In this document: positions 1-64,000 of the stretch, piece after piece
How the letters are laid out: every line of letters starts with the position of its first letter
Numbering within the stretch: the first letter of the stretch is position 1
From: Lactobacillus sp.
GTDB taxonomy: Bacteria; Bacillota; Bacilli; Lactobacillales; Lactobacillaceae
Direction: 5' to 3'
Length of the DNA: 64,000 nucleotides
Assembly: GCA_022483245.1 (NCBI GenBank)
Contig: JAKVNR010000001.1
Span: forward strand, 1-64,000
Position numbers and translations under genes: made by a program
The notes under the pieces: generated by a model
Seen by the model: only the letters and a program-made list of their open reading frames with translations
Told to the model about the DNA's origin: nothing
Databases searched by the model: none

Positions 1-162
1 CGGTCATGTCAGTCGATTTACTACTCTTTTCTATACTCTTTTTTTCTATTTTTTATTCCTATATACAAGTAAAGAAATAGACTGTCACGACTGTCACCAT
101 TACAGATGAATGTTAATGGAACACGCTTTCTCGTTAATTGAAAGTGACGGTCGGTGACACTC
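1..162. other. Iteron-like repeats downstream of the primase gene, candidate origin (E1)
   Basis: There is no gene here. GACTGTCAC-type repeats occur at 80-97 (GACTGTCACGACTGTCAC), with inverted forms at 144-160 (GTGACGGTCGGTGACAC) and a partial one at 1-15. Between them lies an AT-rich pyrimidine tract at about 20-65. The same layout is found downstream of the element 2 primase gene. Repeats plus an AT-rich tract next to a primase gene suggest the element's replication origin, but this is inference. Confidence 0.4.
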
Positions 163-2412
163 TCAATTAAGAAATTCCTTAGTCTTTAGTCGTAACCCCT
201 TCACGAAACGTCCACTGTGCTTTCTTTGACGCTGAAAGCCAGCATTCTGTAGCGCCGTGTAAAAGTCTGAAGTACTGCGGATATATTCACCGATACCCTG
301 GCAGTATTCCCGGTACTTTTGATAGAGGTCACCGGACTTTTGCTCATATTCTGGGTTTAATTCGCATTTTTCGTTGAGAAAATGACCGAGCCAATCATTA
401 TCAGCTTGGTAGGCTTCCACCGCTTTCACTACCGCAGGCGGAGTGCTTAACTGGTAATTTTGCTGAATGATCCGCTGGGCGCCCTCGATAATCCACTGCA
501 AAACAGCCGGACCAGCATTTTCGGTTAAGTGCTGGGTATAGTTTTTAATATCTTGTCGTTTAGTAATCTTGGCCTTAAAGGGGATCACGATTAGGCGGCG
601 CCAGATACCTTCATCGTTGCCACCGACATGGGGCAGGTAGTTAGTATAAAGAACCATCGTATGGCTCGGAGTAAACGAGAACGGCTTCATGTATTTCTTT
701 TCGGCATAGATTTCATCGGTTGAACAGAGTTGCTTAATAATCGAAGTGTTCAGGCGTTTACCTTCTTCCAATTCCGCGGAGATGATCAGTCGCTTGCCTT
801 TAACCTCGGCCATTTCCGGTTTGACATTGCGCCGCACACCAGTAGTCAAAGCATCAGCAGATAGGTGGCCAGTATAAGTGCCGAGCACATTGGCAATCGT
901 ATTCCAGAAGGTCGATTTTCCGTTGCGTCCATCCCCATAGGCGATAATTAAGGCTTCCAAATAAACTTGACCGATAGCAACAAGTCCCACAATTTCTTGA
1001 ACATAATTGATTAACTCTTGATCATTACAAAAGAACGTGTTCAACGCTTCCTGCCAGAGCTCCTTACCTTTGTCTCCGGGGATGCAAGAGGTGGACTTAG
1101 TAATTAATTCACTGGCCTTGATGTCTTGTTGGCCATGCATCCCTTTTTGCAGGTTATAAGGACCAGCGGGGGTGTTTAACAAAAATGGATCGGCATCAAA
1201 CTCACTGATTTTCTTATTGATCTTGGGCCGAGCATTGACTAACACTCCGCTAATGCCATGCGTGCTGCGTTCCTTTAATACAAAGGCTTCATATTCTTTG
1301 GCTGCTTCAAATTCGTTTAAGGCTTTTAATTGCTCATCACTAAAGGTGCGCCGGGCCTTGGTTTTACCCATAGCTTGTAAGCCCTGTGCCACACCATTGT
1401 TCTGAATTGCTTGGTAACTTTGAGTGACTCGAAGTCGGGCATCGGCTAATTGTTTATCGGTAAAGCGCTGGACTTCACCGAGAGCTAAAGGTTCCGATTC
1501 CTGCCAAACCTTCCCATCGAACCACATAAAACCTGATTGGTTGGTATAGCAAACCCGCTCTTTGCAGTTGTTGACAAAGACATAAGATTCACCAGTATCC
1601 GAGTAATCATCCGGTTGTAGATCGTCATTGGGCTGATTGTATTCTTCAGGCGGAATATAGCCTTTTTGACTAGCCATTCGCTGCCCGAATTTAATGGCAC
1701 TGTGCCAGATGTTTTTTAACTCCTGCTTGCTTAGTGGTGGATTGCACTTAGCGGCTTCCTCCTGAAATGCCTGACGAGCTTCAGCGGTATCACCTAAGCG
1801 CATTACTAAACGGCCAGCAAAGTGAGAAAGGGTGGCATTGCGTTTTCCTTCGGGGATGCCACCAATTTTTTGCTGGTCAAAGAAGCGCTGGGCCATCATG
1901 AATTGGTCGATCGTTTGGCTGCCTTCATGCCAGATAACTTTAGTGGTAGCAACACCAAACACGAAGCGGGCTGTATCCAAGGCGTTGTCATCAAAATAAG
2001 GAAAGTAAGCTTGAATTTCGTGCTTTAATTCAGCATAGGTTTTCGCATTTTTAATTGGTTTAATAGGAAAGTAGATATGAAACTTCGGTCGTGGTTTTTT
2101 ACCATGCTTGGCTTTCATATTGTTGCGAGATAAAGTGATCGCATATGCCACGCTATCGAAATAATTTGGCAGATCACTCGGATGAATCCAGGCTGACGGA
2201 TCTTCGGAGTGATCATTATCGCAATCCATGACTAGACAGTCCGCACTGATAAAGTTCCCAATATTTCGTTGGTTAGATTTGAAAATTCCACAGACATGGT
2301 CGTGGCTAACTGCTTTGAGCAATTCATCTTGGTTGGTAATGATGATCTGTTGAGGATAGCTAGTGTTGCTAGCCTGACCAGTTACCAGGGCAGTGGATAA
2401 GGTAAAGTGCAT
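163..2412 (-). CDS. Phage/plasmid primase-helicase (P4/D5 family)
   Basis: This 749-residue protein is a replication initiator of the P4/D5 family, in which an N-terminal primase-type region is joined to a C-terminal SF3-type helicase. The Walker A loop GDGRNGKST sits at about residues 490-500, in the usual D5_N plus SF3 arrangement. It is the last gene of the replication block and starts 1 bp after the DUF4406-like gene. Its paralogue at 40035-42290 is alike throughout but less conserved than the polymerases are. It probably starts element replication at the repeats just downstream of its stop codon. Confidence 0.9.
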   Translation of the reverse strand: MHFTLSTALVTGQASNTSYPQQIIITNQDELLKAVSHDHVCGIFKSNQRNIGNFISADCLVMDCDNDHSEDPSAWIHPSDLPNYFDSVAYAITLSRNNMKAKHGKKPRPKFHIYFPIKPIKNAKTYAELKHEIQAYFPYFDDNALDTARFVFGVATTKVIWHEGSQTIDQFMMAQRFFDQQKIGGIPEGKRNATLSHFAGRLVMRLGDTAEARQAFQEEAAKCNPPLSKQELKNIWHSAIKFGQRMASQKGYIPPEEYNQPNDDLQPDDYSDTGESYVFVNNCKERVCYTNQSGFMWFDGKVWQESEPLALGEVQRFTDKQLADARLRVTQSYQAIQNNGVAQGLQAMGKTKARRTFSDEQLKALNEFEAAKEYEAFVLKERSTHGISGVLVNARPKINKKISEFDADPFLLNTPAGPYNLQKGMHGQQDIKASELITKSTSCIPGDKGKELWQEALNTFFCNDQELINYVQEIVGLVAIGQVYLEALIIAYGDGRNGKSTFWNTIANVLGTYTGHLSADALTTGVRRNVKPEMAEVKGKRLIISAELEEGKRLNTSIIKQLCSTDEIYAEKKYMKPFSFTPSHTMVLYTNYLPHVGGNDEGIWRRLIVIPFKAKITKRQDIKNYTQHLTENAGPAVLQWIIEGAQRIIQQNYQLSTPPAVVKAVEAYQADNDWLGHFLNEKCELNPEYEQKSGDLYQKYREYCQGIGEYIRSTSDFYTALQNAGFQRQRKHSGRFVKGLRLKTKEFLN

Positions 2413-2413
2413 C

Positions 2414-2809
2414 TTAATGAACCTCCATTTTCAAATTAAAGTAACGAACCTTTTTGCCCTTGCGTTTAGCTAAACGGCAGAAATATCGCATGTCATGAGT
2501 TGGTTGACCGAATGACCAGGCTTCAGAGCATTTGGTGAGCAGCACGATATTAATAAAAGCAGCGATTTGAAATTCTCGCGAACGGTGCATGTTAATGAAT
2601 TGCGGTAGATAAAGTTGTGGACAGATTGGAATACCACCTGCTTGGTAGACAAAGCGGCAGTAGCTTTGAACTGCCTGAATTGCTTTATCCTGTCTTTTCA
2701 CAACCTCTGTAAATGGAGCGATGACAAAGATAAAGGGCCGGTAGTGAGAATTTGACTTATCAATCCGCAGCTTGTCGATTGCCGCTTGGGCTTGAATGAC
2801 TTCTGACAT
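2414..2809 (-). CDS. DUF4406/DUF7768-type protein (nucleoside deoxyribosyltransferase-like)
   Basis: This is a small protein of about 131 residues. The pattern FVIAPF near the N-terminus, GGIPICPQLYLPQF in the middle and KCSEAWSFG later fits the DUF4406/DUF7768 fold, which resembles nucleoside 2-deoxyribosyltransferases. I chose the ATG at 2809 because AAGGA lies 10 nt before it; an in-frame ATG at 2827 would place that site inside the gene. The gene lies between polymerase and primase, and its copy is at 42293. The function is unknown; a nucleotide-related role is plausible. Confidence 0.7.
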   Translation of the reverse strand: MSEVIQAQAAIDKLRIDKSNSHYRPFIFVIAPFTEVVKRQDKAIQAVQSYCRFVYQAGGIPICPQLYLPQFINMHRSREFQIAAFINIVLLTKCSEAWSFGQPTHDMRYFCRLAKRKGKKVRYFNLKMEVH

Positions 2810-2846
2810 TAATTCAGATCCTTTCATAAAATTTAAGAACTAAAAA

Positions 2847-2875
2847 AGTCCTCACTGATAAGCCAGATGAGGACT
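2847..2875 (-). terminator. Terminator or attenuator after the polymerase gene (E1)
   Basis: An 8-bp stem, AGTCCTCA with TGAGGACT, is followed on the minus strand by six T residues. The equivalent in element 2 keeps the stem with compensating changes (GCCCTCA/TGAGGGC). It lies inside the operon and overlaps the 29-nt motif at 2858-2886, so it may separate two transcription units. Confidence 0.65.
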
Positions 2876-2886
2876 GAAAGTAAACC
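2858..2886 (-). promoter_or_regulatory. 29-nt element motif, copy 1 (candidate sigma-specific promoter)
   Basis: On the minus strand this reads GGTTTACTTT, then 11 nt, then TGGCTTAT. Four other sites in the window share the form GGTTYACTTT...CTGGCWWAT with exactly the same spacing and orientation. This copy precedes the DUF4406-like gene and primase. A promoter for the element's sigma-like protein is the favoured reading; an operator is the alternative. Confidence 0.5.
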
Positions 2887-2893
2887 ATGAAGA

Positions 2894-4828
2894 TTAATCT
2901 TTTTTGTAAAAATCACCGACAAAACCAGCAGCGTTCAAAATTAGACCATTTGCCCAATCAGGCACTTCAGTCATAATCTTGACCATGGTAGCGAGTGAAC
3001 GCCCAGTTGGGGCGTCAATTACGGCTTCATCGTGAATATGCATTACCACCGTATTCTCAGTAGCTTCTAACCGCCGCATTGCTTCAGCTAGCAGGTCACG
3101 ACTAGTTGCTTGGACAATGTTTTCTACCAACTTGGCCCCATAGGTTTCAATTCGATCCCATTTTTTCACGGTGTTGATTCCCATGAAGGTAATCGATTCA
3201 GAACCAAAGCGATTGGTGCCGATCTTAGGTTGGGGATAACAAAGAGATCGACCAGAACGTAATTTTAGAAACATACAACCACTGCGGTAGGCGAATTTCA
3301 TACCGTGAGATTCTTGAGGAAGGTGGGTTTTAATGCATTCTTTAGCTGCTTTATCAACGTCCCACCAAAATTGCACAATGTGAGGGCTAGCCTGCCGCCA
3401 CATCTCAACTAGGGGTGGTAATTCATCTTCAGTTAAACCGAGTTTGGTGGCACCCATGGCTTTAAGTGCTCCAATAGAACCGCCATAGCCGAGAGCTAAT
3501 TCAGCAATCTTGCCTTTTTGGCGGAGCTCACCATTAATCCCGTATTTCACGACTGGAACACCAAACATCTGACTAGCGGATGTACAGTAGATATCCTCGT
3601 TATTAGCGAAGGCCTTTTGGCGCCACTGTTCACCAGAAAGCCAGGCGATGACCCGCGCTTCTACAGCTGAAAAGTCAGCAACGTAAAAATGATGACTTTC
3701 ACTTGGAATAAAGGCAGTCCGGATTAACTGGGATAAGACCTCTGGGACCGAATCGTAAAGCATTGCTAGTGCCGTTGTGTTTCCTTGCTTGACCAGCGCA
3801 CGCGCTTCTTCTAAGTCGGGCATTGAATTACGGGGGAGATTTTGAACTTGTACTAATCTGCCGGCCCAACGACCGGTACGGTTAGCACCATAGAATTGCA
3901 GTAAACCATGCACGCGGCCATCTTGGCACATAGCTTTCTGCATAGCCTGATACTTTTTGACACTTGATTTAGATAACAACTGGCGGAGAGCTAAAACTTG
4001 ATGGACCGTGCCGGTAGTGGTTTGTAATAGCTGTGCCACTGATGCTTTGGATAGTGAATTAGTTTTAATACCTTGCTGCTGGAGCCAGTCTTTTAGCTGT
4101 AATGGAGAGTTAGGATTTGCTAGACCTGTTAATTCTTTAGCAGTTTGTAAGTACTGGTCATGGAAGACGTTTTGACATTTGATCGCATTGTTAACCAGTT
4201 GTTGGTCAATCCGGATACCGCGATCATTAATGTCTTGATCCATCCAGTAGTTTTCCCATTCATTCTGTGGGACGGGGAAGCATTCGAGCTTCTGGGTGAT
4301 TTCCATTTCAACCTCGACGTCACGCTGATTGTATTGCTTAAACTGTTGCCATTTATCAGGAGCATGGTAGGGGAAGTTACGAGTGCGATTTTGATTGGCC
4401 TTCGTAGGTTTGCAAGGTGTACAGAAGTAGCGCACAAGCTCTTTACCAGCAGTGATCTTTTGCCGTGGTAACCCTAACACGCTTCCAACATCTCGTAGTG
4501 ATAATGGTAAGCCGAGAGTGGCAGACCAAACGCGAGAACAATGCCAACCAGTTGGCTTTAAGCGGTGACCAACAAAGCGTGACAGACAGACCCGTTCAAA
4601 TTGAGCATTAAAAGCACTCTTAATAATGTTGGGATTATCTAGGGCTTCAATAATCTGTGGTGGAATCTTTTCACCCTGGGTTAAGTCCACCACCTTGACG
4701 GGGCCAAAGTCGGTAGCATAACCAAAGAGCAAAAGCTCAAAATCATCGCTATCAGCGTATCGATAGACGCCAGTCTGATTTAGGTTGGTGCTGGAATAAG
4801 TTTCAATATCAATCGAAAGCTGTTTCAT
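2894..4828 (-). CDS. Phage family A DNA polymerase with 3'-5' exonuclease domain
   Basis: This 644-residue replicative polymerase has a DnaQ-like exonuclease start (SIDIETYSS, residues 5-13), polymerase motif A near residue 383 (VADFSAVEARVIAW) and motif C near residue 600 (HIHDEAVID). This short family A type is typical of Firmicutes phages that also carry DUF2815 and DUF2800 genes. It is almost the same protein as 42764-44698. The DNA for its N-terminal part and for the upstream gene is nearly identical between copies, while the C-terminal part differs, which points to recombination between the two elements. Confidence 0.93.
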   Translation of the reverse strand: MKQLSIDIETYSSTNLNQTGVYRYADSDDFELLLFGYATDFGPVKVVDLTQGEKIPPQIIEALDNPNIIKSAFNAQFERVCLSRFVGHRLKPTGWHCSRVWSATLGLPLSLRDVGSVLGLPRQKITAGKELVRYFCTPCKPTKANQNRTRNFPYHAPDKWQQFKQYNQRDVEVEMEITQKLECFPVPQNEWENYWMDQDINDRGIRIDQQLVNNAIKCQNVFHDQYLQTAKELTGLANPNSPLQLKDWLQQQGIKTNSLSKASVAQLLQTTTGTVHQVLALRQLLSKSSVKKYQAMQKAMCQDGRVHGLLQFYGANRTGRWAGRLVQVQNLPRNSMPDLEEARALVKQGNTTALAMLYDSVPEVLSQLIRTAFIPSESHHFYVADFSAVEARVIAWLSGEQWRQKAFANNEDIYCTSASQMFGVPVVKYGINGELRQKGKIAELALGYGGSIGALKAMGATKLGLTEDELPPLVEMWRQASPHIVQFWWDVDKAAKECIKTHLPQESHGMKFAYRSGCMFLKLRSGRSLCYPQPKIGTNRFGSESITFMGINTVKKWDRIETYGAKLVENIVQATSRDLLAEAMRRLEATENTVVMHIHDEAVIDAPTGRSLATMVKIMTEVPDWANGLILNAAGFVGDFYKKD

Positions 4829-4850
4829 TAGAAATCCTTTCTACAAAAAA

Positions 4851-4874
4851 TGGGTAGTCAAAGTCGACTGCCCA
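4851..4874 (-). terminator. Terminator between DUF2815 and polymerase genes (E1)
   Basis: A 9-bp stem (TGGGTAGTC with GACTGCCCA, one wobble) with a 6-nt loop is followed on the minus strand by a T run at 4850-4845. The same structure is at 44721-44744. It probably lowers, but need not abolish, transcription into the polymerase gene. Confidence 0.65.
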
Positions 4875-4883
4875 TCTTTTGGT

Positions 4884-5435
4884 TTAAGCTAAGAAATCAT
4901 CGTCATTGCTACCATCAATCGCTGTGAAGTCATCGCTGGCACTAGCATGTCCACCTAGTGGTTCTCCATCACGGATCTTTTGGATGTTACCCAGGCCACA
5001 GGCAATTCCACGGTTACCGTTGGTGTTAAAAGCATAGAAGTTAATCGATACTCGGGCATAGCAGCCACTGTAAACTTCATCACGATCAAGGATTGGTTGG
5101 ACATGCTTATCCACAATCTGTGGTGCCGTGATCGAATTAGCATTGATAAAGTAACTATCTTGGTAGGCGGCATCATCACGCTCCACATCCCCATCTCGAA
5201 GAGGTAGCTTGAGAGTGGCCTTATTAGGCTTCTTACCACCAAACTTTCCAATTCCTTCCTGAATGGCAGCATCGATAGCTTTTTCGATGGCAGTGACTGT
5301 CTTTTGATCGGACTTGGGGATGATTAGACTAACTGAATACTTTTCCTTACCACCATTGATAGACTTAGGTTCCCAGATGTTGGCATAAGAGAGACGAGTG
5401 TTGATACCGGTAACGACCTTAGTTTGTTGTGACAT
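4884..5435 (-). CDS. DUF2815 family phage protein (probable ssDNA-binding)
   Basis: The protein has about 183 residues and begins MSQQTKVVTGINTRL. It matches the DUF2815 family, which travels with family A phage polymerases and is thought to bind single-stranded DNA. The acidic tail (GSNDDDFLA) is like that of single-strand binding proteins. The start at 5435 is set by AGGAGG ten bases upstream. The copy at 44754-45305 appears identical. It follows the DUF2800 gene directly, so the two are probably co-translated. Confidence 0.82.
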   Translation of the reverse strand: MSQQTKVVTGINTRLSYANIWEPKSINGGKEKYSVSLIIPKSDQKTVTAIEKAIDAAIQEGIGKFGGKKPNKATLKLPLRDGDVERDDAAYQDSYFINANSITAPQIVDKHVQPILDRDEVYSGCYARVSINFYAFNTNGNRGIACGLGNIQKIRDGEPLGGHASASDDFTAIDGSNDDDFLA

Positions 5436-5436
5436 A

Positions 5437-6576
5437 TTATTTTTCCTCCTTAAATTCATCTTGTGGGTTAGATTTGCTAATACTCTGACGTCGATCTGAA
5501 TTTGGCACCAGGGTTGGCTTACCCGCAGGCTTAACAATTTCTTGACTAAACAGTTCGGTGAATTTCTTCTTACCGACCTGTTTTTCTAGTTTTGTAATCG
5601 GTAATAGCTTCTTTTGGTAAATATCATGGTAGCCATGTTCTTCAGCAATTTTTGCTACGGCAGCTTCATCCTTGTAATGGCGGATGGACCGTCCTTCGAC
5701 AATCTTGTAGCCGGGCCACTGCTTACCATGGTTAATGGCAAGGTCAGCAGCATAGTCTTTAACTTCGTGAGCCCAGCGATTCAAATCATCGATATGCTCC
5801 AGTACTTCGGTAACTTCCGCGTCAGTGAGCAGGTTGGGTGAGTGTAGCTGGAAGCGGGTGAGCTTGTGATGATGGTCAAAACGAGCTCGCAGTACAGCAT
5901 TGCAAGAAGAGAATTGGCACCAGGGACCATAATGGACGGTACCTTGACCAGCAAAGGCAAGTTCGGCTTTTTCTTTCAGTTCGGTATTGGCCCAGTGCAT
6001 CAATTTTTGGGCATTAATGGTCCAGGTACTGATATTGGCCATGCGAGGTTGAAAGATTGTAGTTTCAACTTCATCGATGTTGTACAGACTGCCAAACATC
6101 TCTAATGCTCCAACGGCATAGAGCTTCATCTGAGGGTTGTTCTTGGCTTCCACCCGGACACCCTTGCCATACTTGAAGTCGATAATGTGGAGTAGGTGAT
6201 CAGAAACGATCACGCAGTCGCCGGTACCGAAGCCTTCTGGAACGTACTTGGAGAAGTCTAGTTTCTGTTCCACATTGATGGTGGCGTCAGAAGCATACTT
6301 CTTAGCTTGGTGGTATTGTCCCAGGACATAGCTAGCGTAATCATCGGTTAGGTCTTCCATCTCATCTGATTGGTAATCAGAAGTAGGACGCTTGAACCTA
6401 TCACCGAGCAATCGATGGATCTTATATTCTCCTAGTGCGTGGGCAGCTGTTCCTTCAGCGGCAGCGTTTGAAGTGGTGTGCGGAAAGTACTGCTCTAGTC
6501 GTGGTAGTGGTGGAGCACTTAGCCAACGATGAGCACTGGAAGCCGATAATAATGCGTGGTGGGTTGGTGAACTCAT
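5437..6576 (-). CDS. DUF2800 family protein, RecB/Cas4-like nuclease
   Basis: This 379-residue protein shows a PD-(D/E)xK pattern: GTGDCVIV, then IIDFKYGKG, near the middle of the N-terminal half. That fits DUF2800, a RecB/Cas4-like nuclease found with phage replication genes. It overlaps the upstream small gene by 4 bp (ATGA), so translation is coupled. A diverged copy is at 45307-46446. A role in recombination or replication-fork processing is inferred from the family and context. Confidence 0.82.
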   Translation of the reverse strand: MSSPTHHALLSASSAHRWLSAPPLPRLEQYFPHTTSNAAAEGTAAHALGEYKIHRLLGDRFKRPTSDYQSDEMEDLTDDYASYVLGQYHQAKKYASDATINVEQKLDFSKYVPEGFGTGDCVIVSDHLLHIIDFKYGKGVRVEAKNNPQMKLYAVGALEMFGSLYNIDEVETTIFQPRMANISTWTINAQKLMHWANTELKEKAELAFAGQGTVHYGPWCQFSSCNAVLRARFDHHHKLTRFQLHSPNLLTDAEVTEVLEHIDDLNRWAHEVKDYAADLAINHGKQWPGYKIVEGRSIRHYKDEAAVAKIAEEHGYHDIYQKKLLPITKLEKQVGKKKFTELFSQEIVKPAGKPTLVPNSDRRQSISKSNPQDEFKEEK

Positions 6577-6890
6577 TGTCCTAATCCCTCCGCACTGTAG
6601 TAAAGATCCTCGTAATCCTTGGGATCCACATCAGAGAGTTTCTCCGCACCAAATTTATGAAGCAATTCTTTCACTTGGTCGGTATAACCTTCGGCACTCT
6701 TCTTTGCCAGCATCTTGCGAACCGTTACTTTGTCTTCAATTGAGTCACGCTTTGGTTGCTCATCATCACTTGAAGCTTCATTTTCGTTGCTTGATAACAA
6801 TTGGCGAATGGACCGAATGGTTTCCTGGGTTTGATCAAGCTGGTTCTCAGCTTCCTTGAGTTGTAAATCGAGGTCATTCATTGCGCTCAT
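6573..6890 (-). CDS. Small conserved element protein, N-terminal coiled coil
   Basis: This protein of about 105 residues has a heptad-like N-terminus (LDLQLKEAENQLDQTQE), then an acidic linker, then a C-terminal block (VRKMLAKK, VKELLHKFGAEKLSDV) that is conserved in the copy at 46443. The ATG at 6890 is chosen for the AGGAGG-like site just before it. It overlaps the downstream DUF2800 gene by 4 bp and the upstream small gene by 17 bp. I do not recognise a named family; a replication accessory role is only suggested by position. Confidence 0.65.
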   Translation of the reverse strand: MSAMNDLDLQLKEAENQLDQTQETIRSIRQLLSSNENEASSDDEQPKRDSIEDKVTVRKMLAKKSAEGYTDQVKELLHKFGAEKLSDVDPKDYEDLYYSAEGLGQ

Positions 6891-7077
6891 AGGAATCCTC
6901 CTTAACTTCGTTAATTTGCAACTGTTGAACATCCTTGCCAGGTGCGATCACCATCAAGTGATGCGGTTTACCGAGCAGTAAACGTAGCAGTCGTTCACGG
7001 ATCGTGACGTTGCGCATGCTGACGACGCCATCTTGGCGGGGATGCTTGGTAACACTGATTGATACTTTGTTAGCCAT
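6874..7077 (-). CDS. Small conserved element protein (67 aa)
   Basis: This 67-residue basic protein begins MANKVSISVTKHP and has a conserved stretch LLLGKPHHLMVIAPG. The copy at 46762 differs mainly in its tail. AAAGGAG lies 11 nt before the ATG. It is the first gene after the sigma-like gene and heads the DUF2800-DUF2815 operon behind motif copy 2. No family is recognised. Confidence 0.6.
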   Translation of the reverse strand: MANKVSISVTKHPRQDGVVSMRNVTIRERLLRLLLGKPHHLMVIAPGKDVQQLQINEVKEDSYERNE

Positions 7078-7124
7078 TCTTGCTAGCTCCTTTCATTAAG
7101 TTAGGTGAGCCATTTCTCACACCT

Positions 7125-7153
7125 ATTTGCCAGGAGCAGAAAAAAAGTGAACC
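7125..7153 (-). promoter_or_regulatory. 29-nt element motif, copy 2
   Basis: On the minus strand this reads GGTTCACTTT, then 12 nt, then TGGCAAAT, with the same spacing as the other four copies. It lies 48 nt before the 67-aa gene. Its GGTTCACTTT half also forms one arm of the terminator of the sigma-like gene. Confidence 0.5.
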
Positions 7154-7170
7154 ATATCTGGCTCACTTTT
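7143..7170 (-). terminator. Terminator of the sigma-like gene (E1)
   Basis: An 11-bp stem (AAAAGTGAGCC with GGTTCACTTTT on the minus strand, one wobble) with loop AGATAT is followed by further T residues. It sits 8 bp after the sigma-like stop codon. Element 2 has the equivalent at 47030-47057. Confidence 0.7.
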
Positions 7171-7177
7171 ACGAAAA

Positions 7178-7696
7178 TTATTCTTTTTTGTTATAAAAAC
7201 TACGCAATTTTACTAATCCAGCTTTAACATGTCTTCCCACCATGGTTGGGCTAATACTCATTTTCTCAGCAATTTCTTTCTTCTTAAGTCCCTTGCAGTA
7301 ATAGCCGAGGACGGCATTTCGTTGTTTATTAGTTAAAGTTGCCAGGGCAGCTGGTAATTGTACAATCAATTGCTGGCGGTACCGCTGGTCTTCCTTTTCA
7401 ATTAATGAATCCAATAAGTTATCCTTGCTGTAAACAGATGTGATTTCCATGGAACTACGATCCGCTATTGTGTCGATTGCATTAATAGCTGGATCATCCT
7501 GTGAATTAGCGAAGAATTTATCCTGATGCCGTTCGTTTCGATGATCTGAATTATATTGCTTATGATCAAAGTCAAAGGCAACGTTACCCTGTTCCTTGGT
7601 GATAGTGATTACTTGGTTTCCCATGTGCTTGACTCTAACGACTAGCTTTCCATTTTCTTCACCGATTAATTCGTACTCACTGTTACTTTTCTTCAT
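7178..7696 (-). CDS. Sigma-70 region 4-like regulator
   Basis: This 172-residue protein has a C-terminal sigma region 4-like helix-turn-helix: LTNKQRNAVLGYY, then KKKEIAEKMSISPTMVGRHVKAG. The N-terminal half carries a small beta-rich segment (KLVVRVKHMGNQV) conserved in the copy at 47064. The start at 7696 uses GGAGG nine bases upstream, and that site is inside a hairpin. It is transcribed first in the replication block, directly before motif copy 2. It is likely the transcriptional switch of the element. Whether it acts as a sigma factor or an activator cannot be told from sequence. Confidence 0.72.
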   Translation of the reverse strand: MKKSNSEYELIGEENGKLVVRVKHMGNQVITITKEQGNVAFDFDHKQYNSDHRNERHQDKFFANSQDDPAINAIDTIADRSSMEITSVYSKDNLLDSLIEKEDQRYRQQLIVQLPAALATLTNKQRNAVLGYYCKGLKKKEIAEKMSISPTMVGRHVKAGLVKLRSFYNKKE

Positions 7697-7908
7697 TAAT
7701 AAAAGCCTCCGTTCCGGTCTCCCGAAACGAAGGCAAAGGACCAAAAGAGCCACTGGTAGTGTGCTAAGCAGTCCAAAACTCATTCGTTTCGGGACTGCAG
7801 CAAACCTTCCAGTGGCTGGTTGCAGTAAAAGTATTCAATTAAGAAGCATGCTGGAACACCGTTAGCTTGACGATGCATGCTGAATCAATAGATAAAATTC
7901 GCGTTCGC
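7697..7908 (-). promoter_or_regulatory. Structured leader of the sigma-like gene (candidate RNA switch, E1)
   Basis: On the minus strand CCTTCGTTTCGG pairs with CCGGAACGGAGG (7733-7722 with 7717-7706), locking the GGAGG ribosome site. Upstream, CCCGAAACGAA (7793-7783) can pair with TTCGTTTCGGG (7731-7721), which would free it. A further 9-bp pair joins 7817-7809 to 7756-7748, and a 7-bp pair joins 7798-7792 to 7774-7768. GCATGCTG occurs at 7846 and 7875. Element 2 keeps the main pairings with compensating base changes. Confidence 0.6.
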
Positions 7909-7938
7909 ATATTAAATATTGAGAACCGTGTATGTAAA
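7909..7938 (-). promoter_or_regulatory. Candidate promoter of the sigma-like gene (E1)
   Basis: On the minus strand TTTACA and TAATAT are spaced by 18 bp, about 205 nt upstream of the start codon. It overlaps the divergent cargo promoter, so use of one could affect the other. Confidence 0.4.
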
Positions 7939-7984
7939 CGATATACTTAAATTGTGAATTGAATTATTATCTTTAATTCACAAT
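7919..7984 (+). promoter_or_regulatory. Cargo promoter with downstream operator-like palindrome (E1)
   Basis: TTGAGA (7919) and TATACT (7942) are separated by 17 bp. Just downstream a palindrome joins ATTGTGAATT (7951-7960) to AATTCACAAT (7975-7984), with outer arms ATATAC and GTATAT. A palindrome at the expected transcription start suggests a repressor site. The repressor could be the XRE protein of the cargo, but this is untested. Confidence 0.5.
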
Positions 7985-8005
7985 CAGTATATTTGAAAAG
8001 AAAAT

Positions 8006-9286
8006 ATGAACTCGGACAGTTTGGGACAAAATCTGCCCTTTTTTGTCCGAAAGTTGAGCGTGATTGATATGGAATTCTCTGATTTTTTTGACATGCTATG
8101 GACATATTTAGGTAGCCCTGATGAGAGCAAAGATAATAAGGGGCGTCCTAAATTCTTTTGTCATTTAATAGATTTGATCATTCGTACTCCACAGACTGAT
8201 GTGGAGGATGAAAAAGCACAAAGTGGGGACTTGAATCCTTTTGCAGGCAGAGTAGCCGACACCATTAACAAGTACTGTATTGGCTCCAGGCCAATCCCTA
8301 AAAAAGATGCAAAAGAGTTACTTAGCAGAATTAGTAATGGGAAAAAGTTTGTAGACGAAATTAATTTTTCAGCCCCAGGAGCAAGAGAAAGCATTCGAAA
8401 TAAGTTGCGTGAGGAGCAATTTGAAGTAACTACAAGTTCTTTGGGTGAAGTATGCTTCAAAATAATGAAAGCTTTTTTGAATAAGTTCAAAAATGGTGAA
8501 ACCTCTGTAAAAACTAATGATGTCAAAACAAATCAGAATTTCATCGATAACTTGCGTTTACTTCATGATGTCGATATAGAATTCCCTTTATGTGGAGAGA
8601 GCTTGATTAAGAATGGTATTAGCAATGCCATAGCAGGATATGATGTTGTCCATATCTTTCCTGACAACTTAAATGAAAAGGAAAAAGCTAAATTTGCCAA
8701 AATAAAAAAGGCACCTGAAAATTCAGATGCCTTAGAAAATAAAATCCCATTATGTTTAAATTGTGCGAATGTTTATCTCAATAATCCTAACTTAAATGAT
8801 TATCAACGGTTGATTCAGAAAAAACAACATGTTATTAATGAAAAACAAATCGCTCAAGGCCTAAATCAGCTAACTTTAGAAGCAAAATTGACTAAAGTGA
8901 TTCAGGGGCTAAAGAAGGTTAAACCAAACTTAGCGAATTCTGTTATTGATTATGATGCACATACCGTAGAAGAAAAGATAAGTCATGATTATGCCTTACA
9001 AGGGGCTGTTAGTTATTACGTTTCGGGTTATTACAACAAAATCAAAGATCAATTTTCTAATTTGGAAGGTCCAGATTTTTCTTTTGATGAATTAGCTACC
9101 ACCATAAAGTTAGCCTATTTTAAATTTAAGCGTGAGCAACTAGATCAGGAAGAAATATTTAATCACTTGGCTGATTGGATTCTTGCTAAAGAACAATTGC
9201 CTCAGGATTATTCAGAAGCTTCCAGAATTATAGTGGCTTTTTTCGTTCAAAATTGTGAGGTGTTTGAAGTTGAAAATGCCCAGTAA
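8006..9286 (+). CDS. ABC-three-component system protein with degenerate HNH-like zinc region
   Basis: This 426-residue first cargo gene is followed by a small middle component and a DUF2326-type ATPase, the layout of ABC-three-component (ABC-3C) conflict systems. Its middle part resembles an HNH finger: PLCGES, then VVHIFP, then LCLNCAN. The first knuckle has only one Cys and the last His is replaced, so nuclease activity may be lost. The C-terminal part would be the ABC-3C interaction domain. The start is unsure: the ATG at 8006 has a weak ribosome site, and an ATG at 8069 is possible. A hairpin lies within the first codons. Confidence 0.65.
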   Translation: MNSDSLGQNLPFFVRKLSVIDMEFSDFFDMLWTYLGSPDESKDNKGRPKFFCHLIDLIIRTPQTDVEDEKAQSGDLNPFAGRVADTINKYCIGSRPIPKKDAKELLSRISNGKKFVDEINFSAPGARESIRNKLREEQFEVTTSSLGEVCFKIMKAFLNKFKNGETSVKTNDVKTNQNFIDNLRLLHDVDIEFPLCGESLIKNGISNAIAGYDVVHIFPDNLNEKEKAKFAKIKKAPENSDALENKIPLCLNCANVYLNNPNLNDYQRLIQKKQHVINEKQIAQGLNQLTLEAKLTKVIQGLKKVKPNLANSVIDYDAHTVEEKISHDYALQGAVSYYVSGYYNKIKDQFSNLEGPDFSFDELATTIKLAYFKFKREQLDQEEIFNHLADWILAKEQLPQDYSEASRIIVAFFVQNCEVFEVENAQ

Positions 9287-9503
9287 AGTTACTGACTATA
9301 AGGAAAGTACATTAGCAAGTCTTCCTAAAATAATGAAAAAACTAAACGAACAAGCTATGAACCCACAAGATCTTTATAAGAGAACAAGAAGATATTTTGA
9401 TGATGTGGGTGAGTTTGTGGAGGCGTTGGATTGTTTGTTTATATTAAACAGGATTTGCATTGATGAAGAAACAGGTGTGATAAGCAGTGTTAAAACAAAT
9501 TAG
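9270..9503 (+). CDS. ABC-3C middle component
   Basis: This small protein of about 77 residues has the end pattern FVEALDCLFILN...GVISSV, as in ABC-3C middle component family 6. It overlaps both neighbours (17 bp each), so the three genes are translationally coupled. GAGG at 9257-9260 favours the TTG start at 9270; an ATG at 9276 is the alternative. It is thought to bridge the ATPase and the effector protein. Confidence 0.6.
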   Translation: MKMPSKVTDYKESTLASLPKIMKKLNEQAMNPQDLYKRTRRYFDDVGEFVEALDCLFILNRICIDEETGVISSVKTN

Positions 9504-11142
9504 TTGTGATCAGTTTATGGTCGATGGGCACCCACGTGGACCAATTTATTTTAATAAAGGGCTAAATGTGATTTTAGGTGGTCATAGCGGAACTAATTCA
9601 ATTGGGAAATCAACGCTTTTGATGATTATCGACTTTGTATTTGGTGGAACTGATTATGTGAAAAAGGACCTTGATGTCCAGAAAAATGTAGGTCCTCATA
9701 TTATAAAGTTCGCTTTTGAGTTTAATGATAAAAAGTATTATTTTTCAAGGTCAACAGAAGATTTTCAATACATCTATATTTGTAACGAGAAATTCATCCC
9801 TAAAGATAATAAGAAAATAACTGTCGAGGAGTATCTCGATTTTTTGTCTGAGCAATATAATTTGGATTTACCCGGACTAACATTTAGAGGTGCAGTTGGC
9901 CGTTTTATGAGGGTTTATAATCGTCAAACTACAAATGAAAAAAGACCCTTGCAAAATAGCAATCAAGAGCCGGCTAAACAGCAGGTCTATGGATTACTGA
10001 AGTTGTTTGACAAATATTCTCCTATTGAGAATAGAGAAGAGGCAGCAAAAAAAGCCGAGGAAGCTTACACAGCATTTAAAAATGCAGGGACATACAGGTA
10101 TGTTCCAATAGTTGATACAAAAAGACGGTTTAACGAAAATCTAAACAAAATTGAACACCTTAAACAAAAGCTGTCAGACTTACAATCTGAAAATAATGAA
10201 GGCTCATTAAACTTAGATGATATGCAAGCAGCACGTTTAAGAGAAATAAGAAATGATCTATCCCAACTTAGGGAACAGAAGAATATCTACTTGAGTAGAT
10301 TAAATGTCATAAAGTCTAATGAAGAAGCCGGACCTAAAAGGTATCGAAATAATTATCATGAATTAGAGCAATTCTTTCCTGATGTAGATATCCAAAGAAT
10401 TGAAAAAATAGATAAATTCCATCATCAAATTACTAAGTTCCTTAAACTAGAGTTTGAACGAGAGAAAAATACTATTGAAGAAAATGTTGAGGATTTAAGT
10501 CATCATATTTCTCAACTAGTTAATGAAGCACAAAAAATAAAGAATCAACAAGGGCCAAATGTCCAAACTGCTTTACTTAATGAGTATGCTGATAAAAAAG
10601 CAGAATTGAAGCAATTAGAAGACGAAAATAAAAATTATCAGAAGAAGAAAAAGCTACAACAAGACAAGAAAGATCAGCAAGATGCTTTAAAAGCGACTAT
10701 CAATACTGAATTGGCAGAGGTACAGCACTCTTTGAACACCAAAATGGCTAGTTTAAATGTGCAGGTCTGCGGATCTAGTTCATTTCAACCTCCACGAATT
10801 GAATTAAAACCAACAGGATACAATTTTGAGACGATTAATGACCAAGGTACAGGTACATCATTCAAGGGATTAATTATTTTCGATCAAGCTTGTCTTGACT
10901 TAACACATCTACCATTTTTTGTTCATGATTCACTACTATTTTCAAATATTGAGATTGATCGTAGAAATAGAATTATTGAAATGTATGCTCAAGAAACTAA
11001 GCAGATATTTATTTCGATTGATAGTATTGAAGTATTATCAGAAAAAGCACAAGAGATTATTAGAGAGAATACAGTTCTGACACTTGAACGTGGTGGTAAA
11101 GAACTGTTTGGGAGATCATGGAATGAGCAAGCAACCAAATAA
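9487..11142 (+). CDS. DUF2326-type SMC/RecN-like ATPase of the ABC-3C system
   Basis: This 551-residue protein has an unusual Walker A loop (GGHSGTNSIGKST, about residues 31-43), a long coiled-coil middle rich in K, E and Q (about 200-410), and a C-terminal Walker B region (GLIIFDQA) followed by HDSLLFSNIE. These are features of DUF2326 ATPases, RecN/SMC relatives found in ABC-3C systems. The GTG start follows AGGTG and lies within the previous gene. It is inferred to sense invading DNA or replication intermediates and to activate the partner protein. Confidence 0.75.
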   Translation: MLKQISCDQFMVDGHPRGPIYFNKGLNVILGGHSGTNSIGKSTLLMIIDFVFGGTDYVKKDLDVQKNVGPHIIKFAFEFNDKKYYFSRSTEDFQYIYICNEKFIPKDNKKITVEEYLDFLSEQYNLDLPGLTFRGAVGRFMRVYNRQTTNEKRPLQNSNQEPAKQQVYGLLKLFDKYSPIENREEAAKKAEEAYTAFKNAGTYRYVPIVDTKRRFNENLNKIEHLKQKLSDLQSENNEGSLNLDDMQAARLREIRNDLSQLREQKNIYLSRLNVIKSNEEAGPKRYRNNYHELEQFFPDVDIQRIEKIDKFHHQITKFLKLEFEREKNTIEENVEDLSHHISQLVNEAQKIKNQQGPNVQTALLNEYADKKAELKQLEDENKNYQKKKKLQQDKKDQQDALKATINTELAEVQHSLNTKMASLNVQVCGSSSFQPPRIELKPTGYNFETINDQGTGTSFKGLIIFDQACLDLTHLPFFVHDSLLFSNIEIDRRNRIIEMYAQETKQIFISIDSIEVLSEKAQEIIRENTVLTLERGGKELFGRSWNEQATK

Positions 11143-11368
11143 CTTAAAAATTAAATATAAGGTTAGTTACAAGAAATTGTGGAAATTGTTAATTGATCGG
11201 GGATTACAGAAAAAAGATTTGCAAACTGAATGCGATATTAGCGCTGCTTCCGTTGCTAAGTTAGGAAAAGATGCTAATGTTACTACTGATCTTTTAATGA
11301 AGATATGCACTGGCTTAGACTGCAATCTTAATGACATTTGTGAAACTGTACCAATTAACGAAGAATAG
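11123..11368 (+). CDS. XRE-family regulator (controller-type) ahead of the type III system
   Basis: This protein of about 81 residues is almost all Cro/CI-type helix-turn-helix (KKDLQTECDISAASVAKLG). The start at 11123 follows GGGAGA and overlaps the ATPase gene end. A clear relative, at the matching position before a methyltransferase, is in element 2 (51905). Small XRE proteins before restriction-modification genes often delay restriction until methylation is in place; that role is likely here. Confidence 0.8.
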   Translation: MSKQPNNLKIKYKVSYKKLWKLLIDRGLQKKDLQTECDISAASVAKLGKDANVTTDLLMKICTGLDCNLNDICETVPINEE

Positions 11369-11378
11369 GAGAAATTTG

Positions 11379-13328
11379 ATGCAAACAGATAACGAAAAAT
11401 ATAATGAAACTGTACAATCAAACACAGCTTTCTTAAATGAACTTAAAGATAAGTTACCAGAATTTTTTACGAAGGAGGGATCTTTTGATTTAGAAAAATT
11501 TAAAAATGAATTGAAACAAAAGAACGTCAATGAACTTAGTGAGGGCTATCAGCTTGACTTCATTGGTAAAGATTACGCACGTCGTCAAGCTGGTGAAGTG
11601 CCAAGCACAGTTATTGTTCCTGATGAAAAGCAAAACAAGGGCGAAGGTAAGAACAGCAAAAATTTATTCTTCACTGGTGATAACCTAGAAGTCTTACGTC
11701 ATCTTCAGAACAATTACCAGAATAAGATTGATGTTATTTACATTGATCCGCCGTATAACACAGGCAGCGATGGCTTTGTTTATCCAGATTCTTTTGAATA
11801 TAGTGATGAGAAACTAAAAGATATGTTTGGCTTGGATGATGATCAAGTCGCTCGATTAAAGAGTATTCAAGGGCGCTCTAGCCATTCGTCTTGGCTTACT
11901 TTTATGTATCCAAGGTTATTTTTAGCTAAAAGATTACTTTCAAAAAAAGGAATCTTTTTAGTATCAATAGACGAAAATGAAGATACCAATTTAAAAGAAC
12001 TTTTAGATGAAATATTTGGAGAAGCTAATTTTATTGGTCAAATTATCCGCAAAACCCGTTCAACTGCAAATGACTCTTCATCTGGTTTCAATCAACAGCA
12101 CGAATCATTATATGTCTATGCCCAAAATATACAATCTGCGGAATTGAAGGGTGAGAAAAAAAGTCTTGAAGGTTACAAGAATCCTGACAATGATCCAAGA
12201 GGTCCGTGGTCAACTGATAACCCAAGCGCAAGGAGCGGTTCTGAGAGTACATTTTTTGAAATTAAAAATCCCTATACTGGTTTAATAGATTTACCACCCA
12301 AAGGACGATATTGGGCTTTTTCAAAAAGTACCATGGAAAATTGGATTCAAAACGGTAAATTTGTATTTAAAAAGCAGTATTCTGAATCACAAAGAGGTTT
12401 TTTCATAAAAAAATATGCCAGTGAGTTAAAGAGTACGCATAAGCAAGTTGATTCATTGTTTGCTACTGATAATATTTTTATGAACCAAGCTGCAACAAAA
12501 TACCTACGAGATAAAATTTTTGATGGCAGAGATTTCTTTTCAAGTCCCAAACCTGTAAGTCTTATTAAAAAGATTATTCAATATAGTAGTCATGCAGATT
12601 CTCTTGTCCTTGATTTCTTTGCTGGTTCTTCCACCACTGCCGATGCCGTCATGCAGCTTAATGCTGAAGATGGTGGACACCGTAAGTTCATCATGGTGCA
12701 ACTGCCCGAAAAAACTTACCATACCAACAGCGATGGTTCCGAAGTGCCGACTAAAGGCGGTAAAGCCGCCTATGAAGCAGGCTTCCGTTCTATTGACGAG
12801 ATCTCGCGGGAACGCATCCGGCGCGCTGCTAAAAAGATTCGTCAGGATAATGAATTAACTTTACCAGAAGATTTTGATGGCAGCTTTAAGCATTATCGTG
12901 TAGTTAAGCCTGTTAAACAGACGTTGGAAGAAATTGATGACTTTGATCCTAACAATACTAACCTGTTTACAAATATGGTTGATGGCTTTTCTAGTAAGAG
13001 CTTAGGTATTGATGGAGATGCTACAGGTGAAGAAACAATTTTAACTACTTGGTTAGCTAAAGATGGTTATTCATTTAATACTAACGTTCAAGATCTTAAG
13101 TTTGGCAATTACATGGCTCATCAAGTTGAAAATAATCGTCTCTATCTGATTAATGAAGGCTGGGGAGCTGACCAGACCAGAGAGCTGTTAAATCAACTTG
13201 GTACACATCAGTTAAACGTTCAAAGTGTGGTTATCTTTGGCTATTCCTTTAACGTCGCCGAACTTCGCGAACTAGAAAATGGTCTGAAGCAGTTAGATAG
13301 TAAAGTCACTTTGATCAAGAGGTACTAA
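11379..13328 (+). CDS. mod: Type III restriction-modification methyltransferase (Mod)
   Basis: This 649-residue N6-adenine methyltransferase has the catalytic motif DPPYNTG at residue 123 and the AdoMet motif DFFAGSST near 412, the beta-class order typical of type III Mod. The region between them (about 200-380) would hold target recognition. The start at 11379 is set by AGGAG eight bases upstream. It is followed after 3 bp by res. The middle is more AT-rich than the ends, consistent with exchange of the recognition domain. Confidence 0.93.
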   Translation: MQTDNEKYNETVQSNTAFLNELKDKLPEFFTKEGSFDLEKFKNELKQKNVNELSEGYQLDFIGKDYARRQAGEVPSTVIVPDEKQNKGEGKNSKNLFFTGDNLEVLRHLQNNYQNKIDVIYIDPPYNTGSDGFVYPDSFEYSDEKLKDMFGLDDDQVARLKSIQGRSSHSSWLTFMYPRLFLAKRLLSKKGIFLVSIDENEDTNLKELLDEIFGEANFIGQIIRKTRSTANDSSSGFNQQHESLYVYAQNIQSAELKGEKKSLEGYKNPDNDPRGPWSTDNPSARSGSESTFFEIKNPYTGLIDLPPKGRYWAFSKSTMENWIQNGKFVFKKQYSESQRGFFIKKYASELKSTHKQVDSLFATDNIFMNQAATKYLRDKIFDGRDFFSSPKPVSLIKKIIQYSSHADSLVLDFFAGSSTTADAVMQLNAEDGGHRKFIMVQLPEKTYHTNSDGSEVPTKGGKAAYEAGFRSIDEISRERIRRAAKKIRQDNELTLPEDFDGSFKHYRVVKPVKQTLEEIDDFDPNNTNLFTNMVDGFSSKSLGIDGDATGEETILTTWLAKDGYSFNTNVQDLKFGNYMAHQVENNRLYLINEGWGADQTRELLNQLGTHQLNVQSVVIFGYSFNVAELRELENGLKQLDSKVTLIKRY

Positions 13329-13331
13329 GCC

Positions 13332-16307
13332 ATGAAGATTAAACTAGAAACTTTACAGCATCAAACTGACGCTCTGGCTGCCATTGATAAATCTTTTCCT
13401 GGAATGGATACGATGAGTAATGATCCCAATGCAAACTACATCTATGCCAATCCGCTGATTAAGTACCGCTACAACGATAAAGCTAATATTGACATAAAGA
13501 TGGAAACAGGTACAGGGAAGACCTATGTTTATACCCGGATGATGTATGAATTACATCAAAAGTATGGGCTCTTTAAGTTTGTCATTGCAGTGCCCAGTCC
13601 AAGTATTAAAGAAGGTACTCGTAGTTTCATTACCAGTGATTATGCTAAACAGCATTTTAGTGAATTCTATGAAAATACCAGGGTGCAATTAAACGTCATT
13701 AACGCAGGCGATTTTAGTGCACGTTCAGGGCGACGTAACTTCCCGGCACAGCTATCTGAATTTGTGGAGTCAACTAGACAGAATACTAATCAAATTGAGG
13801 TGCTGCTGGTTAATCAAGGGATGCTTCATTCTAAGTCCATGCACCGTGATGATTATGATCAGACTTTGCTTGGTGGCGAAACTTCACCAATTAAAGCCAT
13901 TGCGGCAACTAGACCTGTAGTCATTATTGACGAGCCGCAGCGATTCCCACGGGGTAAAAAGTTTTACGAAGATATTAAAGCAATGAAGCCCCAATTAATT
14001 GTCCGTTTTGGAGCTACTTTCCCGGAAACAACAAGTGGGCGTGGCAAAAACAAGGTTACTAAGATTGATTATTACCGTGGTGAACCTCAGTTCAACTTGG
14101 ATGCCGTCGATAGCTTTAATCAAGGTTTAGTTAAGGGAATCGATATCGATTACCCAGATATGCCAGAAGAGCAAGCAAGCAACTTGTACAAGGTTAAACA
14201 GGTTAAAGCTAAAGAATTGATCCTTTCCCAAGGAAAAAAAGAATATTCTCTAGGTGTTGGTGAAAACCTTGCAGATGTCGATCCAGGCTTTCAAGGAGAT
14301 ATTACTTATGCCGGTGGCACGGATCGTGAGTTATCTAATGGATTAGCGCTGGCTAAAGACATGAAATTAATCCCGGGCACTTTCGCGCAAAGTTACCAGA
14401 AAGAGATTATTTCGCAAGCCTTGGACTGCCACTTTAAGGCCGAAGAGGAAAATTTTCTACGTCCTAACTCTGGGGATAATGCGCCTAAAATAAAAACCTT
14501 GTCCTTGTTTTTCATTGATAGTATTTCAAGCTTTCGAGGGGAAAATAGCAGTAAAGGCTGGCTTGCCAAAGAATTTGAACGACTTTTAACTGAAAAATTA
14601 AATAGACTGATTGGTCGGTATGAGATGGCAATTGATGATCGAGAAAAAGATTATTGTTCATTCTTACAAGCTACTTTAAGGAGCTTGCAGTCAGAACATC
14701 AGGACGTATATGCTGGCTACTTTAGTGAAGATCGCGGCAGTTCAGATGCTGATATTCAAGCTGAAGTTGAGGATATTCTTAGTAATAAGGAAAAACTGCT
14801 CAGCTTTAAGAATAAAGATGGTAACTGGCTAACTCGTCGCTTCCTCTTTTCAAAGTGGACGCTGCGTGAAGGTTGGGATAATCCAAATGTTTTCACAATT
14901 GCCAAGTTACGTACTTCCGGTTCCGAAATTAGTAAGATTCAGGAAGTTGGTCGTGGTTTACGGCTTCCAGTTGATGAAACTGGTCACCGTTTGAATCAGG
15001 ATGAGTGGCAGAGTCGTCTATCTTTCTTAATAGGTTATGATGAACGAGATTTTGCTCAAAAGTTAGTAGGTGAAATTAATGATGATTCACCGATAAAACT
15101 GAACCAAGAAGAATTAACTGATGACATGATCAAGCTGATTGTTAAAGCTAAACAAAAAACTGATCCTAAGTTTGATGAGGACCAGCTACTTGATGATTTA
15201 GATGCCCATAATGTGATTACTCGTTCTAACAAATTTAAAGAAAACGTTGAATTAGATGGTCAAATGATGACCGGCTATGATGCGTTGTGTCATCTTTATC
15301 CAGAATTAGTCCAAGAAACTAAAGTTGCTAAGGATAAGGTTCGAGATAAAAATTCAAAAGACAGCACAAATGTTAAGCTACGCAAGCAAAATTGGCAGCA
15401 ATTGAAGAATTTGTGGTTGCAATTGGCTAAGCGGCAAATGATCAAGTTTGATCCATCGGTTAATCAAGATGCCGAAACTGTTGCCCGGAACGTCTTTAAC
15501 GATAGCGATAATAAGATCTTTGTTTTGCAACGGCCGCAGGTGGTTCACCAAGAAGTGGTAACTGATGAGAATGTGGCTTCCGTTCGGGAAACGCAGTCGG
15601 ATTATAGTACTGAATTCTTAACCATGAATTATGGTAAATTTCTTAAACTCTTGGCTAAGGGTACTGATTTACCGGTTAATTTGCTTAACAATTTGATGAT
15701 CAAAGCGATTAAGCGTTTGAAAAATAATACTAACTACATCAATGAGAAGACACTTGGCAATTTAATTCGCACTTTTAACAATCAATTTAATGAACGAATT
15801 AAGACTTCTTATAGCTATGAACCACTGAACTTTTCATCTTCAACATCGATTTACAATGCTAAAAAGCAAGAGTTTGTGGATTCGATTCCGGCTAGCGTAC
15901 TTGGCGTATACCAGTCAGATTCGACTTCTGATGAAAAGTACTTGTATGACCGGCCACCGCTGCGTTATGACAGTGCTGATCCAGAATTAAAAATTTTACA
16001 ACGGTCGTATGGCCCGAAGATTAGTGTCTTTGGGAAATTACCAAAGAAAGCAATCAAGATTCCACGTTTTGATAATGGAACAACTACACCAGACTTCATT
16101 TTTAAGATTGAACATGGTAAAAAGCCAATTTACTTAGTGATTGAAACTAAGGCTGAAAACATGCGCTTGGGTGATGAAGAAATTCATATTATTCAGCAGA
16201 AATATTTTGATCATCTTAAAGAATCAGGTGTTTACTACCGGATGGCAACAAGTGAACAAGAGGTGCATGATTTAATTAATAAATTGGAAAACGGGGAGTT
16301 GAATTAG
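13332..16307 (+). CDS. res: Type III restriction enzyme helicase-nuclease subunit (Res)
   Basis: This 991-residue SF2 ATPase has Walker A ETGTGKT at residues 58-64, the type III DEPQ box at about 200, and SSTWN-like downstream motifs (WTLREGWDNPNVF, EVGRGLRLP). A C-terminal nuclease follows (TTPDF near 918, then IETKAEN near 937), giving the PD...ExK set. All expected parts are present, so it looks active. It works with Mod to cut unmodified DNA carrying head-to-head sites. Confidence 0.93.
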   Translation: MKIKLETLQHQTDALAAIDKSFPGMDTMSNDPNANYIYANPLIKYRYNDKANIDIKMETGTGKTYVYTRMMYELHQKYGLFKFVIAVPSPSIKEGTRSFITSDYAKQHFSEFYENTRVQLNVINAGDFSARSGRRNFPAQLSEFVESTRQNTNQIEVLLVNQGMLHSKSMHRDDYDQTLLGGETSPIKAIAATRPVVIIDEPQRFPRGKKFYEDIKAMKPQLIVRFGATFPETTSGRGKNKVTKIDYYRGEPQFNLDAVDSFNQGLVKGIDIDYPDMPEEQASNLYKVKQVKAKELILSQGKKEYSLGVGENLADVDPGFQGDITYAGGTDRELSNGLALAKDMKLIPGTFAQSYQKEIISQALDCHFKAEEENFLRPNSGDNAPKIKTLSLFFIDSISSFRGENSSKGWLAKEFERLLTEKLNRLIGRYEMAIDDREKDYCSFLQATLRSLQSEHQDVYAGYFSEDRGSSDADIQAEVEDILSNKEKLLSFKNKDGNWLTRRFLFSKWTLREGWDNPNVFTIAKLRTSGSEISKIQEVGRGLRLPVDETGHRLNQDEWQSRLSFLIGYDERDFAQKLVGEINDDSPIKLNQEELTDDMIKLIVKAKQKTDPKFDEDQLLDDLDAHNVITRSNKFKENVELDGQMMTGYDALCHLYPELVQETKVAKDKVRDKNSKDSTNVKLRKQNWQQLKNLWLQLAKRQMIKFDPSVNQDAETVARNVFNDSDNKIFVLQRPQVVHQEVVTDENVASVRETQSDYSTEFLTMNYGKFLKLLAKGTDLPVNLLNNLMIKAIKRLKNNTNYINEKTLGNLIRTFNNQFNERIKTSYSYEPLNFSSSTSIYNAKKQEFVDSIPASVLGVYQSDSTSDEKYLYDRPPLRYDSADPELKILQRSYGPKISVFGKLPKKAIKIPRFDNGTTTPDFIFKIEHGKKPIYLVIETKAENMRLGDEEIHIIQQKYFDHLKESGVYYRMATSEQEVHDLINKLENGELN

Positions 16308-16308
16308 G

Positions 16309-17601
16309 ATGTTATCGCTAATTGAATTAGCTAAAGAAGGAAAATTGGAAAAAACGGGAGCTAAGCCTAAGCTACCAATCAAGGTTGACGGAGTTAGTTC
16401 CGAGACACTAGATGTCTATAAAATTCCCTTGGAATACCTTTATTACAATGATAAAAATGGCCGGATTGCGACAGGTATTTCTCAATATCAAGATGAACTG
16501 CAACCAGCAAATGATCAGGATGATATGCAATACAATAACTTTGTGGCTAAACTGATTGAGCAGGACAATCCGACAGCGCTTAAGCGTACCAAAAAATCTA
16601 TTGCCGAATCCGGACAGCAGGTTTATGGCTACGTGCTTGATGATGGCCGGATTGTTGATGGTAATCGTCGCTTTACGGCCCTACGTGATATTCATCAATC
16701 AACTGGTAAGACAGTTTATTTTGAAGCAGTCGTTTTGCCATTCTCATATAACAACACCACTGAACGTGTCAAAATTAAAAAGCTTGAATTGGCCATCCAG
16801 ATGGGGGTTGAGGAACGGCAAAATTATGACCCGGTTGATCTAGCTGTTGATATTTACCAAACTACCAGTGGTGATGATCCAATTATGACCCAGGCTGATT
16901 ACGCAGCCGATTCTCATATGCGCCCAACAGAAGTCAAAAAATATTATGACGGTGCCGTCTATATGAAGAAATTCTTAGAATTTATCGGGGCACCTGAAAA
17001 TAACTTCAATATCATCAAGGAAAGTAAAGTTTGGACCCTTTTCTATGAAATGGGAAAATCTTTGTCAAAGAACTTTGGTGATGATCCGGAATCACAGGTT
17101 CGTAAGAATGAAACTATGAATTCTTATTTTGGAGTTATTTTGTATCAAATTCATGTAGGGGTTAGTGGTAACACCGCGCGTAACCATATTCGGGAATACA
17201 GTAAGAACGTAGTTAATAGTGTTGACAATGAAGACTTTAATGACGATGTAGCAGATATGGTTGATGATTTGTCAGAATCGCTACAGGATGATGAAATTCA
17301 TACTACTTCAGATCTAATGCAAAGCTTGACTGATGAAAATGATACGGTTGAAGCCTTCGGAGATACATTTGATACCTATATGCGGAATGCTCGAAATAGT
17401 GAGTCTGTCGATAAATTCATCCGTAATATTAAGCAGAATGTGAAGTACTACCACGACTTAAACGAAGATGGTGGTCTAATCGGGAGCCTTCGTTATAACG
17501 AGGTTAGTGAAGATCAATTAAAAGAACTGCAGAAATATATGCGGGATCTAAATCAATTGAGTAAGGAGTTGTTCAGTAAGTATGGAGACGAAATCAGATA
17601 G
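16309..17601 (+). CDS. ParB/sulfiredoxin-domain protein linked to the type III system
   Basis: This 430-residue protein starts 1 bp after res. Near residues 112-121 it has DGRIVDGNRR, the ParB N-terminal motif, in which related proteins bind CTP or ATP. The rest is helical and acidic towards the end. It overlaps the SNF2 gene by 20 bp, so the two are coupled. It is not a standard part of type III systems. A DNA-clamp or nuclease role next to a helicase is plausible, but I know of no defined function. Confidence 0.7.
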   Translation: MLSLIELAKEGKLEKTGAKPKLPIKVDGVSSETLDVYKIPLEYLYYNDKNGRIATGISQYQDELQPANDQDDMQYNNFVAKLIEQDNPTALKRTKKSIAESGQQVYGYVLDDGRIVDGNRRFTALRDIHQSTGKTVYFEAVVLPFSYNNTTERVKIKKLELAIQMGVEERQNYDPVDLAVDIYQTTSGDDPIMTQADYAADSHMRPTEVKKYYDGAVYMKKFLEFIGAPENNFNIIKESKVWTLFYEMGKSLSKNFGDDPESQVRKNETMNSYFGVILYQIHVGVSGNTARNHIREYSKNVVNSVDNEDFNDDVADMVDDLSESLQDDEIHTTSDLMQSLTDENDTVEAFGDTFDTYMRNARNSESVDKFIRNIKQNVKYYHDLNEDGGLIGSLRYNEVSEDQLKELQKYMRDLNQLSKELFSKYGDEIR

Positions 17602-19474
17602 TCCAATCATCATTAAAAATGATGACGGTTTATTTCAACTGCTGGATGATAATCACCATACGCTGGAGTCAAAGACAGCTCAGCGAGGATTAGCTATCTT
17701 CGCTCCCTACTTTGACGATCCAGAACAGCGAACCTTCAAAGCAGATTTGACCTATGTTCAATTACTAGAACTAGTTAAAAAGCTGAATCGACGTTTGCAA
17801 CGTAAAGGATTGCCTGAAGTACAAACTAGTAATAAGTTTAATCAGTTTGTCCAGCAGCGTCAGTATTATATTAAGGAACAAAGCCAAGCAGGCTTAACCA
17901 TTAAAGATGGTGATCCGCGTTGGCAACATGAGTTCGATAACTTTAAAGCGATCGTTAGTCAAGAAATTACGCGGCCACTTAAGCCAGAACAAGAAAAGGC
18001 AAGCTTCTTCATGACCATTATGAAACGAGCAGCTAATTTTTCTGTACCTGGTGCTGGTAAGACAGCGATGATGTATGGAACTTTTGCCTATCTTTCTAGC
18101 CCCAGAGTAAATGAAGTGGATAAGCTATTAGTTGTTTCACCTTTGAACGCTTTTGCTGCTTGGCGGACAGAATTTGAAGCTGTGTTTGGTCCTAACCGTA
18201 AGTTGCATTACCTCAATATGCGGGATAAGAAATACAACAATAATGTCGGTGCTATTAAGCACGACTGGGTCCAGGCTGACGTGATCACCATCAACTACGA
18301 ATCTTTACAAAGTAAGCTGAACATCATTAATGACTTGTTGGATTCCAAAACTATGTTAGTCTTTGACGAAGTTCACCGGGTAAAAGGAGTCGGTGGCCAG
18401 CGTGCCAAGGCAGCATTGAGTTTAAGCCAGACACCACACTACCGCTATGTTCTAACGGGGACACCAATTCCGAATGGCTTTAGGGACATCTATAACTTCC
18501 TACATCTGATGTACCCTGATGAATACTCATCCTTCTTTGCTTGGGATTTAACAACTTTGAACAATATTGATCCAGAAGATGTAAATAAGAAATTATCGCC
18601 GTTTTTTTGGCGGACCAACAAGAAAGATCTACATGTCCCTAAACCAGATCCAGACATTATTAAAGAAGTTGAACCATCAAAGAATCAGCAGATGTTGTCG
18701 CAAGCAATTTACGAAACCGAAAATGGGACGTTGGCTACCTTTATTAGGCTACTCCAGGCATCGACTAATCCAGCTCTGTTAGCCAGCAATATCAATTACA
18801 AGGAATTAGGGTTAATTGATGGAGATTCTGGTATTTGGGACAAGCAATCAGCGGAGATTGAAAAAAAGAATGTTAGCAGCGGTGAGGCTTACAAGAAGTA
18901 TGATTTAGCAAGGATTAAATCGCCTAAGTTTGAGATGGGGATTGACTTAATTGATAAGTTAGTTAGTCAGGGCAAAAAAGTCCTTGTTTGGGGGATGTTT
19001 GTTGGCACCATGCAGAAGATCACTGATACTCTCAACGGTATGGGAATTAAAACTACCTTGATTTATGGGGCCACCCCAAAGCAAGACCGCGAAGGAATGA
19101 TTAACAATTTCCGTACTGGTGATGCTCGGGTATTGGTTTCTAACCCTAATACGTTAGGTGAATCTATTTCGCTACATCAGACGGTGCACGATGCTGTTTA
19201 CTTTGAATACAACTTTAATCTCACTTTTATGCTTCAATCGCGTGATCGGATTAACCGTCTGGGATTACCAGCTAACCAATATACTCGGTATTACTATCTG
19301 ATGACTAAGGGTGATGTTGCCCACATGGGCTTTATTGACAGTACAGTGTACAAGAAGCTGAAGGACAAAGAAAAGATTATGCTCGATGCCATTGATGGTC
19401 AATTGCTTGTACCTGAATATACTGATGATTATCTACAAGAAGTTAAGGATATTGTCATGGGTAGGTATAAGTAG
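17582..19474 (+). CDS. SNF2-family helicase linked to the type III system
   Basis: This 630-residue SNF2-type ATPase has Walker A PGAGKT near residue 157, DEVH at 262, TGTPIPN near 297, and the motif V/VI region SNPNTLGESISLHQ and QSRDRINRLG. The N-terminal 140 residues show no known domain. It shares translation with the ParB-domain gene, and the pair follows mod-res without a gap. It may move along DNA or remodel bound complexes as a second arm of the defence unit. No nuclease domain is visible. Confidence 0.85.
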   Translation: METKSDSPIIIKNDDGLFQLLDDNHHTLESKTAQRGLAIFAPYFDDPEQRTFKADLTYVQLLELVKKLNRRLQRKGLPEVQTSNKFNQFVQQRQYYIKEQSQAGLTIKDGDPRWQHEFDNFKAIVSQEITRPLKPEQEKASFFMTIMKRAANFSVPGAGKTAMMYGTFAYLSSPRVNEVDKLLVVSPLNAFAAWRTEFEAVFGPNRKLHYLNMRDKKYNNNVGAIKHDWVQADVITINYESLQSKLNIINDLLDSKTMLVFDEVHRVKGVGGQRAKAALSLSQTPHYRYVLTGTPIPNGFRDIYNFLHLMYPDEYSSFFAWDLTTLNNIDPEDVNKKLSPFFWRTNKKDLHVPKPDPDIIKEVEPSKNQQMLSQAIYETENGTLATFIRLLQASTNPALLASNINYKELGLIDGDSGIWDKQSAEIEKKNVSSGEAYKKYDLARIKSPKFEMGIDLIDKLVSQGKKVLVWGMFVGTMQKITDTLNGMGIKTTLIYGATPKQDREGMINNFRTGDARVLVSNPNTLGESISLHQTVHDAVYFEYNFNLTFMLQSRDRINRLGLPANQYTRYYYLMTKGDVAHMGFIDSTVYKKLKDKEKIMLDAIDGQLLVPEYTDDYLQEVKDIVMGRYK

Positions 19475-19475
19475 T

Positions 19476-20027
19476 ATGGCTTGGCCAGCTATTGTTAGTG
19501 CTATAGCAAGCGTTATTGCTCTTGTTATATCTGGATTTGCTCTATTTCAAACGCACCAAAATAGGGAACAAACTAAAGAATTATTTGAAGAGGCAAGGAA
19601 GCCCTATGTCATTGCCTACATACAGAGTCAGCAAATAAAGAAATCTTTGTTTTGGAATTTAGTAATAAAGAATTTTGGTGGAACTGGGACATATATTACT
19701 AGTGTTGAAGCGAACCCGTCTTTATCTGGTGAATATATACCATTGAAGAATAATCCATTTTCAGCAATGCACCATCAATTGATTGCTCCAGGTCAATCAT
19801 ATAAGGCTACTATTGCAGTTAGTGAAAATAACACGAGAAATAGAAATCTACCATATAAAATTAAGAGTTTAATAGTAGAGGGACATAGCGTTGATAAAAT
19901 TAATCTATCTACTACAGCATTTAAGCTAAAAATTGATTTAAAGGATTTTGATGGCACAACACACTCTGAAACATTTGACCTGGATATTGGATCAGCATTA
20001 AGTCTGGTAACGTTTTTTAATGATTAG
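19476..20027 (+). CDS. Membrane-anchored cargo protein, unknown function
   Basis: This 183-residue protein begins with a strongly hydrophobic helix (residues 5-23), then a charged helix (HQNREQTKELFEEARKPYV) and a beta-rich remainder. This suggests one membrane anchor with a cytoplasmic domain. The ATG lies directly after the SNF2 stop codon. It is the last cargo gene, the same position as the DUF2513 gene in element 2. No family is recognised. Confidence 0.6.
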   Translation: MAWPAIVSAIASVIALVISGFALFQTHQNREQTKELFEEARKPYVIAYIQSQQIKKSLFWNLVIKNFGGTGTYITSVEANPSLSGEYIPLKNNPFSAMHHQLIAPGQSYKATIAVSENNTRNRNLPYKIKSLIVEGHSVDKINLSTTAFKLKIDLKDFDGTTHSETFDLDIGSALSLVTFFND

Positions 20028-20366
20028 CTTTTTCCACAAACATCTTGAATCACTTTTTTATAACTTATGTGTTCCCGCAAACCGGTAATAACTTGAGACT
20101 TACTATTCGTCTCAAAAGTAAGGGAAGATTTGGAATTATGAAAGCGAGTTAATAAACACAATATTTTTGATTAAGCAAAGATAATTTTGTAGAGTAGCGG
20201 TTAATTAAGAATGTGTAATTGACCAACTGATCTCGTGGCATGTGGAGAGCGTTACTGTCCTGGAACGTACAGAAAAATAGCCGATAAACGCCGGTATGAC
20301 GGCATTTATAGCTGATTGAAAGTGTACTAATTCTGATTTTGACGAGCGGGATTAGTACACTTTTTC
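20028..20366 (+). ncRNA. Conserved structured tail of the cargo (candidate RNA, E1)
   Basis: There is no gene. Blocks shared with 59667-60000 include TTTTCCACAAA, GTTCCC-CAAACC, GAGTTAATAA, AAGAATGTGTAATT and CTCGTGGCATGT, in the same order. A stem joins TTGAGAC to GTCTCAA near 20091-20116; another at 20284-20309 has arms ATAAA...GCCG and CGGC...TTTAT. The element ends in the terminator at 20319-20366. Related order in two elements with unlike cargo suggests a conserved RNA or 3' processing element. Confidence 0.45.
20319..20366 (+). terminator. Strong intrinsic terminator at cargo end (E1)
   Basis: The stem is 13 bp, AAAGTGTACTAAT (20319-20331) with ATTAGTACACTTT (20351-20363), followed by T residues. 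The same core sequence closes the element 2 cargo. Confidence 0.85.
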
Positions 20367-20636
20367 TATTTAGAGCTGGCGGGTCGAGTGTTCAATGTCC
20401 TATTTTGATAGTGGTGTGTACGAATTTCCATTTTGGCAGGTCGTGTTAATTAGGATAGTGGAAGTAGAGGTGAGCCTTGATATGGTAGCGTTTGTGGTAT
20501 GTATGAATCGGTCAGTTTGGTACTAAGGATTGAGTTAACGAAAATAATATTGAATTTATGCTAATTCAGTTAAAATATCGAAAATTTGGGCTCTTTGTCA
20601 ATGGGTAAGGATGAAGAGAATTTGGAGAACTAGACT
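20367..20636. other. Gene-free stretch holding the right end of element 1
   Basis: There is no gene. Weak similarity to element 2 (for example AATTAGGATAGTGGAAG against GATTAAGATTATGGAAG) continues to about 20,500. The junction with host DNA probably lies between there and the host terminator at 20637. I could not find the attachment core. Confidence 0.4.
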
Positions 20637-20657
20637 AAGCCACCTTGGCTTTTTTTA
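20637..20657 (+). terminator. Host terminator next to the element 1 junction
   Basis: The stem AAGCCA with TGGCTT is followed by seven T residues. No gene precedes it now, so element 1 may have separated a host gene from this terminator. Confidence 0.55.
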
Positions 20658-20704
20658 TTATTGTGATTCTTGATGGCGCTATAATATTTTGTGAGGTGAA
20701 AGAG

Positions 20705-21421
20705 ATGGCTGACAAAGTTGTTGCGCGTCCGCTAATTACGATTGCAAATATTATTTGGAGTTTTAATTCCCTGACCCATTTACCACAAGTCCTGCTGGTC
20801 AAACGGGCTTATCCGCCATTTGAGGGCCACTGGGCTTTACCAGAAACCCTATTGCGGCGGGATGAAAGTGCTGACGCTGCCTGTATCCGCCTGATTAAGG
20901 ATAAAATTGGTGTTCGTCTATCAAACAGTGCTACCGAACAGTTGGCAACCTTCACCGATCCCGACCGGGTAAGCGGTGAGCGGGCCTTGGCGATTGCCTA
21001 CATGACTTTCTTACCGACAATGCCGCAACTGAGGGCCGGGTACGGAGCAACCGAAGTCGTGTGGTTTAGTCTTAACTTTGACCACGGGAAGTTTATCTTG
21101 CAAAATGGTGATTTAGTTTTGAGTTTGGCTACAGGGTCGACGCTAGCATTTGACCACCACCAAATTATTAATACGGCCATTGTACGAATTAAAAATAAAC
21201 TGGACTACCAGCCAACCATTTTACAGATCTTAGGACCGACTTTTACCCTTCGGCAAGCCCGCGAAGTTTATGCTACTTTCCGCCAAACAACGGTCGATCA
21301 AATTGATAATTCTAATTTTAAAAAGACCCACCAAAAACTGTTTAAGGAAGTTGGTACCGCCGCAACAAAGCGGTCAGGCCGGCCACCAAAGTTATTTAAA
21401 CTGGTACTACCTTGTGTCTAA
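20705..21421 (+). CDS. nrtR: NrtR-type Nudix transcriptional regulator of NAD synthesis
   Basis: This 238-residue protein has a Nudix domain (about 10-150) plus a C-terminal winged helix. The Nudix box region (WALPETLLRRDESADAACIRLIKDKIG) lacks the usual catalytic glutamates, as in NrtR regulators that sense ADP-ribose instead of cutting it. It stands directly before pncB and pncA. The ATG at 20705 follows GAGGTGAAAG. The gene is host-like in GC content and lies outside the elements. Confidence 0.82.
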   Translation: MADKVVARPLITIANIIWSFNSLTHLPQVLLVKRAYPPFEGHWALPETLLRRDESADAACIRLIKDKIGVRLSNSATEQLATFTDPDRVSGERALAIAYMTFLPTMPQLRAGYGATEVVWFSLNFDHGKFILQNGDLVLSLATGSTLAFDHHQIINTAIVRIKNKLDYQPTILQILGPTFTLRQAREVYATFRQTTVDQIDNSNFKKTHQKLFKEVGTAATKRSGRPPKLFKLVLPCV

Positions 21422-21471
21422 AAATAAAAGTGCTACAATCAGTGATAATAAAAGTTCAATATACTTTTATT
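21412..21471 (+). promoter_or_regulatory. pncB promoter with NrtR-like operator
   Basis: TTGTGT (21412) and TACAAT (21434) are separated by 16 bp, with a TG before the -10 box. Eight bases downstream is a palindrome, AATAAAAG (21447-21454) with CTTTTATT (21464-21471). Its place at the transcription start fits repression by the neighbouring NrtR; the binding itself is inferred. Confidence 0.5.
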
Positions 21472-21524
21472 TTTTGCGGTAGTTAAAGTATTTTTTACCT
21501 AAATTTGTTAGGAGTTATTTAATA

Positions 21525-22955
21525 ATGAAGCATGAATTATTAACCGACATGTATGAGTTTTCAATGGCCAACGGTTATTATCAAACACTTCCCCACGATA
21601 AGCAGGCGCGCTTCGACGTCTTTTACCGTAAGGCGCCCGATGATGGCAGTTTTGTGATTAGTGCTGGATTGATGCAAGTAATTGATGAAGTTAAGAACTG
21701 GCACTTTTCAACTGATGACATTGCTTATCTGCGGTCCCTTAACCACTTTAGTGACGACTTTCTCTTTTACCTGACGGCAGCTCACAACCGCTGCTCAATT
21801 CAGGCAATCCCAGAAGGCACGCCAGTCTTCCCACAGGAACCAATCCTTAGTATTAGTGGCCCACTAATTGATGTCCAACTTCTTGAAACCCTGATCTTAA
21901 ACATCATTAACCACCAATCATTGATTGCAACGAAGGCATGGCAGATCACCAGCGTTACTGGCGGACGCCCAGTAATGGAATTTGGTGCACGACGGGCGCA
22001 GGGGCCTGATGCCGCAATATATGGTGCGCGGGCTGCCATTATTGGTGGGTGCAGTAGTACCTCCAATGTGCTAGCTGCCAAGCTGTTTAACCTTCCGGCG
22101 GTGGGGACGATGGCCCACGCCTGGATTGAAAGCTTTCCTGATGAATTAACGGCCTTTCGTGCCTGGGCCAAAATTTACCCTGACAATGCTGCCCTGTTAG
22201 TTGATACCTACGATGTGGTTAACTCTGGAGTACCGAACGCAATTAAAGTCTTTAAGGAATTGCGGGCAGCTGGCCACGAACCGGTTGGTATCCGCATCGA
22301 TTCTGGTGATATTGCCCAGTTGGCAACCAAGGCCCGGAAGATGATGGACGAAGCTGGTTTTACCAACGCTAAGATTACTGCTTCAAACGCCCTTGATGCC
22401 CACATTGTTAAGTCATTGCTTGATGAAGGGGCACCACTGGATAACTTTGGGATCGGTGAGCGGCTAATTACCAGTTCATCAAGTCCAGTATTAAGCGGTG
22501 TTTATAAAATGTCGGCACTAGAAAATGATGGCAAATGGGTGCCAAAGATCAAGATTAGTAATAGTCGCGAAAAGATTACGCTCCCTGGGAATAAGCAGGT
22601 TTACCGGCTCTACGATAAGCATGATCCCCAACACGCTGTTGCCGATGTAATTGCCCTGGCTGACGAGCAGATTGGAACCGAAATTGCGGCAATCAATGCT
22701 GACGTTCACGTCACCCGGAATAAAGTAATTCTAACCGACTTCATTGCTAAGCCACTGCTTAAGCAAGTTTTGACACTGGAAAAAGCGGCGCCAATTGAAA
22801 CCGACACTTTTGCCATCCAGCATTTTGCGCAGACTGAATTAGCACAGCTGCCGGCATCTACTAAGCGGTTGCTTAATCCGGACCGCTTCCCGGTTTATTT
22901 AACCAAGCGGTTAGCTGACTTGCAACAAAAGCTGGTTGATGAGGCACAAAAATAA
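21525..22955 (+). CDS. pncB: Nicotinate phosphoribosyltransferase
   Basis: This 476-residue enzyme converts nicotinate and PRPP to nicotinate mononucleotide, the first step of NAD salvage. Signature stretches are LLTDMYEFSMANGYY at the start, FGARRAQGPDAA near 150, and IRIDSGDIAQL near 260. The length and order match Lactobacillus PncB. TTAGGAG precedes the ATG. It forms an operon with pncA. Confidence 0.95.
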   Translation: MKHELLTDMYEFSMANGYYQTLPHDKQARFDVFYRKAPDDGSFVISAGLMQVIDEVKNWHFSTDDIAYLRSLNHFSDDFLFYLTAAHNRCSIQAIPEGTPVFPQEPILSISGPLIDVQLLETLILNIINHQSLIATKAWQITSVTGGRPVMEFGARRAQGPDAAIYGARAAIIGGCSSTSNVLAAKLFNLPAVGTMAHAWIESFPDELTAFRAWAKIYPDNAALLVDTYDVVNSGVPNAIKVFKELRAAGHEPVGIRIDSGDIAQLATKARKMMDEAGFTNAKITASNALDAHIVKSLLDEGAPLDNFGIGERLITSSSSPVLSGVYKMSALENDGKWVPKIKISNSREKITLPGNKQVYRLYDKHDPQHAVADVIALADEQIGTEIAAINADVHVTRNKVILTDFIAKPLLKQVLTLEKAAPIETDTFAIQHFAQTELAQLPASTKRLLNPDRFPVYLTKRLADLQQKLVDEAQK

Positions 22956-22965
22956 GGAGTTAGCA

Positions 22966-23511
22966 ATGACTAAAGCATTATTAATTATTGATTATACAAA
23001 CGATTTTGTCGCTGACAATGGTGCACTTACTTGTGGCAAGCCAGCGCAGGAATTAGAAGATTATTTGGTTCAGCTGGCCAACCGTTTTTACCAAAATGGC
23101 GACTACGTAATTTTCCCGACTGATGCCCATTGTGGGGACCGGTTTAGTCCAGAAGCTAAACTCTTCCCGCCACATAACGTGGTCGGTACGCCTGGTCAAC
23201 AGCTATACGGCAAGGTTAATGACTGGTTTGAACAACATCAGGCCATTGACCGGGTTTACCAGTTTAATAAGAACCGCTATTCATCATTTCAAAATACTAA
23301 TCTTGATAACTACCTGCGGGAACGAAAAATTGATAACTTGTGGATTACGGGTGTTTGCACCGATATCTGTGTCCTGCACACCGCAATTGCCGCCTATAAT
23401 TTGAACTACCAGATTACGATTCCGGTTAAGGGGGTTGCCACCTTTACCAAGCATGGTCAGGAGTGGGCGCTTGACCATTTTAAGAATTCACTGGGTGCGA
23501 CGCTGGTTTAA
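22966..23511 (+). CDS. pncA: Nicotinamidase (isochorismatase family)
   Basis: This 181-residue hydrolase turns nicotinamide into nicotinate for PncB. It has LLIIDYTNDF with the catalytic Asp at the start, FPTDAHCGD for metal binding, and GVCTDICVLHTA with the nucleophilic Cys. The ATG at 22966 follows AAGGAG, 10 bp after the pncB stop codon. The gene pair with NrtR makes a complete salvage unit. Confidence 0.93.
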   Translation: MTKALLIIDYTNDFVADNGALTCGKPAQELEDYLVQLANRFYQNGDYVIFPTDAHCGDRFSPEAKLFPPHNVVGTPGQQLYGKVNDWFEQHQAIDRVYQFNKNRYSSFQNTNLDNYLRERKIDNLWITGVCTDICVLHTAIAAYNLNYQITIPVKGVATFTKHGQEWALDHFKNSLGATLV

Positions 23512-23585
23512 TGAATTTTGACTGCCTGCTATGAAGTAAGAACCCCAGTACTTGAAAATTAAAATTAGTTCTTTTCATCGGGGCT

Positions 23586-23605
23586 GTTATTTCTTGCAAT
23601 CTGCC
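23586..23605. repeat. Solitary IS30-end sequence
   Basis: These 20 bases are the exact reverse complement of the left end of the IS30 copy at 60258-60277. No transposase is attached. It may be the remnant of a lost IS30 copy between pncA and element 2. Confidence 0.6.
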
Positions 23606-23630
23606 AAATTAAAAAACTACAATCTAAAAA

Positions 23631-23659
23631 CAGCACCCAACTCAAATAAGTGAGTGCTG
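23631..23659 (-). terminator. Terminator of the recombinase operon
   Basis: On the minus strand CAGCAC pairs with GTGCTG with further inner pairing, followed by five T residues. It sits 15 bp after the stop codon of the second recombinase. Confidence 0.7.
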
Positions 23660-23673
23660 AATATCCCAAGTTT

Positions 23674-25251
23674 TCACATATTAACTCTAATTACTTCACC
23701 ATCTTTGAACGTGAATTCCATGTAGCGTTGGAAGATGGTGATTTTTTCTACCAAGCGACGAACCAATTGTTCATCAAAGTCAACTAAGCCATACTTGTGC
23801 AATTCGACTAATTTGTTGATTTCATCAAGGTTGTGTAGTTTGGCTTGTTGATTAGTTTCCCGACTCTGTACTTTTTCTTTTTGTTTGCGAAGGTCCATAA
23901 TTTGCTGGGTTAGCGCGTCGCAGTCTTGATGCTGGTTGGCAGCTTGAATCAACTTCATTTGCACTTCTTCCAGCTGTTGGTCGATTTGATCAAGTGTTGG
24001 ACCTTTGGAGTTTTTAATGACTTTCATGATGTTAGCTTTGATTTGTTTACTGACCAGCTCATGCCCTTCAATGAGCTGGTTGAATGCTTCAACGGTGGTT
24101 TCCTTCAGCAATGGTTCTTTGACGTTTCGAATCATGCATCGCCGGCCAGTCTTATTGCGTCTTACGCGGCTTGCACATCGCCAGACTGCCACTTTTTCCG
24201 GTCGATACCACATGTTCCGTTGCAAGATATCACCGCATTTACCGCAGAATACTTTTTGAGAAAAGCAGTATTTTCCGTTAATTCGCCGGTGCTTGCCGTT
24301 CTTAGTCGTGATTCCGTTACGTCGCTGTTTGATAATTTGCTGGACTTGCATGAACACTGATTTAGGAATAATCGCTGGGTGGTCGTTCTCCACATAGTAC
24401 TGTGGCATGATTCCTTCGTTCTTTACGCGCTTTTTGTTCAGAAAGTCCACAGTGTAAGTCTTTTGTAATAGAGCATCACCCATATATTTTTCATTCTTCA
24501 GGATTTTGGCCACGCTGCTAGAACGCCAATTCTTTGTTTTGCCACCAGTTAAAATACCATCTGCTTTAAGAGAATCAGCTATTTGCTTCATCGTCATTCC
24601 GTTTAGGTAGCTATAGAAGATACGCTTAATGACCTTTGCTTCTTCTGGTTCAATCACCAAGTTACCTTGAGCATCCTTGGTATAACCCAGAAAGTGATTA
24701 TGGTTCACGAAAACTTTCCCTTGTTGGTAACGATATTGAATCCCCATCTTGACGTTTTGCGATAAGGACTCACTTTCTTGTTGAGCAAGGGAAGCCATGA
24801 TGGTAATCAAAACTTCACCTTTGGCATCCATGGTGTTGATATTTTCTTTTTCAAAGAAGATTGCAACATTGATAGCTTTTAAGTCACGGATATATTTCAA
24901 ACAGTCGATGGTATTCCGGGCAAATCGGCTAATTGATTTGGTAACGATCAGGTCAATCTTACCGACTTTACAGGCTGCAATCATTTTATTGAATTGTTCC
25001 CGTTTTTTGGTATTGGTTCCGGAGATCCCATCATCGGCATAAATACCTGCAAATTCCCAGGATGGCTCCTTTTGAATTAGTTCTTTGTAATGATCTACTT
25101 GAGTTTCGTAAGAACTGGCCTGCTCATCGTAATCGGTCGAAACCCGGCAGTATGCAGCCACTCGAAGCTTTCCAAAAGATTGTGGACTACGTGGATGATG
25201 GACACTGTTTCCTTTTTGCTGATGGGCGGGAATAATGCGTACTTTACCCAA
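23674..25251 (-). CDS. Large serine recombinase B
   Basis: This 525-residue recombinase has the catalytic Ser38 in YCRVSTD, then ISRFARNT, the recombinase domain (about 200-300), a zinc ribbon (CGKCGD...C) and a coiled-coil end. It overlaps the upstream recombinase gene by 8 bp. Both look intact, so integration and excision probably use the pair, as with CcrA/CcrB of staphylococcal cassettes. It lies at the left edge of element 2, next to pncA. Confidence 0.92.
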   Translation of the reverse strand: MGKVRIIPAHQQKGNSVHHPRSPQSFGKLRVAAYCRVSTDYDEQASSYETQVDHYKELIQKEPSWEFAGIYADDGISGTNTKKREQFNKMIAACKVGKIDLIVTKSISRFARNTIDCLKYIRDLKAINVAIFFEKENINTMDAKGEVLITIMASLAQQESESLSQNVKMGIQYRYQQGKVFVNHNHFLGYTKDAQGNLVIEPEEAKVIKRIFYSYLNGMTMKQIADSLKADGILTGGKTKNWRSSSVAKILKNEKYMGDALLQKTYTVDFLNKKRVKNEGIMPQYYVENDHPAIIPKSVFMQVQQIIKQRRNGITTKNGKHRRINGKYCFSQKVFCGKCGDILQRNMWYRPEKVAVWRCASRVRRNKTGRRCMIRNVKEPLLKETTVEAFNQLIEGHELVSKQIKANIMKVIKNSKGPTLDQIDQQLEEVQMKLIQAANQHQDCDALTQQIMDLRKQKEKVQSRETNQQAKLHNLDEINKLVELHKYGLVDFDEQLVRRLVEKITIFQRYMEFTFKDGEVIRVNM

Positions 25252-26905
25252 TTAAATCACCTTCACTTTCGATAATGCTGTACAAGTATTCTGCTTGCCG
25301 AATTGGTTCGCTGAAACGTTGGCGGATTACCCCACGGTAAAAGTGTTCATCAAGGCAAGCTGCTTTGGTTAACTTCTCAGTTAATCTCAACCCGCATTTC
25401 AGTTTGAAAACCGCCTCTTTTGGACTGTTCACTACAATTTGTTGAACGAAGTCCTGAAATGGGGCTTTATTAAAGCCTGACAGTTTTTGACCTTGTTGAC
25501 ACCAATGAAGCAGGGTTCGCACGTTTTCAAAATTATTTGCCGAATCAGTATTGTTGCTATTAAACTGTTTAATCTTTTCGCGGCATTGGTAGGTATCCTG
25601 TTCGAGCTGAGCCGTTTGATTTACATAGATGGCTTTATCCAGCAATCCTGATTGCATCAATTCGGTTAGCGTTTCTGCTTTGCGGTCATTTGCCTTAACC
25701 TGATTGACCAATGAACTTAGCTGACCGTTGGTATCACTGTTAGCTTGAACTTGTAAATTTGCTAACAATGGCTGTAATAAGAATTTCCTACTGTAAATGA
25801 GTTTATTCATCATGTTGCAGAAAGCTGCTTCTAGGCTTACTTCAGTTACTGCTTTAACAGGACATTGCTTAGCGGAACTTAGATGTCTTTGACAAGCCCA
25901 GCAAATTTTATTGGGACGTGTTTGCCGCTTAAAAATAGTGCCACAATTGCCACAAGTGATTTTCCCAGAAAATAAGTAGTGGTGTTGGTACTTATGGCTG
26001 CCAGTTTCAATATGGCACTTTTGGACCGCTTCTTTAAGCAGAACTTGAACTCTGTTAAAAGTTTCGTGGTTAACTAAACTAGGGTGATGATCCTCAATTA
26101 AGTATTGGGTGAGTTCACCTTGGTTAAAATGACGGTGATATTGATCATCACTATAAGTCTTCTGGCAGAGCATATCACCGGTGTAATTACTGTTTCGTAA
26201 AATGTTAATCACGGTGTTGCTTCGCCATTGTCCACCACGCTTTGTTGCTACGTGTTTATGGTTCAATCCTTTAGCAATCCGACTGGCTGATGTTCCACTT
26301 AGAAATCGTTGAAAGATTTGTCGTACAGTCTTTGCTTCAGTATGGTTGATAACTAAGTTGCCATCCTCAATTGAATATCCATAGGGTGCTGAGGATACAT
26401 GGAATTTGCCACTAGCAAAACGTTTCCTGATTGCCCAGCGTAGATTTCCGGCAGTTGAGTGGGATTCATCCTGGGCAATACTGCTAAGAATCGATAGAAA
26501 TAACTCACTGGCCATTGCTCCAGTATTGATATGCTCTTTCTCAAAGATAATTGGAATATTCAATTGCTGTAATTCCCGGACAATCTGCAAACAATCAGTT
26601 GTATTTCGTGACAAACGGCTAATTGATTTGGTCACCACGAGGTCAATCCGGTGATTATGACAATCAGTTAGTAATTCTTTTAAGGCGTTCCGCTTGGTCA
26701 TCTTGGTGCCTGAGATTCCTTCATCATAGTAGATCTTAGCCAGCTCCCAATTAGGGTGGTTGTTAATGTACTTTTGATAATGGGCACGTTGATTTTCAAG
26801 ACTCTCCAGCTGTTCAATATTGTCCGTCGAAACTCGACAATAAGCTGCTACACGGAGTTGCTTGACATTACGGTGGTAGCTTTGGATTTTAGTAATGGTT
26901 GACAT
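25244..26905 (-). CDS. Large serine recombinase A
   Basis: This 553-residue recombinase has Ser26 in YCRVSTD, SRLSRNT, a recombinase domain, a zinc ribbon (CGNCGT...C..C) and a long coiled-coil end. It is clearly different from recombinase B, so it is not a recent duplicate. AAGGAGGG precedes the ATG. It is translated with recombinase B through the 8-bp overlap. Confidence 0.92.
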   Translation of the reverse strand: MSTITKIQSYHRNVKQLRVAAYCRVSTDNIEQLESLENQRAHYQKYINNHPNWELAKIYYDEGISGTKMTKRNALKELLTDCHNHRIDLVVTKSISRLSRNTTDCLQIVRELQQLNIPIIFEKEHINTGAMASELFLSILSSIAQDESHSTAGNLRWAIRKRFASGKFHVSSAPYGYSIEDGNLVINHTEAKTVRQIFQRFLSGTSASRIAKGLNHKHVATKRGGQWRSNTVINILRNSNYTGDMLCQKTYSDDQYHRHFNQGELTQYLIEDHHPSLVNHETFNRVQVLLKEAVQKCHIETGSHKYQHHYLFSGKITCGNCGTIFKRQTRPNKICWACQRHLSSAKQCPVKAVTEVSLEAAFCNMMNKLIYSRKFLLQPLLANLQVQANSDTNGQLSSLVNQVKANDRKAETLTELMQSGLLDKAIYVNQTAQLEQDTYQCREKIKQFNSNNTDSANNFENVRTLLHWCQQGQKLSGFNKAPFQDFVQQIVVNSPKEAVFKLKCGLRLTEKLTKAACLDEHFYRGVIRQRFSEPIRQAEYLYSIIESEGDLIG

Positions 26906-26934
26906 GACAACCCTCCTTTCGTCAGTGTGGTATG

Positions 26935-27174
26935 TTAGCTCTGGAGGCTTGATGTATCAACGTTTCCGGGCCCTAATAATGGTGGAAATGATTGTTTATT
27001 TAAGGAATCAATGTCTTTAAATTCGGTGGGCGAAATAAGGCCTTTATTAAGTAGAGTCTGGATGATCTGTTTTGCTTGTTGATAATGCAAATCGTTCAAT
27101 AATTGCTCTGAACTAATATTCGTACTTGTTGCTATTAGTGGTTGATGAGTCACTGGTTGTACTTTTTTTACCAT
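26935..27174 (-). CDS. Small SHOCT-like protein before the recombinases
   Basis: The protein has 79 residues. The middle (QAKQIIQTLLNKGLISPTEF) resembles the short SHOCT helix pair often seen in small proteins encoded before paired serine recombinases. The ATG has GGAGG upstream, right next to motif copy 3. It may act as an excision or directionality factor, but this is only context. Confidence 0.6.
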   Translation of the reverse strand: MVKKVQPVTHQPLIATSTNISSEQLLNDLHYQQAKQIIQTLLNKGLISPTEFKDIDSLNKQSFPPLLGPGNVDTSSLQS

Positions 27175-27192
27175 GTTTAATTACCTCCACTG

Positions 27193-27221
27193 ATAAGCCA
27201 GAACAAGCGGAAAAGTAAACC
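27193..27221 (-). promoter_or_regulatory. 29-nt element motif, copy 3
   Basis: On the minus strand this reads GGTTTACTTT...TGGCTTAT with the standard spacing. It is only 18 nt from the ATG of the small recombinase-operon protein and ties excision genes to the same signal as replication genes. Confidence 0.5.
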
Positions 27222-27236
27222 ATGGTAAAAGAAAAA

Positions 27237-27258
27237 AGCTGACAGAAAACTGCCAGCT
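27237..27258 (-). terminator. Minus-strand terminator upstream of the recombinase operon
   Basis: AGCTGGCA pairs with TGTCAGCT with a wobble, followed by a run of six T residues on the minus strand. It insulates the recombinase operon from upstream transcription. Confidence 0.7.
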
Positions 27259-27263
27259 AAAAG

Positions 27264-27388
27264 TTGAAAAATCAAAATATATCAGATATCATTAGTAAAT
27301 GAAAAGAGAGCAACGAGCGGCATCTCGTTACCCTCAAACGCAGTTCAGGTGACTGAAGGATAGCTAACCGTTATGGTTAGCTTTTTTT
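27264..27388 (+). ncRNA. Candidate antisense antitoxin RNA with its promoter
   Basis: TTGAAA (27264) and TATCAT (27287) are 17 bp apart. The predicted RNA runs from about 27299 to the terminator at 27362-27388 (AGCTAACC with GGTTAGCT, then seven T residues), about 90 nt. It overlaps the 3' end of the toxin-like reading frame on the other strand. This convergent layout matches RNA antitoxins of the Fst/par type. Confidence 0.55.
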
Positions 27389-27459
27389 ATTATCGCGTAG
27401 GCTTTAGCACAGTCAATGACTAGCTGGCCGATTGCCACGATAACTAAGGCGGCATTAAT
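27364..27459 (-). CDS. Candidate Fst-like type I toxin peptide (ATT start)
   Basis: A 31-residue hydrophobic frame (AALVIVAIGQLVIDCAKAY, then a basic tail KKANHNG) ends inside the antisense RNA terminator, as in Fst. No ATG lies in frame; GGAGG sits 8 nt before an ATT codon. A short frame from the ATG at 27491 is in another phase, so a frameshift is also possible. Minus-strand transcription could end at the hairpin AACGAG/CTCGTT (27312-27329). Confidence 0.4.
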   Translation of the reverse strand: MNAALVIVAIGQLVIDCAKAYAIIKKANHNG

Positions 27460-27558
27460 TGCTGCTCCTCCAGTCCTTTCCTAAATAACATGACTCTCAC
27501 CTCCACAGTTCAGATTATTTGAGGGGTGTGTAGCCACGTTAACTGCTAAGTCTTTCAT

Positions 27559-27598
27559 GATGGGAGCGACCCATCAAGTCCGACCTAATAGCATTTTA
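27559..27598 (-). promoter_or_regulatory. Candidate toxin promoter -10 and 5' stem-loop
   Basis: TAAAAT (27598-27593, minus strand) with a TG before it is followed by a GATGGG/CCCATC stem (27575-27559) near the expected RNA start. A 5' stem-loop of this kind is typical of Fst-type toxin messages. The remaining leader to 27460 shows no gene. Confidence 0.4.
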
Positions 27599-27616
27599 TC
27601 ATAGAAACAACAAAAA

Positions 27617-27640
27617 GCCTGCAGACCGGAGTCCACAGGC
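27617..27640 (-). terminator. Terminator of the structural/lysis operon
   Basis: GCCTGTGGACTCC pairs with GGTCTGCAGGC on the minus strand and is followed by five T residues. It lies 6 bp after the endolysin stop codon. Confidence 0.85.
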
Positions 27641-27645
27641 ATAAA

Positions 27646-28524
27646 TCAGAGTAATTGATTGACACGTTTTTGAATTTGAATTGGATCATAACCAGCTTGT
27701 TTCAAACGGGTAATTCGCTCATTACCATTTCCCCAGGAACCACGGATAACTTCACGGGCAATTTGGTCGACTGACTTACGATTCAATAATTTATTAACTT
27801 TTTCTTGCACGACTGAGTAGTCGTAACCCGCAGCAGTTAAACGTTTTTGACGATCGACACCATTACCCCATTGCCCATTCAATACTTCTGCAGCCAGCTG
27901 ATCAGGGTTCTTCCTGGTAACTGGCTGTTTTTTGTTAATAACTGCTGCGTAATCGATATAGGCATAATCTAGATCACAGTTGCCATTGACACCTGGAACA
28001 GAACCAGTAGAGGAATGTTGCCAGATTCCGTAATTACCACCATAGTTACAACGTGGACCATATTCGGCTATCCAGATTGCATAACGCTGAGCAACAGTGG
28101 GAGAGATGTAATTTTGCAGTGGTGAACGAGAAATATATAAACCCGCATAGCAACCATTCTGTTCCAAAACGCTACAGAAGCTTTTTACTAAGCTATCACA
28201 AAAGTTGCGTCCGTTAGCAAATTGCCACTTTTCTTCCAAATCAAAGTAGATTGGATAATCAAAGTGCCGATTACCAAGGACGGTTAAGCAAGCCCGAGCT
28301 TCGTTGGCTGCATCAGCAGGTGAAACTGCATAGGAGCACCAGTAGGCCCCAACTTGCAAACCTGCCGCTTTGGCTTGTGCATAGTGTTCCGCAAAATAAT
28401 GATCTACTTGGCTAGCAGAACGACCGTAGCCAGCTCTAATTAGGACGAATTTTACGCCGCTTGCTTTGACTGCATTAAAATCAACGTGACCTTGCCATTC
28501 AGAAATATCGATTCCTGGAATCAT
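27646..28524 (-). CDS. Endolysin: GH25 lysozyme with two CW_7 wall-binding repeats
   Basis: This 292-residue lysozyme has the GH25 start GIDISEWQG (catalytic Asp6) and YFDLEEKW near residue 95. Two CW_7 (Cpl-7-type) repeats follow, each with the core GxWGNGxxRxxRLxxAGYD, at about 209-247 and 254-292. There is no signal peptide, so it needs the holin encoded just upstream (1-bp overlap of stop and start). It would break the host wall to release particles. Confidence 0.95.
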   Translation of the reverse strand: MIPGIDISEWQGHVDFNAVKASGVKFVLIRAGYGRSASQVDHYFAEHYAQAKAAGLQVGAYWCSYAVSPADAANEARACLTVLGNRHFDYPIYFDLEEKWQFANGRNFCDSLVKSFCSVLEQNGCYAGLYISRSPLQNYISPTVAQRYAIWIAEYGPRCNYGGNYGIWQHSSTGSVPGVNGNCDLDYAYIDYAAVINKKQPVTRKNPDQLAAEVLNGQWGNGVDRQKRLTAAGYDYSVVQEKVNKLLNRKSVDQIAREVIRGSWGNGNERITRLKQAGYDPIQIQKRVNQLL

Positions 28525-28934
28525 TACTTGTCACCATCCTTATTATGAAGTTGTTGAAGAACATTTTTTAATTTATCGGGTACAGGTAATCCTAATCGAC
28601 TCGTGTTTTCTAATAGAGAAATACCTTCGTTAGAGATATAGAAGAAAATGGTTGCTGTGCGAATTGCGGAGCCATTTTTTAGTAAATACACATCAAGACA
28701 GTGAGCAATGCCAACCAATAATAGAATTAAAACCTTGCGGGTAAGCCCGCGAAATCCAATCTCACTGGATAATTTATGTTCACTAACGGCGCAAAGAACT
28801 CCGGTGATATAGTCCACGACCATAAAAATCAGGAGAATATATAGGAAACCATCGAGTCCTCCTAAAAACCAGCCAAGGAAAGCGCCAATAGCTCCGAAAC
28901 ACGTATTGATTACCGTTAAACTAGTTGTCTTCAT
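28524..28934 (-). CDS. Phage holin (phage_holin_4_1 type)
   Basis: This 136-residue protein has two to three hydrophobic helices (FGAIGAFLGWFLGG, FLYILLIFMVVDYITGVL, VLILLLVGIAHCL) and the DYITG motif of the phage_holin_4_1 family. The ATG at 28934 follows AAGGAG and lies within the end of the head-closure gene. It would form membrane lesions for endolysin exit. Its direct contact with a head gene marks the place where tail genes are missing. Confidence 0.88.
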   Translation of the reverse strand: MKTTSLTVINTCFGAIGAFLGWFLGGLDGFLYILLIFMVVDYITGVLCAVSEHKLSSEIGFRGLTRKVLILLLVGIAHCLDVYLLKNGSAIRTATIFFYISNEGISLLENTSRLGLPVPDKLKNVLQQLHNKDGDK

Positions 28935-29304
28935 TTGGATTATCAACTCCTTTCGAATATTCGGCCTTGATCTCCATATACTCGTGGTTGTATTTAACAT
29001 CGTCAATGAAGCCAATATTGTAGCCACGTCCTTCAAACCATATATTGGTTTCTTCATCAATATCATCGCGATATCGAATGATGAATGATAATTGCTTTTC
29101 CAATTTTACGGTGACAGCGGTGTAATACTCTTGTCCGTGCAGGGCGGAAACTTTTGCCCACACATCACCCAGACGTACATCCTTGTACATTGACATTCCA
29201 GTATTAGGATTTTCGCCGACATATTTCTTCTTCATTAGCGTTATGCGCCGGTCTAATTCACCAATATCAACAATCTTACTAACACGTTTGTTTTGTTGTT
29301 GCAT
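28921..29304 (-). CDS. Phage head closure / head-tail adaptor protein
   Basis: The protein has 127 residues. The patterns LDRRITLMKKKY, GDVWAKVSALHGQEYY and FIIRYRDDIDEETNIWFEGRGYNI fit the SPP1 gp16/HK97 head-closure family. The start codon overlaps the stop codon of the connector gene. It seals the filled head and makes the surface to which a tail would dock, yet no tail gene follows. Confidence 0.88.
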   Translation of the reverse strand: MQQQNKRVSKIVDIGELDRRITLMKKKYVGENPNTGMSMYKDVRLGDVWAKVSALHGQEYYTAVTVKLEKQLSFIIRYRDDIDEETNIWFEGRGYNIGFIDDVKYNHEYMEIKAEYSKGVDNPNEDN

Positions 29305-29582
29305 TAAAACTCCTCCTTCCGGTAAGGAGACAAGATGGCCCGGAGAAATTTGATCATGGCATCAAAATCGGCGGTTTCCCGATATTCGTAAAGGTAAGCC
29401 ACGGTATAAAGAATTGCGGTATGAATATCATCGGGGAGGGGGTCGAATGCGGATAGTGGTTGACGAAGTACATTCTCGACTGTAGCTGTTGCCGATCCAA
29501 TTAACTTCGTAATTAGGTCATCCTCAACAGTGTTATCCACCCTCAGGTAGGCTTTTGCTTCGGCCAAAGTAATAGCAGCCAC
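29304..29582 (-). CDS. Head-tail connector protein (gp6-like)
   Basis: This 92-residue protein (LAEAKAYLRVDNTVEDDLI, then HTAILYTVAYLYEYRE) is typical of HK97 gp6-like connectors, which form a ring below the portal. It follows the capsid gene by 16 bp. The length matches the family. Confidence 0.88.
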   Translation of the reverse strand: MAAITLAEAKAYLRVDNTVEDDLITKLIGSATATVENVLRQPLSAFDPLPDDIHTAILYTVAYLYEYRETADFDAMIKFLRAILSPYRKEEF

Positions 29583-29598
29583 ATTTCATCAATCCTTT

Positions 29599-30777
29599 CT
29601 ATTTAGCAGCCATGGACAAGGTTTTAATTGCTTCTGGTAGGATAACTTTACCGTCAACTCGTTGTGAGCCTAAGAAGCCAACTTGACCAGTTACGGCATA
29701 AAGTTCATTCAGACGTTTGAAGGTTCGTCCTTCTCGATCTGCAATCCAGTAGTAGTTAAAGTCACCGAAAAGAACTGGCTTATTAGCAGCAGCCAATGTC
29801 GGCATGAATGGACTAGTGTAAACCGGACAGTTAAGAATTCGGTCTGGTTGGCCTACCTGAACGGAAGGTTGCCAAATGTATTGGTCGTTCTTATCTTTCA
29901 TTTTGCGGATGGCTTTCACGGTATCATCGTTCATCAAAAAGACAGCGTTTTGACGATATGGCGCCTTTAAGGAATAGAAAAGGTCAATTAAATCATCAAA
30001 AGTTAACGCATCGGCCTTGGCAGCTGTGGATCCGGCTGAAGCGCCATTAGTGTCGGTTAGGATACCAGTAGGTTGACCAGTACCGGTACCGGTTAAAAAG
30101 GCCTGTTCTTCAGCATTACCGAGTCGGCGTCCAAATTCATCGGAGAGATAAGACATCAAATCAAATGCGGAATCGTTTAGTAATTCTTCTGATACTTTGA
30201 TCAGGGTCCCCAACTTATGTGCGCCTAGTGACACCTGACTAAATTGAGTGTTGGACTCTGTGTAGGCCGCTTCTTCTTCGAGCCAGGCTGCAGTACCTTC
30301 ACTGGCTACCACTGTAATTTTGTGTTCGCCGCTATTGGTTTGGATGACATGACTGATCGTTCGCAGCACGTTTGCTTCTTGCAACTTTTGGATAAGTTGG
30401 TTTTCAAATTCGTCGGGCACTAAGAAACCACCATCGGGGTCCGCACCTTCCTTAAGAGCATCCACGACGGCATGTCCACGCATCATTTGCCAGAAATCTT
30501 TTGCATAAGCATCCTGTCTCTTTGGTAGCTGATCAGCAGTTGGGGAATTAGTAAGGGCCTTACAGGTAGGTTGGTTCAGTGCCACTTCAATTTCTGCCTG
30601 CTTGTGCCGTCGATTGATTTCCTTACCTAAGTCGACAACTTCTTGCTCCATCTTTTCATAACGGGCATTGTCTTCGGCTGAGAGTACATCTGATTCCTTT
30701 TGCTTAGCATCTAGGAAATCCTTTGCTTGTTTCCAAATACGGGCACGCTTTTCTTGTAATTCAGTAATTTTACTCAT
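29599..30777 (-). CDS. HK97-type major capsid protein
   Basis: The protein has 392 residues. The N-terminal 100 residues are charged and helical (scaffold-like delta domain), followed by the HK97 capsid fold, with GGFLVPDEFENQLIQKL near 120 and QEANVLRTISHVI. The delta domain would be removed by the ClpP-type protease encoded upstream. Its presence with portal, protease and connectors means the element can probably build its own head. Confidence 0.95.
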   Translation of the reverse strand: MSKITELQEKRARIWKQAKDFLDAKQKESDVLSAEDNARYEKMEQEVVDLGKEINRRHKQAEIEVALNQPTCKALTNSPTADQLPKRQDAYAKDFWQMMRGHAVVDALKEGADPDGGFLVPDEFENQLIQKLQEANVLRTISHVIQTNSGEHKITVVASEGTAAWLEEEAAYTESNTQFSQVSLGAHKLGTLIKVSEELLNDSAFDLMSYLSDEFGRRLGNAEEQAFLTGTGTGQPTGILTDTNGASAGSTAAKADALTFDDLIDLFYSLKAPYRQNAVFLMNDDTVKAIRKMKDKNDQYIWQPSVQVGQPDRILNCPVYTSPFMPTLAAANKPVLFGDFNYYWIADREGRTFKRLNELYAVTGQVGFLGSQRVDGKVILPEAIKTLSMAAK

Positions 30778-30796
30778 TGATAAGTCCTCCTAAAAA

Positions 30797-31468
30797 TTAG
30801 TGTGATAACAAAGAAAGCCGCTTTTGCAGCGACTTTACAGAGATATTAGATTTTGCTTGTGGTTTTAGCTTGTTCAATAGAACCAATTCAGATTGTTTAT
30901 CTGAATATGAGTAACAATCCGTGACATCTTTGTTTTGACCTAGCATATCGTCAGCGAACCCCAACTCAATCGCTTTATTGACATTCATCCAGGTTTCATC
31001 ATCCATCATGGATGAAATTTTTTCTCGAGGAAGGTTTGTTTTAAGTTCATAGGCATTGATAATTGATTCTTTGGTTTCAGCTAACATTTGTGCAGCTTGA
31101 TCAAGATCTTCTTTTTGTCCACCAACAATGGTTAATGGATTATGGATCATGATCATCGCGGTTGGGACCATGGAAACTTTTGTGCCTGCCATGGCGATGA
31201 CTGATGCTGCCGAAGCAGCAATACCATCAATTTTGACGTTCACGTTATCGGGATAATTCATTAGCATCGTGTAAATGCGACTGGCAGCGACACAGTCACC
31301 ACCGGGAGAATTTAACCAGAGATCGATCGGCCCTTTCCCTTGACTTAATTCATCTTGAAATAATTGAGGAGTGACTTCATCATCAACCCAGCTATCTTCA
31401 GCAATTGTACCGTTAATAGTTAATACACGTTGATTCTGAGGGCCACTCCAGTTCCAGAAACGTTTCAT
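30797..31468 (-). CDS. ClpP-like prohead protease
   Basis: The protein has 223 residues. ClpP-fold marks are LNSPGGD near 53, GIAASAAS with the likely catalytic Ser86, and MIHNP with His109. It overlaps the portal gene by 4 bp. It would cleave the capsid delta domain during head maturation. Confidence 0.95.
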   Translation of the reverse strand: MKRFWNWSGPQNQRVLTINGTIAEDSWVDDEVTPQLFQDELSQGKGPIDLWLNSPGGDCVAASRIYTMLMNYPDNVNVKIDGIAASAASVIAMAGTKVSMVPTAMIMIHNPLTIVGGQKEDLDQAAQMLAETKESIINAYELKTNLPREKISSMMDDETWMNVNKAIELGFADDMLGQNKDVTDCYSYSDKQSELVLLNKLKPQAKSNISVKSLQKRLSLLSH

Positions 31469-32730
31469 TCTTTTGGTTCCTCACTTTCTTTAGATGGTTG
31501 AGAACTATAGAAGTTACCAGCTTGGTTGAGTGGCAGCATATTGCCATTTACCAAGTATTCGTCACCGCCTTCATTAGTAGGGATGCGGTTTAGATCTTCA
31601 AGTTCTCGAATGTCATTTGCAGACAGCCAACCATTTTGGCGCCCAATAGCATAGCCATTCATTCGGCTTTCGTAATCGCCACGTAGTAATCCATCAACAT
31701 TGAATTTGACGAAAAACTTTCGTTGATCATCAGCGGAAAGAAGCTGTTGATTCATAGCTTGTTCCCAGCGAATGCACCAAGGGTTCAGGGTGTACTTTAC
31801 AAATTCTAGTGATTGTTGCTCGATATTTGAGAATGTCGAACGATCTAGGTCACCAACCATATGCGGTGGTACACGAAAAATTCTGGCGATTTCGTCGAGT
31901 TGGAATTTTCGAGTATCAAGAAATTGCGCTTGGTCGGGTGGAATGGAAAGCTGATGAAAAGTCATTCCTTCTTCCAAGACAGCAATGCTGTGATTATTAG
32001 ATCCCGAAAATTGTGATTGCCAACTTTTCCGGAGCCGTTCGGGATCTTTGACTACATTAGGATGCTCGAGAACACCACCAGGTGTGGCATCATTTTTGAA
32101 AAAGGTGGCCCCATATTGTTCGGCAGCCATGGATAATCCAATAGCATTCTTAGCCATAGCAATAGGACTGTAACCAATCAAACCATCAAATCCTAACCCT
32201 GCGATGTGAAGGACTTCATCGGACAAGAGAATTACTTGCTTCGATTTATTCTTTGCCTGGTAATCATCATAGTTGCGAGTATAGGTGTAGTAGATTTCAC
32301 CGTTAGCAGCACGGTTAACGTCCATTCGATCTGGCATCAAAGGATAGAGCCCAGTGATCTTGCCTTGACCGTTTCGAATGATTTGTGCATAGGCATTACC
32401 CCACAGTAATAAATGGTTCATCATGGTTTCGCGAAAGATAAAACTGGTCATTTCTGGATTTGGCGCATCATGAAGCAAAAAATAAAGCGGGTGGTTAGTT
32501 GCCCGCTTTTTCCCACCATCGCTGGTATATTGATAAATATGGAGTGGCAGTTCAGCTAATCCTTCAGCCAAGACTCGAACACAAGCATAAACTGCAGTAT
32601 TCTGCATTGCGGTGCGTTCGGTCACATTTTGGCCAGCCATCGAACTGCCGAAGAAAAATGACATGGTGCTGGATAGGGTGTTTTTGGGTGAAGCTTTATT
32701 GGTATGGAACAATTTATTAAATAGACTCAT
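31465..32730 (-). CDS. HK97-type portal protein
   Basis: This 421-residue protein has the portal pattern NTAVYACVRVLAEGLAELPLH (shortened here) near 46, PMAKNAIG-like middle and DEIARIFRVPPHMVGDL near 280. It forms the DNA entry channel of the head and the docking site for terminase. It lies in the standard order terminase, portal, protease, capsid. Confidence 0.94.
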   Translation of the reverse strand: MSLFNKLFHTNKASPKNTLSSTMSFFFGSSMAGQNVTERTAMQNTAVYACVRVLAEGLAELPLHIYQYTSDGGKKRATNHPLYFLLHDAPNPEMTSFIFRETMMNHLLLWGNAYAQIIRNGQGKITGLYPLMPDRMDVNRAANGEIYYTYTRNYDDYQAKNKSKQVILLSDEVLHIAGLGFDGLIGYSPIAMAKNAIGLSMAAEQYGATFFKNDATPGGVLEHPNVVKDPERLRKSWQSQFSGSNNHSIAVLEEGMTFHQLSIPPDQAQFLDTRKFQLDEIARIFRVPPHMVGDLDRSTFSNIEQQSLEFVKYTLNPWCIRWEQAMNQQLLSADDQRKFFVKFNVDGLLRGDYESRMNGYAIGRQNGWLSANDIRELEDLNRIPTNEGGDEYLVNGNMLPLNQAGNFYSSQPSKESEEPKE

Positions 32731-32758
32731 GGCATCAACTCCTTTCAGTTCTTCGCAA

Positions 32759-34357
32759 TTACAACATCAATAAACCTCGACCATCATAAACAGAATCACC
32801 ACTGTCTTCATTGCGAATGGCGCGATCCAATCCCATGATAGTAGCGACAACGCCATCTATCTTTTCAGTTGATTTTGCTTTATCTGGTTTGATGTTGCCT
32901 GCCGGATCAGTTCGAATGTAGATGTTGTCCATCATCCAACGCAAAACTGGGTGTCCACCGTGAGCAATTTTCTTTTCCAAAGTTAAGCGCATCAACTCTT
33001 TGGTTGGTGGAGTCATATCTTTGAACCCTTGGCCAAATGGCACTACCGTGAAGCCCATTCCTTCAAGATTCTGGACCATTTCGACTGCACCCCAACGGTC
33101 AAAGGCAATTTCCTTGATATGGTATTTCTTTCCGAGATCATCAATGAAGTGTTCTATGAAGCCATAGTGGACGACATTACCTTCTGTGGTTTGTAGATAT
33201 CCCTGCTGCTTCCAAATATCGTAGGGGACATGATCACGGCGAACCCGCAAATCAACGTTATCCTCGGGAATCCAGAAGTAAGGTAGCAGGGTGTAACCTT
33301 CTGAATCATCTCTAGGAGGAAACACCAGTACAAAAGCCGTAATATCAGTAGTTGATGACAGGTCAAGGCCACCATAGCAATCGCGGCCACGTAATTCATC
33401 GGGATCAACAGGAAAGGCACAAGCATCCCATTTGTCCATCGGCATCCATCGAACATCTTGCTTCACCCACTGATTTAACCGTAGTTGTCGGAAGGTGTTC
33501 TCTTCAGCCGGATTCTCCTTAGCTGAATTATAAGCATCCTTAACCTTCTCCATCTTGACGGTAATACCCAGGGAGGGATTAGCTTTCTTCCAAACTTCAG
33601 GACTCGACCAATCTTCATCACGCCCGGCACCGTAAATAACCGGATAAAAACGGGGGTCATGTTTACGGCCCTTCATGATGTCGATTGCTTTTTGATGAAC
33701 CTGGTAACAGATAGAGTGTTCATCATTACCGGCAGTCGTGATTAAAAAGTAGAGCGGCTGCGTTCGAGCATCGCCGGAACCCTTAGTCATGACGTCGTAG
33801 AGTTTACGATTGGGTTGAGTGTGTAATTCATCAAAAATTACTCCTGACACGTTGAAACCGTGCTTGGAATAAGCATCAGCAGATAGGACTTGATAGAAAC
33901 TATTAGTTGGCTCATAGATCAGCCGTTTTTGGGAAGCGAGGATCTTACAACGCTTTTTTAAGGCTGGGTTCATCCGCACCATATCAGCGGCGACGTCAAA
34001 AACAATGGCGGCCTGCTGGCGATCAGCAGCACAACCATAAACTTCTGCACGTTCTTCACCATCAGCGCAGCAAAGCAGTAGAGCAACAGCCGCCGCCAGT
34101 TCTGATTTGCCTTGCTTTTTTGGAATTTCGACGTAAGCAGTATTGAATTGACGATACCCATCAGGTTTTAAGATGCCAAAAATGTCGCGAATAATTTTTT
34201 CCTGCCAGTCAATGAGGTCAAAAGGCTTACCCGCCCAGGTTCCCTTGGTATGGCATAGGCATTCGATAAATGAAACTGCAAAATCAGCTGCGTCTTTGTT
34301 ATAAGTAGAGTCCTTGGCCATGAACCTAGTTGGCTTGTAATCTTTTAGTTTTCGCAA
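32759..34357 (-). CDS. Terminase large subunit
   Basis: This 532-residue packaging motor has ATPase Walker A IPKKQGKS (78-85), Walker B VIFDELH (173-179), and a C-terminal nuclease with GGLDLSSTTD and FDRWGA. All key residues are present. It follows the DUF5049 gene after a terminator-like hairpin. It cuts and pumps element DNA into heads. Confidence 0.95.
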   Translation of the reverse strand: MRKLKDYKPTRFMAKDSTYNKDAADFAVSFIECLCHTKGTWAGKPFDLIDWQEKIIRDIFGILKPDGYRQFNTAYVEIPKKQGKSELAAAVALLLCCADGEERAEVYGCAADRQQAAIVFDVAADMVRMNPALKKRCKILASQKRLIYEPTNSFYQVLSADAYSKHGFNVSGVIFDELHTQPNRKLYDVMTKGSGDARTQPLYFLITTAGNDEHSICYQVHQKAIDIMKGRKHDPRFYPVIYGAGRDEDWSSPEVWKKANPSLGITVKMEKVKDAYNSAKENPAEENTFRQLRLNQWVKQDVRWMPMDKWDACAFPVDPDELRGRDCYGGLDLSSTTDITAFVLVFPPRDDSEGYTLLPYFWIPEDNVDLRVRRDHVPYDIWKQQGYLQTTEGNVVHYGFIEHFIDDLGKKYHIKEIAFDRWGAVEMVQNLEGMGFTVVPFGQGFKDMTPPTKELMRLTLEKKIAHGGHPVLRWMMDNIYIRTDPAGNIKPDKAKSTEKIDGVVATIMGLDRAIRNEDSGDSVYDGRGLLML

Positions 34358-34390
34358 GAGGGCATCACATCCTTTCAGTTGTACTAAAAA

Positions 34391-34414
34391 AGCACTGAGT
34401 GTTAACTCAATGCT
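34391..34414 (-). terminator. Terminator between DUF5049 and terminase genes
   Basis: A 10-bp stem (AGCATTGAGT with ACTCAGTGCT) with a 4-nt loop is followed by six T residues on the minus strand. It would reduce transcription into the structural genes unless antitermination or a separate promoter is used. Confidence 0.8.
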
Positions 34415-34424
34415 TGATTGATGA

Positions 34425-34631
34425 TTAATTAAACTTGCCAGTTAATATCAAATTTACGTATCCGGCGCGGTCAGTATTCAAGTAATCGATTAAGTCATGG
34501 TAGTTATAGTAGTATGCCAGTCTTTTGACATTTTCCACATCAAACATATTGGCTTCACCAGTGTTGCGGATTTTTAAGACCTGCTGGCGGATTCGGTTAC
34601 GTTTAGCTAATTCGTCCTTAATTCGATTCAT
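34425..34631 (-). CDS. DUF5049 protein
   Basis: The protein has 68 residues. The core pattern IRNTGEANMFD, then VKRLAYYYNYHDLIDYL, matches DUF5049, a small family next to phage packaging genes. Its function is unknown. It is coupled to the next upstream gene (2-bp gap). Confidence 0.7.
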   Translation of the reverse strand: MNRIKDELAKRNRIRQQVLKIRNTGEANMFDVENVKRLAYYYNYHDLIDYLNTDRAGYVNLILTGKFN

Positions 34632-34633
34632 GA

Positions 34634-35254
34634 TTAGTCCCCCTGGTTCTTAAAAGCAGCTGATCCAGTTAAGTTGCGTAACAATACTTTCCGTTGGTCT
34701 TTAAACTTGGGACCGATAAATCCTAGGCGTAGCAGGAAACAGCGGAAAGCATATTTTTCATTACTCTCTTCGTGTGGTTCTGACATGATTCGCTGGTGGC
34801 TGATGGCATATTGGACCAGCTTGTCGACAAATTGTTGATAAGCAAAAGCATCGTCAAGTTTCACTTCTTTAAACCAATCGAAGGATACCTGTTTTTCATC
34901 GACGTTTAAGGGGAGGGCTTCCAGCTGGCAAGCGTCCTTAATTAACTGCCCCTTAGCCCAGATTAGGTGGCGCAGGTTATCAAGAGCCTGATCTGTAAAC
35001 TTATCTCGCTGGTAGGCTAGGTTCAACTTGATTATTTCAGTAGGGTGGAAGCCTTGCTGTTCAAGATAATCGAGTAAATTGGCCGGGATCTCATCCGGGG
35101 ATGTTAGGACTCCATCTTTGTTAACAGTGTACTTGCCAATCTGATAAGCGTAGGTAGGTGTGTATTGATATTCGGCCTTTCGATGAGTATAGTCAGCCAG
35201 CTTCGTCACCAATTCTTTTCGTTGCTGGCCGTGTACATTAAATTTAATTTCCAT
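34634..35254 (-). CDS. Phage virulence-related-protein family member
   Basis: This 206-residue protein begins MEIKFNVHGQQRKELV and has AKGQLIKDACQ...LPLNVDEKQVSFDWF, the pattern of a phage family often named virulence-related protein. The name is historical and its role is unknown. It usually sits beside DUF5049 and terminase genes, as here. AGGAGG precedes the ATG. Confidence 0.6.
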   Translation of the reverse strand: MEIKFNVHGQQRKELVTKLADYTHRKAEYQYTPTYAYQIGKYTVNKDGVLTSPDEIPANLLDYLEQQGFHPTEIIKLNLAYQRDKFTDQALDNLRHLIWAKGQLIKDACQLEALPLNVDEKQVSFDWFKEVKLDDAFAYQQFVDKLVQYAISHQRIMSEPHEESNEKYAFRCFLLRLGFIGPKFKDQRKVLLRNLTGSAAFKNQGD

Positions 35255-35326
35255 CTTCTGTACCTCCTTGTTTGATCACTGTATACATCACTCTAAAGGG
35301 TACAGATAGCAAGGAACTTCGACGAT

Positions 35327-36553
35327 TTAAGCCGGCTTTTTTACTTTGCTGTAAAGAATAGTTTTACCATTTCTTTCCACACTAACGTTTTTGCTTGAAC
35401 CAACCTGTTCAATATAACGTTGCACAATCACATCGCAATATTTAGGATCGAGTTCCATCATGTTACAAATCCGATTAGTTTGCTCGCATGCAATCAGAGT
35501 TGAACCGGAACCACCGAATGGATCGAGAACGGTACAGTTGGACATGGTGGAATTCATGATTGGATAGGCTAATAGTGGGATTGGTTTCATCGTTGGGTGT
35601 TCCTTACTCTGCTTTGGGCGATCAAATTCCCAGATGGTGGATTCCTTTCGCCCGGTGTACCATTCGTGTTTGCCATCTTTCTTCCATCCATAGAGTACGG
35701 GTTCATGTTGCCACTGATAGGGAGAGCGACCAAGTACTAATGATTGCTTCTTCCAGATACAGCAACCGGATAAATAAAAACCAGCATCTTGGAAAGCACG
35801 GCGGAAGTTAAGGCCTTCCGTATCGGCGTGAAATACATAGATGCTGGCATCGTTAGCCATTGCTTGATTCATATTTTGAAAAGCAGCAAGCAGAAACTGG
35901 TAGAACTTGTCATCGGCTTGATGATCATTCTTGATCTTGCCAGCTTTGCTAGAGTAATCGACATTGTATGGAGGATCGGTTAATACTAGGTTGACCTTAT
36001 GATCACCCAGTAATTTCTGGTAGCTTTCTGTTTTAGTAGCGTCACCACATAATAAAGTGTGTTTACCTAAGTGCCATAAGTCACCAGGCTTTGAAAAGGT
36101 CGGTTTATCCAATTCGCTATCAACGTCAAAGTCATCATCATGCGTGTCGTCAGCCGTGCCAAGAAGGTCGGAGATCTCATTCTCGTCAAATCCCGTTAAT
36201 GAAACATCTAAATCACTGGCTTGTAAGTCAGTCATTAGGAGGGCTAACTTATCCTTATCCCAATCACCACTGATCTTGTTGAGCGCAATATTCAACGCTT
36301 TTTCTTTTTCTTCATTAAGGTCAACAACAACGCACTCAGCTTCTTCGATCCCTTCATCCTGGAGAATCTTTAACCGCTGGTGTCCTCCAACTATGCGACC
36401 AGTTTGTTGGTTCCAGATGATTGGATCGACATAACCGAATTCTTTCATTGAACGTTTTAACTTTTCGTAATCAGGATCGCCAGGCTTGAGATCTTTACGC
36501 GGATTGTAATCGGCAGGAATTAGATCAGCAATTTTTTTCTTGATAAATTTCAT
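35327..36553 (-). CDS. ParB-domain DNA methyltransferase of the phage module
   Basis: The protein has 408 residues. An N-terminal ParB-like domain (IPADYNPRKDL, VGGHQRLK) is fused to a methyltransferase with DPPYNVDY near 205 and DPFGGSGST near 345. This beta-type order fits N4-cytosine or N6-adenine methylation. Such orphan enzymes protect phage DNA from host restriction. It overlaps the terminase small-subunit gene by 1 bp. Confidence 0.92.
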   Translation of the reverse strand: MKFIKKKIADLIPADYNPRKDLKPGDPDYEKLKRSMKEFGYVDPIIWNQQTGRIVGGHQRLKILQDEGIEEAECVVVDLNEEKEKALNIALNKISGDWDKDKLALLMTDLQASDLDVSLTGFDENEISDLLGTADDTHDDDFDVDSELDKPTFSKPGDLWHLGKHTLLCGDATKTESYQKLLGDHKVNLVLTDPPYNVDYSSKAGKIKNDHQADDKFYQFLLAAFQNMNQAMANDASIYVFHADTEGLNFRRAFQDAGFYLSGCCIWKKQSLVLGRSPYQWQHEPVLYGWKKDGKHEWYTGRKESTIWEFDRPKQSKEHPTMKPIPLLAYPIMNSTMSNCTVLDPFGGSGSTLIACEQTNRICNMMELDPKYCDVIVQRYIEQVGSSKNVSVERNGKTILYSKVKKPA

Positions 36554-37095
36554 TAGTTCATTCCTTTCCGACTTCTTAAGAGTCGTTCCATGACATCATC
36601 TTGGGGTGTTGATCCTTGATAAGTCGTGGCATTGTTTTCTTTAACCACTTGAAAAATCTGAAACCATAATTGGCTCGATTGCTTCATGTAGTCACGACTC
36701 ATGGAAACATATGGTGAAGCAATTGCATTACCAGTGGTAGGGTGGCGAGCGAGAAAACCAAACTTAGAGATACATTCTTCGCACTGGATCCACCGGCTAA
36801 CGCTAACGGCATATTGTTCAATCAGCTGAGTGTTAACTAGCTTTTCACAACCACGTTCGACCAACCATTCCCAGGTTTCTTTAAAAATATCAGCGGCGTC
36901 AAATTCTAAACCATTCTTCTGTTTGGCCTTGAGGTATTTCTTGACTGGCGGCATCACGTGTCCTTCCAGATTAGCTGGTTCAGGCAAATCGATAACAGTT
37001 GCTTCTTGGCCAGCTTCGAGCTTGTCATGCAGTGATTTAGATTTTCTCCCAGCGCCGACCCGCGATCCACCACGATTCGTACCATCCTTAGCCAA
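36553..37095 (-). CDS. Terminase small subunit (P27 type)
   Basis: The protein has 180 residues. The start is basic and glycine-rich (GGSRVGAGRKSKS); later WLVERGCEKLV and QYAVSVSRWIQCEE fit the P27 small-terminase family. It recognises the packaging site on element DNA. The gap upstream (37096-37214) is where such sites normally lie, next to an HNH gene. Confidence 0.9.
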   Translation of the reverse strand: MAKDGTNRGGSRVGAGRKSKSLHDKLEAGQEATVIDLPEPANLEGHVMPPVKKYLKAKQKNGLEFDAADIFKETWEWLVERGCEKLVNTQLIEQYAVSVSRWIQCEECISKFGFLARHPTTGNAIASPYVSMSRDYMKQSSQLWFQIFQVVKENNATTYQGSTPQDDVMERLLRSRKGMN

Positions 37096-37214
37096 ATCTC
37101 TCCCTCCTTTCGGCAGGGGTTAATACCCCGTTTGATTTCGATTTTTTGTACACGAAGGCCCAGGCCCGCTCCCGCGCGAAAAATTTTTAAGGATTTGATG
37201 GTCCCCTCCGTGGT
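37096..37214. other. Candidate cos (packaging) region
   Basis: A gene-free 119-bp gap between the HNH and small-terminase genes holds a GC-rich stretch (37148-37181, GGCCCAGGCCCGCTCCCGCG followed by CG and A/T bases). In HNH-type phages the cohesive-end site is found between these genes. The exact cut positions cannot be read from sequence. Confidence 0.35.
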
Positions 37215-37592
37215 TTAGTAATGATATCGACGTGGCTTTTTATGCCAACGATCATCCATCTGAGCAGTGATGCGGGAGTGGCATGGCTTACATAATGCCA
37301 TCAGGTTCTTGAACTCGTTGGTGCCACCATGCTCCAGAGGCAGAACGTGATGGACCTCGGTGGCTTGGGTATACCTTCCTTGGCTCAGGCACATCTCACA
37401 GAAGGGATGGTGGAGCAAGTAGCGTTGACGGATCTTTGGCCAGCCGTGATGATAGCGCGGACGACTACGCTTTGGTCGTTGGTAACGATTATAGTGAGAG
37501 CTGACTTGCTTAGCATGGACGTCACAATAAGTGTTGTGGGTTAGTCGCGGGCAGCCAGGGTAACGACAGGGTTTCTTGGGTGAGTAGGGCAT
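37215..37592 (-). CDS. HNH endonuclease of the packaging module
   Basis: This 125-residue HNH protein has CEMCLSQG, VHHVLPLEHGG and LCKPCHSRIT, giving the full ββα-metal finger. The start at 37592 has AAGGAGG nine bases upstream; a longer frame to 37640 would run through a terminator. HNH proteins assist terminase in cutting cos sites in related phages. Confidence 0.9.
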   Translation of the reverse strand: MPYSPKKPCRYPGCPRLTHNTYCDVHAKQVSSHYNRYQRPKRSRPRYHHGWPKIRQRYLLHHPFCEMCLSQGRYTQATEVHHVLPLEHGGTNEFKNLMALCKPCHSRITAQMDDRWHKKPRRYHY

Positions 37593-37623
37593 GACACTCC
37601 TCCTTTCTGAGGGTATAAGAAAA

Positions 37624-37650
37624 GCCCAGCAGTTTTGCACCGCTAGGCTT
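37624..37650 (-). terminator. Terminator upstream of the HNH gene
   Basis: AGCCTAGC pairs with GCTGGGCT (one mismatch) and is followed by TTTCTT on the minus strand. It would end transcription from the replication-side genes before the packaging genes. Confidence 0.55.
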
Positions 37651-37740
37651 CAATGTTATAAAGCAAATGCCTTTATCCTAATTTTCTACACTACCATCGT
37701 AACATAGATAAGCCGATTGTTTGTTCTGCGTTTTACCTTT

Positions 37741-38208
37741 CTAATGATGGGATCCATAAAGTAAGAGCGTGGGGTGATCGAGTGCTTTGTTCTTTCGATT
37801 GTAAGCAGTGGTTTTCGCAATGAAGTACTTGTCCATCACGATGGTTAGTCCCTCGTTCATTGACTGGTTTGGAGTACGATAGCAGACATCTAAAACAAAG
37901 CGCTCGTCTTCAGATAACTCTTGCCAGGCTGGCTCGAACCACTTGAAGTAAAGTTGGGCTTGTTGGTAGCGTTCATTCAGCTTGGTTGTCTCATCGATGC
38001 CATGCAGCAGGCGATGTTCAGTCGGGTTATCCTTTTTGCTGCCACTGGGTGAGAAACCATAGCGAGGCGAACTGACACCAACCATTTGTTCCTTAGCTAG
38101 TTTCAGTTCGTCTTGGTAAGAGTCAATGATGAACTTCATACCATCGTAATCTTTCAAGGCTGCGACGGTCGCTCGTCGTTTGTCTAAGTAGTTCCACATG
38201 ATACTCAT
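37741..38208 (-). CDS. Phage transcription regulator, RinA/ArpU-like
   Basis: The 155-residue protein has a helical N-terminus and a C-terminal sigma-like region (ELSEDERFVLDVCYR, then KTTAYNRKNKAL), as in late-gene activators of the RinA/ArpU/DUF1492 kind. It lies directly before the packaging genes, where such activators act. It overlaps the helicase gene by 4 bp. Assignment is by pattern and position only. Confidence 0.55.
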   Translation of the reverse strand: MSIMWNYLDKRRATVAALKDYDGMKFIIDSYQDELKLAKEQMVGVSSPRYGFSPSGSKKDNPTEHRLLHGIDETTKLNERYQQAQLYFKWFEPAWQELSEDERFVLDVCYRTPNQSMNEGLTIVMDKYFIAKTTAYNRKNKALDHPTLLLYGSHH

Positions 38209-39560
38209 GCCACAACACTTCCTTTCAGGTTGGCTTTCACCGCATTGATTAACGCTAGCTGGGTTTTATCTTTACGTTTCAAGGCGGCCAGAATGTTTTC
38301 GTCAATGGTTCCTTCGGTGATGATGTGGTGGATAACTACTGGCTGACGCTGTCCTTGTCGCCAGAGCCGAGCGTTGGTTTGCTGGTAAAGCTCCAGGCTC
38401 CAAGTCAATCCATACCAAATCAAGGTGGCACCACCAGCCTGCAGGTTAAGACCATGACCAGCAGAAGCGGGGTGGATCAAAGCTAAAGGAATCTTACCGG
38501 CATTCCAGTCCTGAATGTCACGGGGTGTTTTGATCTCACGAACCTTGAAACGACTTTTAATCTGGATTAGATCATGTTTGAACCAGTAAGCTACCAAGAC
38601 AGGTTTACCATTAGCAGCTTCAACCAAATCTTCAAGGGCATCAAGTTTTCGCTGGTGAATTTGAACAATCTGCTGCTGGTCGTCGTAGACACAACCATTT
38701 GCCATCTGGCAAAGTTTATTCGATAAACTGGCTGCGTTGAGGGCATCGATTTGTTTACCCTGGGTTGAAACTACTAGCTGGGCATTAAGCTCATCATAGA
38801 TTGCCTGCTCACTATTACTCATTTTTACCGGAACGGTGTTCATAGTTAATGGTGGCAGATTCAAGTAGTCCTTAGACTTCATAGAAATGGTGATATCATC
38901 AATGGCGCGGTAGATACTTTGTTCAGCACCGGGCTTAGGTTTGTAGGTAAAAACTTGATACATGTTTCGCTTGTCAGGGTCAAAGTAGTTCATTCGGTAA
39001 GATGAGATGAAACGGCCGAGTCGTTGGCCCATGTCTAGTACGCGGAACTCTGCCCACAAATCCATCAAGCCATTAGACGACGGTGTGCCTGTTAAGCCAA
39101 CTACGCGCTTAATCAGTGGTCGCACTCGTTTGAGGGCTTTGAAGCGTTGCGAGCGGTAAGACTTAAAACTGGAGAGTTCATCGATCACCAACATGTCGTA
39201 GTCAAAGGAAGTACCAGAGGATTCAATTAGCCATTTTAAGTTTTCCCGATTAATGATATAAATGTCGACATCTTGCTGCAGTGCTTTGATCCTTTGAAAC
39301 TTAGAACCAGTGACGACTGAATAGTTAAGGCCTTTTAAGTGGTCCCATTTTTCAATTTCTTCTGGCCAGGTTTGTTTAGCCACACGCAGTGGAGCGACAA
39401 CTAATACCCGTTGAACTTTCCCCTGCTGAATAAGTTGTTTAATAGCAGTTAGGGTAATGACGCTTTTACCTAGTCCCATATCAAGCAAGATTGCTGCCAC
39501 AGGATGATCCAGAATAAACTGAGTTGCGTATTGTTGGTATTCATGCGGTTTGTATTGCAT
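38205..39560 (-). CDS. Phage SNF2-type helicase
   Basis: The protein has 451 residues. Walker A LLDMGLGKS is at 25-33, DELSSFK near 123, GLTGTPSSNGL near 155, and QTNARLWRQGQ with HHIITEGTIDE at the end. This is the short SNF2 helicase that goes with VRR-NUC and P4-type primase genes in Firmicutes phages. It likely helps replication or recombination. Confidence 0.92.
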   Translation of the reverse strand: MQYKPHEYQQYATQFILDHPVAAILLDMGLGKSVITLTAIKQLIQQGKVQRVLVVAPLRVAKQTWPEEIEKWDHLKGLNYSVVTGSKFQRIKALQQDVDIYIINRENLKWLIESSGTSFDYDMLVIDELSSFKSYRSQRFKALKRVRPLIKRVVGLTGTPSSNGLMDLWAEFRVLDMGQRLGRFISSYRMNYFDPDKRNMYQVFTYKPKPGAEQSIYRAIDDITISMKSKDYLNLPPLTMNTVPVKMSNSEQAIYDELNAQLVVSTQGKQIDALNAASLSNKLCQMANGCVYDDQQQIVQIHQRKLDALEDLVEAANGKPVLVAYWFKHDLIQIKSRFKVREIKTPRDIQDWNAGKIPLALIHPASAGHGLNLQAGGATLIWYGLTWSLELYQQTNARLWRQGQRQPVVIHHIITEGTIDENILAALKRKDKTQLALINAVKANLKGSVVA

Positions 39561-39822
39561 CTAGCATTCCTCCAATCTGATCAAACTGATCGCAAACAAA
39601 AACCTGGTAACCAAGTTGTTTTAACTGGTTGAGTCTTTGCACTTGTAACGGGCGGGGATGTTTACCAGGAGCCTTCATCTCCACAAAGCCCATGTGACCA
39701 TCAGGCAGGAGGACCAATCGATCAGGTACTCCGGCCATCGATGGGGAGGTGAACTTTAGGCAAAGACCTCCGCGTTGGTGGGTAGCTTTGACAAAAGTAG
39801 TTTCGATTTGTTTTTCTAACAT
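39541..39822 (-). CDS. VRR-NUC domain nuclease
   Basis: This protein of about 93 residues has GVPDRLVLLPDG and FVEMKAPGK, the PD-(D/E)xK set of VRR-NUC. The ATG at 39822 follows AGGAAGGA; a longer frame begins at 39987 but lacks conserved residues and would enter the iteron region. It overlaps the helicase gene by 20 bp, so the two probably act together. Confidence 0.88.
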   Translation of the reverse strand: MLEKQIETTFVKATHQRGGLCLKFTSPSMAGVPDRLVLLPDGHMGFVEMKAPGKHPRPLQVQRLNQLKQLGYQVFVCDQFDQIGGMLDAIQTA

Positions 39823-39872
39823 TTGTAAAATCCTTCCTAAACGTTGATATATCGGTGATTCGTCAGGGTTAA

Positions 39873-40037
39873 TGACGGTCGTGACAGTTGTTTTACTACT
39901 CTTCTCTATACTCTTTTTTTCTATTTTTATTCCTATATACAAGTAATGTAAAAGAGTGTCACGACTGTCATTAGGGTTGGTAAACACTGATGTATCAAGC
40001 TTTTAGAGTTTTAAAGTGTGACAGTCGATGACAGTCA
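39873..40037. other. Iteron-like repeats downstream of the primase gene, candidate origin (E2)
   Basis: Repeats TGACGGTCGTGACAGT (39873), GTGTCACGACTGTCA (39956) and TGACAGTCGATGACAGTCA (about 40019) flank an AT-rich pyrimidine tract at 39890-39945. Direct and inverted copies of GTGACAGTC are shared with the window start in element 1, although the sequence between them has diverged. This fits an origin used by the adjacent primase. Confidence 0.45.
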
Positions 40038-42290
40038 ACTGAGGAATTCGTCGGCATCAACTTTTAATCGCAGTCCCTCGATGAAACGACCGTTTTGTTT
40101 ATGTTGACGTTGAAAGCCAGCATTTTTGAGGGCGGTGTAAAAGTCAGTCGTGCTGCGGATATATTCACCGATGCCTTGGCAGTATTCGCGATACTTTTGA
40201 TAGAGGTCACCGGACTTTTGCTCATATTCTGGGTTTAATTCGCATTTTTCGTTGAGAAAATGTCCGAGCCAATCATTGTCAGCATGGTAAGCATTGACCG
40301 CTTTTTCGACTGCCGCCGGAGTAGTTAATCGGTAATTTTGCTGAATGGTTCGCTGTGCGCCTTCAATGATCCACTGCAAGACTGCCGGCCCAGCTTTTTC
40401 GGTTAGGTACTGGGCGTAATTCTTAATATCATTGCGTTTAGCGATCGTAGCTTTAAAGGGGATCACAATTAACCGTCGCCAGATTCCTTCATCATTACCA
40501 CCTACGTGGGGCAGGTAATTGGTGTATAACACGATGGTGTGGCTGGGCGTAAAGGAGAAAGGTTTCATGTATTTCTTTTCGGCATAGATTTCATCAGTTG
40601 AACAAAGTTGCTTGACGATGGAAGTGTTCAGGCGTTTACCTTCTTCCAATTCCGCGGAGATGATTAGTCGCTTGCCTTTGACTTCGGCCATCTCTGGTTT
40701 GACGTTTCGCCGGACACCAGTGGTCAAGGCATCAGCTGAGAGGTGACCGGTATAAGTGCCGAGTACATTAGCGATGGTGTTCCAGAAGGTTGACTTACCA
40801 TTCCTCCCGCTGCCGTAAGCAATAATCAGAGCTTCCAGGTACACCTGACCGATCGCCACCAGTCCCACAATTTCTTGGACGTAATTAATCAACGCTTGGT
40901 CACCACAGAAGAAAGTAGTGAGTGCTTCTTGCCAGAGTGAAGCTCCTTGATTACCAGGAATACAGGATGTGGATTTGGTGATTAATTCATCAGCTTGAAT
41001 TTCCTGTTGACCGTGCATCCCTTTCTTTAAATTGAAAGGTCCGTTGGGCGTGTTCAACAAAAACGGATCAGCATCAAAATCATTAATCTCTTTGACGAGC
41101 TTTGGTCGAGAATTAGTTAAGATCCCGTTAATACCACGGGTGCTGCGTTCCTTGAGAATGAAGGCTTCGTAAGCTTTAGCATTTTCGTAATTCTTGAACG
41201 CTGCCTGTTGTTCATCGTTAAAAGTCCGACTAGCTTTAGTTTTACCCATTGCTTGCAAAGCGGATGTCACACCATTTTGCTGAATCTTCTTATAACTATT
41301 AGTGACACGAAGCTGAGCATCAGTTAATTGTTTATCGGTAAAACGTTGGACTTCGCCGAGAGCTAAAGGTTCCGATTCTTGCCAGACCTTACCGTCGAAC
41401 CACATAAAACCTGATTGATTGGTGTAGCAGACCCGCTCTTTACAGTTGTTTACAAAGACATAAGATTCCCCAGTGTCCGAGTAGTCAGCTGGCTGTAAGT
41501 CATCATTGGGCTGATTGTATTTTTCGGGCGGAATATAATCTTTTTGATTAGCCATGCGTTGACCAAATTTGGTGGCACTATGCCAGATGTTTTTTAATTC
41601 CTGCTTGCTTAGTGGTGGATCACATTTAGCAGCTTCTTCCTGAAATGCCTGACGAGCTTCAGCAGTATTGCCAAGACGCATAATGATGCGACCGGCAAAA
41701 TGCGAAAGGGTAGCATTACGTTTGCCTTCATGGATTGATCCGATGTTTTGCTGAGCAAAGTAACGCTGGGCCATCATAAATTTGTCCACGGCTTGTGATC
41801 CTTCATGCCAGATGGCTTTAGTACTAGGCACACCAAAGACAAACCGGGCCGCATCAAGCGCATTGTCATCAAAATAGGGAAAGTATTCTTGAATTTCGTG
41901 TTTTAGTTCGGCGTAGGTTTTAGCATCCGTAATCTCAGTAATCGGAAAGTAGACGTGAAACTTAGGCCGGGGTGTTTTATGGTGCTTGGCCTTCATATTG
42001 TTTCGCGAGAAAGTAATGGCGTAGGAAACATCATCGAAATAGTTAGCAATGTTTGCAGGTTTGATCCAAGTAGTCGGATCGTCAGAATGATCGTTATCGC
42101 AGTCCATAATTAGGCAATCGGCTTTGATGAAGTTGGCAATGGTGCGTTGGTTATTTTGAAATTGACCGCAGACATGGTCATAGCGGACAGCTTGTTCTAA
42201 TTCCTGTGCATTAGTAATAGCTTGTTGATGAGGATAGATCGTATTGCTAGCCTGACCGGAATTAACTGCCGTCGATAAAGTAAAATGCAT
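40035..42290 (-). CDS. Phage/plasmid primase-helicase (P4/D5 family), E2 copy
   Basis: The 751-residue paralogue of the E1 enzyme has Walker A GSGRNGKST near 497. Its middle and C-terminal parts are close to the E1 copy, with scattered changes in residues 1-250 and 330-440. It starts 3 bp after the DUF4406-like gene. The upstream part of the element is complete here, so this copy can be tied to VRR-NUC and SNF2 helicase genes in one block. Confidence 0.9.
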   Translation of the reverse strand: MHFTLSTAVNSGQASNTIYPHQQAITNAQELEQAVRYDHVCGQFQNNQRTIANFIKADCLIMDCDNDHSDDPTTWIKPANIANYFDDVSYAITFSRNNMKAKHHKTPRPKFHVYFPITEITDAKTYAELKHEIQEYFPYFDDNALDAARFVFGVPSTKAIWHEGSQAVDKFMMAQRYFAQQNIGSIHEGKRNATLSHFAGRIIMRLGNTAEARQAFQEEAAKCDPPLSKQELKNIWHSATKFGQRMANQKDYIPPEKYNQPNDDLQPADYSDTGESYVFVNNCKERVCYTNQSGFMWFDGKVWQESEPLALGEVQRFTDKQLTDAQLRVTNSYKKIQQNGVTSALQAMGKTKASRTFNDEQQAAFKNYENAKAYEAFILKERSTRGINGILTNSRPKLVKEINDFDADPFLLNTPNGPFNLKKGMHGQQEIQADELITKSTSCIPGNQGASLWQEALTTFFCGDQALINYVQEIVGLVAIGQVYLEALIIAYGSGRNGKSTFWNTIANVLGTYTGHLSADALTTGVRRNVKPEMAEVKGKRLIISAELEEGKRLNTSIVKQLCSTDEIYAEKKYMKPFSFTPSHTIVLYTNYLPHVGGNDEGIWRRLIVIPFKATIAKRNDIKNYAQYLTEKAGPAVLQWIIEGAQRTIQQNYRLTTPAAVEKAVNAYHADNDWLGHFLNEKCELNPEYEQKSGDLYQKYREYCQGIGEYIRSTTDFYTALKNAGFQRQHKQNGRFIEGLRLKVDADEFLS

Positions 42291-42292
42291 CT

Positions 42293-42679
42293 TTAGTTGG
42301 CCTCCATTTCATTATTAAAGTAGCGGATATTTTTATTTTTACGTTTGGCAAAGCGGATGAAGTAGCACATATCGTGCGTCGGTTTACCAAATGACCAGGC
42401 TTCGGCGCATTTAGTCAGTAGCACAATGTTAATAAAAGTGGCTACTTGAAATTCCTGTGAATGGTGCAGGTTAATAAATTGAGGTAGGTAAAGCTGTGGA
42501 CAAACGGGGATGCCACCATGTTGATAGATAAAACGGCAGTAAGAGCGCACTGTCATGGTACTTTTAGCATCGCTCTTTACTACTTCTGTAAACGGCGCAA
42601 TGACAAAGATCATTGGTCGGTAGTGTGGATTCAGTTTATCTTGGCGCAGCTTGGTAATTGCTATGGTTGCTTCTGACAT
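42293..42679 (-). CDS. DUF4406/DUF7768-type protein, E2 copy
   Basis: This 128-residue protein has the same key stretches as the E1 copy (FVIAPF, GGIPVCPQLYLPQF, KCAEAWSFG). The start at 42679 is chosen for the AAGGA site ten bases before it. It follows motif copy 4 and the polymerase terminator. Confidence 0.7.
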   Translation of the reverse strand: MSEATIAITKLRQDKLNPHYRPMIFVIAPFTEVVKSDAKSTMTVRSYCRFIYQHGGIPVCPQLYLPQFINLHHSQEFQVATFINIVLLTKCAEAWSFGKPTHDMCYFIRFAKRKNKNIRYFNNEMEAN

Positions 42680-42717
42680 AGATTCAGATCCTTTCATTAA
42701 ATTAGAGAACTAAAAAA

Positions 42718-42744
42718 GCCCTCACCAATAAGCCAGATGAGGGC
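42718..42744 (-). terminator. Terminator after the polymerase gene (E2)
   Basis: GCCCTCA pairs with TGAGGGC and is followed by six T residues on the minus strand. Compared with E1 the stem keeps pairing through changed bases, which supports it as a real structure. Confidence 0.65.
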
Positions 42745-42756
42745 AGAAAGTAAACC
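42728..42756 (-). promoter_or_regulatory. 29-nt element motif, copy 4
   Basis: On the minus strand this reads GGTTTACTTT...TGGCTTAT with the standard spacing, ahead of the DUF4406-like gene and primase of element 2. Confidence 0.5.
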
Positions 42757-42763
42757 ATTAAAA

Positions 42764-44698
42764 TTAATCTTTTTTGTAAAAGTCGCTAACAAAACCAGCA
42801 GCGTTGAGGATTAAGCCATTGGCCCAGTCTGGAACTTCGGTCATGAGCTGAACCATGGTGTCAAGTGACCGATTGGAAGGGGCGTCAATTACGGCTTCGT
42901 CATGAATATGCATTACGGCCGGGTTGCCGGCTGCTTCTAAACGGCGCATGGCTTCAGCTAAGAGATCACGACTAGTGGCCTGGACGATGTTTTCGACTAA
43001 CTTAGCACCATAGGTTTCAATTCGTGACCATTTCTTGACGGTGTTAATGCCCATGAAAGTAATGGACTCACTACCAAAGCGGTTAATGCCGATCTTAGGT
43101 TGGGGATAACAAAGAGATCGACCAGAACGTAATTTTAGAAACATACAACCACTGCGGTAGGCGAATTTCATACCGTGAGATTCTTGAGGAAGGTGGGTTT
43201 TAATACAAGCTTTAGCCGCTTTATCAACGTCCCACCAAAACTGCACAATGTGAGGACTAGCAATACGCCACATTTGAACCAGTGGCGGTAATTCATCATC
43301 AGTTAAGCCAAGCTTAGTGGCACCCATGGCTTTGAGGGCACCAATGGAACCGCCATAGCCCAGGGCGAGTTCGGCAATTTTACCCTTTTGACGGAGTTCA
43401 CCATTGATGCCATGTTTGACGACCGGGACACCAAACATCTGACTCGCGGATGCACAATAGATATCTTCATTCTTGGCAAAGGATTCTTGTCGCCATTTTT
43501 CATTAGATAGCCAAGCAATCACCCGTGCTTCAACCGCTGAGAAGTCAGCCACGTAGAAATGATGATTTTTGCTAGGGATAAAAGCAGTGCGAATCAATTG
43601 TGATAAGACGTCTGGCACTGAATCATAAAGCATTGCAAGTGCTGGTACGTTGCCTTGCTTAACTAATTCGCGAGCTTCTTCGAGGTCTGGCATTGAATTA
43701 CGGGGCAGATTTTGTACTTGTACAAGGCGACCAGCCCAGCGACCGGTACGGTTTGCACCATAAAATTGTAAAAGACCATGGACACGACCATCTTGGCACA
43801 TAGCTTTCTGCATAGCCTGGTACTTTTTGACACTTGATTTGGAGAGTAACTGACGGAGAGCTAATACTTGATGAACCGTGCCGGTAGTTGTTTGTAATAG
43901 CTGTGCCACTGATGCTTTGGATAGTGAATTAGTTTTAATACCTTGCTGCTGGAGCCAGTCTTTTAGCTGTAATGGAGAGTTAGGATTTGCTAGACCTGTT
44001 AATTCTTTAGCAGTCTGTAAGTACTGGTCATGGAAGACGTTTTGACATTTGATCGCATTGTTAACCAGTTGTTGGTCAATCCGGATACCGCGATCATTAA
44101 TGTCTTGATCCATCCAGTAGTTTTCCCATTCATTCTGTGGGACGGGGAAGCATTCGAGCTTCTGGGTGATTTCCATTTCAACCTCGACGTCACGCTGATT
44201 GTATTGCTTAAACTGTTGCCATTTATCAGGAGCATGGTAGGGGAAGTTACGAGTGCGATTTTGATTGGCCTTCGTAGGTTTGCAAGGTGTACAGAAGTAG
44301 CGCACAAGCTCTTTACCAGCAGTGATCTTTTGCCGTGGTAACCCTAACACGCTTCCAACATCTCGTAGTGATAATGGCAAGCCGAGAGTGGCAGACCAAA
44401 CGCGAGAACAATGCCAACCAGTTGGCTTTAAGCGGTGACCAACAAAGCATGACAGACAGACCCGTTCAAATTGAGCATTAAAAGCACTCTTAATAATGTT
44501 GGGATTATCTAGGGCTTCAATAATCTGTGGTGGAATCTTTTCACCCTGGGTTAAGTCCACCACCTTGACGGGGCCAAAGTCGGTAGCATAACCAAAGAGC
44601 AAAAGCTCAAAATCATCGCTATCAGCGTATCGATAGACGCCAGTCTGATTTAGGTTGGTGCTGGAATAAGTTTCAATATCAATCGAAAGCTGTTTCAT
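42764..44698 (-). CDS. Phage family A DNA polymerase, E2 copy
   Basis: The 644-residue protein matches the E1 copy in length. The DNA coding for residues 1 to about 270 differs at only a few bases, whereas the rest differs at many silent and some coding sites. Exonuclease residues (DIETYSS) and polymerase motifs (ADFSAVEAR, HIHDEAVID) are intact. Confidence 0.93.
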   Translation of the reverse strand: MKQLSIDIETYSSTNLNQTGVYRYADSDDFELLLFGYATDFGPVKVVDLTQGEKIPPQIIEALDNPNIIKSAFNAQFERVCLSCFVGHRLKPTGWHCSRVWSATLGLPLSLRDVGSVLGLPRQKITAGKELVRYFCTPCKPTKANQNRTRNFPYHAPDKWQQFKQYNQRDVEVEMEITQKLECFPVPQNEWENYWMDQDINDRGIRIDQQLVNNAIKCQNVFHDQYLQTAKELTGLANPNSPLQLKDWLQQQGIKTNSLSKASVAQLLQTTTGTVHQVLALRQLLSKSSVKKYQAMQKAMCQDGRVHGLLQFYGANRTGRWAGRLVQVQNLPRNSMPDLEEARELVKQGNVPALAMLYDSVPDVLSQLIRTAFIPSKNHHFYVADFSAVEARVIAWLSNEKWRQESFAKNEDIYCASASQMFGVPVVKHGINGELRQKGKIAELALGYGGSIGALKAMGATKLGLTDDELPPLVQMWRIASPHIVQFWWDVDKAAKACIKTHLPQESHGMKFAYRSGCMFLKLRSGRSLCYPQPKIGINRFGSESITFMGINTVKKWSRIETYGAKLVENIVQATSRDLLAEAMRRLEAAGNPAVMHIHDEAVIDAPSNRSLDTMVQLMTEVPDWANGLILNAAGFVSDFYKKD

Positions 44699-44720
44699 TA
44701 GAAATCCTTTCTACAAAAAA

Positions 44721-44744
44721 TGGGTAGTCAAAGTCGACTGCCCA
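44721..44744 (-). terminator. Terminator between DUF2815 and polymerase genes (E2)
   Basis: This is identical to the E1 structure at 4851-4874: a 9-bp stem, 6-nt loop and minus-strand T run. Confidence 0.65.
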
Positions 44745-44753
44745 TCTTTTGGT

Positions 44754-45305
44754 TTAAGCTAAGAAATCATCGTCATTGCTACCATCAATCGCTGTGAAGT
44801 CATCGCTGGCACTAGCATGTCCACCTAGTGGTTCTCCATCACGGATCTTTTGGATGTTACCCAGGCCACAGGCAATTCCACGGTTACCGTTGGTGTTAAA
44901 AGCATAGAAGTTAATCGATACTCGGGCATAGCAGCCACTGTAAACTTCATCACGATCAAGGATTGGTTGGACATGCTTATCCACAATCTGTGGTGCCGTG
45001 ATCGAATTAGCATTGATAAAGTAACTATCTTGGTAGGCGGCATCATCACGCTCCACATCCCCATCTCGAAGAGGTAGCTTGAGAGTGGCCTTATTAGGCT
45101 TCTTACCACCAAACTTTCCAATTCCTTCCTGAATGGCAGCATCGATAGCTTTTTCGATGGCAGTGACTGTCTTTTGATCGGACTTGGGGATGATTAGACT
45201 AACTGAATACTTTTCCTTACCACCATTGATAGACTTAGGTTCCCAGATGTTGGCATAAGAGAGACGAGTGTTGATACCGGTAACGACCTTAGTTTGTTGT
45301 GACAT
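44754..45305 (-). CDS. DUF2815 family phage protein, E2 copy
   Basis: This copy appears identical in protein sequence to the E1 protein at 4884-5435 and lies in the nearly identical DNA tract shared by the elements. AGGAGG sits ten bases before the ATG. Probable single-stranded DNA-binding role, from the family. Confidence 0.82.
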   Translation of the reverse strand: MSQQTKVVTGINTRLSYANIWEPKSINGGKEKYSVSLIIPKSDQKTVTAIEKAIDAAIQEGIGKFGGKKPNKATLKLPLRDGDVERDDAAYQDSYFINANSITAPQIVDKHVQPILDRDEVYSGCYARVSINFYAFNTNGNRGIACGLGNIQKIRDGEPLGGHASASDDFTAIDGSNDDDFLA

Positions 45306-45306
45306 A

Positions 45307-46446
45307 TTATTTTTCCTCCTTAAATTCATCTTGTGGGTTAGATTTGCTAATACTCTGACGTTGATCGGAATTTGGCACCAAGGTTGGCTTACCCGCAGGT
45401 TTTACAATTTCTTGACTAAACAGTTCAGTGAATTTCTTCTTACCGAGCTGTTTTTCTAGTTTTGTAATTGGCAGTAGCTTCTTTTGATAAATATCATGGT
45501 AGCCGTGTTCTTCAGCAATTTTTGCTATAGCTGCTTCATCTTTATAATGACGAACAGATCGTCCTTCAACGATTTTGTAGCCGGGCCACTGTTTCCCATG
45601 GTTAATGGCTAAGTTGGCAGCATAGTCTTTAACTTCGTGAGCCCAGCGGTTTAGATCATCAATGTGCTCTAGTACTTCAGTAACCTCACTATCTGTTAGC
45701 AAGTTCGGTGACCGTAGTTGAAAGCGGGTGAGCTTGTGATGATAGTCAAAACGTGCTCGCAGTACCGCATTACAAGTGGAAAATTGACACCAAGGACCAT
45801 AATGGACAGTACCTTTGCCAGTAAAGGCGAGTTCGGCCTTTGCTTTTAATTCGGTATTGGCCCAATGCATTAGTTCTTTAGCATTAATAGTCCAGGTACT
45901 GATGTTGGCCATGCGGGGTTGAAAGATCGTTGTTTCGACTTCATCGACGTTGTAAAGGCTGCCGAACATCTCAAGGGCTCCGATCGCGTAAAGCTTCATT
46001 TGTGGGTTATTCTTAGCTTCAACACGGACACCTTTACCATATTTGAAGTCGATGATATGGAGCAGGTGGTCAGAAACAATCACACAGTCACCAGTGCCGA
46101 AGCCATCTGGGACATATTTGGAGAAGTCCAACTTCTGTTCAACGCTGATGGTGGCATCCTTAGCATACCGTTTAGCCTTTTGGTATTGCTCCAAGACATA
46201 ACTGGCGTAGTCGTCAGTCAGGCTTTCCATTTCATCCGATTGGTAATCAGAAACAGGACGTTTGAATTGGTCACCGAGCAGTCGATGGATCTTGTATTCA
46301 CCCAAGGCGTGGGCAGCAGTTCCTTCGGCGGCTGCACTTGAAGTGGAGTGCGGGAAGTATTGTTCTAAACGTGGCAGCGGTGGAGCACTTAACCAGCGAT
46401 TGGCGCTGGAAGCCGATAGTAAGGCATGGTGTTTAGGTGAACTCAT
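45307..46446 (-). CDS. DUF2800 family RecB/Cas4-like nuclease, E2 copy
   Basis: The 379-residue paralogue of the E1 gene keeps GTGDCVIV and IIDFKYGKG. The last 20 codons fall in the nearly identical tract; the rest has diverged. It overlaps the upstream small gene by 4 bp. Confidence 0.82.
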   Translation of the reverse strand: MSSPKHHALLSASSANRWLSAPPLPRLEQYFPHSTSSAAAEGTAAHALGEYKIHRLLGDQFKRPVSDYQSDEMESLTDDYASYVLEQYQKAKRYAKDATISVEQKLDFSKYVPDGFGTGDCVIVSDHLLHIIDFKYGKGVRVEAKNNPQMKLYAIGALEMFGSLYNVDEVETTIFQPRMANISTWTINAKELMHWANTELKAKAELAFTGKGTVHYGPWCQFSTCNAVLRARFDYHHKLTRFQLRSPNLLTDSEVTEVLEHIDDLNRWAHEVKDYAANLAINHGKQWPGYKIVEGRSVRHYKDEAAIAKIAEEHGYHDIYQKKLLPITKLEKQLGKKKFTELFSQEIVKPAGKPTLVPNSDQRQSISKSNPQDEFKEEK

Positions 46447-46778
46447 TGTCCAATCCCCTCTGCGCTGTAATAGAGATCCTCGTAATCCTTAGAATTGACA
46501 TCTGACAGCTTGTCAGCACCGAACTTGTGAAGGAGGTCCTTGACCTGGTTGGTATAACCTTCTTGGCACCTCTTAGCCAGCAGTTGACGGATCGTGACCT
46601 TATCTTGAACCGGATTACGTTTCGGCTTTTCATTAACATCTTGATTATTGTTGCCGCCGGATAACTGCTGACGAACGGCCTGAATGGTTTTAAGACCTTC
46701 CACCGCCTCTTCAGCCATGCGATGATAGAATTCTTCGCGTTCTTTTATTTGCAGATCCAAATCATTCATTGTACTCAT
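46443..46778 (-). CDS. Small conserved element protein, N-terminal coiled coil, E2 copy
   Basis: This 111-residue protein has a different N-terminal helix from the E1 copy (LQIKEREEFYHRMAEEAVE) but the same C-terminal block (VTIRQLLAKR, VKDLLHKFGADKLSDV). This pattern of a conserved tail and free head suggests the tail is the functional part. Confidence 0.6.
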   Translation of the reverse strand: MSTMNDLDLQIKEREEFYHRMAEEAVEGLKTIQAVRQQLSGGNNNQDVNEKPKRNPVQDKVTIRQLLAKRCQEGYTNQVKDLLHKFGADKLSDVNSKDYEDLYYSAEGIGQ

Positions 46779-46968
46779 GTGAAGCCTCCTTTACCTTATT
46801 AATCTGTAGCTGCTGAACATCCTTGCCGGGCGCAATCACCATCAAGTGATGCGGCTTGCCAAGCAGTAGCCGGAGCAATCGTTCCCGGATAGTGATGTTG
46901 CGCATAATGACAACACCTTCTTGGTGAGGGTGCTTAGTGACCTTGATTGATACCTTATTTGCCATCAT
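46762..46968 (-). CDS. Small conserved element protein, E2 copy
   Basis: This protein of about 68 residues begins MMANKVSIKVTKHP and keeps LLLGKPHHLMVIAPG. Two adjacent ATG codons (46968, 46965) are possible; AAAGGAG precedes both. It overlaps the downstream small gene by 17 bp. Confidence 0.6.
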   Translation of the reverse strand: MMANKVSIKVTKHPHQEGVVIMRNITIRERLLRLLLGKPHHLMVIAPGKDVQQLQINKVKEASHEYNE

Positions 46969-47011
46969 CTGGTCTCCTTTCGTTAGGTTTCGTGAGTTAC
47001 TCCTCACATCT

Positions 47012-47040
47012 ATTAGCCAGAAACAGCAAAAAAGTGAACC
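47012..47040 (-). promoter_or_regulatory. 29-nt element motif, copy 5
   Basis: On the minus strand this reads GGTTCACTTT...TGGCTAAT with the standard spacing. It lies before the small-protein/DUF2800 operon of element 2, as copy 2 does in element 1. Confidence 0.5.
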
Positions 47041-47057
47041 TACTGTGGTCCACTTTT
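47030..47057 (-). terminator. Terminator of the sigma-like gene (E2)
   Basis: AAAAGTGGACC pairs with GGTTCACTTTT (one wobble) around a 6-nt loop, followed by more T residues. It is the E2 match to 7143-7170. Confidence 0.7.
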
Positions 47058-47063
47058 CTCAAA

Positions 47064-47582
47064 TTAATCTTCAATGTTGTAAAATTGGCGTAGCTTTTTG
47101 ATAGCAGCTTTCACATGTCGACCGGCCATAACCTTGCTGATACCCATCTTCTTGGCAATTTGATTTTTCTTGACGCCATTATAGTAATACTGAGTCACGG
47201 CATATTTTTGTTTATTCGTTAAGGTAGCTAAGGCAGTCGATAATTGCCCAGCTAACATTTGTCGACTTTGACGGCCCTCTTTTTCAACGATTTTGTCGAG
47301 TAGGCTATCCTCACCATAAATCGAGGTGACTTCAATAGATTCGCGGTCCGCCAGGGTGTCCATCATATTCATATCTGGATCAGATGGATCTTGCTTGAAG
47401 AACTTATCTTGGTGACGTTCGTTTCGGTGATCGGAATTATATTGTTGATGGTCAAAGTCGAAAATGACATTGCCTTCAGCTTTAGTGATCACTACTGTTT
47501 GGTTGCCCATATGCTTTACACGGACGATTAGCTTGTTATTTTGTTCACCGACTAATTCGTACTCACTATTATTTGTCTTCAT
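47064..47582 (-). CDS. Sigma-70 region 4-like regulator, E2 copy
   Basis: This 172-residue protein has the C-terminal helix-turn-helix (KKNQIAKKMGISKVMAGRHVKAA) and the conserved N-terminal segment (LIVRVKHMGNQ). The recognition helix differs from the E1 copy at several residues, but both elements have the same motif form upstream of their operons. The start codon has GGAGG nine bases before it, again within a hairpin. Confidence 0.72.
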   Translation of the reverse strand: MKTNNSEYELVGEQNNKLIVRVKHMGNQTVVITKAEGNVIFDFDHQQYNSDHRNERHQDKFFKQDPSDPDMNMMDTLADRESIEVTSIYGEDSLLDKIVEKEGRQSRQMLAGQLSTALATLTNKQKYAVTQYYYNGVKKNQIAKKMGISKVMAGRHVKAAIKKLRQFYNIED

Positions 47583-47800
47583 TTAATAAAACCTCCGTTT
47601 GGGATCTCCCAAGCGAAGGAATCGAAGGCACATTAAAAGCCACTAGGGTGTGTTAAACAGACCTAAACGAAGAGATCGCTTGGGTACTGCAACAGCGCCT
47701 TACTAGTGGCTTTGTTACAGAGTGTTATTCAATTCGGCGCATGCTAGTAATGGATGTTAATCACTCATCCCATGCTTATCAGCCAAAAAAATGTGCGAAT
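47583..47800 (-). promoter_or_regulatory. Structured leader of the sigma-like gene (candidate RNA switch, E2)
   Basis: CCTTCGCTTGGG (47619-47608) pairs with CCCAAACGGAGG (47603-47592), covering the ribosome site. Upstream CCCAAGCGA (47684-47676) can pair with TCGCTTGGG (47616-47608). A 10-bp pair joins 47712-47703 to 47646-47637. Several pairs differ from E1 on both sides, keeping pairing. GCATGCT-like boxes lie at 47739 and 47771. A candidate promoter, CTGACA with TATTTT 17 bp on, is near 47835-47807 on the minus strand. Confidence 0.6.
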
Positions 47801-47834
47801 GCAAAAATAATTATCCGAGAAAGCGGTGTCAGTC

Positions 47835-47843
47835 TGGTATAAT
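47835..47843 (+). promoter_or_regulatory. Extended -10 promoter of the E2 cargo
   Basis: TGGTATAAT forms an extended -10 element about 35 bp before the first cargo reading frame. No good -35 box is seen at 16-18 bp. Confidence 0.5.
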
Positions 47844-47876
47844 TATTATTGTTAAGCACTAATCTCTAGCTGATAT

Positions 47877-49276
47877 TTGAATAATAACAAGATGGGCATA
47901 AATCAACCTCCGAGTTTTTATATGAAACTCCGAAAAACTCCAAAAAAGCTGGGAAGCAAAATGGCAAAAGAAGCTAATTTCACTTATTTAATAGATTTGG
48001 TCAATCCTTATTTACCGGATGCGGCAGATACTTCAAAAGAAGAAACAGTTAGCTTGATAATCGAGCATGCGTCAGATAACCAATACTCACCCATGCCTGC
48101 CTCATCAACATTGAATACGTATGCCACTGATGGAATCTCCAGATCTGCTTCTAAAAAACTGCTGAACTTAATAAACAAAGAAACATCTTCGCTGGAAGAA
48201 TATTTCAACAAAATTGGCGCAGATCAGTTAACTTTGATTGCTAAGAAATTGAAGAAGGATGGAATTTCACCAGATGTGTATCGAGGTAAAGTACCAGCAT
48301 TATTAGCCAACTTATTTACTGAAGAGTTTGAAAAAGTAGCGAGCAGAAAAAATAGGCGAAAACAAAAAATCCCCACAAAAAGTGAGGATAAGGATATATT
48401 TACAAAAACTGTTTCAGATGAGACGTTCTCAACAGTCTTTCGTCAGGTTAATGCTAGTGAGATAGATGCTGTAAAAAATAGAAACTCAATTCATGCTTTT
48501 GTTTTGAAGCCAGAGTTGTTGCCTTTTAGCTATACGAATTTAAAGAATCTAGTGACATCCAATATTACTAGCTACGCAATAGCCCGTGGAGTTAGTAAAA
48601 CAGCTGTTGTAGGTTTACGGGCAGCCAATTTACTAAGAAAATATGCTAAAAGTGGTATTCCAAATAATTTACTAGGTGAATTGCTAGCATATATTTTTTA
48701 GAGCATGAGGATAACGCACTTAAACTCTATACCAGGGCGGAAATTTTAAAATTCAAGCGAACGATCGACAGCGAAGGCATATACCTAAAAAGAGACCAAG
48801 GTAAAAATCAACTAATCCTTGGGGCATCACAATTAAACAATAATCTCGAGGATGCAATTAATAATGTAGTGAAGAAGATAGCAACTTTTGATAATAATCG
48901 GTCCAATGAGATGGTACTGGCTACTGACATAGTTGACCGTTCCATTCTTCGGACACAATTTGGTGAAGATAAGAGTAATACCATTATTAAGTTAATGGCA
49001 CCAACTGAAACAGACTTTGAAGATATTGCATCATATGGGATCTTTATTGGCTATAAGTTTAGAACCCAATTAGATTTAGACGATTGCACGCAAGAAGAAG
49101 CAAAACAGAAGTGTCGTCAAGCTATTAATTGTGATTTGGAACAAGCGATTAGGCAATTGAATATAGTTATTCAGCAGCATCATTGGCAAAAATCGTCGTT
49201 TTATGTGTACTTGTTACCTTTTACTAATGCTGAAGAGGATACTCATGCGATAATGAAGGATTTGATAGGAGAATAA
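47877..49276 (+). pseudogene. hamA-like gene (HamA C-terminal domain), frameshifted
   Basis: A first frame ends at a TAG at 48699. Adding one T to the T6 run at 48694-48699 opens a continuous frame to 49276, giving about 466 residues. The rejoined region (GELLAYIFLEHEDNALKLYTR and on) fits the HamA C-terminal domain (DUF1837), the nuclease-fold partner of HamB. Where family members have GExK, this copy has GASQ, so the nuclease residues seem lost too. The first start is unclear: TTG at 47877 or ATG at 47892, 47922 or 47961. A GTG at 48869 could restart the C-terminal part. Confidence 0.6.
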
Positions 49277-49280
49277 GAGT

Positions 49281-51893
49281 ATGCCACAACAAGAAAAAAG
49301 ATTGGGCGAATATCTTTACGAGTATTTAGAAAATGATGATTACTTACACAAGCTGATGAGTATTTTGTCTAAGCAGTATGGTTGCTGGCTATTTCATCTA
49401 GATTGGAAGTTAACAGGAAAGCAGAAACATGATCTTCTACGCTTCGCTGATTTGCTATCAAAATCAATCAATAAAAAGGGAGACAGTAGGCAAAAAAATA
49501 GTGCCTTGAAAATTGTTGCTACTCTATCCAAAATGTATCCTAACGATCCTGAGGTTTCACTGATTACTAATGAGGTTTTGACCAGCTTTAACAACTTTTT
49601 GCCTCGTCAAGGACAAAGCTATACGCTAGTTCCAACAATTGAGCAGTTATGGAACGAAGCCTTGGTAAACTATCAAAAAGAGAAACGCCAGATTCCTGGA
49701 GAAGAAAGTAAGTCGTTTATCGGTAAGCAAGATATACTTTTTAAGTCTTTGAGCAATGAACTTACTAGTTTTTCAGCTCCAACATCAATGGGGAAGACCT
49801 TTTTAATTGAGAAGTATATTGAGCTTCAAGTGAAGGAGGGTGTCGTAGGCAACTTTGCGATCACTGTACCAAGCAAGGCACTCATTACCGAAGTAAAGGT
49901 TCGGCTTATTAAGGATTTAGGGGCAAAATTAGGCGAAAAACAATATCGAGTCATTTCTCATCCTGAAGAGTACAGGATAGATTACGAGGGAAGCTATATT
50001 TGCGTAATGACTCCTGAACGCCTATTAGCCCTTTTAACACAATATTCAGAAGCACGGTTAATACACCTGTTTATTGATGAGTCTCAAAAAGTTACAGAAG
50101 CAAGTTCGCGTAGTGTCTTTTACTATGAAATATTTGACAGGGTTAGTGCATGGAAAAATCGACCGAAGGTAACCTTTGCCTCACCATTGATTCCAAATCC
50201 AGGAATATTTAAAAAGTTAGTACAAACAGCCGCATCGAATGATGGCCTTCGCATTGTCGAATCCCCAGTAACCCAGGTGGAAATTATCTTTGATCGCTAT
50301 GCTAATAAAGCGGAAGTATATGATGATTTGAATCAAAATACTATTCCGATAGGTAAATTTAAAGAAACGCTATCAGTACCAGATATTATTCGGAAGATGA
50401 TGAGAGTTTTAGGGAATAGTAATTGCAATTTGGTTTATTACGGTTCAAAAGTAAATGCTATTTCAGATGCTGTGGTTGTTAGTCGTTCAATGGAAGAAAG
50501 TAACGATCTAAGGTTGATAGAGTTAGCTGATTATATTTCACGTAAAATTCACCCTAAATACATCTTGGTAAAACTAGTTAGAAAAGGAATAGCCTTCCAC
50601 ACTGGAGAATTGCCAGTTGACGTTCGCATTAGAATCGAGGAAGCCTGTCGGCAAGGAATCTTAAAGCTGGTTTTCTGCACCAGTACCCTACTAGAGGGAG
50701 TAAATTTGCTGGCTGATAATATTTTCGTTACTACGCTGCAAAATGGAAAAAGGACGCTCAGTCAATTAGACTTCTTGAACTTAATTGGTCGAGTGGGTAG
50801 GTTAGGTCACTCCATGCTAGGAAATGTCTTTCTAATTACTGGTGATACAGCGAATTCGCATAGTAACCGTGCTGCTTATTTATCTAGGATGAATAACAGA
50901 CTAAAAAAAGCTAAGTCATCTGTTGATGTTATTAAGCCTAAGCAAGCGGCAGCAATTAAGAAGAGCCTGGAGAAAGGCGATGTGCGTTTAGATAACATTG
51001 AAAAAGATAAGAACTATGATTTAATTCGAAAATTATCATTACTTTATGTCAAGGAATTACGGAATGATCATCATGGAGTAGTTAGAACCCATTTAGCAAA
51101 ACATATAACCTACAAAGAAGAACGAAAAATTTTACAATCCTTACAAGAACGATATGTTGACGAATTAGAGGATGATATTAACTTCTCTTCTGATCAGTCT
51201 GAAAGTCTTAGAAACAAGATTAGTCAGGAAAATATTAAAGGATATCCTAATATTCATGATGGGGAAAAATTGAGGTGGCCGGAAGCCAAAGCTTTTTTAC
51301 TCAAACTATCAGAAATATTTAACTGGGCTATTTATGAATCCGACTTTGTTAAGTCAAAACAAGACAAGGAAACTCAAGATAAGGTCATCGAGGATGACGC
51401 TAAAATAGCCTTACTTTGGATGAGTGGGTACAGCCTGCAACGGATTTGCGACTTTGCAATTCAAATCCGTGATCCTGAGCGTGGAGATACAAGATTTCTT
51501 AATAGGGTAAGGCAATACCATGAGAATACCCCTAATATTGACTGGGAGACTATAACCATTAATTTAGTGATGAAAAGATTGCAAAATCTTCAGTTTGTAT
51601 TAGGTAAATATTTCTTGAAAGTTACCCAGGAGTTAACTAAGAGTGGAATGCCACCTCAGAATGACTGGTATCGTTTCATGGAGTATGGAACAGATAGTGA
51701 CTTACGGATTTGGTTACAGCAGAATGGTTATTCCAGAGAATCCTCAGAATATATAGAAGACAATAAAGATGAATTTATCATTCAAACCGATAATAATTAC
51801 TTTGTCTCCAAGAATATTTTAAAAGCGAACGATCTTGATGCTGTTAGTGAGACTAAGGAAATTGAAATAAACGTTCCAGAAATTTTTATTTAG
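49281..51893 (+). CDS. hamB: HamB-like SF2 helicase (Hachiman)
   Basis: This 870-residue helicase starts 4 bp after hamA. Walker A APTSMGKT is near 166-173, the DExH box appears as DESQ at 266, CTSTLLEGVNL near 475, and NLIGRVGRLG near 505. The C-terminal third is helical. The order DUF1837 protein then helicase matches Hachiman and its AbpAB relatives. The helicase looks intact although its partner is broken. Confidence 0.72.
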   Translation: MPQQEKRLGEYLYEYLENDDYLHKLMSILSKQYGCWLFHLDWKLTGKQKHDLLRFADLLSKSINKKGDSRQKNSALKIVATLSKMYPNDPEVSLITNEVLTSFNNFLPRQGQSYTLVPTIEQLWNEALVNYQKEKRQIPGEESKSFIGKQDILFKSLSNELTSFSAPTSMGKTFLIEKYIELQVKEGVVGNFAITVPSKALITEVKVRLIKDLGAKLGEKQYRVISHPEEYRIDYEGSYICVMTPERLLALLTQYSEARLIHLFIDESQKVTEASSRSVFYYEIFDRVSAWKNRPKVTFASPLIPNPGIFKKLVQTAASNDGLRIVESPVTQVEIIFDRYANKAEVYDDLNQNTIPIGKFKETLSVPDIIRKMMRVLGNSNCNLVYYGSKVNAISDAVVVSRSMEESNDLRLIELADYISRKIHPKYILVKLVRKGIAFHTGELPVDVRIRIEEACRQGILKLVFCTSTLLEGVNLLADNIFVTTLQNGKRTLSQLDFLNLIGRVGRLGHSMLGNVFLITGDTANSHSNRAAYLSRMNNRLKKAKSSVDVIKPKQAAAIKKSLEKGDVRLDNIEKDKNYDLIRKLSLLYVKELRNDHHGVVRTHLAKHITYKEERKILQSLQERYVDELEDDINFSSDQSESLRNKISQENIKGYPNIHDGEKLRWPEAKAFLLKLSEIFNWAIYESDFVKSKQDKETQDKVIEDDAKIALLWMSGYSLQRICDFAIQIRDPERGDTRFLNRVRQYHENTPNIDWETITINLVMKRLQNLQFVLGKYFLKVTQELTKSGMPPQNDWYRFMEYGTDSDLRIWLQQNGYSRESSEYIEDNKDEFIIQTDNNYFVSKNILKANDLDAVSETKEIEINVPEIFI

Positions 51894-51904
51894 AGGAAGT
51901 AATC

Positions 51905-52123
51905 ATGAATAACGAAAACTTAAGCATCAGTTACAACAAATTATGGAAGCTATTAATTGATCGTGGCATGAAAAAGAAAGATCTACAACAGGCTAGTGGA
52001 GTTAGTGCCGCTTCAATTGCTAAGTTGGGTAGGAATGGTAATGTTACGATTGAGGTATTACTAAAGGTTTGTAAGGCCTTAGACTGCGATATTAGTGACA
52101 TTATGGAGATCGTACGAAAGTAA
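51905..52123 (+). CDS. XRE-family regulator (controller-type), E2
   Basis: This 72-residue protein is one Cro/CI-type DNA-binding domain (KKDLQQASGVSAASIAKLG). It shares about half its residues with the E1 regulator and lies at the matching place, just before a methyltransferase. AGAGGAAG precedes the ATG. It likely times methylation and restriction. Confidence 0.8.
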   Translation: MNNENLSISYNKLWKLLIDRGMKKKDLQQASGVSAASIAKLGRNGNVTIEVLLKVCKALDCDISDIMEIVRK

Positions 52124-52166
52124 CAGAAGGAATAATACAGGAGGATAGAGGTGACATTTATTTAAA

Positions 52167-52904
52167 ATGAGCAAGGAAGAAATAAGCCTTTTCGATGATC
52201 AAAAATTTGAAACCGATCATAAAAAATTTGAATTAAAAGCAATAGGTGATGATGGTCACCTAATTAAGTCTAAGGAACGAGTTCAACATCATGGTGAAGT
52301 TTTTACCCCTAAATGGATGGTGAAAAAGATGCTGTCTGAACCGGCTATTCAAGAAAAGCTTCATGATCTGCATGCCACTTTTTTTGAACCTAGTGCAGGT
52401 GAGGGTGCTTTCTTGAAAGAAATCCTACATCAGAAGCTGAACTATGTAGACCAAATTTCTAATAAAACAACTTGGAAAAGTAACGCATTATGGTCATTAA
52501 TGAGCATTTACGCTATTGAATTGTTGAAAGATAATTTAGCTCGATCAAAAGAAGCAATGATGAATATTTTTGTCAATCATTATCAAGCCTTTATGCAGAA
52601 AAGTTTGAGTTCAAAAACTGATGTTTATAAATCAGCAAAATATGTAATCAATTTAAATATCGTCCAGGGTAATACACTTACCTATAGAAATGATGATGGA
52701 AAGTTAATTACTTTTAGCAACTGGATTCCGTCTGGATCAAAAGTTGAACGAGAGATTTTTACTTTTAAATCATTGTTCAATAATAGTGATGCAAATGATA
52801 TAGGCGCTAATGAAGGTCAATTAAGTCTATTTGATGACTTAGAAAATAGTGATGATACGAGTAAGCAGAAAATTATTATTACTAAAGTATTTAGGATGGG
52901 ATAG
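52167..52904 (+). CDS. N6-adenine methyltransferase, AdoMet-binding half
   Basis: The protein has 245 residues. It carries GEVFTPKWMVKKML and the AdoMet motif FFEPSAGEGAF near 74-84, then YAIELL, but stops before the catalytic NPPY motif. That motif begins the next gene, 3 bp downstream with its own ribosome site (GGATGGGA). So the enzyme is split between motif I and motif IV. The last 60 residues (FDDLENSDD) are acidic and may join the halves. Confidence 0.78.
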   Translation: MSKEEISLFDDQKFETDHKKFELKAIGDDGHLIKSKERVQHHGEVFTPKWMVKKMLSEPAIQEKLHDLHATFFEPSAGEGAFLKEILHQKLNYVDQISNKTTWKSNALWSLMSIYAIELLKDNLARSKEAMMNIFVNHYQAFMQKSLSSKTDVYKSAKYVINLNIVQGNTLTYRNDDGKLITFSNWIPSGSKVEREIFTFKSLFNNSDANDIGANEGQLSLFDDLENSDDTSKQKIIITKVFRMG

Positions 52905-52907
52905 AAA

Positions 52908-53945
52908 ATGAGTAAAGAATTTAAATTTGATGTTGTAATTGGTAATCCACCATATCAAGAAGAAGTTGAGGGAACTAGTGATAAACAGATTTTTCCATAT
53001 TTTATGGATCAGGCCTATAAAATTGGAAAAAAGGTTGAGCTAATAACACCCGCTAAATTCTTATCTAATGCAGGAAAAACGCCCAAAAAATGGAATGAGA
53101 AGATGTTAAAAGATCCTCATTTAAAAGTACTTTTTTTCGAGCAGGATAGTAGTAAAGTTTTTAGTAATACAGATATTAAAGGTGGAGTTTGTGTTACATA
53201 TCGAGATGTAGATTCGAGTTTTGGCGCAATTGGTACATTTACACCCTATGCAGAATTAAATTCTATACTAAAAAAAGTAAAAACAAGCAATTTTAAATCA
53301 TTTAGTGAACTTATTTATGCGCCAGAAAGCTATAAGCTTACCCAAAAATTACATGACGATTTTCCAGATATAGGGTCGCGATTAAGTAAGGGACATAAAT
53401 TTGATATTACTACTAACATTTTTGATAAATTAGGTGATATTTTTCAAAATGTAAAGCCTTCTGGTAGTTCAGAGCAATATGTAGGATTATACGGTCGGCA
53501 AAATAATCGAAGAACGTTAAAATGGATCAAGAGTAAGTATGTTAAGGGACCGGATAATCTGGAAAATTACAAAATTTTAGTTCCTAAATCAAATGGTAGC
53601 GGTGCACTTGGAGAGGTTTTAACCACACCCCTAATCGGGGAACCCCTAATCGGGGGAACTCAAACATTTATTACAATTGGTAACTTTCAAGATATAAATT
53701 GTACGAAAGCGGCTATGAAATATATTAAGTCGAAATTTGCACGAGCGATGCTAGGTACGCTGAAAGTAACGCAGGATAATAAGAAACGCACTTGGGTTAA
53801 TATTCCATTGCAAGACTTTACCCAACATTCTGATATAGATTGGTCAAAATCCGTTCATGATATTGATCAGCAACTGTACAAGAAATATGGATTAAACCAG
53901 GAAGAAATCAATTTTATTGAAACCAAAGTAAAGGAGATGGACTAG
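52908..53945 (+). CDS. N6-adenine methyltransferase, catalytic and target-recognition half
   Basis: This 345-residue protein begins with FDVVIGNPPYQ (motif IV near residues 8-18), as in Eco57I-type enzymes, then a probable target-recognition region (about 120-300). A 15-bp tandem repeat inside gives PLIGEPLIGG near 241-250. The protein cannot bind AdoMet alone by sequence, so it should work with the preceding gene product. Confidence 0.78.
   Translation: MSKEFKFDVVIGNPPYQEEVEGTSDKQIFPYFMDQAYKIGKKVELITPAKFLSNAGKTPKKWNEKMLKDPHLKVLFFEQDSSKVFSNTDIKGGVCVTYRDVDSSFGAIGTFTPYAELNSILKKVKTSNFKSFSELIYAPESYKLTQKLHDDFPDIGSRLSKGHKFDITTNIFDKLGDIFQNVKPSGSSEQYVGLYGRQNNRRTLKWIKSKYVKGPDNLENYKILVPKSNGSGALGEVLTTPLIGEPLIGGTQTFITIGNFQDINCTKAAMKYIKSKFARAMLGTLKVTQDNKKRTWVNIPLQDFTQHSDIDWSKSVHDIDQQLYKKYGLNQEEINFIETKVKEMD
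53628..53657 (+). repeat. In-frame 15-bp tandem repeat in the recognition region
   Basis: CCCCTAATCGGGGAA occurs twice in a row, with one changed base in the second copy. Each unit codes for five residues and is itself palindromic. Change in copy number would lengthen or shorten the protein by five residues without breaking the frame. Confidence 0.85.
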
Positions 53946-53948
53946 ACA

Positions 53949-56900
53949 ATGGCAATGCCTAAAATTAAATCATTCAAACGAATCATTCCAATGATTTATG
54001 CCTACACCACTCCTAACGATATTTCACATAATGGATGGACTAAGATAGGTTACACTGCATCACAATCTGTTGAAGATCGAATTAAGCAACAGAGCCATAC
54101 CGTTGATGCCAAAGTTAAATTGTTATGGCGTGGCAATGCTCGATATGAAGATGGGTCCGATGAAACCTTTACCGACCATGATTTTCATGATTACTTAACC
54201 CAGAAAAAGCAGATTGAACGGAAACCTAGGACAGAGTGGTTTCACATTGATGGTCCAACTTCACATCATTACTTTCACGAATTTGCTGACCGTGATTATG
54301 GGAATGTTCAAGGTAATGATAAGCATGTTCAGTATGAGCTTCGTAAAGAACAGCAAAAGGCAGTTGATCAAACAATTGCTTACTTTCTTAAAAATGGTGA
54401 AGGCAGCGAATTCTTGTGGAATGCTAAGCCACGGTTTGGTAAGACACTCACTACTTATGACTTAATCCGTAAGATGCAGATGCAGAATGTACTGGTAGTT
54501 ACAAATCGGCCTAGTATTGCAAACTCCTGGTTTGATGATTTTGACAAATTTATTGCCTGGCAAACTAATCTTAAATTCGTTAGTGAAACGGATGCCTTAA
54601 AAGATAAGCCAGTACTTTCTCGTCAGGAATTTATTGATTCCATTTCTGATGGCAATGATTATGGTCAGGTTGTTTTTGAGAGTCTTCAAGGGTTAAAAGG
54701 TTCGGTTTACTTTGGTGGAGAATACGACAAATTAAAGTGGATTGAAGATCTTAACTGGGATTTATTGATCATTGATGAGGCCCATGAAGGTGTGGATACT
54801 TATAAGACGGATAAGGCATTCGACAAAATCAAACGTAAGTATACACTTCATCTTACTGGTACACCGTTTAAGGCCCTAGCCAAAGGTAAATTTGCTGCAG
54901 ATCAAATCTACAACTGGTCTTATGCTGATGAACAACAAGCCAAAGCCGATTGGAATGAAGATGCTGAAGGTGGTAGCAATCCATATGCCGTAATGCCACG
55001 CTTAAACATGTTTACTTACCAATTATCAGAAATGATAGCAGACACTTTAAAACAGGGTGTTGATTTAGACAATGGTGACAAAGCAGATCCAGCATTTGAT
55101 TTAAATGAATTTTTCAAAACGCAGAATGATAAATTTGTTTACGATAAAGCAGTGGATCATTTTCTTGATACATTAACTACTGGAGAAAAATACCCATTCT
55201 CAACTCCAGAATTAAGAACAGAACTTGCACATACTTTTTGGCTGCTTAACCGAGTAGATAGTGCTAAAGCTCTGGCAAAGAAACTGAAGCAGCATCCTGT
55301 TTTTAAACATTATCATATTATTCTTGCGGCAGGTGATGGCAAACTTGATGATGACCAATTAAATGATGATCAACTTGATAAGGCCAATGAGAAAGCCTTT
55401 GATAAAGTTCAAAAAGCAACTAAAGAATACGATAAAACTATCACTTTAAGCGTGGGCCAACTGACTACTGGTGTAACAGTTAAACCTTGGTCGGCCGTTT
55501 TGATGCTTTCCAGTATGAAGAGTCCCGCCGAGTACATGCAGGCTGCCTTTAGAGCACAAAATCCATATACTTTTGAGCGTAATGGCGAGTTAATACAAAA
55601 AGAAAATGCCTATGTTTTTGATTTTGACCCAACACGGACACTGACTATCTTTGACGAATTTGCTAATGACTTAATGGCTGAAACTTCAAATGGCAAAGGG
55701 ACCGCTGCTGAGCATGAAACGAACATTCGTAAACTACTGAATTTTTTCCCAGTTATCGGTGAAGATGACAATGGGAAGATGGTTGAACTTGATGCTAAGC
55801 AAGTAATGTCTATTCCTCGTCAGCTAAAGTCACAAGAAGTTGTTAAACGTGGCTTTATGAGTAATTTCCTATTTACCAATATTTCTCGAATCTTTGCAGC
55901 ACCTGCAGAAGTACGTGAAATTTTGAATGGCTTAGTAGCTGCTAAAGAGGGTAAAGCTAAGAAAAGTGATGAAGATGCCATCGAAGGTGCAGAAGAAGTT
56001 TCTGTTAATGACGATGGTGAAGTTGAAATTCCTAAGGAAAGGGTAATTGGCAAATCGAAGGAGCTTTTTGGTGATAAGGTTTACTCTGATTTAGGAAATC
56101 AATTGGTTTATTCAGTATCTGATACGGATAGCACTGATTTTAAGTCAGCTGCTAAGTCTATTTCTAAGAAGGTTAATGACTCCTTAAATAAAGAAGTTGT
56201 TAACAGAGTCGCTAACGATTATGGTTTGTCAAAGAGAGAAGCTAAAAAGCAACAGCAACGGATTGAGAAAGAAAATGAACAGGCTCTAAATAAGATTGCT
56301 GACGAACTTAACGATCAGAAGAAAGTAGCCGAAGTTAATTATAAGAAGGAACAAGATGCTGCACGTGACCAAGCAGAACTTAACGAAGCCAAGGTAAAAT
56401 ACGAAACCACTGTTCAAAATATTGTGGATGATTTTGGTAAAAGAGTGCAAGACCACGTAAAACAGACTATTGAAGATGTTCCGGCTAAAGTAGTTGAACG
56501 TGTTGAGAAGAACGAAGAACAAAAGAAGTTGAACAACGTTGAAGAGGACGCTCGGGCACACCTGCGTGGCTTTTCTCGTACAATTCCTAGTTTTATCATG
56601 GCCTATGGTGATAAAAATCTGACACTTCAGAATTTTGATGACTACACTGAGGACGATGTGTTCAAAGAAGTGACAGGTATCACTGAGGATCAATTCCGTT
56701 TCTTACGTGATGGTGGTGACTATGTTGATGCCAACACTAATGAAAAGAAACATTTTGATGGTCACTTATTTGACAAGGATGTCTTTAACGACTCTATTCA
56801 ACAATTCCTGGAGAAGATGGAGCAATTAAGTAACTATTTCGATGATAGTAGCAAAGAGGATATTTTCGATTACATCCCACCTCAAAAGACCAATCAGATT

Positions 56901-57293
56901 TTTACACCAAAAGCAGTTGTTAAACATATGGTGGATGATCTTGAAACAAATAATCCAGGGATCTTTGATGATCCAGATAAGACTTTTGCTGACCTTTACA
57001 TGAAATCTGGATTATATATCACCGAGATTGTAAAGCGTCTCTTCCGAAGCGAGAAGATGAAGCAACTTTTCCCTGATGATCATGAACGAATTAGGCATAT
57101 TATGGAGCATCAGGTTTATGGATTTGCACCAACGCGGATTATTTATCTGATCGCTACTAACTATATTTTTGGCTTTGATAAAGAAATAAAGGATTCCTTG
57201 ATGGAAAAGCACTTTAAGCAAATTGATGCTGCTAAATATGCCCAAGAAGGTACTTTGCAGGAAGTCGTCCAACGAGAATTTGGGGAGGAATAA
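53949..57293 (+). CDS. GIY-YIG nuclease-helicase restriction protein with a methyltransferase-like end
   Basis: The protein has 1114 residues. The N-terminus (YAYTTPNDISHNGWTKIGYT, then RTEWFHID) is a T5orf172-like GIY-YIG nuclease. A DEAD/DEAH helicase follows, with PRFGKT near 157 and DEAH at 275. After a coiled-coil region (about 720-880) comes a C-terminal domain with IFTPKAVVKHMVDDL and a degenerate AdoMet loop (DLYMKSGLY). The layout recalls type ISP enzymes, but with another nuclease and with the active methyltransferase on separate genes. Confidence 0.8.
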   Translation: MAMPKIKSFKRIIPMIYAYTTPNDISHNGWTKIGYTASQSVEDRIKQQSHTVDAKVKLLWRGNARYEDGSDETFTDHDFHDYLTQKKQIERKPRTEWFHIDGPTSHHYFHEFADRDYGNVQGNDKHVQYELRKEQQKAVDQTIAYFLKNGEGSEFLWNAKPRFGKTLTTYDLIRKMQMQNVLVVTNRPSIANSWFDDFDKFIAWQTNLKFVSETDALKDKPVLSRQEFIDSISDGNDYGQVVFESLQGLKGSVYFGGEYDKLKWIEDLNWDLLIIDEAHEGVDTYKTDKAFDKIKRKYTLHLTGTPFKALAKGKFAADQIYNWSYADEQQAKADWNEDAEGGSNPYAVMPRLNMFTYQLSEMIADTLKQGVDLDNGDKADPAFDLNEFFKTQNDKFVYDKAVDHFLDTLTTGEKYPFSTPELRTELAHTFWLLNRVDSAKALAKKLKQHPVFKHYHIILAAGDGKLDDDQLNDDQLDKANEKAFDKVQKATKEYDKTITLSVGQLTTGVTVKPWSAVLMLSSMKSPAEYMQAAFRAQNPYTFERNGELIQKENAYVFDFDPTRTLTIFDEFANDLMAETSNGKGTAAEHETNIRKLLNFFPVIGEDDNGKMVELDAKQVMSIPRQLKSQEVVKRGFMSNFLFTNISRIFAAPAEVREILNGLVAAKEGKAKKSDEDAIEGAEEVSVNDDGEVEIPKERVIGKSKELFGDKVYSDLGNQLVYSVSDTDSTDFKSAAKSISKKVNDSLNKEVVNRVANDYGLSKREAKKQQQRIEKENEQALNKIADELNDQKKVAEVNYKKEQDAARDQAELNEAKVKYETTVQNIVDDFGKRVQDHVKQTIEDVPAKVVERVEKNEEQKKLNNVEEDARAHLRGFSRTIPSFIMAYGDKNLTLQNFDDYTEDDVFKEVTGITEDQFRFLRDGGDYVDANTNEKKHFDGHLFDKDVFNDSIQQFLEKMEQLSNYFDDSSKEDIFDYIPPQKTNQIFTPKAVVKHMVDDLETNNPGIFDDPDKTFADLYMKSGLYITEIVKRLFRSEKMKQLFPDDHERIRHIMEHQVYGFAPTRIIYLIATNYIFGFDKEIKDSLMEKHFKQIDAAKYAQEGTLQEVVQREFGEE

Positions 57294-57296
57294 TAG

Positions 57297-59267
57297 ATGA
57301 AAGCTGATAGTATCCATCTGTTTGATTTCCTAGGAAGTGGGAAAACTATTTTTGAAATCCCTGTTTTTCAGCGAAATTATGAATGGGATAAAGCACAGTG
57401 TGAGCAGCTTTTTAAGGATTTAACGATAGCTGCACAAAACGATACTGATCATTTTATAGGCGCGATTGTTTATGTTACTGAAACTGGAAATAAGATGAGT
57501 CATATCTATCGCATCATTGATGGACAGCAACGTTTAACTAGTTTGACTCTGCTACTAAAGGCATTATCAGATGCTGATAAACAAGACCACGCTGAAATTG
57601 AGGAAGAATATTTAACCAATAAATATCTTGATGATAATAATCACCTTAAGTTAAAGCCGGTCGAGCATGACTATGAAGCATTTGAATCTGTTATGAATGA
57701 AATGGCTGATTACGATCAGCCGTCAAAAGTCATCGATAACTATCGACTGTTTCAAAAATTGATTAGTAATTCAGACATTGATAGTTCTAAATTGTATGAA
57801 GCAATGAATCACTTCAACATGGTTTATATTGAGTTAAGTAGTGATCCTAATGAAGAAAATCCGCAAGTCATTTTTGAAAGTTTAAACTCAACTGGGGTTT
57901 CACTCTCATCCTCGGATCTAGTGCGAAACTTTCTTTTAATGAAACTAGATTCGCAGGAGCAGTCGGACCTTTATAAAAAATACTGGGTTAAGATAGAGCG
58001 GATGTTTGCAACTAAGACTTTTGCTGAATTCATCCGACATTATCTAGTTGTAAAAACGCATGTGTCTGTTAAAAGAAATGGTGTTTATAACAGCTACAAG
58101 GACTATTTCATCTCTCAAGGATTAAGTTCGGAAGATGCTTTGGCTGATCTGTTTAAGTTTGCTACCTACTATGATCAGATTCTAAATTATAAATCCGATG
58201 ATGATGTCTTTAACAAAATCTTAGAGCATATCAACGTAATGGATAGCAAGGTTGTATTTCCTTATTTGATGCTGTTAATGGATTTAGTTGATACAGGTGA
58301 AACCGATCAGGAGGAAGCCAATAAGCTGGCGCATATTCTAGAAAGTTATTTATTCCGGTTGAAAGCATGCCAAATGCCAACCAATGGGCTAAATAAAATT
58401 GTTGTAGGACTATGTGATCTATCCAAGGAAGCAGGTAATTTAAGACTCAGACTACTTAGACTACTCAAGGCTAATTTTCCTGATGACCGTAAATTAGCGA
58501 ATGGCTTGATGGAAGTAGATTTATATCATCAAAGGAATCACCTGGCTAAATTATCTTTGGTTGTTCTAGAAGAATATCGGACCAGGGAAACAATAAACTT
58601 TGATGATGCCCAGGTTGAGCACATTATGCCACAAAGACTCAATGCCGAATGGCGACTTCAAGTCACTAATGCCGACAAGGTGAAGGAACAATATGGTGGT
58701 ACGCTGGGAAATTTAACTCTCACGAAATACAACCAAGAAATGAGCAACAAACCTTACAGTGAGAAAAAAGAATTCTATAAGGAATCGAATGTATCTCTTA
58801 CCCGGGAAGTTGCAGAAACATATGATAAGTGGGGGAAAGACTCTATCGTTGATCGAACTGAAAAATTGACGAAAGAGTTAATCCAAATCTTCCCAATGCC
58901 TGATATCAAAGAGGTTAATGAAGAAGAAGTTACTGGTGAATATACTATTGATCAGACCACTGATGTTACTGGTAAAAAACCAGTTCAAATCACGATTAGT
59001 GAAAATGAATATCCGGTAAAAACTTGGCGTCAAATGCTAGTTACTTTCCTTAATGATATTTGGAATAAGGATAGCCTTAACTTTGATCGTATCAAAGAAA
59101 ATCGCCAGTTGAGCCGGATGCTCTTTAGGCCAGGGAATGCGCCAGAAAAATTGGAAAATGGAACAGTGGTAGAAACTAACTTCTCAGCAACAGTGATTTT
59201 AGCTATCATTGCTAAGATTTCTGAAATTTGTGATATTACTGATCAGGTTTCGTATGCGGTAAAGTAG
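57297..59267 (+). CDS. GmrSD-like modification-dependent restriction enzyme (DUF262-DUF1524)
   Basis: This 656-residue fusion has a DUF262 domain with PVFQRNYEW and IIDGQQRLTSL, and a DUF1524 HNH nuclease with VEHIMPQ and GTLGNLTLTKYNQ near 475-490. A C-terminal extra domain of about 110 residues (EYPVKTWRQML) follows. Related GmrSD enzymes cut DNA with modified bases. It is 3 bp from the GIY-YIG gene, so it belongs to the same operon and would catch phages that escape restriction by modification. Confidence 0.85.
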   Translation: MKADSIHLFDFLGSGKTIFEIPVFQRNYEWDKAQCEQLFKDLTIAAQNDTDHFIGAIVYVTETGNKMSHIYRIIDGQQRLTSLTLLLKALSDADKQDHAEIEEEYLTNKYLDDNNHLKLKPVEHDYEAFESVMNEMADYDQPSKVIDNYRLFQKLISNSDIDSSKLYEAMNHFNMVYIELSSDPNEENPQVIFESLNSTGVSLSSSDLVRNFLLMKLDSQEQSDLYKKYWVKIERMFATKTFAEFIRHYLVVKTHVSVKRNGVYNSYKDYFISQGLSSEDALADLFKFATYYDQILNYKSDDDVFNKILEHINVMDSKVVFPYLMLLMDLVDTGETDQEEANKLAHILESYLFRLKACQMPTNGLNKIVVGLCDLSKEAGNLRLRLLRLLKANFPDDRKLANGLMEVDLYHQRNHLAKLSLVVLEEYRTRETINFDDAQVEHIMPQRLNAEWRLQVTNADKVKEQYGGTLGNLTLTKYNQEMSNKPYSEKKEFYKESNVSLTREVAETYDKWGKDSIVDRTEKLTKELIQIFPMPDIKEVNEEEVTGEYTIDQTTDVTGKKPVQITISENEYPVKTWRQMLVTFLNDIWNKDSLNFDRIKENRQLSRMLFRPGNAPEKLENGTVVETNFSATVILAIIAKISEICDITDQVSYAVK

Positions 59268-59276
59268 GTGAATAAT

Positions 59277-59666
59277 TTGAAGTTAAATCATGATTTGGTG
59301 AGATATACAATGCTTTCAATTGAGTCAAGTAAAAATATAACAGGGCCTCTGGAAGATGAGCTGTTAGCTAATCTTAGTAATTATGGTGAATATGATAGAA
59401 ATCAAATTGCCTATACAGTGATGAAATTAAAGGAGGCAAAATACATTACTGGTGATGTACAATGGGGAAATAATCAACCTGTTATTATTTCTCCAGGGAA
59501 CTTAACTTATGAAGGTCATAAATTCTTAGATAACATCAGAGATGACGGAGTGTGGAAAGACACTAAAAATATTTTGTCCAAATTTTCTAGTGTTTCGCTG
59601 ACATTAGTTTCTAATGTAGCAGCTGGGGTGATTACACAAATCATAAAGCATCAAATGGGAATCTAG
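59277..59666 (+). CDS. DUF2513 protein
   Basis: This protein of about 129 residues has a winged-helix-like start (HDLVRYTMLSIES) and YEGHKFLDNIRDDGVW, the DUF2513 signature. The end is hydrophobic (LVSNVAAGVITQII). The TTG at 59277 has TAGGTG just before it; the GTG at 59268 is less likely. It is the last cargo gene. Its function is unknown, although the family often occurs in phages and defence regions. Confidence 0.7.
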   Translation: MKLNHDLVRYTMLSIESSKNITGPLEDELLANLSNYGEYDRNQIAYTVMKLKEAKYITGDVQWGNNQPVIISPGNLTYEGHKFLDNIRDDGVWKDTKNILSKFSSVSLTLVSNVAAGVITQIIKHQMGI

Positions 59667-60000
59667 TTTTCCACAAATTACCTAATCCATTTTTTGATAC
59701 TTGCTTGTTCCCACAAACCACTAGAATTTGAGCTCTACAATTCATGTCGAATTTTAGCTGAAATCCGGCATTGTGTTCCCGAGTTAATAACTGTGCTAAT
59801 TCATTGTAAATAACAAAAGCTACCGAATAAAGCGGTTCAGCAAGAATGTGTAATTAATCAATTAAGCTCGTGGCATGTTGAGTGCGTAACGGTGCTGAAA
59901 CGGGTAGGAAAATAGCTCACAAATGCCGGCGTAATGGCATTCCTGATAGATAAAAAGTGTACTAATTTTTCTATTGATGATTGGAATTAGTACACTTTTT
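59667..60000 (+). ncRNA. Conserved structured tail of the cargo (candidate RNA, E2)
   Basis: There is no gene. It shares ordered blocks with 20028-20366 although the cargos differ. A stem AATGCC/GGCATT (59922-59941) corresponds to the 20284-20309 stem. It ends in the long terminator at 59952-60000. It could be a 3' RNA element, a small RNA or part of the element's end. Confidence 0.45.
59952..60000 (+). terminator. Strong intrinsic terminator at cargo end (E2)
   Basis: The stem is 16 bp and perfect, AAAAAGTGTACTAATT (59952-59967) with its complement (59985-60000), ending in five T residues. It is symmetrical enough to work in both directions. Confidence 0.85.
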
Positions 60001-60257
60001 GCTTATTCAACTAGAGGGTTGAGTGGACAGCATGCTGGATTTTGGGGTTGAGTATGCAAGTGTCAGTTTTAGAGAGTTGAGTTGATTAAGATTATGGAAG
60101 AAGCTGTAATGGTTGGTATGACAGGGATAATGTGAGGTGCCAAAATTCCGATTTTGGGGTGCTCAAGCCGAGTGGATTAGGGCACTGTCACGGTGTCGGA
60201 TTTTGTTTAATTTAGTCACCATGATTGAACAGAATAGAACACTTAACTATAATTTAA
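60001..60257. other. Gene-free stretch holding the right end of element 2
   Basis: Weak similarity to 20367-20500 continues to about 60130. A hairpin, GTGCCAAAAT with ATTTTGGGGTGC, lies at 60137-60164. The element-host junction is probably between here and IS30. No attachment core was recognised. Confidence 0.4.
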
Positions 60258-61314
60258 GGCAGATTGCAAGAAATAACTTGAACGAATTTAATGACGTAAA
60301 TTAAGCAAGAAGATCTCGATTGGTGTATGCCAATTAAGGCATTTAAGTGGCCGTGAATTCAAATACCAATTAATTTGAACCAATTGGTGATCACTTAGTT
60401 CTTCAATGGCTTGGCCTTTGGGGATAAAGCGCCGCAAAACTCGGTTACGGTTCTCATTACTGCCTCTTTCATGCGGTGAATAGGCATGGGCAAAATAAAC
60501 CTGTGTACCAGTTCGCCGTTCAATTGTCTGATAGTTAGCAAACTCTTTACCATGATCTACGGTAAGCGTCTTGAGCTTGTCTTGAAGTTGACTAGCTAGT
60601 TCAAGTACGGCTTGAGTCATGGACTGACTGTCGCGACCATGGAGCCGTTTAACAATTGTCAGGCGACTCTTACGTTCCACAAAAGTAGCCACAGCTTGAC
60701 CTTTACGTTTACCAGAAAGTACGGTATCAGCTTCAAAGTGGCCGAATTCCTGGCGAGTTTCGCCTTCTTTATGAGGCCGCTCCTCAATGGATCGGCCGTG
60801 ATTGAACGTACCACGCTTTTCTTTAGCACGATGACGACGAATTCCATGATCAGGCAAATCGGGCAACTGTATATCAAGCCATCCTTGATCAATCCAGTTA
60901 TAGACCGTCTTGTAGGCAATCCCCACCACATGGGCAACTTGTTCAGGGGACCACTTCTGGACTTGAATCTTTTCCTCGATCAAGTGTTTAAGGTTTTTAG
61001 TGAGCGAAGACTTCCGCCCTCGTTGACTAACCTTTCGTTCAAAGTCAGTTTGCGCTAGCCCAGCCTGGTACTCACTATTTAGCCGGTGAAGTTCGTTAAA
61101 GATGGTGGTCTTACTAAAGCCTAAGTAGTTAGCGGTGTATCGCAAGGAACGTCCTTCATTATGAAGCGTTTCAATGACAACACGGTTCTGGAATGATAAA
61201 ATAGTGGTGCTCATCAAGGTCCTTCTTTCTAATGGATTGTGTGGTAACACCATTAAAGACCTTGATGGGTTTTTCTGTCCACTTAAATGTTCAACTTAAA
61301 TTTTACAATCTGCC
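60258..61314. mobile_element. IS30-family insertion sequence
   Basis: The ends GGCAGATTG (60258) and CAATCTGCC (to 61314) are inverted repeats, each flanked by TTAA. One transposase gene fills the element. It inserted beside the right end of element 2. Confidence 0.85.
60288..61214 (-). CDS. IS30-family transposase
   Basis: This 308-residue DDE transposase has an N-terminal helix-turn-helix (SLRYTANYLGFSKTTIFNEL), and catalytic residues in FEADTV, TVDHGKEF and HERGSNEN. AAAGGA precedes the ATG at 61214. No frame breaks are seen, so it is probably active. Confidence 0.95.
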   Translation of the reverse strand: MSTTILSFQNRVVIETLHNEGRSLRYTANYLGFSKTTIFNELHRLNSEYQAGLAQTDFERKVSQRGRKSSLTKNLKHLIEEKIQVQKWSPEQVAHVVGIAYKTVYNWIDQGWLDIQLPDLPDHGIRRHRAKEKRGTFNHGRSIEERPHKEGETRQEFGHFEADTVLSGKRKGQAVATFVERKSRLTIVKRLHGRDSQSMTQAVLELASQLQDKLKTLTVDHGKEFANYQTIERRTGTQVYFAHAYSPHERGSNENRNRVLRRFIPKGQAIEELSDHQLVQINWYLNSRPLKCLNWHTPIEIFLLNLRH

Positions 61315-61401
61315 TTAAGAAAAGATAGTTATAAGGGTGGAAAATCATAAAATGGCAAATCGTCAAATTGAGATTGAAAATAAAGCAATGAAAGAAATCG
61401 G

Positions 61402-61454
61402 CTCTACACTATTCAGTACCGATGGAATTTCCATCAGTACTGAATAGTGTAGAG
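61402..61454. repeat. 53-bp near-perfect palindrome
   Basis: CTCTACACTATTCAGTAC (61402-61419) is inverted at 61437-61454, with an inner GATGGA/TCCATC stem and one mismatched pair. It is flanked by G bases as in small IS-derived elements. The surrounding 61315-61513 has no gene. Confidence 0.75.
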
Positions 61455-61468
61455 ACTTTTAAACTGCT

Positions 61469-61510
61469 AACGCCAGCCCACGAGCAAATTGCTGTTCGTA
61501 AGCTGGCGTT
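61469..61510. terminator. Inverted repeat after the 2-epimerase gene
   Basis: AACGCCAGC pairs with GCTGGCGTT, 4 bp after the wecB stop codon. The T run is better on the plus strand (GTTTTATTT) than on the minus strand, so it may act in either direction. Confidence 0.5.
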
Positions 61511-61513
61511 GTT

Positions 61514-62620
61514 TTATTTGGTCAGATAATCATGGCAAATCTGGCCGATGCGCTCGGCCGCGTGTCCATCACCGTAAGGATTTTTGGCTTCTGCCATTTG
61601 CTTGTATTCCTGAGGATCATTGAGCAGCTCTTCCATTGCTGCCTTAACTCGCTGGTAATCGGTACCGACGACTTTCAACGTGCCGGCGGTAACCCCCTCG
61701 GGCCGTTCGGTAGCGTCGCGGAGAACCAAAACCGGTTTGTTTAAGGACGGGGCTTCTTCCTGGACACCGCCAGAATCGGTCATGATAAAGTAGCTTCGAG
61801 CTGCTAGATTATGAAAGTCGAGGACGTCAAGCGGGTTGATCAAGTGAACGTTCGCCGCGCCATCAAAAATCCGGTGTGCCACTTCCTGGACTCGGGGGCT
61901 GAGATGAACCGGGTAAACCACGTCGATTTGGGACCGCTGACTGGCAACATCCCGGACAGCCTTAAAGACCTCTTCCATCGGCGCACCCTGATTTTCCCGC
62001 CGGTGCATGGTCAATAAAATAATGTGGTGATCATCCGGAATCTTGCTTAAGATCTCATGATGGTAGTCCTGGTTGACCGTGTAGTGGAGGGCATCAATCG
62101 CCGTGTTCCCAGTGACAAAAATTTGTTTGGCCGGATGATTTTCCTTGAGCAGATTTTCCCGACTGAGTGGAGTGGGGGCAAAGTAAAGCGTGGTGAGGTC
62201 ATCGGTTAGCTGGCGGTTGGCCTCCTCCGGGAACGGTGCGGCCAGGTTCCACGTCCGCAGTCCCGCCTCAACGTGCCCGATCGGGACATGGTGGTTAAAA
62301 GCGCTGAGGCTGGCGGCCATGGTGGTCGTGGTGTCCCCGTGAACCAATAAGAGAGCGGGCTTTTCCTGGTTGAGGGTTTCATCCAGCCCGGCCAGCACCT
62401 TGTTGGTGATCATCGTGAGGGTTTGGTTTTGATGCATAATTTTGAGATCATAGTCCGGCTGGAGTTGGAAAGCGTCGAGCACCTGCTGGAGCATTTCACG
62501 GTGTTGGCCCGTTACCACGACGATTGGCGTCAGGTCCGGTTCCTTTTCTAACTGCTTGACGACCGGTGCCATTTTAATAGCCTCCGGACGGGTGCCGAAA
62601 ACAAGCATTACCTTTTTCAA
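61514..62620 (-). CDS. wecB: UDP-N-acetylglucosamine 2-epimerase (non-hydrolysing)
   Basis: This 368-residue enzyme interconverts UDP-GlcNAc and UDP-ManNAc for wall or surface polysaccharide. Signature stretches are VFGTRPEAIKMAPV at the start, GQHREML near 38, HGDTTTTMAAS near 94, HVEAGLRT and DSGGVQEEAPSL near 280. The length is normal. It is 1 bp from the GH8 gene and probably in one operon with it. Confidence 0.95.
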   Translation of the reverse strand: MKKVMLVFGTRPEAIKMAPVVKQLEKEPDLTPIVVVTGQHREMLQQVLDAFQLQPDYDLKIMHQNQTLTMITNKVLAGLDETLNQEKPALLLVHGDTTTTMAASLSAFNHHVPIGHVEAGLRTWNLAAPFPEEANRQLTDDLTTLYFAPTPLSRENLLKENHPAKQIFVTGNTAIDALHYTVNQDYHHEILSKIPDDHHIILLTMHRRENQGAPMEEVFKAVRDVASQRSQIDVVYPVHLSPRVQEVAHRIFDGAANVHLINPLDVLDFHNLAARSYFIMTDSGGVQEEAPSLNKPVLVLRDATERPEGVTAGTLKVVGTDYQRVKAAMEELLNDPQEYKQMAEAKNPYGDGHAAERIGQICHDYLTK

Positions 62621-63748
62621 TTATCTCATTCCTTTCAGCACGGCGATTGTCGTAAGCGTCGCGTCATAATAGTTGTGCTTCGTCAGTGGCTTGGCGAAGA
62701 TATGCTTCTGGCTTTCAAAGAGGTTATCATAGCCACGACCCCGGTTAGCACTGACGGCATAGAAGATTGGGGCGCTGAAGCTGTCGGATTGATAGTGGTT
62801 CAGCTGCTTGCCGTTCAGCCGGTAGCCAGCGGTGACATACTGGCGATGGGCAAAGAGCTTCATCATCTTCGTCAGCACCTTCTGGGACCGCGGATCCTTG
62901 CAGTCCGCCAACATCATCGGTACCCGGAAGGCGTTGGCAGAGTAGTTGCCATCGTTTTTGCTGGCAACCGCATTTGGTCGGACCGGCTTGGCCGAATGCT
63001 CGCCAACCCAGGCAAAGTCTGGGACGAGACCGGTCTTGTGCTGCTTACTGAGGGTCAGCAAGTGGTCTAGCATGCCGTTTTTAGCGGTTCGCCACCGCTG
63101 ATCGTGGGAAAGCCGGTAGAATTGATCGAAAAAGCTTGGGGCAACGTCGGAGGTCCGCATTAGGCGGTAGTATTTGGAGCCGGTCTTTGCCCAGTCACCA
63201 ACCGTTAGCGACCGGGTATGCGGGTTGTATTCGTAGTGGAGAATATCGGCACACACTTTTTGCTCCAGCTGGCGGTAGTAACTGGCGTGCTGCGGCCAGA
63301 CCTTTGCCGCGGATTGAAGGGAGGCTGCGATAAAGAGGTCCCCATCGGTTGCACTGTTGGCTTGGCTGGCCCACTTACCTTTTTGGAATGCTTGTCGCCA
63401 GGCCATTAAATAGGTCCGGCGGGATTTGATCGTATCGCGATGGGCAAGGTAGTAATTGAGCAGGTGGCGGTAATCTTTTTCTTGCGCCCACCCCTTCTCG
63501 CCGGCCCAGGCCGTGATGCAGAGACCGTATCCTTGGCCCTCGGAAAGGGCAACGGGCTTGCGACGATTATTGCTGGTATTGACAAAGGCTCGCTCTTTGG
63601 CCTGGTTGATGACATAGGCCTGTCGCCAGCGGATATAGGTGGTTTTTTGAATGGATTTGGGATTCTCGAGCCGGATGGTTACCAGGATTGCGGTATAGAT
63701 CAGGGCAATGATTCCCATCAGAATCCATAAATGTCTTGAATGTTTCAT
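62621..63748 (-). CDS. Glycosyl hydrolase family 8 protein (BcsZ-like), membrane-anchored
   Basis: The protein has 375 residues. One N-terminal membrane helix (LWILMGIIALIYTAILV) is followed by a GH8 domain with the catalytic Glu in SEGQGYG and the catalytic region ATDGDLF. GH8 enzymes next to polysaccharide synthases trim the growing beta-glucan. The ATG at 63748 follows AAGGAAG; longer frames reach into the glycosyltransferase gene. Confidence 0.85.
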   Translation of the reverse strand: MKHSRHLWILMGIIALIYTAILVTIRLENPKSIQKTTYIRWRQAYVINQAKERAFVNTSNNRRKPVALSEGQGYGLCITAWAGEKGWAQEKDYRHLLNYYLAHRDTIKSRRTYLMAWRQAFQKGKWASQANSATDGDLFIAASLQSAAKVWPQHASYYRQLEQKVCADILHYEYNPHTRSLTVGDWAKTGSKYYRLMRTSDVAPSFFDQFYRLSHDQRWRTAKNGMLDHLLTLSKQHKTGLVPDFAWVGEHSAKPVRPNAVASKNDGNYSANAFRVPMMLADCKDPRSQKVLTKMMKLFAHRQYVTAGYRLNGKQLNHYQSDSFSAPIFYAVSANRGRGYDNLFESQKHIFAKPLTKHNYYDATLTTIAVLKGMR

Positions 63749-63758
63749 GTTTTCTTCC

Positions 63759-64000
63759 TTAGTCATTAAAGCGTTTTGTTTTGACCCAGACGTTGCCGTT
63801 GCGGTGGAAGAGGGCATCCATCGTTACCGAGCAGACGGCATGAATCGAAACCACGATGAATAGCTGCGAGTAGGTAAAGTAGGAGGCCAGGGCGAGCCAA
63901 ACCTGGCTTGTCGTTGCCTGTCCATACTGGGTTGCCATGGCAATCGAAATCTGCAAGATGTAGAGAATGATCATCAAGAGCCAATTCAATAGCAGCAGCT
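63759..64000 (-). CDS. C-terminal end of a membrane glycosyltransferase (partial)
   Basis: The frame is open to the window edge, so this is only the last 80 residues. It shows two hydrophobic helices and ends VWVKTKRFND, as in family 2 glycosyltransferases of the BcsA/PgaC kind. It stands 10 bp before the GH8 gene, fitting a polysaccharide synthase operon. Confidence 0.65.
   Translation of the reverse strand, partial: LLLLNWLLMIILYILQISIAMATQYGQATTSQVWLALASYFTYSQLFIVVSIHAVCSVTMDALFHRNGNVWVKTKRFND

Follow-up and report, generated by a model that had tools for sequence, protein, structure and literature searches.

SPO1-like phages encode sigma factors with promoters of their own, ArpU and RinA are late activators of Firmicutes prophages, and lambda Q acts at a DNA site of the late promoter. 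The Orf7 protein of Tn916 is sigma-like, and proteins of the RsoA type hold one sigma region, the other being supplied by a partner. Capsid-forming phage satellites (cf-PICIs) have head and packaging genes and lack tail genes. As far as passages of PMC10141391 describe them, SigO-RsoA is a split sigma factor of Bacillus subtilis and Xpf carries both sigma2 and sigma4. Passages of PMC11658703 present the regulatory end of Tn916 with Porf7, internal terminators and the cis-acting RNA antiterminator canT, and name lambda Q antitermination.

We have analysed a 64,000-nt window of a Lactobacillus sp. genome, which begins at base 1 of its contig and contains sequences of two prophage-like elements, termed element 1 and element 2. 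They resemble PBSX with its Xpf, and phages with similar sigma or positive control factors, in that an element-encoded sigma-like protein accompanies a private promoter-like motif that is not of the sigma-A type. In contrast to Xpf as it appears in those passages (PMC10141391), the protein has a match to region 4 only. Also unlike the case of Xpf-type factors, its putative sites are placed for replication and recombination, the late head operon having none, and its gene is preceded by a structured leader RNA. The likeness to SigO-RsoA lies in a protein with one sigma DNA-binding region, which would need a partner for the other, but no separate region-2 partner was recognised among the element proteins scanned by family profiles. 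Tn916, also a mobile element of Gram-positive bacteria, is alike in combining internal terminators with an RNA element, but the passages of PMC11658703 describe a main promoter and antitermination, whereas three sites head three units here. The sigma-like protein is also, like ArpU and RinA, a small regulator of a Firmicutes prophage, but a separate element-encoded protein (37741-38208), lying before the head genes, matches the phage transcriptional activators phrog_248 and phrog_36, and the best PHROG of the sigma-like protein is phrog_11138 (function unassigned in PHROG). The head genes of element 2 (terminase, portal, protease, capsid, connector, head completion) are followed by holin and lysin genes, and no tail family was recognised among the element 2 proteins scanned. 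Element 2 shares with cf-PICIs the presence of head and packaging genes without tail genes. No description of the motif or of the leader was found in the titles and abstract openings of the literature on phage sigma factors, satellites, ArpU/RinA, Tn916, Xpf, YvrI/RsoA and serine recombinases.

The motif and the genes behind it

The earlier note had listed five copies of the 29-nt motif GGTTYACTTT...CTGGCWWAT, and all five are present without mismatch on the minus strand. In element 1 the pol site (2858..2886; GGTTTACTTTCAGTCCTCATCTGGCTTAT, then CAGTG) lies between PolA and the DUF7768-primase genes, and the sig site (7125..7153; GGTTCACTTTTTTTCTGCTCCTGGCAAAT) between the sigma-like gene and the replication operon. 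Element 2 has a rec site (27193..27221; GGTTTACTTTTCCGCTTGTTCTGGCTTAT, then CAGTGGAGG, containing the SD, and ATG), a pol site (42728..42756; GGTTTACTTTCTGCCCTCATCTGGCTTAT) and a sig site (47012..47040; GGTTCACTTTTTTGCTGTTTCTGGCTAAT). The distance of 22 nt that had been given for the two halves needs correction: the actual gap is 10 nt, or 20 nt from start to start, and a value of 22 nt is reached when one counts between the GG pairs of GGTTTAC and GGCTTAT. With relatives included, the motif reads GGTTYACTTT-N10-CTGGCWWATNRGTG, and the conserved block is longer than first described, since NRGTG continues after CTGGCWWAT and C-Y-T recurs in the spacer.

When up to three mismatches were allowed, the window contained six matches, namely the five sites and one plus-strand match with 3 mismatches, and shuffled sequences gave a mean of 0.08 matches, none of 100 shuffles reaching six. 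With up to two mismatches, the whole 1.56-Mb genome contains six sites, all exact. The sixth (contig 1543268-1543296, minus strand), about 12 kb from the contig end and outside the window, precedes the recombinase operon of element 1, so that each element has three sites: sig after the sigma-like gene, pol after PolA and rec before the serine recombinases. A matrix scan above 8 bits returned five sites in the window, one in the preceding 20 kb and no others. None was found in the late head operon at this threshold, and a promoter class including the late head genes was rejected on this ground.

As had been proposed, a site stands at the head of each of three gene groups: the replication operon, the DUF7768-primase genes and the recombinase operon. 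All of the following element 2 genes are on the minus strand. The replication operon behind the sig site (42764..47007) comprises a small ORF (phrog_7234), a phrog_408 gene, DUF2800, an Enc34-type ssDNA-binding protein and a family A DNA polymerase, the phrog_408 and phrog_7234 proteins having no Pfam match. Behind the pol site (38205..42697) are DUF7768, a D5-type primase-helicase, VRR-NUC (below Pfam's cut-off) and an SNF2 helicase. The rec site is followed by a small ORF of 79 aa (26935..27174), whose element 1 homologue (L007:7912-8199) matches phrog_2996, and by the large serine recombinases A (25244..26905) and B (23674..25251).

Sigma-A promoters have TTGACA and TATAAT-like hexamers 16-18 nt apart, the second with A2 and T6. 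The hexamer at the -10 place of the motif is mostly GCWWAT, and the list of minus-strand sigma-70 consensus matches, from a scan of element 2, covers none of the motif sites of that element, which bears out the misfit to the usual -35 and -10 consensus noticed earlier. A weak consensus match lies at 27305-27276 (minus strand), upstream of the terminator before the rec site. Group-3 (SigB-like) promoters have GTTTAA about 15 nt before GGGTAT, and GTTTAC-N15-GGCTTAT resembles them by eye.

The sigma-like protein, its leader RNA and the hairpins

The sigma-like gene of element 2 (47064..47582, minus strand) encodes 172 aa with region 4 at residues 113-166. In element 1 the listed ORF spans 7178-7783 (minus strand), and an SD-ATG downstream of the leader puts the start at 7696, giving a gene of 7178..7696. 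Both proteins match Pfam Sigma70_r4_2 (E 9.6e-7 and 9.2e-10 for elements 1 and 2, respectively), and neither protein, nor the relatives scanned, gave a Pfam match to region 2. Residues 111-170 are modelled with a pLDDT of 82-93 by block in a whole-protein model that is weak (mean pLDDT 69, pTM 0.43), and Foldseek ranks sigma domains first (best E 5e-3, none at E <=0.001). For the N-terminal part the model shows a small beta unit, with pLDDT <50 at 47-64 and 74-87, and because of this low pLDDT that part might still harbour a short, divergent region 2. The protein profile matches at E 0.001 in 79 of the 395 genomes of the order; the matches beyond the known ones are all weak (best E 8e-9) and fall mostly on region 4, and a good number could be HTH proteins of another kind. 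Judging from these profiles, small region-4-only sigma-like proteins seem common in the mobile elements of these bacteria. To our knowledge, the targets of such proteins are mostly unknown. For one of them the motif provides a specific candidate target, which is well defined, occurs three times per element and varies naturally in sequence and spacing, and it makes testable whether such proteins redirect RNA polymerase without region 2.

A leader RNA with a covarying structure and two mutually exclusive helices precedes the sigma-like genes, at 7721..7882 in element 1 (model match 7721-7825, 56 bits, not in the training set of the model) and at 47607..47777 in element 2 (47607-47720, 124 bits, in the training set), both on the minus strand. 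Rfam gave no match in the window at the gathering score, and at a lax threshold none up to E 5 in 47400-47880, which contains the element 2 leader. Base pairing between leader and sites, plausible by eye at CAGTGG, was dropped without a count, the sites being unchanged when the leader changes in loci L124 and L104.

Terminators overlap, enclose or immediately precede most sites; all those described here are on the minus strand. In both pol sites the second half of the motif is enclosed by a terminator-like hairpin seen by folding, AGTCCTCA/TGAGGACT with a T run in element 1 (2847..2875) and GCCCTCA/TGAGGGC with T6 in element 2 (42718..42744); the loop of the latter exceeds the limit of the consensus scan, hence its absence from the scan list. 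A terminator-like AGCTGGCAG/CTGTCAGCT with a T run (27237..27258) stands just upstream of the element 2 rec site, and the hairpin after the element 2 sigma-like gene (47028..47059) has as its 3' arm GGTTCAC plus a T run, that is, the first half of the sig site. Right after the sig sites comes a hairpin GTGAG/CTCAC (7105..7120, at the predicted transcript 5' end, and 46992..47007). The predicted stem starts at motif position 30-34 in all 25 distinct sig sites, and 20 of the 25 folds are better than 95% of their own base shuffles, a control that covers stability and not start position.

Conservation and co-occurrence

In related elements the spacing is kept and the spacer bases vary. The gap is 10 in 59 of 60 distinct cores, a set to which the exact pattern itself contributed many loci and which includes two chance-like cores, and one Bombilactobacillus site is 1 nt shorter. 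Among 46 PolA loci, the sig site stands behind the sigma-like gene in 27/27 loci with that gene and is absent from 18/19 without it. With a scoring matrix built partly from the same protein-recruited loci, these loci gave sig sites in 27/27, pol sites in 26/27 (that of L131 being too diverged to score) and rec sites in 38/38 recombinase loci. Two sigma-protein scans gave 28 loci, of which four were scored, most others sharing contigs with PolA loci. Both boxes and their spacing persist in diverged relatives (L123/L151, L170 and L131), where the sigma-like protein is 46-49% and 27% identical and PolA 72-78%, and pol and rec sites do not differ in kind between two sigma-like clades of 23-26% identity. 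Since all loci with a sigma-like gene are related (PolA identity 72% or more), the co-occurrence may partly reflect shared ancestry.

In Bombilactobacillus mellifer, the sigma-like gene, the ssDNA-binding protein and an exact site are kept together, and PolA, the recombinases and the other reference proteins were not found in the 20-kb stretch. Locus G045 keeps pol and rec sites, no sigma-like gene being detected and the DUF2800 gene and its upstream part being incomplete; L152 resembles it. Lactobacillus corticis L193 has one rec-type site, and the 8 kb examined contain no reference gene. The rec site persists whether it follows one of two terminator types or a third kind of stretch with no evident terminator, and the sig site with an overlapping terminator, with a hairpin around the first box (L123, by eye) or with none evident (clade B, by eye). 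The motif as a component of a terminator was rejected by eye, on the clade-B sites and the differently shaped L123 hairpin.

The exact motif occurs at 34 places in 84,980 genomes and is not widespread, and it is a wide distribution in genomes lacking a related sigma-like gene that would have told against the earlier note; 23 of the places are in Lactobacillaceae, and the 11 others have no element genes in the flanking DNA examined. In 301 Lactobacillaceae genomes, the motif with at most one mismatch is found in 8 and a reversed control pattern in 5; the exact motif is in 6, of which 5 have a sigma-like gene of either clade. These counts make a host regulon unlikely, and a wider one was rejected on the genome-wide and multi-genome counts. 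A megablast search with 7.5 kb gave no plasmid relative, and phage records contain only distant PolA relatives (2/1664 matching at 60-80% identity, the rest <60%).

A candidate promoter class and its alternatives

We consider it probable, with moderate confidence, that the motif is a non-sigma-A promoter class private to one element family and switched on by a region-4 protein whose synthesis a leader RNA would gate. The class would be restricted to a family of prophage-like elements of Lactobacillaceae that have head genes and lack tails. The first box, (G/C)GTTYA(C/T)TTT, would occupy the -35 place and the second, mostly TGGCWWAT and then NRGTG, the -10 place, at a spacer length of some 17 nt, with a transcription start at or just after RGTG; the sig-site hairpin begins where the replication transcript should start. 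The three copies would yield separate transcripts of the replication operon, the primase-to-helicase genes and the recombinase operon, kept apart by the terminators at, in or just before most sites, and the pol-site transcript would escape its terminator because the second box lies in the terminator loop. The region-4 protein may activate the sites as a new -35 reader for RNA polymerase, or with a partner reading the second box, and the leader probably gates its synthesis. Placement, fixed spacing, persistence in diverged elements and behind different upstream sequences, the stems after the sig sites, co-occurrence with the sigma-like gene and rarity speak for the private class linking replication and excision that had been proposed; the match to region 4 only and the same pol and rec sites in two very different clades speak against it and, as far as sequence can tell, disfavour a simple sigma factor. 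The cases of G045, L152 and L193, the weak sigma-70 consensus match upstream of the element 2 rec site, and the SD in rec sites, which would fall almost at the transcript 5' end, also count against the proposed class. A more specific proposal, possible but doubtful, is that a region-4-only factor, alone or with a partner, redirects the host RNA polymerase to a promoter that sigma-A cannot read, a pseudoknotted leader with a choice of two helices releasing replication and excision together. The leader is a candidate new riboregulator, which would tie excision and replication of defence-gene-carrying elements in lactobacilli to a signal.

The sites could instead be read, as promoters or operators, by a factor of the host or by a different protein of the element, such as the small protein encoded next, which we regard as rather unlikely. 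The sharing of pol and rec sites by two clades, and their persistence in G045, would be accounted for, and a phrog_7234-like small ORF follows the sigma-like gene in 27/27 PolA loci with that gene; however, the scarcity of the motif in the 301 genomes argues against a host factor, and in B. mellifer just the sigma-like and ssDNA-binding proteins are recognised beside the site. It is improbable that the sigma-like protein is a lambda Q-type antiterminator that loads at the sites and carries RNA polymerase through downstream terminators. The likeness to Q would lie in a phage protein working at a DNA site near a promoter, terminators being involved; terminators do lie at or beside most sites, the element 1 protein matches phrog_79 weakly (E 0.00099) and three relatives match Phage_antitermQ (PF06530; E 0.0068-0.041). 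Those relatives score 14-17 bits against a Pfam cut-off of 26, so membership of the lambda Q family is not supported by sequence, the pol terminator overlaps its site rather than lying beyond one, and behind the rec site come the recombinases at the element end. Nor are the boxes conserved direct repeats (mean 2.75/7 matches in sig sites versus 4.7 in pol and 5.0 in rec), and a GGTTTAC/GGCTTAT direct-repeat operator was rejected because the repeat is not conserved in sig sites.

Action of the motif in RNA, where it would work within the nascent transcript in antitermination, processing or the control of translation, appears quite improbable. The second half does lie in the terminator loop of pol sites and right before the SD of rec sites, and canT, in the passages of PMC11658703, is a cis-acting RNA antiterminator of the Gram-positive Tn916; yet no structure common to the three site classes was seen by eye and in single-sequence folds, and a 10-nt gap that stays constant over a changing spacer is easier to reconcile with one face of DNA than with unstructured RNA. 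That the three sites arose by recent duplication of a single intergenic module and share no function is hardly credible: they are alike and lie within one element, but flanks and spacers differ between the classes while boxes and spacing persist in diverged relatives.

Sites in the window and across genomes

The earlier note had placed five copies of a rigidly spaced two-box motif (GGTTYACTTT...CTGGCWWAT) in the window, and all five were recovered there, exact and on the minus strand. Allowing up to 3 mismatches, 6 occurrences were observed against 0.08 expected, and none of 100 shuffles got to 6. A scan of the whole host genome gave a sixth exact site, and none further at ≤2 mismatches. This site sits ahead of the recombinase operon of element 1, one of two related tail-less prophage-like elements, which spans base 1 of the contig, where the window starts; there are thus three sites per element. 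The sig site lies behind the sigma-like gene, the pol site behind PolA, and the rec site ahead of a small ORF and two large serine recombinases. Only the boxes and the downstream part are common to the three classes, i.e., GGTTYACTTT, a weaker C-Y-T at positions 15-17, CTGGCWWAT, and NRGTG.

The exact pattern was found in 71 stretches of IMG/VR and in 34 stretches of 84,980 GTDB genomes, a count from which records of the window's own genome, or very near it, were possibly excluded. Twenty-three of the 34 belong to Lactobacillaceae, and 22 of these adjoin element genes, as judged from flanking DNA; the flanking DNA of the 11 matches from other taxa contained element genes in no case. About 15 chance matches are expected in the 84,980 genomes by a hand estimate assuming equal base frequencies. 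Among 301 Lactobacillaceae genomes, 8 carry the motif at ≤1 mismatch, including 6 with an exact copy, compared with 5 for a reversed control pattern.

Predicted promoters and their putative reader

If transcription started at RGTG, the first box would fall near -35 and GCWWAT near -10, separated by a 17-nt spacer. All 25 distinct sig sites have a predicted stem that starts within positions 30-34, a start position without its own control, and 20 of the 25 fold better than 95% of base shuffles. Folds of the 15 distinct pol stretches, taken without shuffle comparison, place the second box of 14 of them in the loop of a hairpin (-9.4 kcal/mol or better) followed by a T run. A pol transcript begun at RGTG would escape this terminator because the 5' arm would be absent from it; the terminator would not form and transcription would continue. 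The rec sites are located 17-18 nt ahead of the start codon, mostly directly behind a terminator, and, being squeezed between the two, leave little room for another promoter. A scan of the minus strand with the sigma-70 consensus gave no match covering the element 2 sites, and one weak match at 27305-27276, ahead of the terminator that precedes the rec site.

Loci of relatives were recruited independently of the motif, 46 by PolA and 38 by recombinase A. A sig site is present in all 27 PolA loci carrying a sigma-like gene and a scorable pol site in 26 of them (in L131, the exception, a pol site can be recognised but has diverged), whereas 18 of the 19 PolA loci lacking the gene have no site; these are non-independent events, the loci with the sigma-like gene being kin. 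The remaining locus, L152, retains a pol site, and its contig starts near a partial DUF2800. A rec site was found 312-316 nt upstream in 38 of 38 recombinase A loci; the matrix used for all these site counts was derived partly from the very loci scored. The two boxes are separated by 10 nt at every site in the loci recruited by PolA and recombinase A. Only one site was seen with a gap 1 nt shorter (9 nt); it lies in a Bombilactobacillus-genus element (L217:1224 in genome G155, which shares its genus group with the Bombilactobacillus genome G105), behind a sigma-like protein of 42-44% identity.

Natural variants were also found. A diverged sigma-like protein (clade B), 23-26% identical to that of the window, substitutes for it in otherwise similar elements, where the sig site reads CGTTTACTTT-N10-RTGGCCTRTMAGTG, or AGTTTACTTT-N10-ATGGCCTTTAAGTG in genome G048, and the pol and rec sites follow the usual form. 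Judged by eye, clade B sig sites have no evident terminator, yet boxes and spacing are kept, as they are at locus L123, whose sig-site terminator has a different shape with the first box in the loop. In B. mellifer (L195), the gene of an ssDNA-binding protein is accompanied by a sigma-like gene (69%) with an exact sig site, and the remaining reference proteins were not found in the 20 kb examined.

In the predicted structure of the sigma-like protein, the C-terminal domain takes the form of region 4, and local confidence there is good; its best fold matches are sigma domains, none at E 0.001 or better, and no match to region 2 was found in the protein. Because the region 2 match is absent, the second box might be read either by sigma-A with a changed -35 reader, or by a partner as in SigO-RsoA. 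That the sites are instead a promoter or operator read by some other factor appears unlikely to us. Co-occurrence with the sites, together with the B. mellifer case, speaks for the sigma-like protein. Comparison across relatives gives good support to the private promoter class linking replication and excision proposed in the earlier note, although its promoter role is what we infer from sequence. That the sites would be private promoters of this element family is well supported, and the whole reading, in which the sigma-like protein would control them, we hold to be more probable than not. An element-encoded sigma-like regulator with a cognate promoter is a known kind of system; unusual here are the region-4-only protein, the nesting of predicted promoter sites in terminators, the putative joint control of replication and recombination, and the covariation seen in a leader RNA.

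Structured leader of the sigma-like gene

This leader lies ahead of the sigma-like gene at 47607-47777 (minus strand) in element 2 and at 7721-7882 (minus strand) in element 1. All 32 of the sigma-like genes collected (22 after removal of near-identical ones) are preceded by a conserved leader that extends over at least some 170 nt and ends at the SD; the 5' part of the L104 leader is unaligned. The structure tested on the 22 leaders comprised helices P1, P2, P6, and P5 and the pseudoknot P4. It was paired in 90.1% of cells versus 86.1 in shuffles, with 16 pairs changed on both sides versus 9.1 and a covariation score of 0.225 versus 0.157, values equalled by none of 500 shuffles; further pair types were not above shuffles (164/500), and P2 was paired in only 66% of cells. 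Slid by +3, the structure had 36 doubly changed cells versus 40, but only 47% of cells paired, a control that is disadvantaged because the structure was derived from one of the aligned sequences. Helix P3, which shares one strand with P4 so that the two are mutually exclusive, was 92.6% paired; both sides were changed in 5 of its 7 pairs, and its covariation score was equalled by 0/500 shuffles. Its further pair types were not above shuffles (495/500).

Rfam gave no match to the leader. With the element 1 type left out of its construction, a covariance model recovered that type at 56 bits and found the leader in 10 of the 301 family genomes; the model scores sequence along with structure, and such matches therefore also reflect sequence similarity. 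A sigma-like gene, from one clade or the other, is present too in nine of the 10 genomes; G261, the tenth, has no more than a short remnant behind its leader, recognised by eye.

Gene content of the elements

On the minus strand, element 2 encodes, in this order, the sigma-like protein, two small proteins (phrog_7234, phrog_408), DUF2800, an Enc34-type ssDNA-binding protein (taken to be the DUF2815 of the earlier note), a family A polymerase, DUF7768, a D5-type primase, a VRR-NUC-like protein (below cut-off), an SNF2 helicase, a late-activator-like protein, HNH, small terminase, methylase, amidoligase-like protein, large terminase, portal, protease, capsid, connector, head completion, holin, and lysin, and then the recombinases. 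At 27646-37095 (minus strand), head and packaging genes are directly followed by holin and lysin, and the element 2 proteins scanned gave no match to tail families; the predicted layout is that of a satellite-like or tail-less prophage. The late-activator-like protein (37741-38208, minus strand) matches phage transcriptional activators (phrog_248, phrog_36) and lies ahead of the HNH and terminase genes, a place without a motif site; the late genes are therefore probably driven by another promoter.

Isolated sites or the leader are retained in incomplete or decayed elements or stretches (L152, L200, L210, L256, L193); L193, from Lactobacillus corticis, has a perfect rec-type site, and the 8 kb examined there contain no reference gene. 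The cargo on the opposite strand, at 8006-19474 and 49281-59267 (plus strand), looks like defence genes, with Lamassu-type LmuA/LmuB-like, type III restriction-modification, Hachiman HamB-like helicase, and GmrSD-type genes. A nicotinate phosphoribosyltransferase gene (21525-22955, plus strand) lies between the element 1 cargo and the element 2 recombinases, and thus each element may be an insertion of its own, close to the other.
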